The translations under genes and the position numbers were made by a program. The notes beneath the pieces are model-generated. The model saw nothing but the letters and a program-made list of their open reading frames with translations, was not told the origin of the DNA and did no database searches. From assembly GCA_034096865.1 (NCBI GenBank), contig JAWQFJ010001145.1, positions 113,501 to 177,500 of the forward strand: DNA of 64,000 bases, in the 5' to 3' direction. The stretch is from Theodoxus fluviatilis (taxonomy: Eukaryota > Mollusca > Gastropoda > Cycloneritida > Neritidae). Positions 1 through 64,000 of the stretch are shown here, one piece after another; positions within the stretch are counted from its first letter, which is position 1; the number at the start of each line of letters is the position of its first letter.

Positions 1-290
<290 letters not shown>

Positions 291-492
291 TCAGAGAGAC
301 AGCACTTTTTCCAGAATATATGAACAGACATGTGCCATTTCCCAAAGCAAATGAAATTGGTAAAACTGTAAGTATCAGACTTCTCATATACATGCAAGAC
401 CAAGTGGAGACAATTTTCCATAGGAAATCCATTCTGAACGAAATACCAAATGTATTGAGACATGGTGACAGCAGTTCTTGGGGATGGAAGGT

Positions 493-545
493 TGGATGGA
501 TGGATGGATGGATGGATGGATGGATGGATGGATGGATGGATGGAA
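493..545. repeat. (GGAT)n microsatellite
   Basis: About 13 GGAT units in calcineurin intron 5. It makes spurious WMDG/HPSI peptides in both strands that should not be read as genes. Confidence 0.9.
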
Positions 546-671
546 TTTTATGTATATCAACCCTTTGTAGGCAGTTCTAAGGTTGAGCAAGTTCTATTAA
601 ATCCACTGATGAGTCCATATCCTACTCCAGCAAACAAGATTCCCAACAGCCACTCCATCCTGTGTGGCACT

Positions 672-805
672 TAGAGACGGATGGATGGATGGATGGAATT
701 TTACAGCCTATTAGCCTTTGTAGGCTATGTACCTATTTATTTGCCTCTTAGGAGTCGTGTAGGGCAACACGACGGGTCTACTTAGACCCCCAACCCACAG
801 GGGAC
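672..805 (+). repeat. GATGGA / GTAGGCTAT dispersed repeat, intact copy
   Basis: (GGAT)n is followed by AGCCTATTAGCCTTTGTAGG, then TTTGCCTCTTAGGAGTCGTG and a stretch ending CCCACAGGGGAC. It matches the sequence flanking transposon C on both sides, with no insertion, so it acts as a paralogous empty site. It also aligns with 18100-18184 plus 19094-19205, where a CAGACCTG element is inserted. No A or B box is obvious, so the repeat class is unknown. Confidence 0.65.
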
Positions 806-2226
806 GGCACACAAAGGCAAAGAATCTAGCTCTTTCATCACAGAAAACAGTTTCAGTATGGTCTCTTTTTCAGCAGGAATCAACAAATGACAGATGAAAT
901 AGTGGCAGTCTACCTTGTTGGAATGGTATATGCCAGCAAGGTGTCAAGAGCCATTTCCATCATGAAGAAAACAATTATTGTGTGGCCACATATGAAAAAC
1001 TTCCAAGAGCGAAGTGCAGGACAGTGTGCATTAAGACCACCCCAGACTGCTCAGATCTCCAGAAAAGACAACCCTGGCATTTCAAATGCCATTGAACAAA
1101 GTGGATATAATCAGAAAATGAACTCATTTTACAGCTCAAATACACACTGCACATACTAAAGAGCTGAGTTGAGTCACATTTGTAACATCAACAGACTACA
1201 CACAGATTAGATTCTGCATAGTCTCTCTCCTAAAAGAAACTTACATACAATACAAAATAACCAAACAAAAAGAAGTAAACAAAAAGAAGTAAACAAAAAC
1301 TTCAGTGAGTGGCAACAGCTCAACTTATCCAATTCCTTGCTAACATTCCGAAAACAGTATGCACTTCCATGATTCATCTTGTTGACTAATCACTACCAAC
1401 AGATTTTCTCACTGAAAAGGATGGCATGCCTTGACAGCCATCAGCATTTCACTCACTATGCTAAAATGTGGTCATGAATCTTAATGATGATGACAATGGT
1501 AATGATGAAGCTTTGTTAGAAGATGTGTTAACATATAACAATAATGAAAATACAAACGTGGTAAAGAAAACGCCTAAATTGCTTTCTGCAACACAGAATG
1601 GACAATTCGTCCTGAACAATGAAGTCTTACCGCTCTGTTCTGAAAAAAGTAGAGTCAATTCTTACAGATTCCAAAAGTACAGCACTCATACTACATCAAA
1701 TCTACATTAAAATCTTATTCTAAGAATAGGCTAAAGCTCAAGTTCAAAAGATTCCTCACAAGCTTTTGAGTCCTTTGGACGTAACTGGGACCTCACTGCC
1801 ATGAATAGCAAAGGTTTTCGTAATATGATAATATAGGGCATGAAGAAAGCTGCTGTTACATCAGATCATCCATGGCTCCCCATTCACATTCCTCATGCAA
1901 TGACTGCTATCTAACCCCTCCCCTCCCATTCAATGCTTTGTTTAATAATGGAGCTATCTCATTCAACAGTATTAGAGTCATGAGTTATATACATATACAT
2001 GTATTCCCAATGTTCTCTCCGAGGTTGTCTGCCCCAAAAGTGGCACATTTCAATTAGTACTTTACCACATGCATGGTCATCTTTGTGCATGGGTCAATCA
2101 ACTACTTGCATCCAGCTTACACACCAACACTTGCATACATATGTGTAAACTGCTACTGTGTATACTTCATGGGTAAAATGACAAAATAGCATTTTGATTA
2201 AAAAAAAGCCCCACCCCTACCCTATT
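806..2226. other. Intron 5 sequence without recognised features
   Basis: AT-rich intronic DNA. Short open frames exist on both strands but none shows a domain, codon bias or splice context. A short local duplication (ACAAAAAGAAGTAAAC) occurs near 1265-1300. Nothing else seen. Confidence 0.5.
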
Positions 2227-2230
2227 TTAA

Positions 2231-3232
2231 CCCTTACACTTCCGAGCGCAAATATAGCCGCGGTCCGAGGGTTGTTCCCTTTGCTGTGAAGCTATTATCA
2301 GCAACCAAGTACGAGGTCACATGACTTGCTATCAAGTGATCATTGACGCGTCAGTGCAAATGGCGAGTGGCTTTGTTTACATTTCGGCGAAGTTTTCGAT
2401 AGGTATTTCTGGTGTTTTTTGTCGTGCAATGTGACTTTCTGTGCATGACTCTTTCGTGGCACATGAGTCATTAATAGGAATGATATGAATCGTTTTGAGT
2501 ATGAAATCCCCGGAGATGGTGAAGCTAGCAAGGATGGAAGTACTGTAGCGATGAAGAAGGACATATCGTCTTGAGTGAAGAAGATGATTCGTCGGAGTGG
2601 GACTCTGAGACTGACAGATCCGATGAGGATGCTCAACCCAGCACCTTGAGCGGGCGCGGTCGAACTCGTCAACGTGTTAGTTCTTGACGTGGAAGATTTT
2701 GTCGAGATTCCCCGCGACTCGGTGCATTCGATCAGACATTCGATGTGCACATCTCGAAAGAATACCCAGTGTACAAAAGGAAGCACGGACCCACCGAATT
2801 CCCCCCTCTGGATGCTCTCCCAGTGGACTTTTTTGAACTAGTGTTCCCTCAAGATGCCATCGATCTTCTCGTTGAACAAACTAATTTGTATGCTCGACAG
2901 AAGCGTGCTGAATGGGACTATGACAAGCCCAGTGGAAATAAGAGCTTTCATCGGCATGCTGTTTTTCATGGGGATCCATCGCCTGCCAGAGATGAACCAT
3001 TATTTTTTCACCCACTGGGTGCTACGTGTACCGGAGTTCACCGCAAGATTCACGCGGCGAAGATGGTGGAGCTATGGAGCAATCTGCACATGGCAGACAA
3101 TGAAGCTCCAAGACGAAGACCTGGAGACCCACATTATGACAAGCTGTGGAAGGTGAGGCCTCTCTTCCATCTACTCCTGAGAGCATTTCAGGAGAAGTTC
3201 TGCATAGACCAGAACACTTCTGTTGATAAGAT
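2231..3232 (+). pseudogene. piggyBac-like transposase, 5' half, disrupted
   Basis: Preceded by TTAA (2227-2230) and a CCCTTACACTTCCGAGCGC terminus, as expected for piggyBac ends. An acidic N-terminus (SSEWDSETDRSDED) is followed by EYPVYKRKHGPTEFPPLDAL, then in another frame EIRAFIGMLFFMGIHRLPEM, then back to the first frame for LWKVRPLFHLLLRAFQEKFC and SVDKI. This order is the start of the DDE_Tnp_1_7 (PGBD) domain. At least one stop and two compensating frameshifts are present. Transposon A interrupts the gene at ATAAGAT; across the insertion the frame continues at 13361 with MIKWKGRNPIKQYR, the typical continuation after the catalytic SxDE-type region. The right terminus was not found. Confidence 0.75.
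3226..3232. repeat. 7-bp target-site duplication of A, left copy (ATAAGAT)
   Basis: Identical to 13361-13367. The sequence belongs to the piggyBac-like ORF (codons for DKI). Confidence 0.9.
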
Positions 3233-3709
3233 TAGGTAGGGGCGCACCCCCGCAAAATGGGTGGAAAAGCTGCCTCAGGTCATGATTTTACTTAGTTTTA
3301 ATCAGCTGAAATGAATCTCTAAAACGTCAAGAACAAGATTAAAACACATCGAAACAGAAAGATAAACAATCCTTCTGTCTGTTAGCATCCTTGTTATTGT
3401 CAGATCTGTTTGATTTGAGCAATTCTGAGTCATTTGAAAGTTGTCACTTTTCAAGCCGTGTCAGCATCCATTTTGCGTTAGTCAACTTGGCCGAAATCAC
3501 CACTCGATTTCGGAGGAGAAGTAAACACGCACTATTTCATCTTTATCAACAGAGTTGATCTACATTAGCGGAACATAGTCCGTAGTTTACACTGGTATAT
3601 GTAATTTTTTCATGCGTTATTTAGTTTTTTTAATTAAATAGTTTCTTTAATAGTGGTCATCTTTAAACCCGTGTAACTTTTGAACCGCTGAACCGAATGA
3701 CCACATATA

Positions 3710-4056
3710 CAGACCTGCCAACCCACCATCATGCCAAAGAGTAGCATCCAGAGCTATTTGGAGTAGCATAGAAGGAATAGGCGTAGCGGGGGTGGGGGGT
3801 GGGGAGAGATAAAGCTGTGAGGTTGGCGCGATAAGCTGACCCGGTGGCGTGAAAGTGGGGGGGGGTTTAGATAAGGCTGTGAAGGCGATGCGATAAGCTG
3901 CACTGGCGGCGTGAAAGCGGGGGGGGGAGATTCTCCATCGCGGTCAAAAGTTCAAGCACGCGGAAAAGCGTAGTTTTTATGGACAAGCGTAGCAGCGTAG
4001 CAAGCATGTCGAAAGCGTAGCATGCTACGCCTAAAGCGTAGCATTTGGCAGGTCTG
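3710..4056. mobile_element. CAGACCTG-ended MITE (347 bp), inside A
   Basis: The termini CAGACCTGCCAA and TTGGCAGGTCTG are perfect inverted repeats, flanked by 6-bp duplications CATATA (3704-3709 and 4057-4062). About 50 bp at the left and 85 bp at the right match the ends of the larger element at 18185-19087, including GCGTAGCAGCGTAGCAAGC. This is therefore an internally deleted derivative of that family. It has no coding content. Confidence 0.88.
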
Positions 4057-4199
4057 CATATAGGATGCGCCTGAAAGCTCATTCTTCTGTGATTCCAACC
4101 GTATAACACATGCCATCGTAGTAGTCAGACGAGAGGAGCGCAGCCAATGAGAAGAGAGCTGTCTAAGAGTCTTCGGCAGACCCGTTTCGACCGGCTGTC

Positions 4200-5716
4200 A
4201 TGGCTGACGCGGTGCTTTCCGTCGCTAGCTGCGAAGATGAATCTACATCTTTTGTGACGCAAATCAGAGCCATATTGGGTAAGTAATCATATTTATACGT
4301 AGAAAAGATCCTTAGGTAATCATTTTTGGCAGTAATTTGTTACTAAATTCATTTGTAATTGTGAAAATACGTCGCTTGTTTTACTTTTAGACCCACGTGC
4401 TTACCATATCAGCGGAGATTTCGTTTCAATGCTCTGTGCTCTCGCGCGCTGATTTAATTTGTTTCTTTAGGAAACAGTTGCTGCTACTGTGCCTAGATCA
4501 AGTTTGAGTCATTTCGGAATCATTCTATGCCTGATATTAACGTGTTTTCTCATGAATTGCGATGGACGCTCATGGATTAATATAGAGGTGCCTCGCCGCA
4601 CCTCGCTTGCAATGACATCGCTGTTGATCAACATTTCACTCGAGTTGTGAAATGGGGTGTTATTTTTTACCTTTCGCCATACATGTGATATATTTATTTC
4701 AAAGTCAAACTAATCTTCAATCACTACTTCGATAGTTTTTAATTCTCTACAGTCTGCTGTTGTTTTCTTAAGGATTAAATAAGGATGTAAGGAATATTTG
4801 CTCCTTTGCTGAAACGCTAGGCCTCGCGTTCCGAACACCATCCATTCATTCATCGTTGTTTTTTTCTCAGTTTATCCAAGTTTTATGGTCCATCATACTA
4901 ATTTGAGTCAAATAAAAGACTGACTGAAACTGTGAAAGTAAAACTAAAACTAAAACTAGTAAAAGTAAACAGCCCTGTGTCATGTGTGGTTTCAGTCATA
5001 AATCAGTAAATAATTGATAATTGATGTGAGCATATTTTATTTGTTACAGATGATGCCCACTTCCAGCAAATGAAGTCTGCTTTCACAGCAACTGGAAGAG
5101 GTAGACCATTGCAACTTCAGGTCGTATCACTAACCAGAAGCTGGTTCTGAAGAAGAAGTCTTGCTTCTTGATTGTCACAGGCACTCTGCTAGCACTGTAC
5201 AACCGCCTGCGGCAGTTCTTTGGTGCGGAACCGCTTGAGAGACTACCCTCTCTTTTTCTTGAAGAAAGGACACAGCCACAGGGCAGAAAGCAGCTGCATT
5301 TTGACTCTGAGGAGGAGGAGATGCATGAAGAAGAGGAGATCAGTAGTGAAGAAGAGAGTGAGGACTTTGACTTTGAGTCAAAGTTTGACTTTGAGAAAGA
5401 CTTCAAGTTTGAGAGAGTGGGGGAGATCATTGCTGTCTATTACTTGGAGGACTTCTATATTGGTGAAGTGACGTCAGTTCTGAGTGAGGAGGAGGGGACA
5501 GTGAACTTTCTGGAATCTGCAAGAGGCACCAAGGATGTGTTCCGCTGGCCTAGCAGGGCTGACTGCTGCAAGATTCCATCATCAGTTGTTTTTGCTCGCA
5601 ACATTGCACTTGCACCATATTCTTCTTCTGGCAGATCATTCACAGTGGAATCTCCAGCAAACCTGCCTGCCATGTACACCAGTTTTAAGCAGTACTTGAT
5701 TGACAATTTAGTTTGA
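4200..5716 (+). pseudogene. A-encoded protein: exon 1 plus deletion-fused C-terminus
   Basis: Exon 1 (4200-4278) starts MADAVLSVASCEDE and ends at donor GTAAGT in phase 1. Exon 2 resumes at 5050 (acceptor TTGTTACAG) with DDAHFQQMKSAFTATGRGRP, homologous to the start of B exon 2. Near 5135 the sequence jumps to QKLVLKKKSCF, homologous to QKLVLAKSSPL close to the C-terminus in B, out of frame with the 5' part. From 5168 the frame is open to 5716: an acidic segment, then the Tudor/SH3-like module with IIAVYYLEDFYIGEV, VFRWPS and SFTVES. The central transposase core is deleted, so A cannot be autonomous. The intact C-terminal ORF is notable. Confidence 0.75.
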
Positions 5717-6738
5717 GTCTTTGAATGACTTTGAAGTAGGGAGATGAATTTGACAATCGCAACTTGTCCCACTGTGCGCTTTGCAAGAATTTTGTTTAGT
5801 ACATAGAACTGTGAACAGTATTTGTAAATATCTTCCTTGATTTAACACATATGTGTGAAGATAACAGTATAACTAATCTACACACCAAAAATCATGGCTG
5901 TATTCCCAATAGTTTCTGAAATATTTCAATCTGAAATGTGGTTTCCCCCTAAATTTCCGTCGTTTCCACTGAAGATCATGGAGAATTTGTACATACTTGT
6001 GTGTGATTTTTTCAAACATTGCACTGTCTACAAAGCTTACATTGTAATCTGTCTATACACCAAAATTGGTGGTTGTATCTTCAATAGTTTCTGAATTATT
6101 GGCAATAAAGTAGGTAGCGGCAGCCCCCCCCCAAAGCGCCCATCAATGTGCAAAATCTCTCATTTTTGGTCATTTTCTAAAGCTAATATCTCAGCTACTA
6201 TGGCACAGATTTTGTTTTACCTTTCACCCAATAAAAGACGAATCTTTCATCTTTTGATTGCAGTTGGTTTTATTGCGATTGATTAGAGGTGCATTTCCCG
6301 CGAATAAAAAGAGTAGACCATGTGAAACGCCGCTCGCGTCATTTTGTCCAGCCGCGAACGCAATGGCTTCTCAACGCGGATTTCGCCTTGTGTCTTTGCT
6401 GGCCTCGCGTGGTGCTGACACGTGCACTACACAGATAAATTTAGTATCAAAATGATCACGTGAGCACACTCTTTCTAACGGTGCCATTACCAATTTTTAA
6501 AACCAAAAACTGTGGATGCGGCTTCAATTCTTCTACAAAGTATGGTAGTTTTTCGTAGATTCTGAAGAAAATACGCAATATTTCGCGACTTAACGGAGAG
6601 AAAAATAAAGAAGAATCTATTCTCGTTCGAATGAGATACGGGGCTAATTTATTCATGACGTGTCAGCATCACGCGAGCCAATGAAACAGACTACCCATTC
6701 ACGAAGTTCAAATATCCGACTACGATTTCGTTCACAAC

Positions 6739-9700
6739 ATGGCGGACGAAGAAACCGAGTGCGATCCTTCGATTGTGAGCGAAGATTCTTGCGAGATCGG
6801 TAAGTCTGCAATCATTTTCTTGCATTTCAATCTTAAATAATCATTTTAGAAACACGTCTATGATAGTTTTGTGATCAAAATGCGAAATACCGTGATGAAA
6901 TAAGTGAGTTGAACCGAGTGCTCCGTGGACGTCGAGTTCGTATTTTTTTCTCGTACCGGAAGTGCTGATTTCATTCGATTGATCAACATTTTCTTCAAAA
7001 TCCTTGAGTTCTTAGTGATACAATCACATTTAAACTTGAAGATCAATTATTTATAAACATGTCTTATTTAATTTATGGCAGTAAATTATGAGATTAACTA
7101 GGAAATCCTCTGATAGTAAAACAAGGGGAGGTAATTTTTCACGCACTGACGTAGGCTTGTGAAACTGTATTGTAGTGTCACTAAGTTTTAGTTCTGGAAG
7201 TAAAGAACTTATTATTTAGGCGTGGTTTATTAAATTCGCTCAACAAATAATTGTTTGAAGCAAGTTTAAACCTCATAAGTATTTGTTTTCAATATATCAA
7301 AATGTTATTATTAATATTAATTATTAATATTATCTTTTGTTTTTTTTGTGCAGATGATACAGTGTGTCAGCAATTAAAGGCAGTGTTTTTTGCAAGAGGG
7401 AAGGGTAGACGCCCTAACCTTCCCATCGTCCCCCTGACAGACAAACTGTTGCTGCATATTCTTCAACTTAAAGAAGAAGGAGGAAAGACTTTTGATGAGG
7501 CAGCATTCTTCCTCAACAAGCTGTTCCCAACATCACCTGTTTGGAGACTGAGGTCCTTGCTGGTGTCGGCAAAAGCCAAACAGAGACTAACTCCTCCTCC
7601 ACCTTCTGCTCCAGCTGTCACACTCCAGCTGCATGACCTTGGACCTTTTTTGCAGGGCATAGATAGGGTAACCATTCTGGAAGGACTACCTGTGTCTCAG
7701 TGCCTCAACCCTACCTTTGGTCTGCTGAAAGATCTTCTTCATCTAAAGCAAAAAGAGAATGGCACATACAGAGATGTGTGCAAGTGGTGGTGTCATCTGA
7801 CTGGCACCAGTTCGTCAGAGCCAAATTTCAGAAAAGCCGTGGCAAAATTCACCAAGAAGAACGCAAAGCTCCAATCCAACGCATCGAGACCAGCCGGAAA
7901 GGAAGCTTACGACAACTTTCTTCTTTCTTCTCCTTTCAAGTTCAACCCTCCTCTCCTGCACCATCATCAGAATCTGCTTGTTCGTCTGATCCTCTTCTGG
8001 AAGCAGGTAACACAATTATACCTGATCACTCACTGAAACTAGCAGATACTGCCAGGCAGCTCTTGGCATCAAGGCGAAAGCAGGAAGAATTGGAAGCCGA
8101 TGTTGCCAGACTAGAGTTGCGCTGCGCAGTATTACTTGAACTCAACAAGGACAAGCAGCTAGAGATGAAGGCTCTTCAAGGCACCAATGCTCAGCTTCTT
8201 GCAAATGTGGAAAATTTGAAGAGCAAAGTGTCAGAACTGGAACGGAAGTTTCTTGCCAGGAATGAACGTGTGGATGAAATCACCAGGAGGCTAAACTATG
8301 TGAGAGACAGGGGTGTGGAGAAGAAGTTGCAAAGAAAAGAAACCAAGTTGGAGGAGCTGCGCACACACCTGAAGCAAACGGAAGACCTACTGCAAGACAA
8401 AGCAGATGTTGAGAGAGGACTGAGAGACAAGCTTGGTCAGCAACAGGTTGCAAAAGCTGAAATAAAGCGCCAGCTGGACAATGCCAAGCAAAAAATGGAA
8501 GTTGCAGCAGAGAGAGCGGCTCCCCTTGAAATGCAAGATGAGGATGAGATAATCAGACTAAAGAATGAGCTTGGACACTTCAAAAAGGAGGCCAAAGTTG
8601 CCATCATGGCGCTGATGGGAGAGTGTGAAGTGCCGGCACACAGGTGTGGTGTTGTCATCAAGACAGTTGTGCAGAACATATGTGCCGGTAGAGTTTTAGA
8701 AAGCGATTTGCCATCGCAACGCACGGCTCTCAGATTTGCTGATCAGATGCACGTTTTGAGCAAGGCTCACGTAGCTGAGACACTTCAAAGAACTGACCAT
8801 TGGGACTTGCATGTCGACGGTACTAGTCGTGGGGGTGTGAAATATGTTTGCCAACAAATCACAACCGGTGAAGGGACCCTCTCCCTTGGATTCATCCCCG
8901 TGGCCACAGAGGACACATCAACTCTCGTTGATATCACAATCCAAATGTTGGAGGAGATTTCTGACATCTACTCAGGAGAGCAAGCCCAGCAGATGTTCTT
9001 GCAGATGCTCATCAGCTTAACATCAGTCATGTCAGATCGAGCGGCCGTGATAAAGTCGTTTGCTAGAAGCCTACAGGATGAGCGTCGCCTGCTTCTCCAG
9101 AGTGATGAGGGCCTGGAGTTTCTGCATTGCAATGCCCACTACCTTCTTGGTATGGGTACCGCATGTAAGAATGTACTGGCAACAGAAGAGAAGGAAGGTG
9201 GGGTGAAACTGGGAAGAGATGCCCTGCCACGCTTCAACTCATTCAAGGCTACAGAATGTTCAGCATTCAGGTAAGTTATGCTACTATTACTAATTGCAAG
9301 TGTCTGTTATGAGTATTAATGTTATGAGACTATCAACGGTTGCCCCTAGTGAAGCGCCCGAGCGTCTCAACCGAGATTCAAACCACGGACCCTTGGATCC
9401 GAAGTCCAGTGTGCTACCAATTACTAAATTAGCCATCCTGGCGAACAAAATTGTAAAATTACCTTGCAAAAGTGTGATTGTTTTTGTTTTCAATTTGTTA
9501 CTTTGTAATGTTTGTTTGTCATAAACTGATAAACTATCATAAAAAATGATAAAGTGACCAATATTTTTTTCACAGGTATATTCGCACAGCTTGTGATGTT
9601 CTTGGACCACGTGGAGACGACAAAAATGGCATGAGAGACAGCTGGGAAGCCTACTGTTTGACTGTGGGAAGGACTTCAGCAGTGACCAGTTTCAGGGAAA

Positions 9701-12032
9701 ACAGGTTTAACAACTTGTTTCAAGCAGCTGCAGGTTAGTTTTCTTAGAAATTTTAGATTTTTTAAATCTCATAAATAATAAAACTGTATCCAGGCAGTTA
9801 TATTATATATGTGATGTGGTTGCTGCTTCTTCTTCAGCATTTGATGGGTTGTGCCTAGATCTGTTGACCAGTGATTGTCGCATACTCCGCTGTCAGGCGT
9901 AGGTCGTGTGCGGGACCCCACAGTTTGGCTTCAAAACTTCAAGCAAAATTACAACCAAGTTGCGTAGCAATCAGAATTGTAAAAATAAAATAATGTAAAA
10001 AATTTAATTGCAGGGCTTCACTACCATCGTCAAGACATTCAGGAGTGCACGGACCTCATGAACCACATCAAGACAGTCAACGGGAAGATCCAGAGCGTGG
10101 CTGCAGACAGCAGGTGTGAAACCATTGACAACCACATCATTGCACTTGGACTGCTGTATTTCAGAATTACAGGTCAGTTTTGGTGTTAATTGATTCTCGG
10201 ATGATGAGCATGTTTTGCTTTGTTTATTTACTTAGTGAAAGTGAAAGAAACAAACAGATGACTGTCACAAGTTATGTTTTGTCTACATTCTACAGGGTTA
10301 GAATAGAAATCAAAAATTAATTCTGAGGGCCAGCTGACACAACACAGTTTTGGAGGCCAAATTAAATGTTTGAGGTCCAAGTCAAGATCATATTGTTTTG
10401 CGGTCGGCATGCAGACGTACGGAGCTTTATGCTGGCCAAAAGTAATTTTTGAAAGCATTGGCCCCATGGCCCGTGTTAATTTCGAACCCTGTGCTAAACT
10501 TTTTTATTCACTTTTCAGGTCCATACTGGAGTCTCCTTGGCGCTTCGGTCCACTATCTGGATTTCTACTCCTATGTGGGACAACTTCATGCTGTCCTTCT
10601 GGCTTGGTCTCAAGATGCGTCCACTGCCCTTGATGTCAACTGTGAATCTCTCTTCCCTGACATTGTCTTTAACAAAGACAACGACATCTTGGAATCCCTA
10701 CTGTCAATCGGAGAGGTCAAGAAGGCGGCTGTGGCGACTCTCTTGCAGAAAATATGCATTGGCCTGTTGGAGATGACCAAACGGCAATTGGGTGACTTTC
10801 TTCCTGAAGGACGCTATTTCAATGTCCAGGACCCTGCTCTGCGAGCTAAACTGGAGCACTCTCACATCACCAACCTCGTGAGTGAGGAAAACTTTGCTGA
10901 CTTGGATTTTTCTTTGTTCAAGCGAAGAAATTCAACTCTGCACCATCACTCCACCATGAATATGCTCAAGAGGAACAGGTCCATGTCAACGTGGCTTGCA
11001 CATAAATCTGAAGCTGATCAGCAGCAACTCCTTGAAATGTGCAGCAAAAAGGCTGCATCCTTGAGGGAAAAGCATGTCGCGTTGGAGAAAGAGGCGGTGA
11101 GGAGGAAAAAAGACATGTTGCAGGAGGCTCGCCAGAAAAAGGACGCTGCCGATGAAAGACAACGACAAAAGGCAGGTTTTTTGTATGACTGATTGTATGC
11201 ATTTCAACCATCGTATGAAGAAGTATGCATTTGAAACAATATTAAAGTTCTTTAGGGTTGTTATTAATGTTATTTCACCAAAAACAATTCATAATGTAAT
11301 TTGATGTATGAATCTGTTTTTTTCCAGGTACTTTCAGTGATGGAAGACTTGCGCATCCACCAGGGACCATGTACCACTGCTGCTGACATCAACAGAATGC
11401 TAGCAGCCTACAGGACCGATGGAGGGCTGAAGAAGGCACTGAGAGCTGAAATCTTGTTCCAGAAGCTAGTGTTAGCAAAGTCTTCGCCCCTCCTGAGGGT
11501 CTCTGGCTCGTCTTTGACGCTGGCCAACAGACTGCTCGCATTTTTGGGGGAGCAGGCTATGGATAGGCTGCCACCGCTTCACCATCCTGACGGGAATCCA
11601 GCAGCCAAGCGACCTCGCACGCAGCTGCTTGAAGAGGAGGAAGAGCCGGAGGAGGAGTCCGAAGAAGATGAAGATGAAGAAGACAGGCAAGCAGTGGCGG
11701 TCACCGTATGTGAACATTCTTTCAAGTTCTCACGGCATGGAGAAATGATCGCTGTCTACTATGAGGACACCTTCTACATTGGAGAGGTGATGGATATCAC
11801 TGGGGAGGAGGAGGCTGTTGTGAACTTCATGGAGCAGGCCAAAGACAGCTCTGTATTCAGATGGCCATCAAAAGAAGACCGTTGTGCGATCGCAGCTGAC
11901 GTCGTCTTTGCCGGCAACCTAGTTCTTGCTCCTTCTTCCTCTTCAAGTCGATCCTTCATAGTTGAATCACCTCAGAACCTGCCAGAACTGTACAGAGCCT
12001 TTAAGGCATATCTCATTGAGAACTTGTTGTAA
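6739..12032 (+). CDS. Putative transposase of B: coiled coil, RNase H-like core, Tudor-like C-terminus
   Basis: Six exons with good splice sites: 6739-6799, 7354-9270, 9576-9733, 10014-10172, 10519-11175, 11338-12032, about 1,215 codons. Exon 1 starts MADEETECDPS. Exon 2 holds an N-terminal domain (QQLKAVFFARGKGRR) and a second module (YRDVCKWWCHLTGTSS), then a coiled coil (about 8050-8600). The core follows: WDLHVDGTSRGG (Asp near 8816), a beta-rich stretch, VMSDRAAVIKSF (Asp near 9036) and FLHCNAHYLLG (near 9124). Later exons carry LGPRGDD, ENRFNNLFQAAA, GPYWSLLG and LVSEENFADLDFSLFKRRNS. The last exon has an acidic tract and IAVYYEDTFYIGEV...FRWPS, a Tudor/SH3-like fold by pattern. The spacing of Asp-Thr, Asp and Cys/His motifs recalls hAT-type cores, but I see no clear third acid. 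A -1 frame change at about 7935 separates the first ~190 residues from the rest. Function as transposase is inferred from its place between inverted repeats. Confidence 0.72.
9345..9445 (-). repeat. tRNA-Arg-like SINE head, degenerate
   Basis: On the minus strand the sequence reads TGGCTAATTTAGTAATTGG (A-box-like), then an anticodon-loop-like GGACTTCGGATCC as in tRNA-Arg(TCG), then GGTTTGAATCTC (B-box-like). The stems are too poor for a functional tRNA. It lies in intron 2 of the B gene. Confidence 0.4.
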
Positions 12033-13360
12033 TCTTTTCGTTCACCGGACATCAACTACCAGTACCACCCACCCACCCCCTCGCCCATTTCTAGTTTTCG
12101 CCCACCTACCTTGCTCAGTTGCTGTGTGCAATAACTGTTGAAATATTAAGAATAAGCTCATGCCCCCCTCCCATGTTGATGATCATCCATTACCAAGATA
12201 CACAAAATTGAGTCAACGACAATTTTTATGTCTGGTATGTCAAAATTCTGGATTTTGTTGTAATTTTATGTATTTAGTCACCATGATTTTGGTCAGATTT
12301 TATTTCATCAACTTCAAACTTTGCAGGATAATAGAAACACTTGAACTCTTTCATGTTCCCAAATTTTATGTAAATCCTTCGAATAGTTTAGAAGTTATTG
12401 CGTTTTTACTGTTTTGTTATTGTCTAAGTGACGGACGCTGGCCAAATTGAGGTTTTCCGCTACTTTGAGAACCTATATCTCCAAATCTTACCAAAGTAAT
12501 GCTGCAAAGAAAATTGGGTGTGGTCTACATATATAGTTGTACAATATTGGTCAATTTCAATCTAGTGCTGTATATAGTTTCTGATTTATGAAGTCCCAAA
12601 GTGGCCTTGTTGAGCAGTTTTGACGCGTTTGAAATCGTGGTTTTTGTGAACTTTGCAAGATCACTGCAAGAGCAAATATTATCAGAGACTGTTGAAACTA
12701 TGCTTTTTTCTATACCTGTGTGTAGAGAAAACATTCACAACATTTGAACCTTTTAGCTGTTTAGTAAGCACCTGGTATATGCAGCCAAAGTACCTATATT
12801 TTCGTGTTTCATTCAACGCCGCGTCGGTGTATATCTTTAAACGCCCATATCTCTGTAACTAATTATCTGATTTACTTACTCTTTTTTTTTGTTTTGCTTC
12901 TGTTGTTATGGAGATTAAGAAAATATCAATTTAATTAACATTTGTTCAATTTAAAATTTTCACTGCCGCTACCTAAATAAAGTGACAAAAAATGTACTTT
13001 TTCCTGTTGTTCCGCTTAACAAATTCGTGTTTTTGTCATTTGTTTGGCTCTTTTTCTCCCAAAATATGAAACTAGACTGGCTGAAAAAAAAGAGACTTAT
13101 TCTACACAAACATGTTTGGCATTTCTGAAAGTTCCAGACTGCTCCTGTACATATTGTATGAAATGTGATGACCGAAAGTTGCCCCCTCGGCAATTTTGTG
13201 ATCGGAGGCGCGAAAACATGTATACTAAAATATCAATATCTCATGAACTAATAAAGATATCCACTTACTTTTTTTGGTGTTATGCTTGTATTGTGTTCTT
13301 TTAAAATATCACAAAACATACACTCTCACTTAAAAATAAAATTTTGACTGCCCCTACCTA

Positions 13361-13367
13361 ATAAGAT
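13361..13367. repeat. 7-bp target-site duplication of A, right copy (ATAAGAT)
   Basis: Abuts the TACCTA end of A and is followed by the continuation of the interrupted piggyBac-like reading frame. Confidence 0.9.
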
Positions 13368-13860
13368 TATGATAAAATGGAAGGGCAGGAACCCGATCAA
13401 GCAGTACAGGAGAGGGTCAGTGTGCTGAATTTTCATGTCAAGTTGTCCCTCAAATATTGCTCACTAGTCTTGTTTTTTTTTTCTTGCTCAGATGGGTTCT
13501 CAAAGCTTGTCTGATATGTCCGAATTTATTCCTGTGTATTTTCTAAGTGTAATTTGTAGGTTTTAGTATCATCACTAAATTTTTCTTCAATTTTCAGGAT
13601 ACATTTTTTTTCAATCATGGCACCTTATGCAAATGAGCTTGTTTAGGAAAAGTTGATTTTGTGTTCAATGTGTTCCTTGTCCTTTTTCCTACCATAGACT
13701 GTACAGTTTTGCCTACTTTGCTGCATTGTAAGTAGTTGGGATTTTCCCCCCAAATGTACCTGATAAGACCCATAAATGCCGAAATACACATGCTTGGCTT
13801 AGAATTTTTCTGTTTGTCTCAGGTGTGTCTTTTCTGCTCAAATAGACATCTAATGATTGA
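13368..13860. other. Flank of A: end of the piggyBac-like fragment, then unassigned intron DNA
   Basis: The first ~40 bp continue the piggyBac-like frame (MIKWKGRNPIKQYR begins across the A junction). After that the frame closes and no further transposase is visible. AT-rich sequence without recognised features follows. Confidence 0.5.
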
Positions 13861-14231
13861 ATAGTGAGTTTCAAAACAACCCTGAAAGAAATCATCAACT
13901 AAAAATAGACCACTAAAGTTGGCGGAGTTATTTCCCTTGCTGTGGTCGATCGAAAAGACGAGCTTTCCAACGGTACTGGACGTGAACCTCTTCGCAGAAT
14001 AGATCGAAAGTTACACTTGATCCAAAAGTCATAAAATATGATGCATCAATGACATTTTTTATGTTTTTTACGAGGAGTGATGTTTTTAAAAGCCAATTCA
14101 ACCAATTTTTGATTGACAGGTTAAAAAAAACACGTGGGGGCATTTGCGAGTGTTTGAACTACTCAAAATTGATGTTATCGCAAAAACATCCAGATATGAA
14201 ATTTTCCCAACTTTTTGACCCGTGTCTTGCC
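13861..14231. mobile_element. End fragment of the TTAAGGCAAG element
   Basis: About 370 bp that match 23340-23722 closely (shared GTGAGTTTC, CTCAACTAAAAATAGACCAC-like and AAGACGAGCTTTCCAACGGT segments). Both copies end CTTGCC directly followed by TTAA. In the other copy the partner end is TTAAGGCAAGA at 21930. No left end is seen here, so this is a fragment. Confidence 0.6.
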
Positions 14232-14235
14232 TTAA

Positions 14236-16035
14236 CCTTTAGAGCGCCGCTAATTTTCGTCATTGCTTTACCCCAGAACCACAAATTTTTGTGTGTGTGG
14301 TCAAATTCGACACCACGTTTACTTAAAAAATCATCATTTATTACCTATTCAAGCTTTGAAGTAGATTTTTGGAGGGTGAGTAGAAAAATGGATGGCCTAC
14401 ACGGTGCAATTAATGAAAATACCATAGAATGTTTTTTCAGCTGCTAAAAAATATTGGAACACAGACAACAACAAAAAAACAAACAAATTCACTGTGTTTT
14501 CCTACACTGCTCTATGTATTCAAGAATACAACAGGTTTTGATGAAAATGCAAAAGTGCATAGAGTCTCCAAGTAATGGCGATACATCTGAAAATGTTTTA
14601 GGGTAAAACTAAAACAAAACAAAAAATCCTACAATTACTTACGCTAGGGAAGTCAGCCGAGTAATTTTCATCTGAATCAAGTATCCGCTCAGGACTCGAT
14701 CTACAGACCACAACACATCGCCATCGGTAGAAGCACTGTGTTTTCCTACACCGGAGCTCAACGCTGTCCAGAACCTCCCCAGGCAGCTTTGCCGCCGCTG
14801 ATCCTGTCGGCGGTGCGCACACACTTCTCCACATCTATGACAGTGCCACTTTCTCTTTTGTGCTTCCTCTGGGTTATATGGACTGCTTCTGAGTGTGGTT
14901 GGGGGTGGGGGGAGGGGTGGGGGAGGGGGTGGGGGTGGGGAAGGGTTGGTCTTCTTGTAGTTGCGCAGGGTTGTTTTTGTATTGTTCTATTGTATTCTTT
15001 TGTGTGGTGACGGGGGGTGGGATGGGGGTGGGGGGGTACGTCTTAGTGGTCTTGTCTCTGTTCATATGTATTATTTATTGTCACTTAAAAGGGGGGTGGG
15101 TGGGTGGGTGTATCATCTTAGTTTGTTCCTCTTTTGTCAACAGTTCTTAAATAGTAACTTTAATTGTTCATTGTATATTGCCCCATTTACCAGTTAATCC
15201 TTTGGTTTCAGGTGCAGTCTTATCTCTTGTCTGTGTGCAGCTGCGTGAGTGAGGTACATCGGGAAATGTCCATGTTTTTTGCATAAACGGCGTGTTAGGG
15301 TGTGTAAGCGATGCGTGTGTTTGGCTTTTTGTTTTGTTTCTTTTTTAGCCTTCATCACTTAGTTTTCCTCGTGCTCGTTTTTTAAATGATGTCACTTGGC
15401 GCAATAAATTACTGTGTACTGTGTACTGTGTACTGCTCTATTGATTCAAGAATACAACAGCTTTTGATTACTTGGAAATACATCTGAAAATGTTTTAGTG
15501 TAAAACAAAACAAAAAATCCTACAGTTACTGTCGCTAGGGAAGTCAGCCGAGTAATTTTCATCTGAATCAAGCCTCCGCTCCTCCTCAGCTCCTGTCGAT
15601 CTACAGACCACGACACATCGATCGGTCGAACTCGAAGCACGTGCTTGCTCTCTCTCCCATCACATCAATGTCAGTAAAGCCTTCGAATTCATATTCTGAG
15701 AGTCAGAATCGAAAAATAACTCCACAAGCGCTTCAATTTCTTCGTCAGTCGCCATACTGGCTAAGAAAAAAGTTTCGTTCACAAACGGCGAAGACAAACT
15801 TCATGAAAAAAATTCACTGAAAATTCGCAACGCGCCCATTCGAAAATCAAAATGGCGGATCTCGTTGCCACGTGATCACTGCACATGACTGTGATATTTT
15901 TAGAACAGCATTACTCGAAGGGAGCGTTAGGCAAGTCAACAGAGCACGTCACTATCGCTTGTCGACCTGTGTCGACAGCGGACGTCTGGGGAATGTACGC
16001 TGTGTCGACTCAAGTCGACAGCGGCGCTCTAAAGG
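14236..16035 (-). mobile_element. piggyBac-like non-autonomous element, CCTTTAGAGCGCCGCT ends
   Basis: TTAA at 14232-14235 and 16036-16039 flank perfect 16-bp inverted termini CCTTTAGAGCGCCGCT. On the minus strand an ATG near 15756 starts MATDEEIEALVELFFDSDS, the acidic N-terminus typical of piggyBac-type transposases, then stops. A ~110-bp segment around GGGAAGTCAGCCGAGTAATT is present twice (14640-14720 and 15530-15610). G-rich tracts (14895-14945 and 15010-15105) fill the middle. A sister element is at 48138-49264. Confidence 0.85.
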
Positions 16036-16285
16036 TTAAACTTCACAGAGCAAATGAAGCATTAAAGGATGGATAGATGGATGGATGGATGGATGGAGCT
16101 TCAGGACCTAGCAGCATGCATCAAAGGAAACAAATCAGCAAGCACAGAGGCCAAAAGCAAGGCCTGACTAATACACAAGTCTGTGGCAAGGGGCGCTCAT
16201 CTCCAATTGGAAAAGTACATAAACTACTTCCCAATTATGCACATTATAGTTTCCTGGACCATGTCAAAAGCAGTACAGGATGTTC

Positions 16286-16318
16286 TTCTCTCTCTCTCTC
16301 GCTCTCTCTCTCTCATCA
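16286..16318. repeat. (CT)n microsatellite
   Basis: Short TC/CT run with one CG interruption in calcineurin intron 5. Confidence 0.85.
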
Positions 16319-16575
16319 ATCATTACAAAGAGCCGGAATACTCCTGCTACTTGCTTTAGAATTTGGTCATCCAACAGACTTAATTTCTCTACACAGCATC
16401 AAAGGCAATCAATAGTGGAACCATGTTCATCCTTAGGCATGTAGAGCAACTCAATACCATCTCTCATACATCAGATATCACTATATCATGGAGCATAGGA
16501 TTTTTTGTTTCTCATGACATATGCTTAGGAACAGAGTGGGGTAGGGATGGGAGGGAGGTGGGCGTGCGTGTGTGC

Positions 16576-16577
<2 letters not shown>

Positions 16578-16621
<44 letters not shown>

Positions 16622-16622
16622 A
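16578..16622. repeat. (GT)n microsatellite next to exon 5
   Basis: About 20 GT units ending 38 bp from the exon 5 donor on the minus strand. An alternating purine-pyrimidine tract. Confidence 0.92.
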
Positions 16623-16659
16623 CGCGCGCACTGCAAAAGTCAGAAGGAGGGGATCTTAC

Positions 16660-16805
16660 CTTCCGCACATCATCTAATGTGTGGACTTCAGGTGAAAGCC
16701 CACCGTGGACGCACAGGAACTGTTGATTCATTAAAGCTGCAAGTGGCAGGCAGTCAAAGGCTTCCATACATCCCTCATAGACTCTCTCTGTGTACTTTAT
16801 TTTAC
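16660..16805 (-). CDS. PPP3C: Calcineurin A, coding exon 5
   Basis: 146-nt exon with acceptor GCTTTCAG and donor GTAAGA. It encodes [20 protein letters not shown] and [18 protein letters not shown], then HTLDDVRK. The CVHGG motif supplies another metal-liganding His. The exon lies only 40 bp from a (GT)n microsatellite and close to a 17-20-bp minisatellite, so its borders are worth confirming with RNA data, but the splice sites and phases agree with both neighbours. Confidence 0.94.
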
Positions 16806-16861
16806 CTGAAAGCAAAAATCACAGTGCATCAGTGGTGCCCATCTCTCAATCACGTCTCACC

Positions 16862-17645
16862 AGTATGGTCAGAGAGCACCAGAATGGTCACAGAGCACCA
16901 GCGTGGTCACAGCGCACCAGCGTGGTCACAGCGCACCAGTATGGTTATATAGTACAGCATGGTTATATAGTACAGCATGGTTATATAGTACCAGCGTGGT
17001 CAAAGCGCACCAGCGTGGTCAAAGCGCACCAGCGTGGTCACAGCGCACCAGCATGGTCAGAGCACCAGCATGGTCACAGCACACCAGCGTGGTCACAGCG
17101 CACCAGTATGGTTATATAGTACAGCATGGTTATATAGTACCAGCGTGGTCAAAGCGCACCAGCGTGGTCAAAGCACACCAGCGTGGTCACAGCGCACCAG
17201 CATGGTCAGAGCACCAGCGTGGTCACACCGCACCAGCATGGTCACAGCACACCAGCATGGTCACAGCACACCAGCATGGTCACAGCACACCAGCATGGTG
17301 AGAGCACCAGCATGGTCAGAGCACCAGTGTGGTCACAGCGCACCAGCGTGGTCAGAGCACCAGCATGGTCAGAGCACCAGCGTGGTTATATAGTACCAGC
17401 ATGGTCACAGAACCAGCGTGGTCACAGCGCATAAGCGTGCTCACAGCCCACCAGCATGGTCACAGCCCACCAGCGTGGTCACAGAGCACCAGCATGGTCA
17501 CAGCACCAGCATCGTCACAGAGCATCAGCATGGTCACAGAGCACCAGTATGGCACAGAGTATCAGTATGGTCACAGCACCAGTATGGTCACAGAGCACCA
17601 GTATGGTCACAGAGCACCAGTATGGTTGGTCACAGAGCATCATCA
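16862..17645. repeat. Minisatellite, ~17-20-bp unit (CACCAGCATGGTCACAG)
   Basis: About 40 imperfect units of CACCAGCRTGGTCACAGCG type in calcineurin intron 4, immediately upstream of exon 5 in the gene's direction. Variant units contain GGTTATATAGTAC and recur in blocks, so higher-order duplication is visible. All open frames here (repeated HQHGHS or APAWSQ) are products of the repeat. Confidence 0.93.
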
Positions 17646-17909
17646 CAAGGTGAAATGAGAAGGACATGCTTTGACATCTACCTCATGCCTACTTTAATTC
17701 AAACCCATCTGAGTTGCTGGTCAGTTTATTTGTGGCAAATTTTAAAATGATGCTTCTACCACAGAGGCCTGCAAACTAACCAGAATACTCACCTACCTAA
17801 TACATATGAAAGACACAATGACAACCATGAATACATAGGCAACACTAGGTCATGGCAAAATATCATAGCATATTTTATAAATGGGAGGTGGCTGAGTGGA
17901 GATATTTGG

Positions 17910-17910
<1 letters not shown>

Positions 17911-18002
<92 letters not shown>
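17911..18002. repeat. (GA)n microsatellite, ~45 units
   Basis: Uninterrupted GA run of about 92 bp. The adjacent 18042-18090 segment is GT-rich. Confidence 0.95.
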
Positions 18003-18005
<3 letters not shown>

Positions 18006-18184
18006 AAGCAAGAACAACACAGACTAAGAATGAGTTGAGTTTCTGTGTGTGTTGTGTGTGTATGTGTGTGTGTGTGTTGTGTGTTTGTCGTGTGTGAATA
18101 TGGATGGATGGATGGTGTTCTACGGTCTATCAGCCTTTGTAGGCTATGCAAGGCCATTTAGCACGAAAAATCACTAGAATTGTT

Positions 18185-19087
18185 CAGACCTGCCAACCCA
18201 CCATCCTGCCAAAGAGTAGCATCCAGAGCTTTTTGGAGTAGCATTTAAGAAATGGGCGTAGCACACACGCAGAAGAAGGAAAATGCCGATGTTTGCACTG
18301 CCGAATGGGCAAGGCACTTCACAATCGCAGTGGTTTTTGTTCGACCACATCCGTACTCCTGTGCAATCGCGTTCCCAGGAAACATATTCCGAAAAAGTGG
18401 CCCCGCGTGATCTGCTGCACTGATGGGTACATTGTGTTCCACAAGGAACGATGTGAACAAACATTCTGCTAAAATGACTGATTGATCGTCCTCCGCAGTC
18501 GCTGGCTTGAAATAGGCAGTGAGCGGTTTGCTCGGCTTTTCCGCGGCTTTCTTCTTGTATGTGGCAGTACCCACATGTTTCTCGATGTCAAACCGCCCCC
18601 GTGAGCAATCGAAAAATCGGTCTGACAGTACGTGCATCTTGCGGCTGAGGAGCTATTTGCAGATCTGACCATACATGGATACTCCTTGGTGTAGTCTGCT
18701 TTAAAGTGCTGACAACTGGGTCGAGACTTTGGTGCCTTCTTTGGGGGCGTAGCAGCGAGATCGACAGCAGGCGTCTTTCGCTTCGACGCCATTTTTGCGG
18801 TCAAACAACTGCGCTTCGGGTGTTTCCAGCAATTCCGCACGGGGGGTTAAAACGCAACTCGATTGGTCGGTTACAGTACACAATTCTACGTGAAGGTCAA
18901 AAGTTAAGTTCGAGGCTGGCACGCGGGTCGCTCGCTTTTTCATGAATGGATTTTTTTTAAAGGTCTAAAACAAAAATTTACGTCATTTTTTTTTTAAAGC
19001 GTAGTTTTTACGGACGAGCGTAGCAGCGTAGCAAGCATGTCGAAATCGTAGCATGCTACGCCTAAATCGTAGCACTTGGCAGGTCTG
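18185..19087 (-). mobile_element. CAGACCTG-ended element (903 bp), 6-bp duplication
   Basis: The inverted ends CAGACCTGCCAA and TTGGCAGGTCTG are flanked by ATTGTT (18179-18184 and 19088-19093). It encodes the N-terminal part of a zinc-finger transposase on the minus strand and is the longer relative of the MITE at 3710-4056. A 6-bp duplication is shorter than the usual 8 bp of hAT elements. Confidence 0.9.
18245..18792 (-). pseudogene. Zinc-finger N-terminus of a hAT-like transposase, frameshifted
   Basis: The minus-strand ATG at 18792 gives MASKRKTPAVDL, then RCTYCQTDFSIAHGG, a frameshift near 18595, then RFDIEKHVGTATYKKK (together a C-x2-C-x(n)-H-x(n)-H finger of BED-like type), then DQSVILAECLFTSFLVEHNV and ISAADHAGPLFRNMFP. 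This finger plus helical segment is common at the start of hAT-like proteins in invertebrate genomes. The catalytic core is deleted. A second finger of the same type (CTFCKKDIKFNVSHGG) lies in 25001-26029. Confidence 0.7.
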
Positions 19088-19264
19088 ATTGTTTAGAGTA
19101 AACGCTAATCAAGTCATGGTGTCCCTAGGTATTTGCCTCTTACGATTCACGTAGGGAGATGCAGTGGATCAATTCTTACCCCAAACCCACAGGGTGAGTC
19201 ATGTGTGAAATAAAGACCAAGATTAAAAAGATAGAAACCATATGAAATGGTTCACATAAAATAA

Positions 19265-19525
19265 ATGTTTATAAAAACCGCTGGCGCTGAACCTCCAGGT
19301 TTTGGCATAAAAAAAAACAAAAACAACAACAACAAAAAGATCGGGTTCAAACCCGCAACCTCTCAAGAAAAGAGGGGGGAAAAAAGTAAGGTTCGAACCC
19401 GCAACCTCTCATGTGTAAAACGGGTGGGGTGGCTCTCTCTCTCTCTCGAATACCATACATACATTAACAAAAAAAAAGCTTCTGTGCGGATTCGAACCCG
19501 TACGCGCATCCCCTACAACCAAGTG
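19265..19525 (-). repeat. tRNA-derived SINE-like repeat, minus orientation
   Basis: Contains several B-box-like motifs read on the minus strand (GGTTGCGGGTTCGAACC, GGGTTCGAATCCG) and a tail AAAACCGCTGGCGCTGAACC shared, inverted, with 39115-39145. A and T tracts separate the modules. The repeated B boxes suggest internal duplication. Confidence 0.5.
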
Positions 19526-19534
19526 AATACATGA

Positions 19535-19708
19535 CGTTTCGTACCCTGGACATTTCGTACCCTGGATGTTTCGTACCCTGGTCGTTGTGTACCTCATTTA
19601 GTTGATTCATACCTTTTCTACCCTAACCCTAACTCTAACCCTAACTCCTCTAACCCTAGGTACAAAACGACTAGGTACAAAACGTCCAGGGTACGAAACG
19701 ACCAGCAT
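19535..19708. repeat. Inverted-repeat MITE with internal telomere-like (CCCTAA)n
   Basis: The left arm has three GTTTCGTACCCTGG units (19544-19582). The right arm has the complement (GTCCAGGGTACGAAACGAC, 19685-19703, and two GTACAAAACG units). The loop holds CCCTAACCCTAACTCTAACC and similar units, an interstitial telomere-type sequence of about 45 bp. Confidence 0.75.
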
Positions 19709-19718
19709 CATAAAATAA

Positions 19719-20550
19719 ACAAGGGCAAAGCCCATACGCCTCACATGCTTGACCTTGACATGACCTTGACCTTTACATGACCTTCAGGTGGTATTCAAGG
19801 TCAAACAACTAAACCTAGCAATGACATCATAACTATGAACTGCTTTACACATTTTTCCTACCAAAATACATGTGACCTTGACCCAAGGTCAAGGTCATCC
19901 AAGGTCATGCAACACAAAGCTGTTAATTCAAGACTTAGGAAGCACAATGGTGATTATTGGCACTTTCTACCATGAGATATGGTCACTTTTAGTGGTTCAC
20001 TACCCCATTTTGGTCACATTTCATAAGGGTCAAAGTGACCTTGACCTTGATGATATGTGACCAAATGTGTCTCATGATGAAAGTATAACATGTGCCCCAC
20101 ATAATTATTAAGTTTGAAACAGTTATCTTCCATAGTTCAGGGTCAGGGTCACTTCAAAATATGTATACAATCCAACTTTGAAGAGCTCCTGTGACCTTGA
20201 CCTTGAAGCAAGGTCAACCAAACTGGTATAAAAAGATAGGGCTTACTTTGCCCTATATACCATATATAGGTCAGGTATCCAATCTCAAAAACTTCAGAGA
20301 AAATTGAGAAAATGTGAAAAATGACTGTTTTTTAAAGACATTTATAGCCCCTGCGACCTTGACCTTGAAGCAAGGTTAAGTCACTATGTATGTTTTTTGA
20401 GGCCTTGTCATCATACACCATCATGCCACATTTGGTATTAATAGACTTAATAGTCTCCCAGAAAAATCCAACGTTAAAATTTTCGGACGCCCGGACGGAC
20501 GAAAAGGGTGAGTACATAGACTCACTTTTGCTTCACATGTGAGTCAAAAA
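19719..20550. mobile_element. TCAAGGTCA-rich repeat, copy 1
   Basis: Starts ACAAGGGCAAAGCCC (a GGGC-AAA-GCCC hairpin) and ends GACTCACTTTTGCTTCACAT plus GTGAGTCAAAAA, which contains a GACTCAC/GTGAGTC hairpin. It carries many TGACCTTGA/TCAAGGTCA motifs, often in direct repeat with no spacer. Seven copies occur in the window, all in the same orientation. No coding capacity. The class is uncertain; the hairpin-bearing ends and lack of a clear duplication recall Helitron/Helentron-type non-autonomous elements. Confidence 0.8.
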
Positions 20551-20745
20551 GTCACTTTCTTTTCAAACCTCGATTCTGAAAATTTGATACATTCAATCGG
20601 ACCTAACTTCCAGTAAGTGTGCAAAATGTCAAGGAAATCCGTCCAGTAGTTTTTGAGATATCAGCCGTTAAGTCGGGATTGACAGACAGACAGACAGACA
20701 GACAGATAAAGCTGTGAGGACCTCCAGTAAACCTGGAGGGACAAG
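20551..20745. repeat. ~190-bp repeat with a CCTCCAGTAAACCTGGAGG hairpin
   Basis: An inverted copy lies at 37907-38105 (shared ACTTAACGGC, GGACGGATTTCC-like and CCAGGTTTACTGGAGGTCC segments). A (GACA)n tract is included. It ends 17 bp before the donor side of calcineurin exon 4. Confidence 0.7.
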
Positions 20746-20761
20746 ATAATCAGGTACTTAC

Positions 20762-20873
20762 ATTCTTGCTTAAATGTGAAGTATTCTGTCAAATGCCTGC
20801 ATTCGTGGTTGCCCCGCAACAGGAAAAATGTGTCAGCATACAGAATTTTCAAAGCCCAAAGGTACAAAACACA
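20762..20873 (-). CDS. PPP3C: Calcineurin A, coding exon 4
   Basis: 112-nt exon with acceptor TTTTCAG and donor GTAAGT. It encodes [20 protein letters not shown] and then the [18 protein letters not shown] stretch. GNHE is the third conserved PPP signature and carries the metal-binding Asn and the catalytic His. Intron 3, between this exon and exon 3, is about 24.2 kb and contains transposon C, a Kolobok-like element and several other insertions. The phase is 0 in and 1 out. Confidence 0.95.
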
Positions 20874-20941
20874 CTGAAAAGAGAAGAACACATCCATCAT
20901 TACAAAGAAATAGCAGTAGTAATGCAAATTATAAAATTGTA

Positions 20942-21929
20942 AGATTCTCCAACTGGTTCTAACAACAAGTCTTTCATGACTTCACCCTTGCACTTGTTGG
21001 TATGCAACTAATACAATACATCTATCAGAAGCCCAGCTTCAGATAGTATCTATCATGACCAGAAATGTCAGGTCATGATAACAAGATAAACACCTTGTTT
21101 ATAATAGTAATGGGAAAATTGTGCAAGAACAAAAAAATGACCAGAACTGTCACAGAGCTAATACGTCACGTTTCTTAGTTGATGCCCACATCAAGAGCAT
21201 TCTTGGAGTTCACATGAGCAGTGAAGCAATCAGAGTAAGCCAAGCAGAACAAGGGGTCCGCTAAACCTGCAATCACTGTTCAGATTCCAGGAACAATGTC
21301 ATTTTTATTGGTCAGTTAAGCTCCAGGCCATTGGATTGGCTCAAGTTGACCGAAAGTGATAGTGTGAAGCATTCATCACAATTGTTTTTTATTCCTGCAC
21401 CAAAAATAATCTTTCAGCATAATTTCTTGGTTCTCATACCCAGCTGATGGGTAAGATGTCTATGAATGCAAGGCGGCCATCATGAAATACTCCCCAAAGG
21501 TTAACATTTACAGTTCAAGACAAGCACACTTTCTGATGAAATGCCATAAGGCCAGGATACATTATTTCATCCAACATTTCGAGACATGGAAGACATGCCA
21601 CAGCCAATAAGGCTTCACTTCAATCCTTTCGATGACTATCAGGATTTTCTTTCAAAATACTGCACAACTCTCTCATCAATCCATTTATTTCTAATCAATC
21701 AATCATTCCTAAATGAAGCCAGAGCAAACAACAGCAAGGCTAATGATCATCTACTCAAGTGCCAAGTGATTTAAACAGAACTCAAAAGTTGTGGCTTCTT
21801 CCACACACCCTGCATATGCCCTCCAGTCTAACTGACCAATCCAAACGAGTCATGGAGAGTATTTTGTGAAGTATCAAACTACACCATATTGTCAGCAGTA
21901 ATTGTGACCTTCTCCAAAGCTGTTTTCAC
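20942..21929. other. Intron 3 sequence without recognised features
   Basis: AT-rich intron DNA upstream of exon 4. No domain, repeat match or RNA structure recognised. Confidence 0.5.
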
Positions 21930-21933
21930 TTAA

Positions 21934-23722
21934 GGCAAGACACTACTAGGAAGCATGAAATTTTTTAATATGCTTATTGAAATTTTTTTGTTTCATTGGC
22001 ATGAAAGAACTCATAACAGTAAATCAAAACATCAAAGTTTGACAGTAATTAGAATTATGGGTAATCCAAAATGGCCGCCTAACATGCAAAAATATGCAAA
22101 TTTCTGTATCTTTTCAAATTTCTATAACTTCTTAACTACTTGATATTTCTTGAAAATTCTTTTTGCATTAAAATTGTACATCCTTTATCTTTAAATGTAC
22201 AGAAGATTATGTTTGTAATGCAAAAATTAAAAAAAATGTACTTATTGCTTCCACATCAATATCCGAATTGCAGTTAAAGTAGGTTCAACATCAAAGAAAA
22301 AAAATCATATCTGGCCAAATAATCAGTTCACAGCAAAAAGTGTCTGTATGTTCATAAATTATTATACATGTAACAAACCTGCAAAATTACAAGTCATCAT
22401 CATCATCCTGTGATGAGTTTTAGTAAATAATTGATTTGAACTCTATAAAAAAAATGCAGGGATGGAAAAGTTCATGCTCAAGAGGAAAGGATCAGCCCTA
22501 CTACTACACAGGAAATGCCAAGGTCAATAAAGGCAACTTCAGAGAGACACATGCTGTGAATGAGTCAACAACAAGTCAGTTTGCCATTCCAGCACCATAG
22601 GTTTCCCCTTCTTCTTCCTCCTGAAGCCTCCTCTTCTGATGCCTATGAAGCCACATAGTGTAGGCGCTGTTGCTATGCCTGAACAGAGGCTGCCACATTA
22701 GCTTTCTTCATTCTTCTGGCATCACAGGCTCCACATTTCAAGCAAAGTTTGCTGGCTAAGCCATTGTTTTTCATCGTATAGTATGCTGAAGGTGAGACCA
22801 GACCGAAAACAGTTCGGGCAAAGAACATCGTTCATTAGTTCACTCAGCTGATCTAAGTGCACGTTGACCCACTTATGATCGGTTTCAATCGGCTGCTTTG
22901 CTTCTGCCTGCATCATCTGTATCTTCCTCCTTGATGCCGATGTGTTTGAAGTTTCTTCCGGAATCGAGGCAGTTGAGATGGAGGGACGAGGAGGCAGCAA
23001 TCGCGATGGCACTGTCAACGCAGGCGTTGACGAAGTAGAACTAGACTTTCGACCTTGACCGCGAAGTATTTTCGAGGTGCGTGCAGCCGAAAGCTGCTCT
23101 CTTCGCCCACTATTTTTCGGTCACGGCATAATGTTGAGTTTATTCACTCATGGGCATTCTCTGATTGTTTGATTGAAGTCGAATTTATTCGATTTGGTGC
23201 AAAACATAAACTAACCGAGAGAATTAGCGTTGAAGCGGCAGCCATGTTTACGATGCATTGTGGGCCAGGGAATCCTCGCTTTGGAGTCTCTGATTGGTTG
23301 AAACAAGTGGAATTCCCTCTCTAAGCTCAATGATTGGCTAGTGAGTTTCCAAACAACCCTGTGTACGCTGTTTGAAATCATCAACTAAAAATAGACCACT
23401 ATAGTTGGCAGAGTTATTTCCCTTGCTGTGCTCGATCGAAAAGACGAGCTTTCCAACGGTACCGGGCGTGAACCTCTTCGTAGAATAGATCGAAAGTTAC
23501 AATTTTTTCAAAAGTCATAAAATACGATGCATCAATGACGTTTTTAACGTTTTTTACGAGGAGTGATGTTTTTAAAAGCCATTTTATTCAACTAATTTTC
23601 GAATGACAGGTCGAAAAAAAACACAAGGGGGCATTTGCAAGTGTTTGAACTACTCAAAACAGATGTTATCTCAAAAACGTCCAGATATGAAATTTTCCCA
23701 ACTTTTTGACCCATATCTTGCC
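21934..23722 (-). mobile_element. TTAA-flanked element with GGCAAGA ends
   Basis: TTAA at 21930-21933 is followed by GGCAAGA, and TCTTGCC is followed by TTAA at 23723-23726. Both ends start with GG inside TTAA, as in the Kolobok superfamily. It carries a minus-strand coding remnant (22722-23123). A related end fragment is at 13861-14231. Length is 1.8 kb, so it is probably a deletion derivative. Confidence 0.65.
22722..23123 (-). pseudogene. N-terminal fragment of a Kolobok/Mutator-like transposase
   Basis: Read on the minus strand from an ATG near 23123 (MP, then a stop), the frame continues through ILRGQGRKSSSTSST and a Ser/Pro-rich linker to KWVNVHLDQLSELMNDVLCP and NCFRSGLTF. The arrangement resembles VDLNLVRQLFQQCACKACGG in the element at 27259-29643: a helical segment and then a CxxC. 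The ORF ends at 22722 without a catalytic core. Confidence 0.5.
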
Positions 23723-23726
23723 TTAA

Positions 23727-24335
23727 CTCTCTGGCAACGTAACGCCCCATATGGGGCGTTAGGAACAAAAAATTCCTGTATTCTCACCAAAGGTCTAAGG
23801 GAGGCAACTCCAGTTTAGAATTATGTAGGGACCAGATTTCCACAGTGAGTTACTGTTCTTTATAATTTCTTTTGAGGGGAGTTTGAATCAGTGAATTTTT
23901 TATGTGAACACCCTATGTTTTGCAAAAATGGCCGACAACTACTTTTCCGTGAAAATCTATCAATTTATATAGTGATTTTTCTTTTCTAGGTGTCTTTTTT
24001 ATATTGCAAATGCTATCAGAATATAGGTAAATATATTGGCATTGTTTTTGCATTTCAGATTTATTTTTTTTGAAGGCACCATTCCAGCATTTTTCAATTC
24101 TTGCAACTTGACTGACGATTTTTGAATTTTTTTTTGTTTTTCGTTTTTGCTGATTACATGCATTATTTCAGTAGATATAACTCAAATCATGCACATTGAA
24201 ACATTTTGATCATGATTTGTTTGAATTAAGTGAATAAATATCTTTTATTTGATATATAGCTTTTGTCATTATTTCATGGCTTTCTATTTTTGTTAGATTT
24301 TTTAAAAGGCTTGAAAAACCTACGTTGCCAGTGAG
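23727..24335. mobile_element. TTAA-flanked MITE, CTCNCTGGCAACGTA ends
   Basis: TTAA at 23723-23726 and 24336-24339. The left end CTCTCTGGCAACGTA is inverted at the right as TACGTTGCCAGTGAG. About 610 bp, AT-rich, non-coding. It shares its left TTAA with the end of the preceding element. Confidence 0.82.
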
Positions 24336-25000
24336 TTAACCTTCCTTCTGGCAACATGGTATATTTTCTTGGTGGCAGCACATAGGTGGGTATGCAATCA
24401 ATGAAAAAATCTGTTAGCAACTCCTCCATTTTGAGATGTTCGAAACGCAAAAGTTTATGCTTCACCTCTGATGATTTTCAGTACATGGATAAAGGATTCC
24501 ATGTCATCATAACATGCAACACAGCCTCAGTCATGCAATGCCCCCCACATCACCTGGAACCCCTGGCTGCACTGCAGGGTTTTCAGGGGATGCTCCAGTA
24601 GCTCAGCCAGGGGCTGCCCCACACAGCCTCAGAGACTACTGGGGGTGGGGGGTGTTGTTTTCAAACCACCTTGAAAACTGAGTCCAATCCCAACATCAAG
24701 CCCCATATTCAATCTTAAAAAGTGTCACTACAGCCATCTAACAAACAAACAGAAAAGTCAACAAGAAGTCTTCATTTTTTTCTGGCAAGAAGATTGCACA
24801 GAAGACCCTGTACAGGTTTCATATATTTAATGGATTCTGGGAACTGGGTATGGCACACCATCACATCAAGAAGGTTATCAGTTTATGACATAAACAAGAA
24901 GGGCAAAGCCCATACGACTTACATGCTTGACCTTGACCTTTATATGACCTTGACCTTCAGGTGACCTTTAAGGTCAAGGTCAAACAACTAAACCTACCAA

Positions 25001-25427
25001 CAGACCTGTTTACCTTAAGTTGTGCAAAATAGGGAGATGGCGACTCAAAAATCGGGAGATTTCAATAAAAAGCGGGAGATTTTTATTTTTAGATATGTGT
25101 ACCATCCCAGGTCACAAACTTCATAACAATTGAATACAAATCAGCTGAAAGTGGAATAAAAAACTCACAAATCAGCTGAAACGCCAATAAGTCCCATATC
25201 TCTGATCAGGGAGGCGAAAAGTCAAATTCTCTCTCTTCCGCGCGCCGGCGCTCACTCTCTCTCTCGTGCGCGCGCGCTGTCTCTCTCTCGCTTGCTCGCT
25301 CTCTCTCTCTCTCGCTTGCTCGCTCTCTCTCTCTCTCTCTCTCTCTCGCACGCGCGCGCTCTTTCTCTCGCGCTCTCTCTCTCGCGTGCGCACGCGCAAG
25401 TTCTCTCTCTCTCGTGCGCGCACAAAT

Positions 25428-25459
<32 letters not shown>

Positions 25460-26029
25460 ATTCTTGCCTCCGTGGCTCACGTTGAACTTGATGTCTTTTT
25501 TGCAGAACGTGCAAAACCCGCGTGATTGCGATTTAGACGATGGGCGAGCCGAAATGCCGGGAATTCGGATTTTCACTCAGCCTTCCACTTTGCGTTGTAC
25601 TTTACTCTCTTTCTGCTTCTGACATCAGTGGACTTTCTTTTCTCATCCTCTGTGTCACACTCACTGTCGGATTCAGAATCGGTTCCGCGATTCTTTCTCA
25701 TTGACTTTTCAATCGACGCCATCATTCGGATCGGTCAAGCAAAATGGCGGCTATTCCAGATTGTAAACTGGCTCTCGATTGGACAAAAGCCCTGACTCAG
25801 CCAATCAAACAAATTGTACTGCAGATCGGCAGAACGACCTTCAGTGGTGTAGTAGAAAGTTCGGATCGTCATGTAAACGCTTCGGAAACGAAATAAACCT
25901 TTCAAAATTTTTCATTTTCGGGAGATCGGTGAAAAAAAAATCGGGAGATTTACAAAGCTAGCGGGAGGTCGGGAAATAGGGTCTGAAATCGGGAGTCTCC
26001 CGCTAAAATCGGGAGAGTAAACAGGTCTG
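25001..26029 (-). mobile_element. CAGACCTG-ended element (1,029 bp), inside copy 2
   Basis: The ends CAGACCTGTTTAC and GTAAACAGGTCTG are flanked by TACCAA (24995-25000 and 26030-26035). Internal TCGGGAGAT units recur near both ends. On the minus strand CTFCKKDIKFNVSHGG is a partial zinc finger like that in 18185-19087. A CT/CG-rich simple tract (25228-25460) makes long RE/SL peptides that are not genes. Confidence 0.88.
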
Positions 26030-27258
26030 TACCAATGACATCATACACTAAGAAATGCTTTACACATTTTTCCTACCAAAATACATGTGACCTTGACCCA
26101 AGGTCAAGGTCATCCAAGGTCATGCAACACAAAGCTGTTAATTCAAGACATAGGAAGCACAATGGTGATTATTGGCACTTTCTACCATGAGATATGGTCA
26201 CTTTTAGTGGTTCACTACCCCATTTTGGTCACATTTCATAAGGGTCAAAGTGACCTTGACCTTGATGATATGTGACCAAATGTGTCTCATGATGAAAGTA
26301 TAACATGTGCCCCACATAATTATTAAGTTTGAAACAGTTATCTTCCATAGTTCAGGGTCAGGGTCACTTCAAAATATGTAAACAATCCAACTTTGAAGAG
26401 CTCCTGTGACCTTGACCTTGAAGCAAGGTCAACCAAACTGGTATCAAAAGATAGGGATTACTTTGCCCTATATACCATATATAGGTCAGGCATCCAATCT
26501 CAAAAACTTCAGAGAAAATTGAACAAGAATGGCAAAGCCCATATGACTCACATGCTTGACCTTGACCTTTATATGACCTTGACCTTCAGGTGACCTTCAA
26601 GGTCAAGGTCAAACAACTAAACCTACCAATGACATCATACACTAAGAAATGCTTTACACATTTTTCCTACCAAAATACGTTACCTTGACCCAAGGTCAAG
26701 GTCATCCAAGGTCATGCAACACAAAGCTGTTAATTCAAGACATAGGAAGCACAATGGTGCTTATTGGCACTTTCTACCATGAGATATAGTCACTTTTAGT
26801 GGTTCACTACCCCATTTTGGTCACATTTCATAAGGGTCAAAGTGACCTTGACCTTGATGATATGTGAACAAATGTGTCTCATGATGAAAGTATAACATGT
26901 GCCCCACATAATTATTAAGTTTGAAACAGTTATCTTCCATAGTTCAGGGTCAAGGTCACTTCAAAATATGTATACAATCCAACTTTGAAGAGCTCCTGTG
27001 ACCTTGACCTTGAAGCAAGGTCAACCAAACTGGTATCAAAAGATAGGGCTTGCTTTGACCTATATACCACTTGTAGCTAAGGTCGCCATTCTCAATAACG
27101 TGGGAGAAAATGGGGAAAATGTGAAAAATGACTGTTTTTGAGACCACATTTATGGCTCCTGTGACCTTGACCTTGAAGCAAGGTCAAGTCACTATGTATG
27201 TTTTTTGAGGCCTTGTCATCATACACCATCATGCCACATTTGGTGTTGATAGACATAA

Positions 27259-29643
27259 GGGGAGGTGCGGGTGATATTTTGAGTCCATAACGACAAAATT
27301 ATCAAATTTTGGTTCTTGTGTTCTTTGCATTCTCCAATCACCGTACTATGATGAAATAAACATATTTAGTCTAGATTTTGTCTAAATATAGTATTATCAG
27401 CCTTAAATCAACTGAGGGGGTGCGTCAGAAAAGAAAAAACATCAACAGATCGATGCTAAAAACATGCTTTTGACGCAGCATTTCAACCACAAGAGAGCGA
27501 GCGATCGTAGTTGAGTTTGATACCATTAGATAGCCCTGCAATCCCTCCACAAAGTGCACTGACAGATCATGTATCTCTTCAAACCTCTATCCAATGAGAG
27601 AGCAGTTTCTGTCGCTAAGAAAGGCCAGCTTTCACGACGTTTGTGAGTGAGATGGGTAAGGCTATTGGCTGGCTGGAGTCACGTGACTCATTCTGGCTTC
27701 TGGATTGGCTCAAAGTGTAAACAATATGGCGCTCTCCACAACTATCGGTTGCTGTTGAATTTCGTTCGGTGATTGATATTGCGCGATCATGCCGAGAAGA
27801 AAACAACGTTCGGAGAAATTTAGACACAGTAGATCACGTAGACGCCTTGCAAAACAGGCTGCAGGTATTCGACAGCACCGTAAGGCTGAAAAGAGTGTTT
27901 CGACGGCAACACTGAGTGACTGACTGAAGCTTCATCTCTGCCTGCGACGACTAGTACAATCACCGATGTCTCTGCGAAAAGATCCCAAGATTCTCCTCAA
28001 CCGAGCACGTCAAGTGGATTTCGTGGAGTTAAACGAACATCTAATTTAGCTTTCCATCTGGAGACACAGTTGAGTGACTCTGATGAATAGGATGCTAATG
28101 TTCCGCTTGTCGCGGAGCGAGTACGCCAACGTATTTTGCTATCTGGGACTGGAGTCAGCTGCTACGAGTGAGGATGATGAACTTCCAACAACAATCGTCG
28201 ATCTGAACTTGGTCAGGCAACTTTTTCAGCAGTGTGCTTGCAAAGCATGTGGAGGTGAAATGGACATTGTAAGCAATGAAGCTAAATCAGCTGGACTGGC
28301 TGTTTCTCTGCAACTGTATTGCTCAGAGTGTGGCACAGTGGTTGATGAAATATTCACCAGTAAAAGAATGCATGAGGGTGGGAGAGAGCCATTTGTTGTG
28401 AACAGGGTGTGTGCACTAGCTAGCAGTTTGTGTGGATTAGGACCCTCAAAGTTTGGCAAGTTGTGTGAATACATGAACCTCCCCACTACATCACAGCACT
28501 TTCCAGGATCACATGAAGGAAGTCTACCTCACAAATGAAACTGAGAAAGCTAGGATCAGAGCTGCAGCTGCAAGAGAGGTGAGAAAAGCTCATGAGAAAT
28601 TCCATGGTGTGAACTTGACTGATGATGACATTATTGATGTAGCTGTTTCTTATGATGGTTCCTGGCTAACAAGAGGCTTCAAGTCTAAGATAGGAATTGG
28701 ATGTGTTGTTGACCTGCTGACTGGCTTGTGCATTGACTGGCATGTGGCATCAACATACTGCCAGACATGTGAAACAACAGGTGCTCAAAAGAAACAACTT
28801 GGCACCACTGACTATGAAGCATGGCTGGAAGAGCACAAACCACACTGTGAAAAGAACTTTAGTGGCACAGCAGGTATGATGGGGGTAGAGGCAGCCAAGG
28901 TGATTTGGTCCCAGTCTGATGAGGTGAATGGAATGCGGTACACCACCATGCAGTGTGATGGTGATAGCAAGGCATTCAAAGAGTTGCAGAAGATGTGGGT
29001 GTATGGTGACAGAATGAATCTGCACATCAACAAGCAGATCCTGGAGGATTTTGAAGCATGATACTGGCAGAGGAGAGATGCCTTCCCAATAGCCACTCTT
29101 TGATTCCTTGATTGGTTGTTGACTTAATGAAAACCTGCGATTTCTCAAAATCGACAAATTCCAAACTTTTGTCATCAATATCTCAGTAAGTTCAACTTTA
29201 ATCTTCCTGAAATTTGCAGTGAAGTCTCTTCTACCTGTGCTGAAGTACCTGATGTTGAGAAATTTGGGTTTGGTAGGTTATGTTTTGATCTACATGAGTG
29301 TAAACTGTCATTTTTAAAGAAAAAGTGACATGCAAATTTTAATAATCAGTTTTAAATTGTTAAAGTTAATATTTTGAAAAATTAACTCTGTCAGGTATTG
29401 AAGAACATATTGAGGTACTTAGTGATAAAAACAAATCTGTGTTAAAGACTGTCTGCTGTGTTACACTGTTGCCCAAAAATGTGCAATTTTGAGAATAAAA
29501 TTGCTATTTCTAAGTCAACATTTCAGTTTTATGACTTGAATTTTTGACTGTAATTACCTTTATATGCATGCTTGATATTGCATAAGTAATGATTAAATGA
29601 AAATCAAAACAAAAAAAGTTTTCCATTTCACCAGCACCTCCCC
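27259..29643 (+). mobile_element. Kolobok/Mutator-like DNA transposon (2.4 kb)
   Basis: The left end GGGGAGGTGCGGGTGA and right end TCACCAGCACCTCCCC are imperfect inverted repeats. The right flank is TTAA (29644-29647), the left flank is ATAA (27255-27258), and the empty site in sister repeats is TTAA. TTAA targeting with GG ends suggests Kolobok. It encodes a protein of the type often annotated as Mutator-like transposase (27789-29061). Confidence 0.78.
27789..29061 (+). pseudogene. Kolobok/Mutator-like transposase, frameshifted
   Basis: The ATG at 27789 starts the basic peptide MPRRKQRSEKFRHSRSRRLA and stops early. The frame resumes near 28170 with VDLNLVRQLFQQCACKACGG and a second CSECG (zinc-ribbon-like, 28230-28340), then a frame change near 28505 to HMKEVYLTNETEK. 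Next come VAVSYDGSWLTRGFKSKIG, a first-Asp RNase H-type strand, then DLLTGLCIDWHV and MQCDGDSKAFKEL with a second Asp. The ORF ends at 29061 with DRMNLHINKQILEDFEA. The C-terminal catalytic part appears missing or decayed. Confidence 0.7.
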
Positions 29644-29992
29644 TTAATAGTCTCCGAGAAAAATCCAACGTTTAAGTTTTTTACGCCCGGACGCCCGGAC
29701 GGACGACACGGCTCAGTACATGACTCACTTTTGCTTCGCATGTGAGTCAAAAATGTGAAAAATGACTGTTTTTTAGACAACATTTATGGCCCCCGCGACC
29801 TTGACCTTGAAGCAAGGTTAAGTCACTATGTATGTTTTTGGAGGTCTTGTCATCATACACCATCATGCCACATTTGGTATTGATAGACTTAATAGTCTCC
29901 GAGAAAAATCCAACGTTAAAGTTTTCGGACGCCCGGACGGACGAAAAGGGTGAGTACATAGACTCACTTTTGCTTCGCATGTGAGTCAAAAA

Positions 29993-30468
29993 TGCCATAA
30001 AAGAGATTCAGCTGGATGCATCAATAACAACTTCATTGATTAAGTGAATTAGGTATTTTCACTATTAGCACATTTATCTTTTGTGCATGGCAAAAATACA
30101 TTGTTTAGCAACATACCGCATTATGCTTTGTGATAGTACAGTGAATCCACACAAGGCACAGAATGAAACTGAAAGACTTCTATAACTTCCAAGACATCAA
30201 TTCATACAAACAGGTTTTTTCATGTCAATGTAAATGCCTTCCTTGGAGGCACATCCATCAATACAAGCTGCTAAATGATGACTGGATGACAAACATTTCT
30301 CTGAGAAAGCATATGGAACACAGACACATGAGAATATCTTTCCTTTGTTCATTTCAAGGCAAACTGTATGCATTAACCCATTATGACCTACAGAGTGTGA
30401 TGAAAACGGCTTCCTAAAACATGAGTTTTTTAAAGGAAAAAACACTAAGTCGACAACACTCATTTTAA
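29993..30468. other. Intron 3 segment between repeats
   Basis: No recognised feature. Short open frames on both strands lack support. Confidence 0.45.
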
Positions 30469-31284
30469 CAAGAAGGGCAAAGCCCATACGACTCATATGA
30501 TTGACCTTGACCTTTACATGACCTTGACCTTCAGGTGCCCCTCAAGGTCAAACAACTAAACCTAGCAATGACATACACTAAGAAATGCTTTACACATTTT
30601 CCCTACCAAAATACATGTGACCTTGACCCAAGGTCAAGGTCATCCAACACAAAGCTGTTAATTCAAGACATAGGAAGCACAATGGTGCTTATTGGCACTT
30701 TCTACCATGAGATATAGTCACTTTTAGTGGTTCACTACTCCATTTTGGTCACATTTCATAAGGGTCAAAGTGACCTTGACCTTGATGATATGTGACCAAA
30801 TGTGTCTCATGATGAAAGTATAACATGTGTACTACAATGTTATGAAGTTTGGAACAGTTATCTTCCATAGTTCAGGGGCAAGGTCGCTTCAAAATATGTA
30901 TACAATCCAACTTTGAAGAGCTCCTGTGACCTTGACCTTGAAGCAAGGTCAACCAAACTGGTATCAAAATATAGGGCTTACCTTGCCCTATATACCATAT
31001 ATAGGTCAGGTATCCAATCTCAAAAACTTCAGAGAAAATTGAGAAAATGTGAAAAATGACTTTTTTAGACAACATTTATGGCCCCTGCGACCTTGACCTT
31101 AAAGCAAGGTCAAGTCACTATGTATGTTTTTTGAGGCCTTGTCATCATACACCATCATGCCACATTTGGTATTAATAGACTTAATAGTCTCTGAGAAAAA
31201 TCCAACGTTAAAGTTTTTGGACGCCCGGACGGACGAAACGGGTGAGTACATAGACTCACTTTTGCTTCGCGTGTGAGTCAAAAA
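30469..31284. mobile_element. TCAAGGTCA-rich repeat, copy 4
   Basis: Uninterrupted ~815-bp copy from ACAAGAAGGGCAAAGCCC to GTGAGTCAAAA. It is useful as the reference for the nested copies 2 and 3. Confidence 0.85.
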
Positions 31285-31774
31285 TGTGCTTCTTCACTTC
31301 TACACTTCCTAGAAACAAGAAGTACACCACTGTCAAATGCGACGTCTGCGTAGCATCCGGTCTGAAAGGGAGATGTAACGCGCGCATATCATCCGGTTAT
31401 AATGGATTAAAACAAGACAAGTTTAACATGGATACATCAAAACCATGGAAGGCTCATGATGAAAGGACTCTTGACATGAGATACAAGCAAGATTTCCCTT
31501 CACTATTTTTAGAGAGTGCCAGAAATACATTTCATTATGTAAATCCTTTACATGAACCAGACATCTTGATTGGCTTGTTGCCCTACCTGACATTTCCGAG
31601 GACTACTCCTGGTTTTCCTTCTAATGAATTGCCCTATTTGAGTAGGGTCCCAACAATAGTGACCAAAGCAATTCACCTGAGGGTTTAAGCCTACAACTGC
31701 TCAAGCTATATCAAGGCATATGGTAGAGGCTAAACATTTTAACTTCAAATATGAAATGCCATGCTCTCATAAAG
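31285..31774. other. Intron 3 segment with an unassigned open frame
   Basis: A plus-strand frame stays open to 31688 but starts inside the repeat and shows no domain I recognise. I do not call it a gene. Confidence 0.4.
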
Positions 31775-31798
31775 AATGGATGGATGGCGTTTTAGAGC

Positions 31799-31805
31799 CT
31801 ATTAG
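31799..31805. repeat. 7-bp target-site duplication of C, left copy (CTATTAG)
   Basis: Identical to 40355-40361, and present once in the unoccupied repeat copy near 702. Confidence 0.9.
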
Positions 31806-32421
31806 TAGGTACCGGCAGGCTATTACTAACACTGTAAGACAAATGACTAGCAGTTGATTTTCAGTTGTATTCATACAACCATTAAAATTGCCTTTGTGCA
31901 TGTATTGGCACTTGATGCAAACCATAATAAAGGAACAGGTTTCATTCTTTCCAATGATGTAAATGACTTTGCTGTGTGATGAATGGATGATTTTTGACAA
32001 TTTTTTAAAAATAAACATGTGTTGACACATTTTTCGCACTAAGACTTGCGCAGCCGATCGGATGGAAAACACCACGCGCATTCTCTTCGCTGGTGGCTTC
32101 TCCCTATTCAATGTGTTGAGCTAAAAATAGCACAAGAAGCGAGAGTACATAATTACCTTTACACTGATACCATATTACCTTTACACTGATACCAAATGTG
32201 TCTAAGTTAATAAAAAATAAATCATTCGAATCGCAAAATAACATTTTCAAGCTTAATTTTTGGCAAGAAAGCGAAGAAATAACCATATAAACGCTATACT
32301 TTTTGAAAACGTTGATTTTCGTCCGACGGTTTGAGAGTATTTTCCATGACATGAATAGGGAAGCGGCGCTTTGGGTTGAAACAAGCCCTCCCATTGGTCT
32401 TTTACCTCAATCTGCGTGAAA

Positions 32422-35400
32422 ATGGCAACGTGCTCTGCTGCTTCGACTTTGATTACTTTGAGTCAGCTTAGAAATTTGGTAAGTATTCAATGAAATGAAA
32501 ATGCCTTTTTGCAGTAAATGTTGTTATAAGATTATTAGTAAGCTGTAGGAGCAAAGGTTCGCTGCAAATATTGTAATTTTAGGTAATCGGTACACTGAGG
32601 CGAACTGCTATGTCGACATTGACTAACCTATGGCGACATGCCTCATGAAAACATTAACTGCATCTTTTAATCGATTAATATACTGACCATAACTTATAAT
32701 ACTTGTCAATAAGTAGTTCATATTGCTGTTTATTTAATTGTAACGTTTGATGGTCTGTTGTGGATTAGATATGCGCTCTCATACTTATAAACAATTTTGC
32801 AAGGGAGGTAACCAGCCCAATATTGCAGCTAGTCTAGTGCCATTGGAAAATGTACTTCAAGCTGCTGTCGTGTCACATAAAAGTAATAGTTTTTCCTCTT
32901 GGAATAAATTATGGCATTTGCTAATTCTTTTCATTTGACATTTTCTACAGATGCTTCTCCTGAATTTGATGACCTGAGACAAGCTTTCTTCGCATCAGGA
33001 CCTGGAAGACATAAGGATGTTTACCGATCATTGCAAAACGAACTGCTATTGCAAGTTTTTCTCCTGAAGGAAGAGGGTGGGAAATCATGACCTCATGTAG
33101 AGGCATTTGTGCAAAAAGTCACAAGACACAATGATGTCCCCAAAGACAGACTGCGTACATTGACAGAAAAGGCTGTAGGAGAACTAAACCATCAGACTCT
33201 TGAATCTCTTGACACATTCCTTGGTATGAAGGTAGATATTGATGCCATTGGAGACCATCTTGCAACAGCAGGATTCACAAAAGCATCATTGTTGACTTCA
33301 ACATTTGAAGTTAGGGAGTCCATGCCATCTAATGGACTTTTGATAGAGTTAGCACGAGTGCAACAAAAGCACAACGTGTCATCTGAGACATTTCTTCAGT
33401 GGTTCTGCAGATTGACTGGCGCCTCTACAGCTCTGCCACCAGGAACAAGCCAGAAATTCCACAAGACTGTACTTTTAGTAACAACTCAGTTGAAGAAGCT
33501 TCAGAAGAACAAAGCAAAAAAGGATGGAGCTGATGCACTTCAAGGACAGTGAGAGTGAACCAGAGTGTGGCAGTGAGAAAACTGAGAATCTTGGAGGCCT
33601 GCATTCACAGCTTTCAATGTTGCGTCGCCAGCTCCAAGACAAAGAGGAAGAGTGCCAATCCCTCCAACAGAAAGTCAATGTTTTGGCAGGTGAACAAAAA
33701 GCAACATTTCATAAACTGCAGTTGACCACCAACACCAATTCTACACTTGAACTTCAATTACTTGATGAAAAGAACGAAACATCCAAGTTGAAACAAGAGT
33801 GTGATGCTCTTCAAGCAGAATTGAAGGCAAAGGACACAGAACTGAAGTCCATGAAAAGGGAAAATGTTGCTAGAAGACTTAAAAGAATGCAACGTTTGAA
33901 TGCAATCTTGACATCTGCACTCCAGAGAGCCCCAAAAAGCAAGTTCACAACAAAACGAGCATACAACCAAAGACATTACTTCCAAAAGAAGTTGTTCGGG
34001 ACTGAAAACAAGAAAAATGTGGAAAAACAACAGAAAGTACATTTCCAAGAAGAACACGACTCTCTTTGCAAGCGTGTCGCTGAACTTGAGGCAGAAGTGG
34101 AAGACAAGATTGTGAGATTGAAGGATCCAGACAGGCTATTTCACAGATGTGGCGAAAGTCTGTATGATGAAATTGCAGCAGAACGGTGTGGGAGGGTCAT
34201 TGAGACCGTATGTCGAACAGTATTGAATGCCCGGGTCCCCGAGACTGATTTTCCTTCTGCACAAAGTGTTGGCCGTTGTGTTGATGCTGGGCAGGTGCTT
34301 AGCAAAATGCAAGTTGCAGAATCAATTTCCAACAGCGACAGGTTTGATTTGCACACTGATGGAACCACAAAAGGGGGAAAGAAAATTGTCACCCAGCAAG
34401 TTACCACCAACAATGGACAGATATTTTCCTGTGGTTACACAGTTGTAGCTTCAGAGACAGCTGATACACTTGTAGATGTTGCAGCATCACTCCTTGAAGA
34501 ACTGACTATTGTCTATAAGACCGATGAAGAGAAACATGAAAAATTTCTAGAATTTCTACAAAAGCTGAGTGGGCTTATGTCTGACAGAGCCGCTGTGATG
34601 AAACGTTTCAATTCAAGGTTCAGTGACCTGAGAAGTGAAATTCTGCAGATAGACAACCAGGATGAGGTGGCATTCTTGTTTTGTAATGCACATTTTCTCC
34701 TTGGACTTTCAAGCTCTGTGGAGAAAATGTTCAAGGATCTGAGTGATGCTGATGGACGCAGGATTGGAAGAGACCCGATTGACAAGTTCTTGCGGGGTGC
34801 CAAGAAAGAACACCCAGCAACATGTTACATTTGTGAGGCATGCGCATGTTTGGGCCCAAGAGGTGATGAATGATATATGGATGTAGAGAGAACTGTCTGG
34901 CGTACTGTCTAATGAACAATATTGGCAGCTCTATAACATCGTTCAAAGCAAACAGATTCAATCACCTGTTTCAGGCTGCAGCTTCTCTTCACCATCATCA
35001 GCATGACATCCATTTGTTTTTGGCAGACTTGTCAGACTTGAACTGGAAGTAGGAGGGACTCCTTCACGACTCCTCTTGCATTGACCTTGGCAATTATCTC
35101 ATTGCCTTGGGTCTTCTCTTCTACCGACTCACAGGACCCTACTGGTTGCTTCTGGGCAAAGGCGGCTAATACCTTGACTTCTAGCTCCATGTTGTTCAGA
35201 TGAAGGACTTCTTGCAACGGTACAATATTTTCATTTTTACATACAACTACAGCAAAACTAATTTACATGAACTCCAATATCTTGAAGTTATGTGTAATTA
35301 CCTTCAGAATTGTGATATTAATACTTCAGACTGCAGTACATATTCTTAATTATATCATTTACTGTTGTGTTTACATGAAAGTATATTGAGTTTGACACTC

Positions 35401-37690
35401 TTACATGTTTACAGGTGGAAGGATGATCCACATGATGCCTTTGCTGTCATTACTTTGATGGTCTCTTCGATGTGGACATGGGCTGCAACAATGATCCCAT
35501 CTTTCAGTAAGTATTAGGAGTTAGGGGGAAATTAAGCATTTTTCATCATACCGTGGCTTATGGTTCAAGACATTTCATTATTTGGCATTAACCCTCACAC
35601 TGTAGTACTAGTAAACTTTCTTTTTTCTGTATTTAAGGTCACTTATCACTGTGTGTTACGGTTCAGCCTTTGTTCCATTTTCTGTATTGTTTGAAACGAT
35701 TCGCCATGTCAATGTTTTGGCGGGAACAAGTTGAGCTTTGCACTGAGACCGGTTTGAACCGGCTGTTTTTAAAATTATCAGTGATGCAACAATGATTTGA
35801 TTGGTTGGAGGTGGTGGCGCATGAGCTGTGGGTGACTCGAGTTGAGAACGCTGGAATTATGTAATTCAGTTGACTCTGGGAATGTCGTTATGAGCAGAAG
35901 TATTTTCGAGCAGCTCCGTGTTGAGATGAAACACGTTAAAATTATAATCCTCCCCAGACCATCTGATAGGTTGTATCAAGAAGAACAGTGTCCTCTATGA
36001 ATGAAAAACAAGTTCCGCCTGACTATGAAGCCTAGTTCATCGCCGGGAAAGTTCATCGTTGGTGCACTTAAAAAGTTCGTGTTTGTTCGGGCAAATGTGT
36101 GAGCCCGCTGTGTCTATGGCCTTTTGATCCTCTCCTTTCGATGTAGAGTCTTGAGAGAGTGTGTGCTTATGAATGCCCATTTCTGAGTGGACATCGTTTT
36201 GGGCAGGAGTTTCGTCGTTGGAAAGTTCGAGAAGCGTCATCGCCTATCTGTGTGAACTTGTGAGTAACTCTGGGTCAACTTTGGTTTCGGGTCAGTGAAA
36301 TTAATCCTCTACTTTTTAGTCAGAGAGTAGACCGATAGAATTGATTGACATTTTCGTTCATATTGCCTTGAATTTGATTTCACTCATGATTAAGTCTGAT
36401 TAAAGAAAATCCTTAATGAACATTGTGTCACGTCATGCGAGCGTGAGACAAGAGTGAGTGAAGTAATTATCCCCCCTCCCCTAGTGATACCCCTAGACAA
36501 GAAAACAGAAAGAATTTGATAATTGTATGAGTGTGGGAGTTGATACTGTGCCTGAGGATCGACAAGATGCTGTCAAGGTTCACCTGCATGCGCTGTGTGG
36601 CAGATTTCAAAAGGCTGTCGAAGAGCAACTGAATGACTTCCTTCCTGATGGCAAGTACCACAACGTGCAGGATCCTGAACTACGGCAAAAGCTTCAGCAC
36701 TCCAAGCTGTCAAACCTGGTGTCAGAGCAGTCTTTTGGGGACCTTGATTATTCTGTCTTCAAGAGAAGGAATGCATCAGCCCACCTTCACAGCTCGATCA
36801 ACATGATGCAGCGCAACAAAACAATGACAGTCTGGTTTTGCGCTTTGTCACCAGAAGAACAGAAGGCAGCACTTCAAAGAGAGTCAGCACTGCATGAAAA
36901 GTTGAGAAAAAAGAAAAGAACTGAGGAGAAGGCAGCCTTGGAAAAGAGGAAGGAGCTCATGCAGGAGGCCAATGCAAAGAGAAACGCTCTTGAAGGAAAA
37001 CGAAGACTAAAAAAACTGTCTGTTCTTGAGCAGTTGCAAAAGCATCAAGGACCATGTACATCTCCAGCAGATGTGAAACGCGTTCTTTGCAGTTGCGATT
37101 CAGTAGGAAAAAAAAAGAAGGCAATCCAGGCAGAACTACAGTATCAGAAAATGATTCTAGGCCACAAGTCACCCCTTCTTGTGATTACCAAGAAGCTGCC
37201 CCAGCTCATTTCCAACCTGTCCCAGTTTCTTGGTGGATCAGTCAGCGACAGTGGAAGCAACTTGGAGTCACAGGCAGAAGGTCCACCACCAAAAAGTAGA
37301 CATATGCAAGTACTAGGTGAAACTGAAAGTGACACTGAAGACGATGATGAGAATGTAGAGGAGGAAGAGGAGAATGCAGAACTTCCAGAAGAGGATGATG
37401 TTTCAGTTCCAATTCCAGATTTGAACTTTCGCTTTGAGAGAGCTGGTGGCTTTGTTGCTGTGGGATATGAAGAAGATTTTTTTTGTAGGAGAGATAGAAG
37501 AAGTTTTGAGTGAGGACAAAGGTGTTATAAATTTCAGGTCGCACAATGGAACTGTTTTCAAGTGACCGAACAACCCAGATAGAGCAAGCATGGAGGCAAG
37601 ATTTGTCCTCGCTGCTGACCTCCTACTCTATCTGCCGTGATGTTCTGAAGAGCCTGGAACACAAGTACAGAGCTTTCAGGCTGATGTACT
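32422..37690 (+). pseudogene. C-encoded homologue of the B protein, multiply broken
   Basis: Exon 1 (32422-32478) starts MATCSAASTLITLSQ but is one base short of the phase seen in A and B. Exon 2 starts at 32951 (DLRQAFFASGPGRH) and has an in-frame TGA at 33088. The frame shifts in an A-run near 33515 into the coiled coil, then runs open to 34873 through FDLHTDGTTKGGKK, GLMSDRAAVMKRF and FLFCNAHFLLG. It shifts again at GDE (34870), continues FKANRFNHLFQAAASLHHHQ with no introns where B has three, and has stops near 35168. An intron (about 35219-35414) and a larger one (about 35508-36526) follow. The C-terminal exon (36527-37513) has QLNDFLPDGKYHN, a coiled coil, an acidic tract and FVAVGYEEDFF, then a T-run frameshift and a TGA. 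Confidence 0.8.
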
Positions 37691-37906
37691 TTACTGCTTA
37701 ACTTGATACTTACCAAGGTTGGAAACTATCATCTGTAGGAGGGGATGGGGGGGGGGGGGGGGGGATTTTATATTTTTTTTTTGCAAATGGTTGGAATGTT
37801 GTGTTGTTGCATGCCACTGGCAAGGCCTTGAAAAAACAATCACAGAACACTTTTAATTTTGACAATCGGACAGTAATTGTGCATTGTACAGCCAAATGAA
37901 GTTTAT

Positions 37907-38105
37907 CCCTCCAGGTTTACTGGAGGTCCTACAGACTTTATCTGTCTGTCTGTGTGTGTGTCTGTCTGTCCCGACTTAACGGCTTATATCTCAAAAACTA
38001 CTGGACGGATTTCCTTGAGATTTTGCCCACTAACTGGAAGTTAGGTCCGATTGAATGTATCAAATTTTCAGAATCGAGGCTTGAAGAGAAAGTGGTTTTT
38101 TAAGG
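37907..38105. repeat. Inverted copy of the ~190-bp hairpin repeat
   Basis: Reverse complement of 20551-20745. It starts TCCCTCCAGGTTTACTGGAG and includes a (TGTC)n tract. Confidence 0.7.
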
Positions 38106-38129
38106 TCGTACACTCCAGAGCGCCTCCCC

Positions 38130-38880
38130 AAATATGCGGTTCATGGAATGGCGAAATTGCGTAATGTTTGACGTCATTAATAACGTTACGTCATTTGCAA
38201 GTAGAATTTTGAGGATAATGGATTTCGTACACTCAGAAGCACCTCCCTCGATAGTCAATAGATGTAAGAGCCTAATCGAGTCAAACTCTTTTCCTACGTT
38301 CACAAAACAACATTTGGCTTCTTTGTATTATGAACGTCTACCAGCAGACGCAAAAAAGCGATGCTACGCTGTGTTGGCGTCAAATTCATTCCATTTGTGA
38401 AACCGGTAAAGTATATGTACCATCTAGATCGTTGCCTTCGCTGGTTAAAAGCCTGGAAGTGGAATCGCCCAGCGAACTAACTGAAAGTTCGACACAATCA
38501 CGCGGCACTGTTGTACATTTGCAGTCAACGTAAGATCTCGTACGACGATTTGATTCAAGGCCTAGTGCTAATTGTTTTGATGGTCTGGTCTCAGTGTCAC
38601 AAAAATATGATGATTTAATCAATCCCTGACCCGGAAATGTTGGGGACAACGACCATTTCAGCGTAATGACATCGAGTCAAACAGAGTTATCTTTCCTACT
38701 TCAGCAAAACGCTTCGATATATGTTGAACCTCTACCAGCAGACGCCAAAATGCGATACTACGAGAAGAATATTGACGTTGATGGGTTAGATCCGTATGAA
38801 ATACCAAACAGTTCATGCTATCATCCATTTTTCTACAATTTACAGTGCAAAATACGAACCACGGGGGTTTATGAAAAGGT
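38130..38880 (+). pseudogene. Remnant of an unidentified repetitive gene, duplicated motif
   Basis: Two related peptides occur ~390 bp apart: HLASLYYERLPADAKKRCYA (about 38310) and ASIYVEPLPADAKMRYYEKN (about 38710), the second followed by DGLDPYEIP. The shared LPADAK-R-Y pattern shows a diverged tandem duplication of a coding segment. I have seen this pattern in repetitive invertebrate proteins but cannot name the family. Confidence 0.4.
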
Positions 38881-38914
38881 CGTTATAAATGCTTCACATA
38901 CATACAAGTTTTCA

Positions 38915-39150
38915 ATGGCACAGTTGGTAGAGCATTGGGCTCTTGGTCATGCATGACCAGGTTCGATTCTGCGCTGAAACTTTTTTTTCTTCTCTTTTTT
39001 CGAGGGGTTGTGGGTTCGAACCCGACCTGGTTTTTTGTGTTTGTGTGTGTGTGCGTTTTTTCCTCCTCTTTTCTCGGAGGCTGCGGGTTCGAACCCAATT
39101 TTTTTTTCTCTCCAAAACCTGGAGGTTCAGCGCCAGCGGTTTTTATCTAC
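38915..39150 (+). repeat. tRNA-derived SINE, plus orientation
   Basis: ATGGCACAGTTGGTAGAGC is an A-box-containing tRNA head, GGGCTCTTGG resembles a tRNA-Lys anticodon loop, and AGGTTCGATTCTG is the B box. Two further GGGTTCGAACCC modules follow, each after a T-run, then AAACCTGGAGGTTCAGCGCC shared with 19265-19525. No stable tRNA acceptor stem is seen. Confidence 0.65.
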
Positions 39151-39349
39151 ATAATGTATCTTTCGGCCATGGTGCAAATTTGCTCAAGTAGCTACTTTTT
39201 ATGCCTGTGAAAAACTTTGCAGTTTTGATTGCCTGAAAAAAAGGGTCACTGTACACATGCAGTACAACAGATTCTGTAAATTTGAGCTTGTTCTTTGGAA
39301 CAGGTAGCATTATATAGCTTCTAAAAATCAGCCATCGTAAAATTTGACA

Positions 39350-40190
39350 ACAAGAAGGGCAAAGCCCATACAACTCACATGCTTGACCTTGACCTTTACA
39401 TGACCTTGACCTTCAGGTGACCTTCAAGGTCAAGGCCAAACAACTACACCTAGCAATGACATCATACACTAAACTAAGGAATGCTTTACACATTTTTCCT
39501 ACCAAAATACATGTGGCCTTGACCCAAGGTCAAGGTCATCCAAGGTCATGCAACACAAAGCTGTTAATTCAAGACATAGGAAGCACAATGGTGCTTATTG
39601 GCACTTTCTACCATGAGATATGGTCACTTTTAGTGGTTCACTACCCCATTTTGGTCACATTTCATAAGGGTCAAAGTGACCTTGACCTTGATGATATGTG
39701 ACCAAATGTGTCTTATGATGAAAGTATAACATGTGCCCCACATAATTATTAAGTTTGAAACAGTTATCTTCCATAGTTCAGGGTCAAGGTCACTTCAAAA
39801 TATGTATACAATCCAACTTTGAAGAGCTCCTGTGACCTTGACCTTGAAGCAAGGTCAACCAAACTGGTATCAAAATATAGGGCTTACTTTGCCCTATATA
39901 CCATGTATAGGTGAGGTATCCAATCTCAAAAACTTCAGAGAAAATTGAGAAAATGTGAAAAATGGCTGTTTTTAAACAACATTTATGGCTCCTGCGACCT
40001 TGACCTTGAAGCAAGGTCAAGTCACTATGTATGTTTTCTGAGGCCTTGTCATCATACACCATCATGCCAAATTGGGTGTTGATAGACTTAATAGTCTCTG
40101 AGAAAAATCCAACGTTTAAGTTTTTTACGCCCGGACGGACGACACGGGTGAGTAAATAGACTCACTTTTGCTTCGCATGTGAGTCAAAAA
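39350..40190. mobile_element. TCAAGGTCA-rich repeat, copy 5, inside C
   Basis: Full-length copy from ACAAGAAGGGCAAAG to GTGAGTCAAAAA, 164 bp from the right end of C. It is younger than C. Confidence 0.85.
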
Positions 40191-40877
40191 TGATGAAAAA
40201 CGTCTGAACGTTTGCCGCATTTAACAGTACTTATCTCTGGTTCTATTAAAGCTAGAAACAAACTTTTTTTGTTGTGTTTGTATTTTTTCCCCTCTTCAAT
40301 TATGTAATAGTTATGATAGACCTGAAAAATCAAATTTTGCCATGCCTGTACCTACTATTAGTCTTTGTAGGCTTGCTCTCACAAAGCCTGACGGCACTTT
40401 CAATGTCTGGGGGAAAGGACCTGTTCCAGAATTTGTGGAAGGTTATGTCATGACTGTTTAATCAAACCTATAGACTACATGCAGTATATTATGCTTCGTC
40501 ATTGGCATGTCATCCCACCGTGTGAACATACAATTTATGGAGCATGCACACACACACATACTCACACACACTCCTATAGCTAAACACTAGACGGCTATTC
40601 ATATAACTGGCTAATGTGAATCTCTTTTCTTGACCATTGGCCACGCATTTACATCTAACTAGCATTCCTTGGCCTCAATATCAACATAAGTGGACTAAGT
40701 AATAGAGATTGCTTTGAATCTATTTGGGAAAAAGAGAAGGGAGCACTTGGAGCATGGTGGTGGTTAGTATAGCAGATGGTTAGTCCTGAACTTCTCACTC
40801 TGAAATCTGTAACCTTGGATTACACAATATGTCAAATGTTCCCGATAGCATCTTGTTGGTTAGCAGGTCATCATTAA

Positions 40878-41988
40878 CTCATTGCTTACGCAGCGCAAGC
40901 ACGTGTTGCGATGACGCCAACACCCTTTGGCTACGCAGCTCAACTACGTCTTGCGGTCGCCGTAATGAATTTTTCGTATCTCCGTGGCTGTTTCAAGGGA
41001 AGTAAATCGTACAGCTCTTTATTCTCTATCCAGCGTGTGTTCGCTGGAGTTACCTTTTCTTTAGTATAGTCCCCGTGAGAAAGCTAGATGTAGTAAAAGC
41101 TACGCTCACCCTACGTTGCGTTTTCGCGCTTGTCGACATGGCGTCGCGTTGTCGAAGGTGATCGAGCGGTGATGAAAATGACGAAGTATTAGAAGTGTGG
41201 ATGGAAGAAGGGTCTGATATTGAAGATCTAGGTGGATATTGGACTTCTGAAGAAGATCTTTATGATTCTGATGCGGAAATAGTCCCAGTCAACGAGAATG
41301 AAGCGGTGGCTGACAGCGAAGACGAATCGATTTCGTGGCTGAAAGCGAAAACGAATTGACTTCGTCGCCGTCGACGTCAGAAAGAGAGGAAGAGATAGAA
41401 ACGGTTTTTACAGCAGACACAGACATCGATTCCGATGCAGAGGATGCCGAAAACCTTCTCTACTCCTCCAATGAACTGTACCACACAAAAGAGGACTATG
41501 CCGAGTAGGGCGCCTTCTTTCTCTCAGGTCATTTGAGACTTTTCTTCTATTCAGACAGAGACAGATTGCAGTGAGTAAGTGTATATTTTCTGATTTCACC
41601 TCTCTGACTTGCTAAAAAAAAATCATTTTCAAGCATTTTTTTATCCTGTAGTCAATCATTCATCAATATAGTTTGATGTGGAAATACTGATTTCAGAACT
41701 GTTGTGCAAAATCTATCTCTTGACTATTAGTACAATACATTAGGTGTAAAAAAAAAGAAAATCAAAATTGCATGTACCTGGTGTTAAAAAACAAATTTCC
41801 CCAATTTCCTTACTGCATATTGTAACTATCCAGCACTTCAGCTAGAAAGTGCAAATGATTTTCTTTCTTGTGGTACCAAATATTAAACAGTTATTCAAAA
41901 TTTGGACTTTGTACGATTTTTTGAAAACTTAAAAAAACACTGCATACAGAGGTAAATTTCCTAATGCTATCCCTGCATAAGCAATGAG
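40878..41988 (+). mobile_element. piggyBac-like deletion derivative, CTCATTGCTTACGCAG ends
   Basis: TTAA at 40874-40877 and 41989-41992. The left end CTCATTGCTTACGCAG and right end CTGCATAAGCAATGAG are inverted. An ATG at about 41138 (MASRCRR then a stop) precedes an acidic reading frame with DEVLEVWMEEGSDIEDLGG and SEEDLYDSDAE, the typical N-terminus of piggyBac transposases. The catalytic domain is absent. Confidence 0.82.
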
Positions 41989-41992
41989 TTAA

Positions 41993-43717
41993 CCCTCTGG
42001 ACGCCATTACTTTTTCACGGTTTTTACTCCCTGCAGCCAGTTATTTTCTGGACGTGCACAAAAACCGAGACCCCTCTTCTGTTTAAAAATATACAATTAT
42101 TTTATTCTTTGCTATAGAGGCAAAATTTTTGGAGGAAGGATGGAAAATTGAATGCTCTCTCTGATAGACCCACTCAAATTTATGTCCATCCAGTACAATA
42201 TGATTTTTTTTTTAAAGAAGGGCAAAGCCCATACGACTCACATGCTTGACCTTGACCTTTACATGACCTTGACCTTCAGGTGGTCTTCAAGGTCAAACAA
42301 CTAAACCTAGCAATGACATCATACACTAAGAAATGCTTTACACATTTTTCCTAACAAAATACATGTGACCTTGACAAGGTCTTGCAACACAAAGCTGTTA
42401 ATTCAAGACATAAGAAGCACAATGGTGCTTATTGGCACTTTCTACCATGAGATATGGCCACTTTTAGTGGTTCACTACCCCATTTTGGTCACATTTCATA
42501 AGGTCAAAGTGACCTTGACCTTGATATGTGACCAAATGTGTCTCATGATGAAAGTATAACATGTGTACTACAATGTTATGAAGTTTGGAAGAGTTATCTT
42601 CCATAGTTCAGGGTCAAGGTCACTTCAAAATATGTATACAATCCAACTTTAAAGAGCTCATGTGACCTTGACCTTGAAGCAAGGTCATTCAAACTGGTAT
42701 CAAAAGATAGGGATTACTTTGCCCTATACACCATATATAGGTCAGGTATCCAATCTCAAAATCTTCAGAGAAAATTGGGAAAATGTGAGAAATGGCTGTT
42801 TTTTAAACAACATTTACGGCCCCTGCGACCTTGACGCAAGGTCAAGTCACTATGTATGTTTTTTGACGCCTTGTCATCATACACCATCATGCCAAATTGG
42901 GTGTTGATAGACTTAGTAGTCTCCTAGAAAAATCCAACGTTAAAGTTTTTCACTTACGCCTGGACGGACGAAACTGGTGAGTACATAGACTCACTTTTGC
43001 TTTGCATGTGAGTCAAAAAAAGAGACAACACAAAGAAATAAACGGGTCGAGTGACATCCTGCCACTGACTCACTCGAGAATAAATTCCCGCATCGCTTCC
43101 TTTCTTCGCTCTCACTTGACCAGCATAGCGATTCATTTCGTCGACCATCTAGGCAATGACTTCATCGTTGAAATGGAGATGAAAAGCATCCGATTCCGAT
43201 ATGTCGACGGGTACATGTTGAGAAAAAGGCGATGGTCTGTCACTCCAGCAACCATGAGTGGTCATACGCTTGGACTGGGCTGGTTCAACTTCGATTTCGT
43301 CATCAGTCAGTCTGTGGCAAACTCGACCAAATCTTCCTTTGTGAAGCCATGGAATTCTTCTTCCGAGTCAGAATCGAACAATATTTCCAAGATTCGCTCT
43401 TCATCAGGATCGAGCTCAGCCATTTCTGGGACAGCGTGCGCAATCGAAATCGCGCAGCAGCGTGTCAACCTCAAACGGTAACTTCAAAATTTGCTCTAAA
43501 TTCGCGCAATTGCAGTGAATAAATATGGTGACTGTTATTATGAAAGCGAGGCTCTTCTGCGCAGTCTTCATGCGTAGAGAGCTCTCACAATCCCAAGATT
43601 CATAGCAAACGGCGCCATATTCAAACATGCCTATCAGTTTGTCGCCTATAATCGCCGACGGCTGTGAGGGGAGGTAACTACGTCGGCGGTTATGACCGCC
43701 GACGGCGCACAGAGGGT
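41993..43717 (-). mobile_element. piggyBac-like deletion derivative, CCCTCTG ends
   Basis: Left TTAA 41989-41992 (shared with the previous element) and right TTAA 43718-43721. Ends CCCTCTGGACGCC and GGCGCACAGAGGG. On the minus strand near 43420-43310 an acidic peptide, MAELDPDEERILEILFDSDS, continues with EEEFHGFTKEDL, again a piggyBac-type N-terminus. It is opened by TCAAGGTCA-rich copy 6 (42214-43020). Confidence 0.75.
42214..43020. mobile_element. TCAAGGTCA-rich repeat, copy 6
   Basis: Starts AAAGAAGGGCAAAGCCC after a T-run and ends GTGAGTCAAAAAAA. It has several small deletions relative to copy 4. It lies within the TTAA element 41993-43717. Confidence 0.83.
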
Positions 43718-43862
43718 TTAAGTTCAAATGAGCATCTGAAGGGCACACACATATCAGCAAGAGCAGCAGGTTCATAAGATAATGTTAAAATGAAACTAGG
43801 CATGAAGCATCCGAGATAAAGATGATGTGTGCTACGCATGATGTAAAAAATTACTGTCTATT

Positions 43863-43867
<5 letters not shown>

Positions 43868-43899
<32 letters not shown>
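43868..43899. repeat. (CA)n microsatellite
   Basis: 16 CA units in calcineurin intron 3. Confidence 0.92.
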
Positions 43900-43902
<3 letters not shown>

Positions 43903-45029
43903 TCGATGGCAGCACAGCACTCAAAAACATGAAAATAACTTGATAGGCCAAAGATTTTCTTACAGTTCTGTCACTGCAGGAACCAGTGTTATGTTGGTGT
44001 ATGACAATGTAAAGATCATTAAAATTCTGGCTAGCTTGTCCTGCAATCTGCAACCAGTGGCAAGTCAAGCCTGGAAGGCTTGAAAGTTGCAGCATGTTAA
44101 GTATCTCCCACATATACTCATCAAGGCAGTTATGCACCTCTCCAAACACTCTAGACTCTTGGGTAATTAATGACATTTGCTTGTTGCTCTCACTTCTTTG
44201 CTACCTAAGTTCTTTGGTAGCAGGAACTACAATCTTGAAATGCGCTTTTCTTCATTTACAGAGGAAAAAAAATCCACATCAGTTATGATGCAGTCATCAA
44301 TCCTGCAGTTTACTACTATGATAGATAACAAAATGTTCAAGTATGATTAGATACAAGTTCTTTTGACTGCATGGTTGGGATAGGTGACCAAACCTATGCA
44401 TTTCATGTTGTACAAAATGAGTACTACACCCGCATAGACCACTTTAAAGTAAGCAACAAAGTTCTAAGCAACTCAAATTTTTGCATTGTGCCCTTTTTTC
44501 TCCAGTACATGGGCAAATTACGAAAACATTGACAAACATGTACCCTGTTTAGCTCACTTTCTCCAGAATCTTACCACTCTTAATTTTCATGAGAATGAGA
44601 TGTTAATGACACAACCTTGGACCACAATATCTGGGGATTCCTTTAATTAAGAAAGCAAGTGTACAACATATTCCTTTCTGAATACCAAGATTAGTTTAAT
44701 CTCAACATCAACTTGTCCCCCTTCAAAACCATGCAATCTCTCCTATACATCCTTTCACAGGAGAAAGAACATTTCCTATTGAAGATTATAAAGTCTTGTG
44801 TTCCTGGCTGCAGTATGTGGTAGCTTAGAAAGTCCTGACACTATTCACCACTACAGCATCCACCCTCACTCCCCCACAAAAAATCTGACTTTTCTGCAAG
44901 ATGTATGCAACACTGTGTTCATACTCCCTGTCACAGCTGCAAGAGGGAAGAAGAAAGCCTTATCAGAATGCAGTCTTAGATATGCAGTGGCAGCAGCTCA
45001 GAGCCTAAGGCAATCTGTGATTTACTTAC
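43900..45029. other. Intron 3 sequence upstream of the exon 3 donor, nothing recognised
   Basis: No repeat match within the window, no domain and no RNA feature recognised. Confidence 0.5.
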
Positions 45030-45154
45030 TTCTATGCTAAAGTATCCCCTGTCTACATAGTCTCCCAGGAAGAGGTAGCGTGTTGACGCAGGCGGGCCTC
45101 CCACTTCGAAGAGTTTCATGAGGTCATAGAACTGACCATGGATATCACCACAGA
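45030..45154 (-). CDS. PPP3C: Calcineurin A, coding exon 3 (metal-binding motifs)
   Basis: 125-nt exon with acceptor TACTTCAG and donor GTAAGT. It encodes [20 protein letters not shown] and [17 protein letters not shown]. The GDIHG and GDYVDRG motifs provide the Asp, His and Asp ligands of the Fe/Zn dinuclear centre of PPP-family phosphatases. The LFEVGG sequence favours calcineurin over PP1 and PP2A. The exon ends in phase 0. A Tc1-like palindromic element starts about 130 bp upstream of the acceptor, in intron 2. Confidence 0.95.
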
Positions 45155-45284
45155 CTGAAGTAGAAAACATAACAGAACAAGTTGGCTTTTCTCCCCCAAA
45201 AATTAAGTTATCAGACAAAAAAAAAATTTTTAAGCCTCAGTTTAATTTTGTTTACATGACAAGTGTACATTTGCATAAAAAAAG

Positions 45285-47122
45285 TCTCTTGAGAGGATTA
45301 ATTACTACACTAGTCACAATAAGTTAAGGGTCACTCTTGAAATTTTATGAAATTACAATTTGTTGCAATGCTAACTGAAAACAAGAAGGGCAAAGCCCAT
45401 ACGACTCACATGCTTGACCTTGACCTTGACATTCAGTGACCTTCAAGGTCAAGGTCAAACAACTAAACCTAGCAATGACATCATACACTAAGAAATGATT
45501 TACACATTTTTTCCTACCAAAAATACACGTGACCTTGACCCAAGGTCAAGGTCATCCAAGGTCATGCAACACAAAGCTCTTAATTCAAGACATAGGAAGC
45601 ACAATGGTGCTTATTGGCACTTTCTACCATGAGATATGGTCAATTTTAGTGGTTCACTACCACATTTTGGTCACATTTCATAAGGGTCAGTGACCTTGAC
45701 CTTGATGATATGTGACCAAATGTGTCTCATGATGAAAGTATAACATGTGCCCAACATAATTATTAAGTTTGAAACAGTTATCTGCCATAGTTCAGGGTCA
45801 AGGTCACTTCAAAATATGTATACAATCCAACTTTGAAGAGCTCCTGTGACCTTGACCTTGAAGCAAGGTCAACCAAACTGGTATCAATAGATAGGGCTTG
45901 CTTTGACCTAAATACCACTTGTAGCTAAGGTCGCCATTCTCAATAACGTGGGAGAAAATTGGGAAAATGTGAAAAATGACTGTTTTTGAGACCACATTTA
46001 TGGCTCCTGTGATCTTGACCTTGAAGCAAGGTCAAGTCACTATGTATGTTTTTTGAGGCCTTGTCATCATACACCATCATGCCACATTTGGTGATAGACT
46101 TAATAGTCTCCGAGAAAAATCCAACGTTTAAGTTTTTTACGCCCGGACGACACGGCTGAGTACATAGACTCACTTTTGCTTCGCATGTGAGTCAAAAAGG
46201 AGTTACCAGACAAAAGCTTGACAGTGGTTGCGTATGATATTATTCTGCAGTGTGAAGGAGCCTTTAGCGCGTTACCCTTTGTTGAAAAAGTGTTCATGTG
46301 CAGTACAACGAAGCCATTTTGGGGGAAAACAATGCAAATCGCTGACCCGTTACATTTGTAACACTTGGCTGTTGAAAGAAAAAAACAAAATGCACGTGCC
46401 CGACTAATGTCCCATGAACAGTTTTCAACGGTAGTTGGATAAAATGGGAAACGAAAATGTTACCAAATTACTGCAGAAAGACATGGTCGCAAGAAGAAAG
46501 CTGACGACTGTTGATCGAGGCCGAGCCCTGGGTTGGGCCCAGGATGGTGTTTATCAAAGTGAAGTTGCCAGACGGTTGAGAGTGAGGCGCTGAATGACGG
46601 AAAGACTCACTCATTCAGAGTGAGGTGCTGAATGACGGAAAGACTGGTCAACTTCTCTTTGAGAAACACCATCTGGGCCCAACCCAGGGCTCGGCCACGA
46701 TCAACAGTCGTCAGCTTTCTTCTTGCGACCATGTCTTTCTCTGCAGTGATTTGTCGTTTCCCTTTTTAGCCAACTACCGTTGAAAACTGTTCATGGGACA
46801 TTGGTCGGGCACGTGCATTTTGTTTTTTTAAATTTTAACAGCCATGTGTTACAAATGTAACGGGTCAGCGATTTGCAATCTTTTCCCCACAAACCGTCAA
46901 ACGGCTTCGTTGTACCGCACATGAACACTTTTTCAACAAAGGGTAACGCGCTAAAGGCTCCTTCACACTGCAGAATAATATCATACGCAACCACTGTCAA
47001 GCTTTTGTCTGGTAACTCCTTTTTTTTCAGTCAGCATTGCAACAAATTGTAATTTCATAAAATTTCAAGAGTGACCCTTAACTTATTGTGTCTAGTGTAG
47101 TAATTAATCCTCTCAAGAGACA
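45285..47122. mobile_element. Tc1-like long palindromic element, split by copy 7
   Basis: Left arm (45285-45380 and 46197-about 46575) and right arm (about 46645-47122) are near-perfect reverse complements over ~470 bp once copy 7 is removed. The inner arms encode RGRALGWAQDGVYQSEVARR, a Tc1-type helix-turn-helix peptide. The ~70-bp loop has a direct duplication of GAGTGAGGYGCTGAATGACG. Total without copy 7 is ~1.0 kb. It is non-autonomous. Confidence 0.82.
45381..46196. mobile_element. TCAAGGTCA-rich repeat, copy 7
   Basis: Inserted in an A-run of the left palindrome arm: left flank GCTAACTGAAA, right flank AAGGAGTTACC, while the right arm gives the unoccupied sequence GCTGACTGAAAAAAAAGGAG. 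No duplication beyond A residues can be defined. Confidence 0.88.
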
Positions 47123-47551
47123 GAATTATATCATAGCTTTGAATCTTTCGGAGGACTATCCCATTCAAATTTCAACACCAGGAACACCAGCAGTGTCAAA
47201 CTATTCATGAGCATAACTCTCCTGTAAATTCTTTGCAACATATGGCAGCCTGTCAAACATTGTTTCTCAGTTATTGGTGGGTTGCCAGACAGTTCTCCAC
47301 ATTCATGAACAAGCACTGTAAATTTAAAACTGAGTCAACCACTTGGCTTGAGCAATCCACACCAAGCAATCTTTATTCCGACTTTAATCCTACCAGGTGT
47401 GAAATTATCTGAATCTCTCATATTCTCATATAGTCTTATCTAACTTGGCCTGAAATCATCACTAGCAAGCCATATCCATCTACCCTCTCTCCTGTTCAAC
47501 ACATTACTGACTGCTAGTGCATTATGCACAGAAGAGAGATTTGATCAGTAC
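47123..47551. other. Intron 2 sequence next to exon 2, nothing recognised
   Basis: No supported feature. Confidence 0.5.
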
Positions 47552-47752
47552 CTGTCACTGGTGCATCGATGTCGATCATTGTTTTCTCTTGCCGTAGCAA
47601 GGCAGCACCTTCGTTGATTAACCTCAGAGCTACATCCTCAGTGACTCTTCCTTCCAAGATGAAATGCTGTTTTAGCACATCCGGCCTTGGTTTTCCTTTG
47701 GCATCGAAGACTTCACTCATGGTAAGCCGATGACTTGGTGGAAAGGGCACAC
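47552..47752 (-). CDS. PPP3C: Calcineurin A, coding exon 2
   Basis: 201-nt exon bounded by acceptor TTCTTCCTAG and donor GTACTG. It encodes [15 protein letters not shown] followed by an acidic and helical stretch with [15 protein letters not shown], the known N-terminal beta-strand and linker of calcineurin A before the catalytic core. It enters and leaves in phase 1, matching exons 1 and 3. Intron 1 is about 3.6 kb and holds a piggyBac-type MITE and a large GGA tract. No frameshift or stop is present. Confidence 0.92.
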
Positions 47753-48137
47753 CTAGGAAGAACAGGTCCAGAGATGAAAGATCACATGAAACAATAATTT
47801 ATGAGAGAAAAAAAATGTGCTGCAGGACTCTACTCCACATACAAGTCAAATTGAGAAAACAATTATGTACGGAGACATAGGGTGAAATCAACTATGCTCC
47901 AAGGCTTCTACACACATAATTTTTGCCCTTGAATAGCCTCAATTTCTCAACTGTACTTTCCTCCATTTGCCCTCCTTGCTTTTTGTCTCCAAAGCAGCAC
48001 CCCCGTTTCAATTGCTTGCCTCTGAAATAATTTCCTATCCTTCACAACAACAGCAAGACACTCATTCCATCTGTTACATTCATTTGTGGCCCCCAAAAAT
48101 ACATAACTGCACTTTATTTCTTCCAAGGATCATTTAA

Positions 48138-49264
48138 CCTTTTGAGCGCCGCCGGCGCATTGACGCGCCACAGCGTACATTCCCCAGACGCCCGCTGGCG
48201 CATCAGTGCGCCGAGCGATAGTGACGTGCTCTGTTTACTTGCCTAACGCAGCCATCGAGTCATGCTGTTCTAAAAATATCACAGTCATGTGCAGGGATCA
48301 CGTGGCAACGAGATCCGCCATTTTGGCGATGGAGAGAATGCGCCGCAAATTTTCAGCGAAATTTTTCACGAAGTTGCGTCTTTGTTGTTTGTGAATGGGA
48401 CTTTTTTCTTTGCCAGTTTGGCGACTGACGAAGAAGTTGAAGCGCTTGTGGAGTTATTTTTCGATTCTGACTCTCAGAATATGAATTCGAAGGCTTTACT
48501 GACATTGATGTGATGGAAGATGGAGGGATAGAGAGGCAAGCATGTGCTTCGACCGATCTGTTGTGGTGTTTAGACTGAAAGGAGTGGAAGCTTGATTCAG
48601 ATGAAAATGGCTCAGCTGACTTCCCTAGTGTAAGTAACTGTATGATTTTTTGTTTTGTTTTACCCTAAAACATTTTCAGATGTATTTCCAAGTAATCAAA
48701 AGCTGTTGTATTCTTGAATAGAGCAGTGTAGGAAAACAGTGCTTCGGCCGATGTTGTCAGTAGATCGAGACTGAGAGGAGTGGAAGCTTGATTCAGATGA
48801 AAATGACTCGGCTGACTTCCCTAGCGTAAGTAATTGTAGGATTTTTTGTTTTGTTTTAGTTTTACCCTAAAACATTTTCAGATGTATCTCCATTACTTGG
48901 ACTCGTTGGAGACTATGCACTTTTGCATTTTCATCAAAAGCTGTTGTATTCTTGAATAGATAGAGCAGTGTTGAGTGTAGGAAAACACAGTGAATTTGTT
49001 TGTTTTTTGTTATTGTCTGTGTTCCATGATTTTTTAGCAGCTGAAAAAAACATTCTATGGCATTTTCATTAATAGCACCATGTAGGCCATCCATTTTTCT
49101 ACTCACCCTCCAAAAATCTACTTCAAAGCTTGAATAGGTAATAAATGATGATTTTTTAAGAAACATGGTGTCGAACTTGACCACACATAATAAAATTTGT
49201 GGCTCTGGGGTAAACGTAAAGCAATGACGAAAATTGGCGGCGCTCTAATAATAAAGTCTAAAGG
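48138..49264 (+). mobile_element. piggyBac-like non-autonomous element, sister of 14236-16035
   Basis: TTAA at 48134-48137 and 49265-49268. The ends CCTTTTGAGCGCCGCC and GGCGGCGCTC plus TCTAAAGG match the 14236-16035 element, in opposite orientation. The plus strand encodes TDEEVEALVELFFDSDSQNM and then stops at TLM. A segment with CTTGATTCAGATGAAAATG is duplicated (about 48590 and 48790). Confidence 0.83.
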
Positions 49265-49447
49265 TTAATACTGCTCAAGTTGCCTCAACAAGGAAGACTT
49301 TACAGGCAGTTGGGCATTGCTGAAAGACATTAAACTGGGAGCTTTCATGCTGTCTCCTATCCTAGTGAAAACATTCAAGCTGCAACGCCATAAATAAAGA
49401 TATGGTTTCCTATGTTCATGATGTCACTCTTGCCATACATATCCTAA

Positions 49448-49689
49448 GAGGAGGAGGAGGAGGAGGAGGAGGAGGAGGAGGAGGAGGAGGAGGAGGAGGA
49501 GGAGGGAGGAGGAGGAGGAGGAGGGGGAGGAGGAGGAGGAGGAGGAGGAGGAGGAGGAGGAGGAGGAGGAGGAGGAGGAGGAGGAGGAGGAGGAAAGAGG
49601 GGGAGGAGGGGGGAGGAGGAGGAGGAGGGGGGGGGGGGGAGGGAGGAGGAGGAGGAGGAGGGGGGGGGAGGAGGAGGAGGAGGGGGGGA

Positions 49690-49723
<34 letters not shown>

Positions 49724-49801
49724 GAGGAGGAGGAGGAGGAGGAGGGAGGGAGGGAGGGAGGAGGGAGGGAGGGAGGAGGGAGAAGGGAGGAGGAGGAGGA
49801 C
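49448..49801. repeat. (GGA)n purine tract, ~350 bp
   Basis: Almost pure GGA/GGGA on the plus strand, so polypurine in one strand and polypyrimidine in the template of calcineurin. It can form triplex or G-quadruplex structures in principle. The poly-Gly/Arg and poly-Pro/Leu frames are not genes. Confidence 0.95.
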
Positions 49802-51360
49802 AGGTGCAGTCTACTATATCATTAATCATTATGCCCATTTTAACTATCTTTCACATCTTAGTGGCTCAAGTGTTGTGGCATACATAAATTCACTGAGTGA
49901 CTGTCCAGGCAATGATACCTGCCTGACCCTTGATGACCATCCCTACAAGTGAGATGAAGCTTGGTAAAGGATTTCCCCCCAGGCCATCAGCAAAACTGGC
50001 CACACAAGACAAATAGTATGGTATGACTAATGAAAAAAGAAGGCAACTAAGCTGTTGAAGGATACCATAAGGCAGACTATCTATTAAGTTTGTACTAATA
50101 CAGATATTTGCTCAGAAGTAAAATTTGATTCTTCAATTTGTTCAAAAACTGCCACGTGCCAGCAATGCTGTCATGAAAGCTCGTTTGTCCAAATTGTCAT
50201 AAAAGGCTATGCGATATCACGTGTTTACTTAACCCCTGAATATCTATAAGTACCATTTCTCCAATATTATAGGCAGAATGACATAATGCATTCCTGTGTT
50301 ACATTGGTCACATTTGGTGATGCTTGGTACGGACAGAAAGCAAACAAAACATCATAATAAGAGTTAACACACAATATCTGCCTCAATTGATGTGTATCCA
50401 TGCAGACTGAAACTGTATGCAAGATGATAAAGCATGCATGTCGGAAAAATCGGAGAGATTTTACCCGAGCCAGATGGCTAGGTTACGTTTTGTAAGGTGT
50501 ACAGACAGGTACACCGCTTCGTCAGCATCAACTGACAAAGCCATACGCCCATAGAACACCGATTACAGTCGCACCACTTCAACCAATGAACCATAGCAAT
50601 AAGCGATTTTCTAGGCTGCAATCTCACGTCGAACAGCAGGCAGAGGCCTCGCAAATTTAGCAAAGACAGAGAAATCACAGAATACACGATCCGGTAACGA
50701 TTTAAAACGCGCCTGATAATCAGCTAGAATTTTTCGCCCATAGATAATGAATGCACCGTCTTGAAGGACGGTTGTGGTCTAACAAGCGATAGCTTAGCAA
50801 ATTACACACAAACAAGACACAAGTCATGTTATCAGGCGGGGCTATTCCGTTACCGTCGTCAACTGTAAACAGTCGAAAGATAAACATGACAGGCATTCTC
50901 AACAGTTATTTCCCCCGCAACCACCGGCGACAAAATTTTTAATGATGAAGATGTTATAGGAAGTTCCAGCTGCAAGGGCGGTCAAAATGCGCCGAGGTCC
51001 GACAAATATTCCCACATACATCAATCGAACGGGTGCTTTGTATCCCCAAAACCATTATTTCTAACGAAAAACAGTAATCGGTCGGTTCCTGTAGCAGAAT
51101 ACATCACAAGAATCATTAGAATCTAACGGTGAAAGAAGCAGTCGACCCAGCACCCTAGGCACCCTCTGGAACAAAATAGACCCACTGCGCCGATGAAATT
51201 TTGCTTCTGAAACATGGCAATACACCACAACATGAGCCTAGAACCAACACGAAAATTTGACAGCAGTCTCTACGTTTATGCTTATAATAATAATGGCTGA
51301 CATTTCTGTCATGGCGGTAGTATGACACCAATACAGCACCTTGTAATTTTGACTACTTAC
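49802..51360. other. Intron 1 sequence, nothing recognised
   Basis: No coding or repeat feature identified between the purine tract and the donor of exon 1. Confidence 0.5.
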
Positions 51361-51409
51361 TTTTCACAACCCTTTCCGTCGTCGACAGCTTACCATCGGT
51401 AGAAGCCAT
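51361..51409 (-). CDS. PPP3C: Calcineurin A catalytic subunit, coding exon 1
   Basis: First coding exon of a protein phosphatase 2B (calcineurin A) gene, the Ca2+/calmodulin-dependent serine/threonine phosphatase that acts on NFAT and other substrates in the cytosol. The ATG at 51409 starts MASTDGKLSTTERVVK, and the exon ends in phase 1 at a consensus GTAAGT donor (51360-51355). The TERVVK motif directly precedes [10 protein letters not shown] in calcineurin A proteins, and that is exactly what exon 2 supplies. This ATG is the only one seen that joins in frame. The 5' untranslated region and promoter must lie above 51410; no TATA box is evident. Alternative upstream first exons cannot be excluded. 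Confidence 0.85.
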
Positions 51410-52200
51410 TTTCAGGCTCACCAACGATAAAAGAAAAGGGCCCGTGCCGCCGATGGCACGGTGATTGCGTGATATTTACACGATAACCCTTCTACTCTCT
51501 CAGATACGCATTCAAGATGGCGTTCACAACATTCGATTTGCATACTGAGGTGCCCGACTGCGCATTGTTTTGCGCAACCTTGCCATCGCGGGGAACGGCA
51601 TAGTCTGTACTAACCGATAATGGTGACATTCAGTGAGAGAATTTCTACACAAAATAAACTATATAGAAAGCTTCAACCAACAGATGTAAAGACAGAATAG
51701 TGCAGCCTAATTATGAGAGATACTTGATTGTCTACAGGACGTGTTCCAAGAAGATACAACATTTCTATCTTCCTCCTCTTTTGCGCATTTTTTTCTGCCT
51801 TCACTTACGCCAGAAACATATTGGTTAATCCAATCTGGAGCAGAAAGCAAGATAACACTAATTACAAACACAAAAAAGAAATAATATTCTGAACTAAGGA
51901 AACATAAAAGGAGATAAAATCTTTTGTTGATGCTATGGAACACCTGAGTGAAGAGGTAAATCCTGCGGATAGGGCATTGTTAACATCTTTCCGCTAAACG
52001 TAGGCCTACTTTGAAATTCCGTGAATTAGCACATGGGAAGTAAAAAAAGCACTGAAAAACTAGAGGGCAAAACTTCATGGTTATCATAAAGAGTGTATAA
52101 GAACACGAATAGAAAGAATATGGACGGCAGAATTTTGTGAGTAGGTGCGAGCGGAGCAGTTTCCTCCCTCATTAAAACGGTTAGGATTATCAAAGGAGGA

Positions 52201-52202
<2 letters not shown>

Positions 52203-52281
<79 letters not shown>

Positions 52282-53480
52282 GTTCGTCCGTCAAGTCGAC
52301 GAGGACCACTCTAGTCATCCAGGGGGTTGCTGGGACTGGCTCTCTCTGTGTGTGCGCAGATGGCTGACGAGGCCGATCCTGGCACCGAAGGTTCGGGAAC
52401 AGAAGGAACATGGGACGAGTGGGACGTCTCCAGGAGGGTTGACAGCACGGGCCTTTCGGGCTTGCCTCTTCTTTTCTGTGGCGGTGATCCTGTTTGCCTC
52501 GCATGTCTTGGCACCTTTGTGGATGGAAGAGCGCCAGGTGGATCGGTCCATTGCAGCTCGTTCCCACGTGTCTGGGTTGATGGCGAAAGCTTTCAGTGAG
52601 GCTTTCAGGGTGTCTTTGAAGCGCTTCTTTTGCCCACCGTGGGACCGCTGGCCATGCTGGAGCTCGCCATAGAAGAGTCTCTTTGGCAGTCTCTCGTCTG
52701 GCATTCGGACTACATGCCCTGCCCAGCGAAGCTGGGACTGCATCAGGAGGGTGAAGATGCTGGGGAGACCAACTTTGGTCAGTACCACTGTGTCTGGAAT
52801 TTTGTCTTGCCACTTTACGCCGAGGATCTTCCTGAGGCTTGTTGTGTAAAAGTGGTTCAGTTTTCTAGCATGGCGTTGATAGACAGTCCATGTTTCACAT
52901 GCATATAGTAGTGTGGGGAGCACCACTGCCCTGTACGTATACTTTCAGCTTGGTCTGAATGGTAATGCCTCTTCTGTTCCAGACATTTGGGTATAACCTG
53001 CCAAAAGTGGAGCTGGCTCTGGCAATTCTGATGTTCACTTCTTCATCGATGGTAACATTCTGAGACAGTTTCCTGCCTAGGTAAGTGAAACGGTTCACTG
53101 TGTTTAGTCTCTGGCCGTTGACAGTGATGTTGGGCTCAACGTAGGGCTTTCCAGGCGCGGGCTGATGGAGGACTTCAGTCTTCTTTGTACTGATCGTCAG
53201 ACCAAAGTTTGTGCAGGCGCTGGAGAACAGGTTAACGTTTCGTTGCATGTCGGCTTCTGAGACAGCATTGAGGGCACAGTCATCAGCAAACAGCAGATCT
53301 CTGATGATGTCTGTCATAACCTTGTTTTTTGCCTGGATCCTCCTCAGGTTGAACCGTTTGCCGTCTGTGCGGTACCTCAGGTTGACACCAACGTCCTCGT
53401 CTCTGAAGGCCTCTGACATCATGGCGGAAACCATGAGGATAAACAGTGTTGGTGCCAGGACGCAGCCCTGCTTGACCCTG
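52203..53480 (-). mobile_element. 5'-truncated LINE with (CA)n tail
   Basis: Flanked by a perfect 12-bp duplication CAAAGGAGGAAT (52191-52202 and 53481-53492). On the minus strand it starts inside the reverse transcriptase and ends after the stop with a ~78-bp (CA)n tail (52203-52280). Target-site duplication, 5' truncation and a simple-repeat tail are the marks of target-primed reverse transcription. Confidence 0.9.
52315..53434 (-). pseudogene. LINE reverse transcriptase C-terminal half with zinc finger
   Basis: Minus-strand frame from 53434: IIRDLLFADDCALNAVSEAD (the FADD catalytic box), STKKTEVLHQPAPGKPY, FTYLGRKLSQNVTIDEEVN. One frameshift near 52915 leads to VLPTLLYACETWTVYQRHAR, LRWAGHVVRMPDERLPKRLF and a terminal C2H2 finger CSFCSRTFGARIGLVSHLRT. 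The 5' endonuclease and fingers are missing by truncation. The FADD, YLG and GHVVRM blocks place it in the LINE reverse transcriptases. I do not assign a clade. Confidence 0.88.
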
Positions 53481-54278
53481 CAAAGGAGGAATACGTATTA
53501 AAAAGAAACCAAACAGGCAAACAAAAAGTCCGCACCTGAATATCCGAAATAAAGAAAATTACACAGACAGGCCAGTTATTAGCCTACAAGTTCATGTGTC
53601 AACTTTACTCATTAACGTTTGGAAATGCTTGTTATGATGACAAATTTACACCCCATCCCACAACCCGCTTTTGAGCCTCAGTTGTACAAACGCGCATGTG
53701 CTCTCAGATACATGTAGACATGTACATGCATTTCTTTCGTGAGAATGCTCATGAGTACTTAGTACAGTCGAGACCGGATGTAAGAAAGTCGTCGGGACCC
53801 ACTTTTTGTCTTTCATACATCCGGTCTTTACTAAATCCGGTTAACCGGATGTATGAAAATTTTAAGGATCGACTTTCATACATCCGGCCACGCAACTTTT
53901 ACTTGATAAAAGTAGTTTTTCTTATCATTTTTGTTTTTATTTGTTTTTTTAATGTTTAAATGTTTTGATACATATCCTAGTTACAAGAAAAGGTTTGTGA
54001 ATAACAAGTGGCAAGTACACGTACTTACATACACACAATCAGGACAACCGGGAGAAAGAGCAACTGTTTGTGTAAGGAACTGTTCTGATTTGCATGTACC
54101 GTGCACTCTCCGCCCCCCTCTCTCTGTGTATATGTGTGCGCGCTTACGTGCGTCCGTCTGTTTGTGTGTGGCACAACTGTATTGTGTGTGTTCCCTCCAC
54201 AACCCTTTTACGCTTTTGAAGATGTTTTTGGTCGTGAAAGCTTTGTAAGGACCGTTGGCGTAGCAAATAAAATTTTCT

Positions 54279-54418
<140 letters not shown>

Positions 54419-54985
54419 CCAAAACGCACATATTTATAGCACACACACACGCACTGGATACAAAAAAGCGAGTTAAACTTAAAACCAGTTTAACGGATAA
54501 AAACAACAACAACCTAAAAAACAACAACTGAGTCACACCCACGACCAATGCCTCTGATTTTTATTGTACAAAAAATGCCTTCCTGAGCTATTATGGCTCT
54601 TCAGTCATGACAAATTTATAACAGGTTAAAATGACTGAATAGACAAACGAAACAGATTATTAATGGAGTGAAACATAAAATCAGTTTAATGGATAAAATC
54701 AACAACAACAAGATCATAAAAAACAACATAACATAATACAACAACATAAAATACAACAACACAAAAAAGAACATAAAAAGATAACAATGATTCACATCCA
54801 TGACCAATGTCTCTGGTTATAAATGTAACAAAAATGCCTTCTGGGCTGTTATGGGTTTTTGTGACGAATTTATAACATGTTAAAAAAATGACTGATGGGA
54901 CAAAAAAAACAACAGACTAACTCATTTACAGCTATAGAATCTGGATAAAAATCAGTTGGTGGGGAAGTTTTCAGGGCATCCTCAT

Positions 54986-55462
54986 TTAGACTACCTTTGT
55001 GGACACCACCCGCTCAAAATGGCCACAGACATTACGGAGGTAAATGTTCTCCTCGGACCTGTCTACCCAATTTATCGGGAAAAGGGGTGGGTGTTGCAGC
55101 CATCTCCGCGAGCAGTCGGAAGTGGCTGTGTACACCACAATGGTGGTTTGAAGGAGGGTGGCAGCCGTGAATATCTCTACATCCGACCCCCATGATCGGG
55201 GTCGGAGGGTGTTGTGAGCGAGATAATCACCTACATCTCCATCCACGTATGCAGAGAAAGCCGGGTGATTCCTGCACATGATGTTGATTATTTTTTCTCG
55301 GACAACCATGTGCTCGGCCTGGCTACCACATAAGTCAAGGCTTATGGCACGGTACAGGCAGTTCCCATCCCCTACAATGTGGTTTAACTCCGAAGGGACC
55401 CCAAGATCTTGGGTTGGACACTGTTCGGGCAAAAACAAAGGGCACACTGGCGAATCCTCCAT
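54986..55462 (-). CDS. OTU-like cysteine protease inside the Tigger element
   Basis: 158-residue minus-strand ORF. VGDGNCLYRAISLDLCGS (residues 30-47) carries the catalytic Cys35 with Asp32 and Gly33. RSWGSDVEIFTAATLLQTTI (89-108) is the OTU helix block with WG and E. ENIYLRNVCGHFERV (138-152) gives the catalytic His148 followed by an aromatic residue. These are the conserved OTU deubiquitinase-fold motifs in the correct order and spacing. The frame has no stop. The start is the first Met of the open frame; a longer N-terminus or a fusion to the upstream transposase is possible but low-complexity sequence intervenes. OTU domains are known from Helentron and some retroelement polyproteins, but not as a usual part of Tigger. 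Confidence 0.8.
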   Translation of the reverse strand: MEDSPVCPLFLPEQCPTQDLGVPSELNHIVGDGNCLYRAISLDLCGSQAEHMVVREKIINIMCRNHPAFSAYVDGDVGDYLAHNTLRPRSWGSDVEIFTAATLLQTTIVVYTATSDCSRRWLQHPPLFPINWVDRSEENIYLRNVCGHFERVVSTKVV

Positions 55463-55539
55463 TCCACATTAGTGGGGTGAAATGCTAGCGGCTGCCCCTC
55501 GTGTGCACCACAACATTTTACTTTTCCTTCTTCCCCGTC

Positions 55540-56290
55540 TTCCAATTTTCTTTTCCTTCCGCTACAACTGTCCCTGTCTCCGCCCTCTCTTACCCCCTCC
55601 CTCTCCTCTCTTCCCAAGTCCCTCTCTCTTCCTTCGCTTTCCCATGTCCTTCCAAACTCCTTTCTCCTCCCCCCTGTGTCTCCCGTGTCATCTCAAGTCC
55701 CTCTTTCTCCACTCTCCTTTCCCCTCTCCCTCGTCCCCTCTCCTCTCACACAACTCCCTTCTCCCTCTCCTCCTATTCCACTGTCTAAAAAAAAAAGTCT
55801 GACACCCGTGTTTGCTTTCCAAAGTCATCCCAAGTCCCTCTTTCTCCTGACTGTTCCCACTCTGTCTCGTCTCCTCTCTTTCCATGCCTCTTCCACCTTG
55901 CCTTCCACTCATGCCACTTCCTCCTCCCTCTCCTTACAGGGCATTTCTCCTTCCTCTCCTCCCAGGCCACTTCCTCCTTCCTCTCCTCCCAGGCCACTTC
56001 TTCCTTCTTCTCCTTCTCAGGGCACTTCCTTCTTCCTCTCCTCCAAGGGCATTTCCTCCTTCCTCTCCTCCCAGGGCACTTTCTTCTTCCTTTCCTCCAA
56101 GGGCACTTCCTCCTTCCTCTCCTCCCAGGGCACTTCCTCCTCCCCTTCCACTCCCGCCACTTCCTCCTCCCATGCCACTTCCTCCTCCTCCTCCCATGCC
56201 ACTTCCTCCTCCTCCTCCCATGCCACTTCCTCCTCCCTCTCCTCCCATGGAACTTCCTTCTTCCTCTCTTCCCATGCCACTGTCTCTTTA
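55540..56290. repeat. Pyrimidine-rich imperfect minisatellite in Tigger
   Basis: Units such as CTCCTCCCAGGGCACTTCCT are repeated with variation. The segment AAAAAAGTCTGAAACACG recurs at about 55790 and 56293, marking a ~500-bp duplication. Long Ser/Pro- or Arg/Lys-rich frames on both strands are repeat artefacts. Confidence 0.75.
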
Positions 56291-56510
56291 AAAAAAAAGT
56301 CTGAAACACGTCTCTGTTTTTGGGAATCCTCAATGTGGCGTAAGAGCATCTCTTTGAACCCATTGAATCACTTGATCAGTTCCGTCTTTCCTGTCAGCAT
56401 ACACAAGTTGCTTATGACCGTTGCAGACGCCATAGCCTCTCTTGATGTCACCCGGGGCATTTCTTCGTCTTCTTCCTCTGAAGATGCATCGGAATCTGGG
56501 ATTCTGGAAG

Positions 56511-58268
56511 TCACGGTTCCGCTACTACATCCGGTGCAGCTGTTGGATCCTCGGTGAGCACTTCCTCATCAACAGTAAAGTAATCAGATGGGGGGACGTT
56601 CCACTCCTGAAACAGGCGAGAAAGGAGCGGCTCCACTTCCTGCAGGTCTTTCTCAAGGCAGGGTTCTGAATCTGATGTTGTCCGGTCATCTAAGGAATGA
56701 CGGAAGCCAGCGTTGCGAAAGCAGTGGGCAATGGTGTCTGTAGTGACCTTTTCCCATGACTGCGTCGTTATGTGTATGGCATCAAAAAGAGTTGGCTGGT
56801 AGGTACCTCCTCCGCCCTCAGTGCAGGTGAGAAGGTTCAAACACATGGACCTCCTGTACTTCACTTTGAAATTGTGAATGATGCTCGCATCAAGGGGCTG
56901 GAGTCTCGATGTCGCATTTGGCGGAAGAAACAGTACCTCGACTGCACGGAGATCAGGCAATTTGTGACTGGAACAGTTGTCCATCACGAGTAGGATCTTC
57001 CTATTTTGCCTTTCCATGTCTCTGTCAAACTGAATGAGCCAGGGTTTGACGATTTCTTTTGTCATCCAAGCAAATGCGTTGCTGTCATATTGCACAGGCA
57101 AACCTTTCTTGACGTGTTCGAGGCATCTCGGATTCGCGTATTTGCCAATAAAGATTGGCTGACGCTTGTCTGTTCCAGTCATGTTGCAACAAAACATGAT
57201 TGTCACTCTCTCGCGCGATTTCTTTCCTCCAGTGCAAGTCTCCCCTCTGAAGGCAAATGTTCTGTTAGGAAGAAGTTTCCAAAACAGACCTGTCTCGTCC
57301 ACGTTGTAGAAGTCGTCGGCCTTGTATCTGTCTAGCGTTGGGCACAAAATGTCTTCGACCCAAGCGACAGCAGGAACCCACGCATGCATAAATCCACGCT
57401 CACGTTGTCACACGCCCTCGCGCACGCACGCACACACTTAAACACTCACACACACCCACATGCATGCACACAAGGACACACACACATCATGCGCGCACTT
57501 ACACACACACACTGCATACTGGCGTCAGAAGGGGAGGAGGACGCTACGACAAGATCGAGGGTTGGAGGGACGACGGTGGTGGTGAGGGGTAGGGGACGGC
57601 GCGGGGGGTGGGGGAGTAAGGGCGAAGCGGAATTCAGCCGCACAGGTAGTGTAGAATGTAGAACTGGATATTGAAGCGGAATTCAGCCACACAGGTAGTG
57701 TAGAATGTAAAACTGGATATTGAACGCCCATAGCTAAATGCCCCTCCCCCCGGCCCCCACCTCCATAAGTTTTTAAGCTAGCAGAAAATCAGGCACTGTG
57801 GCACAAAGTACAAGAAGACAGACAGACAGACAGACCAGCAAACAGACAGACAGGGACAGGAGCACCGAGACAGGAAGATAGACAGGCAGACAGACACACA
57901 CACAAACACACACAGACTAGCACGCACGCATGCGCGCACACTTACACACACTGACACGTGCGTACGTGCACACTCATACACACAATGTGACACACTGATA
58001 GGCCTACTCACTTTTAGAGCGCAGACAGTAACAACATAGAGTTTCAAATCAATCAACAAATAAAAATTCTTATGGAAAAAATAAGAAAAGCCCACCTGCA
58101 TGACGTAAACCAGTCCAGCAGCGCTTTGTCCACAGACGGCAGCTGAGAGCTCCGTGCCCGCTTGCTCGTCGTCACAATGTCGCCGCATCTTGCCTGAGCA
58201 AGATATTTGTTCCTGTCTTTCATGATGTTCGACAGCGTTGGCAGGGGGACACTTAAATCAATGGCCAT
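56511..58268 (-). pseudogene. Tigger/pogo transposase, interrupted
   Basis: The N-terminal part (58268-about 58090) reads MAIDLSVPLPTLSNIMKDRN and SSQLPSVDKALLDWF, a CENP-B-type HTH followed by the start of the second DNA-binding domain. The C-terminal part (57389-56511) reads DDFYNVDETGLFWKLLPNRT, KILLVMDNCSSHK and LFLPPNATSRLQPLDASI. The three Asp of the DDD triad are in VDETG, MDNCS and QPLDAS. About 100 residues between the two parts, including the second HTH, are replaced by microsatellite-rich sequence (57390-58090). A short C-terminal tail appears near 56470-56330 in another frame. Confidence 0.88.
57395..57960. repeat. CA-rich and CAGA microsatellites in Tigger
   Basis: Degenerate (CA)n with ACGC blocks at 57395-57510, a direct duplication of GCGGAATTCAGCCRCACAGG (57628 and 57677) and (CAGA)n at 57818-57900. 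Confidence 0.8.
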
Positions 58269-58664
58269 CTGTGTTCGGGATTTGTGTGGACTGTCCTCTA
58301 CTGCCTTTATGATTTAAGGCGCTAAGACAATGTCAACACTCTACGTTTGCCTGTAACTTTCGCTTTGCTGTGCGGGTCCGCCATTTTGCAAGTTCAAGTC
58401 GCTATGGAAGGGAAATTACTCTCACCACACTTTGGTGACTTGGGTCTAATTTCGTGTTCTTACAACCGGTCTTGCAACAACACATTTGTGCTGCTCGGGA
58501 CCAGAGATTTGCTTTCATACAACCGGACTTTTATACATCCGATTTTCATACAACCGGAAAATTCTAAGTAATAACAAAGAGTAGCTTCTGCCGGGACCCT
58601 GCCTGCCCCTTTCATACATCCAGACTTTCATACATCCGGTGTTTTATACATCCGGTCTATACTG

Positions 58665-58852
58665 TATAAATGAATGTATGTGATCGAAGTGCACATACTT
58701 ACTGCTTGAGTCCGTTGGATATTAATTGCTTGACATTCTCTCCTGCGGCCGTTGTGACGTCTATGAGTTAGCAGTCCAAAATCAGCCTATCACCTGGCAG
58801 ACAAATGTGTCTGATGATACTAAACGTGTGCAGACTTAGGCATCCGCACCAC

Positions 58853-58854
<2 letters not shown>
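58665..58854. other. Intergenic flank of Tigger, nothing recognised
   Basis: No feature apart from the TA duplication at its start. Confidence 0.5.

Positions 58855-58934
<80 letters not shown>
58855..58934. repeat. (TC)n microsatellite
   Basis: About 38 uninterrupted TC units. Confidence 0.95.
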
Positions 58935-58937
<3 letters not shown>

Positions 58938-59399
58938 GGGGTGCATTAATGAAAAGTTCCCCTGCATGAGATGTTACAATTAATACACAAAGAACAACAG
59001 TGCGCTTTCATGTGACCAGTGTACTCCCCAAGATAGAAATGGAATAAGTTTATCGCTTGCCAAAGGATGTGGCTCTAGGATCTCTGCATATTTGCAGAGC
59101 GTCCTTACTAAAAGCAAAACGACCACAAATCGAGGACCTTAAGTCTGAATCACAAGATCTTAGCGTTTTCAGTAAATATTTTTTATATGTCTATCCTATA
59201 CAAGGTGGAAAACTCGCATTTTCAAAAATGGCACAGAACACGAAGCTGATGCTGGAAAGCACGTTGTCTGCAACGACTGTGTCAAATAGTCCGCGGTGTT
59301 TCTTGGAGTAAGAGTTAACTTTTCACCACATCGGTTACTACCAAACTCTCTGGTACAATTTTATGGCACCATCTCCGGATCGATATATTTGGTCACTTT

Positions 59400-59690
59400 G
59401 GAGAAGTAGATGTCCACGTAGATGATATGATTGAGATGGTGTGTTCTTTTAATTTGTCTATGCACTATATGCCTCAAATTTACTATCATCTTTCCTGTAC
59501 TGTACACCTGGCATTACACTGAACAACCATAAACGCGACTTTCTTCTCTGGAGAATTAGAGACCCACGTAGATTCTATGATGGAGATTGTGTGTTCTTAA
59601 AATTTTTCAATGCGCTATGTGCCTCAAATTTACCGTCATCTTTCCAGTACGTCTGGGATTATACTGAACAGTCATACCTACTTTTACAAT
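59400..59690. repeat. Diverged tandem duplication, ~150-bp unit
   Basis: CCACGTAGAT, GTGTGTTCTT, GCCTCAAATTTAC and ATTACACTGAACA-type blocks occur in the same order twice, offset by 150 bp. Confidence 0.7.
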
Positions 59691-59751
59691 TAACTGTACA
59701 GTTCAGATTTTAGTGTTTTCTAGTTCTCCATCCCCTTGATAAAAGAATCTT

Positions 59752-59782
59752 TGGTGGTGGTGGTGGTGGTGGTGGTGGTGAT
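59752..59782. repeat. (GGT)n microsatellite
   Basis: About 9 GGT units followed by GCT units. Confidence 0.9.
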
Positions 59783-60358
59783 GTTGCTGCTGCTGCTGCT
59801 CGCAAATTGTGAAAGCGGTCACTCATCGCTACTGAGAAAATCATAATTATGTGACGAGGTTTCATGAGCACGTCGTCTAAAAACTGCCAACCTCGTAAAG
59901 ATACAGACATTTTCTTCGTAGAAGTTTTAACGTTTTGGTGCAATTTTGTTTTTTGAATACTGTAGAATACTGGACAGTGTTAAATAAAAACCTCACTTAC
60001 TTAAAAGAAAAACAACCTTGTCTTCTGTGACGCTACGGTATCATACTCGGATCATGCCGTAATGCATGGATGTCTTTTCACTGTGTTTTATGAAGAGACC
60101 AGAAAGATGCGACGCGCATGGGTGTCTATGTAAACGCTAGATGATGTCAACTGGTCAAAACCAATGGTATCTACGACTGATGAAAGGCACTCGATGATAG
60201 GACTGACAGCACAACTGCAGATGCTACAGTGACAGCACGTGAACTAGCAAAAACACTTATTCACCTTTATTAATCATTTGGAGGCTTAATTAAAAAAAAG
60301 TGGAATTGGCGTCTTTCCACAATGCAATCGAACCCACAGAACATTCTGGAAGCATTTC

Positions 60359-61330
60359 TTATTGGCAACGTTGCAGGATCTCATCAAAGATAATCTTACA
60401 GAGCACATTCAAACTTCTAAGATTATGCAATGGCCTGTATAAAGGCCGTAAAAGCCTTCTTTTAATGTAATAACTCAGTTTAAACCACATTTCAGCTTTG
60501 GGGTACACAGTCCCAGGTGAGTGGTGCTGGCTGCACGGCTGTGTGCAGGCATCGTCCTTGGAGTTCGATTGCCCTCCTCCCTGGCTTGGGCCCAGTCTTG
60601 CTGTCAGGATGTCCTCGGGCCCGGGGTGGCCAGAGAGGTCTGCATTATTGATGGCCGTAGTCTCTCTCCACGCCGTCCCAGCCTCAGGCGCCAGCTGGCC
60701 TCGCCTCTTCCTAAAGTTCCCAAGACGACTGCTTGTCATTGACACCTCTATATTGTCGCTCTTCGTCTGTCTCCAGTAGATGTCGCCTCTCCTATGTAGA
60801 TGTCGCCTCTGCTTTGTCATTTCCGGTCGGTGGATGTTGCCTCGTGATCTGCAGATGTTGCCCCTGATTTCTAGATGTTGTCTCGTATTAGACAATATCG
60901 CTTAAGTTAGATGATTACTATTTATATATCTCATTTTACTGGTAGCACAGCCTCTTCTGTAATGCCTTGCTCCTGTAGAAGTCTGCTTTTTAGATGCCGA
61001 GATTTTATCTCTGCAGATGTCCCTACTGTAAATGTAGTCTGTATGATAAAGATGTTTTCTTCAGTTTAATGAGGAAGATCCTTGGATAAGGATCGAAAGC
61101 TACAAGTGAGTGGCTTCCTTTTTTATTTGTGAGACAAGTATAGATCTGTAGCTATTATGTTTTCTTTCCTCATTTTCCGTGTCGCTTTGCTTCTCAAGCT
61201 ATATCCCATACTTGAGTACAAGCATCTCATCTGCAGATGCCTTCTATCCATAGATGTCTCCTTGCTTCTGCAAATGTCGCTTTTCTTTGATATTTATGTC
61301 ACCACTGCAGACATTATTTTCCTACCATAG
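60359..61330. other. Unassigned sequence with recurring AGATGTYGCC motif
   Basis: The motif AGATGTCGCC or AGATGTTGCC and weaker AGATGTC recur at irregular spacing between about 60776 and 61270. A 178-codon minus-strand frame (60895-60359) overlaps but includes repeat-derived peptide and no domain. It could be an old LINE remnant or satellite. No gene is called. Confidence 0.4.
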
Positions 61331-61564
61331 ACAACGCCCTTTTCAGAACCAGGGTTCTTTGTTTATATGATACGAAGCTTCTGCAGGAGCACCAGAAAAA
61401 TACAAAAGTCGGCTGCACCAAGACTTTCGAATACCAGTCCATTGCAGCTCAGACAGGCTCCATCAGTCTCAGCCTTCAAGGGGTTATTGAAGATCACTCT
61501 CTTTCAAAGATAAAGTCATTGACCTGTAGTGCAGAGACAAGCAGTTATGTTGATATTGGTGCTC

Positions 61565-61835
61565 CATTGAGGCTCTGTGGCCAAGTGGTTAGTGCGGTTG
61601 ACCTGCAGTTGCTTGCGGCTAGCTGGTGCGGCGTTCGAAGCTGCGCGGCTCCCGGAGTTGCATACTTGTGCAACTCTGTTTCTCCCCACCAGGAGTAAAA
61701 CTGTGTACCCGAGAGGGCAGTGTTGGCAAATTATGGTGCGATTAATCCTTGTATGCGGCCATGAGCCAACATCGGGTTGGAATACTACCCAGGTAATGGC
61801 ATTGGTGCTGGTAACTGACTGTACGTCTTAAATGT
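61565..61835 (+). repeat. tRNA-derived SINE (Leu/Ser-like head)
   Basis: GTGGCCAAGTGGTTAGTGCG matches the extended A box of class II tRNAs, and GCGTTCGAAGCTGCG is the B box about 55 bp downstream. The body contains GAGTTGCATACTTGTGCAAC, a hairpin. No intact acceptor stem. Confidence 0.6.
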
Positions 61836-62565
61836 CTGTCAATGTGTTTGTTGTCAGGTGCCAGTGAAGGATTGATCAAACGGCCCAGTGAATATGACCA
61901 CTACTACCACCAGGTAGACCATCTGATTTCTGGTCAAAACTGCGGAATATGAGGTTGTGACTGGTAGTGGTGGAAAATAACCTTATAAAGGTAGATCCTT
62001 CCTCACCAGAAAACCCTGTGAGCTCCTGGGCTTGCTTCTTGTAAATTGGCTCACGAAGTGAAGTATCCTTTTACCGAGTTTGGAACTGGAATTATTGAAT
62101 GTAATTCAAAGCAGACTGAAACGACCAAATTAAAGAAAACCTCTCAGTACCAAATGAATACAAACGACAAAGTCAGATTAGGAATGGAGGGGTGGGAGAA
62201 GGGGGTGGTGGTGGTGGTGGTGTTTGTGAGACAGAAATTTCTAAAGCACCATAATCATCGAATACATTTGGCGCGGTGTAATTCTCTCTGGGGATTTTGC
62301 AAGGAATCATGTTTTGGATTTGACCATACGTCTGCATCTGAAAAACCTCTTGCCACATGATTCTTTTGCCCGCACTAGGACACTGCTGGGTGTCAATCAG
62401 AAACACTCAAGTGGGGATCCCTGGCTGACGCAGGTGGCAGATGTCCGGTAGAGGGCAGGAGGCGGTATCGGACGTCATGCTGCTTATCTCCCCCTGGCCC
62501 CGGGTGGTGAGCAGTGAGTGACGTCATCCAGCACCTGGTCCGATAAACCTTGCTTTTTGTTACAA

Positions 62566-62586
62566 AAAGAGGGGGGGGGGGGGGGC
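62566..62586. repeat. Poly-G tract
   Basis: A run of about 16 G in a purine-rich stretch. Two TGACGTCA/GACGTCA-like sites lie upstream (about 62472 and 62520) in a GC-rich segment, with no gene adjacent in the window. Confidence 0.7.
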
Positions 62587-63237
62587 TCGAGAGGAGGGGG
62601 TAGAAGGGGACAGGAAAAGGGAAGGAGGACAGAACGACAGAGCGCCCGTGAGTAGAGATTAGGGTTGGAGGGTGGTTAGAAAAAAAAGAGTAAAAGTATC
62701 GAAAAGAAAAAGCCCTACGCTACATTTTGGTTGACACCGAATGCTTCTTATACAGGTAACATTCTCCGCACCGAGAGGACGAAATTCTACGTGATATACA
62801 GCAAGGCAGACGAATAGAGAATTATTTACATCAACAATCATCGATCGTTTTTGGCAGGTGATGAAGCTCAGGGGCTCACTCTATCATTGTCCTCTCAAAA
62901 TGCGATACAATTTGAGAGATTTTTTGTTTTGCCTCATCTAGTCCACTGCTTGCTTTCAGAAGATCTTGTATTAGCTTCTCAAACGCCTTTTCTGTCCCAA
63001 TCATTTTTGCATTAATATTCGTCTCCATTCGCGTTTACGAAAATCGAATAATTCAACAAAAAGTACATGATGTATACCTTGTTCACATCATTATCACTGT
63101 GTGAGTGTCCTAAAGACGTGTGGACGCAAGACGTTTAGATATTGCATCCTGGGATGACTACAGAGTACATGATCTGAGGCGCGTTCCTCTGAGGATAGGG
63201 ATTCGTATCGATGGGTGTCAAATTATTATTTTCAGGG

Positions 63238-63447
63238 ATGAGCGCTCACGGTGAGCGCTTGCGTGGACTGGTCAAGTAGAGGAAAAGCTTCGGGCTTCGC
63301 GAGCGCTCATTGCGAACGCTTGCGTGGACAGGTCAAGTAGAGGAAAAGCTTTGGGCTTCGCGAGCGCTCATTGCGAGCGCTTGCGTGGACAGGTTAAGTA
63401 GAGGAAAAGCTTTGGGCTTCGCGAGCGCTCATTGCGAACGCTCATCT
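63238..63447. repeat. 61-bp tandem repeat, ~3.4 units
   Basis: Period 61 bp measured from CTTGCGTGG at 63258, 63319 and 63380. Each unit contains the palindrome-like GCGAGCGCTCATTGCGA and AGTAGAGGAAAAGCTT. Open frames across it are repeat products. Confidence 0.9.
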
Positions 63448-63507
63448 CTGAACTTAAAAAATACAGCAGCTATCAATGCAAATCTCTATCCTGTGGGAAA
63501 CGCACCT

Positions 63508-63742
63508 GGGCCCGTATTCACAACGGCGATTTATCTTTTTAACACTCGATTTACCCCTAGCCCCGCGTTATCTTGATCGGTTAGATAAGGTACGCTCGTC
63601 AGAGGATTCTAGGTTGCGCTTTGCTATATATACTGGTTTCCAGCCAAGGGAGAGCGGAACAGGCAGTTGGAATCGTCTGAGTTTAGAGATAAATCGGAGT
63701 TAAAATAAATCGCCGATAAATCGCCGTTGTGAATACGGGCCC
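63508..63742. mobile_element. GGGCCCGTATTCACAA MITE (235 bp)
   Basis: Terminal inverted repeats of about 27 bp: GGGCCCGTATTCACAACGGC at 63508 and its complement ending at 63742. No coding content. The duplication at the ends is unclear. Confidence 0.85.
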
Positions 63743-63915
63743 TGGGCTATTGTCTAAACTTCCTGTCTAATCAAGCTAGCACGTTCGGCTGCGAGTTCGC
63801 ACATTCTCCTGCTTCTCAACAACTGTGAATAAAGAAGGCGGATTTTCTGCGCGTTAGTTAAAGAGTGTGTTTATGGTGTGTGCGTGCAAATGAGTGTGAG
63901 CAGGGGCGGACGAGG

Positions 63916-63937
63916 GGGGGGGGGGGGGGGGGGGGGT
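63916..63937. repeat. Poly-G tract
   Basis: A run of about 21 G close to the right edge. Confidence 0.85.
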
Positions 63938-64000
63938 TCTGGGGTTTCCGGAAACATCCCCACCCCCCAACAGCAAAAAAGTTTTTTCTACTGTGAGTGT

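What the first reader, a model, noticed from the sequence alone, without database searches (positions are those of the whole stretch)
3233..40354. Unrecognised transposon family: TAGGTA ends, 7-bp duplications, three copies
Three elements (A 3233-13360, B 6111-12975, C 31806-40354) independently show TAGGTA...TACCTA inverted ends, GGCAG-type extensions and perfect, different 7-bp flanking duplications (ATAAGAT, AATAAAG, CTATTAG). All three carry the same multi-domain gene on the plus strand, complete in B. Seen directly: ends, duplications, shared gene. Known: a 7-bp duplication is unusual (P and Dada elements come closest; hAT makes 8 or 5-6, Mutator 8-11). Inference: this is a distinct superfamily or a deep branch of a hAT/P-like one.
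Basis: partly seen in the sequence, partly recalled or inferred. Interest (0 to 1): 0.95.

Follow-up and report, generated by a model that had tools for sequence, protein, structure and literature searches.

The report
This DNA, probably from a sea snail, carries a family of cut-and-paste jumping genes whose moving enzyme is folded like that of the hAT group (the group of the fly element Hermes) but which has different ends, a different front part and a 7-letter insertion footprint, and which the family library we checked does not recognise; altered descendants of it seem to live on as an ordinary gene in ray-finned fish.

The parts
3233..13360 (+). Element A: transposon derivative containing nested element B; only the C-terminal part of the gene kept (about 5111-5707)
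   Evidence: ends TAGGTAGGGGCGC / CTGCCCCTACCTA, 7-bp TSD; tblastn
3226..3232 (.). Target-site duplication of A, left copy (ATAAGAT)
13361..13367 (.). Target-site duplication of A, right copy (ATAAGAT)
2688..3232 (+). piggyBac-type ORF (PF13843) interrupted by A; with A and one TSD copy left out the frame runs on for 20 codons from 13368 and the score rises from 35.8 to 53.5 bits
6111..12975 (+). Element B: copy with all regions of the gene, 6865 bp, 13-bp perfect inverted ends
6104..6110 (.). Target-site duplication of B, left copy (AATAAAG)
12976..12982 (.). Target-site duplication of B, right copy (AATAAAG); relatives L082 and L089 have one uninterrupted AATGAAG here
6739..6799 (+). B gene, exon 1 (proposed; MADEETECD...)
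   Evidence: read from sequence, splice donor GTAAGT; not confirmed by RNA
7354..9270 (+). B gene, exon 2: N-terminal tandem helical domain (7356-7937), coiled coil, start of catalytic domain with D (LHVDGT), D (MSDRAAV) and CxxH (LHCNAH); frame break at about 7937-8033
9576..9733 (+). B gene, exon 3 (proposed; YIRTACDVLGPRGDDK...RFNNLF)
10014..10172 (+). B gene, exon 4 (proposed)
10519..11175 (+). B gene, exon 5 (proposed, 3' end approximate): end of helical insertion and the last catalytic residue E (ITNLVSEENFADLDF)
11329..12032 (+). B gene, exon 6 (proposed, 5' end approximate): helical region, acidic linker, C-terminal beta-barrel domain, stop
31806..40354 (+). Element C: decayed relative, 8549 bp
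31799..31805 (.). Target-site duplication of C, left copy (CTATTAG)
40355..40361 (.). Target-site duplication of C, right copy (CTATTAG)
33494..34873 (+). C gene remnant: coiled coil and catalytic core with DLHTDGT, MSDRAAVMK, LFCNAHFLLGL

Best explanation
A, B and C are copies, of different completeness, of a cut-and-paste DNA transposon lineage whose transposase has a hAT-like catalytic core. Shown or modelled: short 13-bp inverted ends (TAGGTAnnGGCAG), 7-bp target duplications, two empty sites, and one gene encoding a tandem helical N-terminal domain, a coiled coil, an RNase H-like DDE domain (D71, D144, E442 in P0021, with a CxxH motif) split by a helical insertion as in Hermes, and a C-terminal beta-barrel domain. 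Inferred: the N-terminal domain binds the ends, the coiled coil and C-terminal parts assemble multimers or touch chromatin, the DDE site excises the element, probably by making hairpins on the flanking DNA as Hermes does (about 0.6), and the 3' ends attack the target 7 bp apart at nTnnnAn sites. Shorter copies with the same ends (743 to about 2,350 bp, not tested for coding capacity) are probably moved in trans. The lineage is a deep sister, or a very divergent branch, of hAT; it is not filed here as a hAT member.
Against: The hAT profile match is weak: HHalign probability 13-21%, E-values for a single template without database correction; against 11 single hAT sequences it fades to scores of 13.5-22.7, no better than shuffles. 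No transposase model in Pfam: list of 44 members complete to E 0.05, and complete lists to E 10 for P0021 and nine others. No BED finger found. Profile comparison with P, MULE, Kolobok or KDZ could not be made, so the sequence signal is not shown to be specific to hAT; C's core gave a weak MULE hit (E 0.083). One crinoid relative (P0074) lacks the second aspartate. Hairpin formation and trans-mobilisation are inference. The insertion sites all come from one genome; for C2933, C2247 and C10221 a matching pair of ends was not found.
Confidence: 0.82

Rival explanations
1. It is a lineage inside the hAT superfamily that lacks the BED finger and shifted to 7-bp duplications, comparable with fungal hAT7. 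(A variant of the best explanation; the two are not exclusive.)
For: Hermes-like core and insertion, CxxH and DDE, hAT-register HHalign, nTnnnAn target; hAT5, hAT6 and hAT7 show that duplication length varies within hAT (PMC12730594 section 3.1.2); the Repbase paper's query example implies hAT entries with 7-bp TSDs (PMC4455052 passage).
Against: No hAT model in the Pfam lists, although classical hATs are common in the same genome (150 scored matches to PF05699 of 698 candidates); different N-terminal domain; 11% identity to Hermes. hAT7 was classed by transposase similarity and groups with fungal hATs, Ac and Tam3.
Confidence: 0.45
2. It belongs to the P superfamily, which includes Galileo with 7-bp duplications.
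For: Galileo makes mostly 7-bp duplications and has DDE with D(2)H (PMC4168063 passages). Coiled coil before the catalytic domain (the P-element leucine zipper is recalled, not from a call).
Against: No THAP domain in Pfam scans of the N-terminal pieces of B and C or of relatives; helical N-terminal model. No P-element entry in the rows shown of the fold listings, which by itself excludes nothing.
Confidence: 0.06
3. It is a Dada element (6-7 bp duplications).
For: Duplication length; DDE plus DxxH/CxxH; introns (PMC3706591 section read).
Against: Dada-U6 and Dada-U1 have no terminal inverted repeats and Dada inserts into multicopy RNA genes; this family has 13-bp inverted ends and varied sites.
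Confidence: 0.02
4. The 7-bp repeats are chance or assembly artefacts around unrelated repeats.
For: The short end pattern is common by chance.
Against: 21 of 25 exact duplications, empty sites and a conserved transposase.
Confidence: 0.01

Closest known systems
Hermes / hAT superfamily
   Same: RNase H-like core with helical insertion, DDE, CxxH, short inverted ends, T/A at the second and penultimate target positions
   Different: 7 instead of 8 bp, TAGGTA ends, tandem helical N-terminal domain instead of BED, long coiled coil, extra C-terminal beta-barrel, no Pfam hAT match in the lists seen
hAT7 (fungal)
   Same: 7-bp duplications (PMC12730594 section 3.1.2)
   Different: classed as hAT by transposase similarity, grouping with fungal and plant hATs; reported there from rust fungi
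P superfamily (Galileo)
   Same: mostly 7-bp duplications, DDE with D/CxxH
   Different: THAP domain in Galileo, not found here
Dada
   Same: 6-7 bp duplications, DDE plus DxxH/CxxH, introns
   Different: no inverted ends in Dada-U6 and Dada-U1, RNA-gene targets, CCCC and CCHC fingers
Kyakuja (KDZ)
   Same: 7-bp duplications (PMC12730594 passage)
   Different: CA..TG termini without inverted repeats; no KDZ model in the Pfam lists seen

Membership tests
hAT superfamily | RNase H-like catalytic domain with helical insertion, as in Hermes | tested here: met
hAT superfamily | DDE triad plus CxxH | tested here: met
   D71 48/55, D144 49/55, C175 51/55, H178 52/55, E442 55/55; all 7 losses of D71 and 5 of 6 of D144 are in fish proteins, the sixth in crinoid P0074
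hAT superfamily | Recognised by the hAT dimerisation profile PF05699 | tested here: not met
   not listed for any of 44 relatives down to E 0.05, nor for P0021 and nine others to E 10 (HMMER's filters drop most matches above about 0.1)
hAT superfamily | N-terminal BED zinc finger | tested here: not met
   N-terminal model pLDDT 94.6, two three-helix units; 0 Pfam families for the window N-terminal piece at E<=10
hAT superfamily | 8-bp duplication (5-7 bp in hAT5-7) | tested here: inconclusive
   7 bp, within the reported range
hAT superfamily | Target nTnnnnAn (Hermes) | tested here: inconclusive
   nTnnnAn, one base shorter
hAT superfamily | A at position 2 and G at position 5 of the ends (recalled, from no call) | tested here: not met
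   TAGGT: A2 present, G5 absent
P superfamily | THAP domain | tested here: not met
   no THAP hit for the N-terminal pieces of B and C at E<=10 or in the lists for relatives
P superfamily | P-element fold with GTP-binding insertion (recalled) | tested here: inconclusive
   not among rows shown, which does not exclude it
Dada | Insertion into multicopy small RNA genes, no terminal inverted repeats | tested here: not met
   13-bp inverted ends, 21 varied sites, one in a piggyBac-type frame; flanks were not screened one by one for RNA genes
Dada | N-terminal CCCC and C-terminal CCHC fingers | not tested
   not specifically searched
KDZ / Kyakuja | CA..TG ends without inverted repeats | tested here: not met
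   TAGGTA..TACCTA inverted ends; feature

The most novel reading that the evidence does not exclude
A distinct superfamily of animal DNA transposons, sister to hAT rather than within it, spread across bilaterians, with a helical end-binding domain and a fixed 7-bp stagger; and a host gene of ray-finned fishes domesticated from it before sturgeons and teleosts separated, keeping parts of the fold but not the catalytic aspartates.
Probability: 0.4. Interest if true: 0.75.

Novelty: new variant of a known kind. Interest (0 to 1): 0.62.

Why it matters
If true, the Hermes-type catalytic fold is used more widely than present sequence models show, and repeat annotation that relies on those models would leave such copies unclassified. 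A 7-bp stagger on a hAT-like core, with the same T/A target preference one base closer together, lets the spacing of the two active sites be compared directly with Hermes. Its fish relatives would be a further case of transposase domestication. The TAGGTAnnGGCAG ends give a marker for surveying other genomes.

Tried and rejected
Rejected readings: chance or artefact (empty sites); Dada (ends, sites); P superfamily as first choice (no THAP found); KDZ (ends); programmed frameshifting in exon 2 (B and C shift in different directions by the ORF frames, and L052 and L054 are open through it). An alternative division of the ends (AGTAGGTA..TACCTACT with a 3-bp duplication) is excluded by duplications that do not end in AG, such as ATAAGAT and AACAAAT.

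Literature: nine answered searches of the open PMC library, read as listings, show no description of this family; from the listed papers I read passages or single sections of PMC3706591, PMC10045372, PMC12730594, PMC4455052, PMC4168063, PMC10368747 and PMC6900584. Repbase itself and most subscription papers were not searched, so it may be listed there, perhaps as a hAT-type entry.

Rows dropped before counts: the 7 fish rows of A1 were left out of the profile for HHalign (48 rows kept); of the hAT hits, those under 480 aa and P0151 were left out (82 rows with the two query proteins); P0096 was left out of the tree; A1 holds 55 and A2 44 of the proteins found.
Full report
WHAT WAS CHECKED. The end pattern alone proves little: in the window it is no commoner than chance (18 matches with up to 3 mismatches, 19.3 expected), and genome-wide with one mismatch its excess over the backward-read control is modest. 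The case rests on pairing and flanks. In the host genome (965 Mb, unnamed; the closest named protein relatives are from the sea snail Littorina saxatilis) I fetched twenty pairs of exact ends picked by eye from the first 100 places and the ends of two transposase-bearing copies. With A, B and C that makes 25 pairs; 21 have an exact duplication of at least 7 bp, twenty of exactly 7 and one of 8 (L050). Three of the four failures have visible reasons (two subfamilies' ends paired, L044; an inner pair of a nested set, L045a; Ns in the flank, L048); L038 has none. The pairs span 743 to 11,739 bp; coding capacity of the short ones was not tested.

EMPTY SITES. A lies in a frame that matches the piggyBac-type family PF13843. 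Leaving out A and one copy of ATAAGAT lets the frame run on for 20 codons, and the Pfam score rises from 35.8 bits (E 7e-9) to 53.5 bits (E 3e-14), the alignment passing through the junction. B lies inside A; two related copies (L082, L089; 96% identity over 787 columns) have no insertion there and a single AATGAAG, one base different from B's AATAAAG. For C no frame was restored.

THE GENE. By tblastn with the protein of the C977 copy, B carries the whole gene in about six proposed exons with a frame break in the second; C carries fragments in several frames; A carries only the last ~200 residues. So 'the same multi-domain gene in all three' holds only in part. Long open frames exist elsewhere (1231, 1231, 1227 and 1249 aa), and C977 and C3060 have duplications AACAAAT and CTCAAAG.

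TARGET. Strand-symmetrised, the 21 sites give C/A-T-n-n-n-A-G/T: T at 2 or A at 6 in 30 of 42, C at 1 or G at 7 in 24 of 42 (binomial 1e-8 and 5e-7; the two ends of one site are counted as independent, so these are optimistic). Hermes' published preference is nTnnnnAn with 8 bp (PMC10368747, passages read). The same T/A pair, one base closer together, fits a hAT-like transpososome with a 7-bp stagger.

MECHANISM. Cut-and-paste by a DDE transposase is well supported. By analogy to Hermes (PMC6900584, passages), excision probably leaves hairpins on the flanking DNA; this step is inference (about 0.6).

MEMBERSHIP. It works like a hAT element. It fails two defining features tested here (PF05699 recognition, BED finger) and a third recalled one (G at end position 5), so I do not file it as hAT. 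P, Dada and KDZ fit worse. Seven-bp duplications are known in Galileo, hAT7 and Kyakuja and 6-7 in Dada, so duplication length alone does not make it new.

FISH. Twelve fish-type proteins lie on one side of a branch with 100% SH-aLRT support (quick tree, midpoint root), grouped as sturgeon/paddlefish, eels, milkfish/sucker and percomorphs. In the seven fish proteins of A1 the first aspartate is lost in all and the second in five, while E442 is kept. Identities of 84-88% among sturgeons and paddlefish and 74-85% among eels suggest vertical inheritance. Domestication is the natural reading; selection was not measured.

LIMITS. All insertion data are from one genome; profile comparison with P, MULE, Kolobok and KDZ could not be run; Repbase was not available.

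Noticed in passing
P0092-P0101, P0103-P0105: Fish proteins related to the transposase form one group following species relationships and lack the first catalytic aspartate in all seven aligned; two (P0096, P0101) carry a solute carrier 52 riboflavin transporter name, perhaps from a neighbouring gene. Likely a domesticated gene.
   Followed up: partly
window 2688-3232 and 13368 onward: piggyBac-type transposase frame (PF13843) interrupted by element A
   Followed up: yes
window 28477-29061 (+): Mutator-like transposase fragment (PF20700, E 1.5e-24)
   Followed up: no
window 56511-57407 (-): DDE_1 transposase frame (E 1e-40)
   Followed up: no
window 52315-53497 (-): Reverse transcriptase fragment (PF00078) next to a frame with a C2HC finger match
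   Followed up: no
window 18245-18846 and 22722-23120 (-): ORFs that by eye resemble the N-terminal part of the classical hAT transposase of L092; no Pfam hit
   Followed up: no
window 16781-17750 (+): Tandem-repeat region giving long repetitive frames (AWSQRTSMV-type units)
   Followed up: no
L089 1080-1544: Inverted partial copy of the element's 3' tail just outside its right end in C3060 (89% identity)
   Followed up: no
L006 to L008 (C66:29652-45928): A 16-kb end pair with matching CTTTATC flanks enclosing another left end (L007): a nested set
   Followed up: partly
window 3233-5134: Left 1.9 kb of A has no blastn match to the C977 element although its right part is 97% identical, so A may be a recombinant of two subfamilies
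   Followed up: partly
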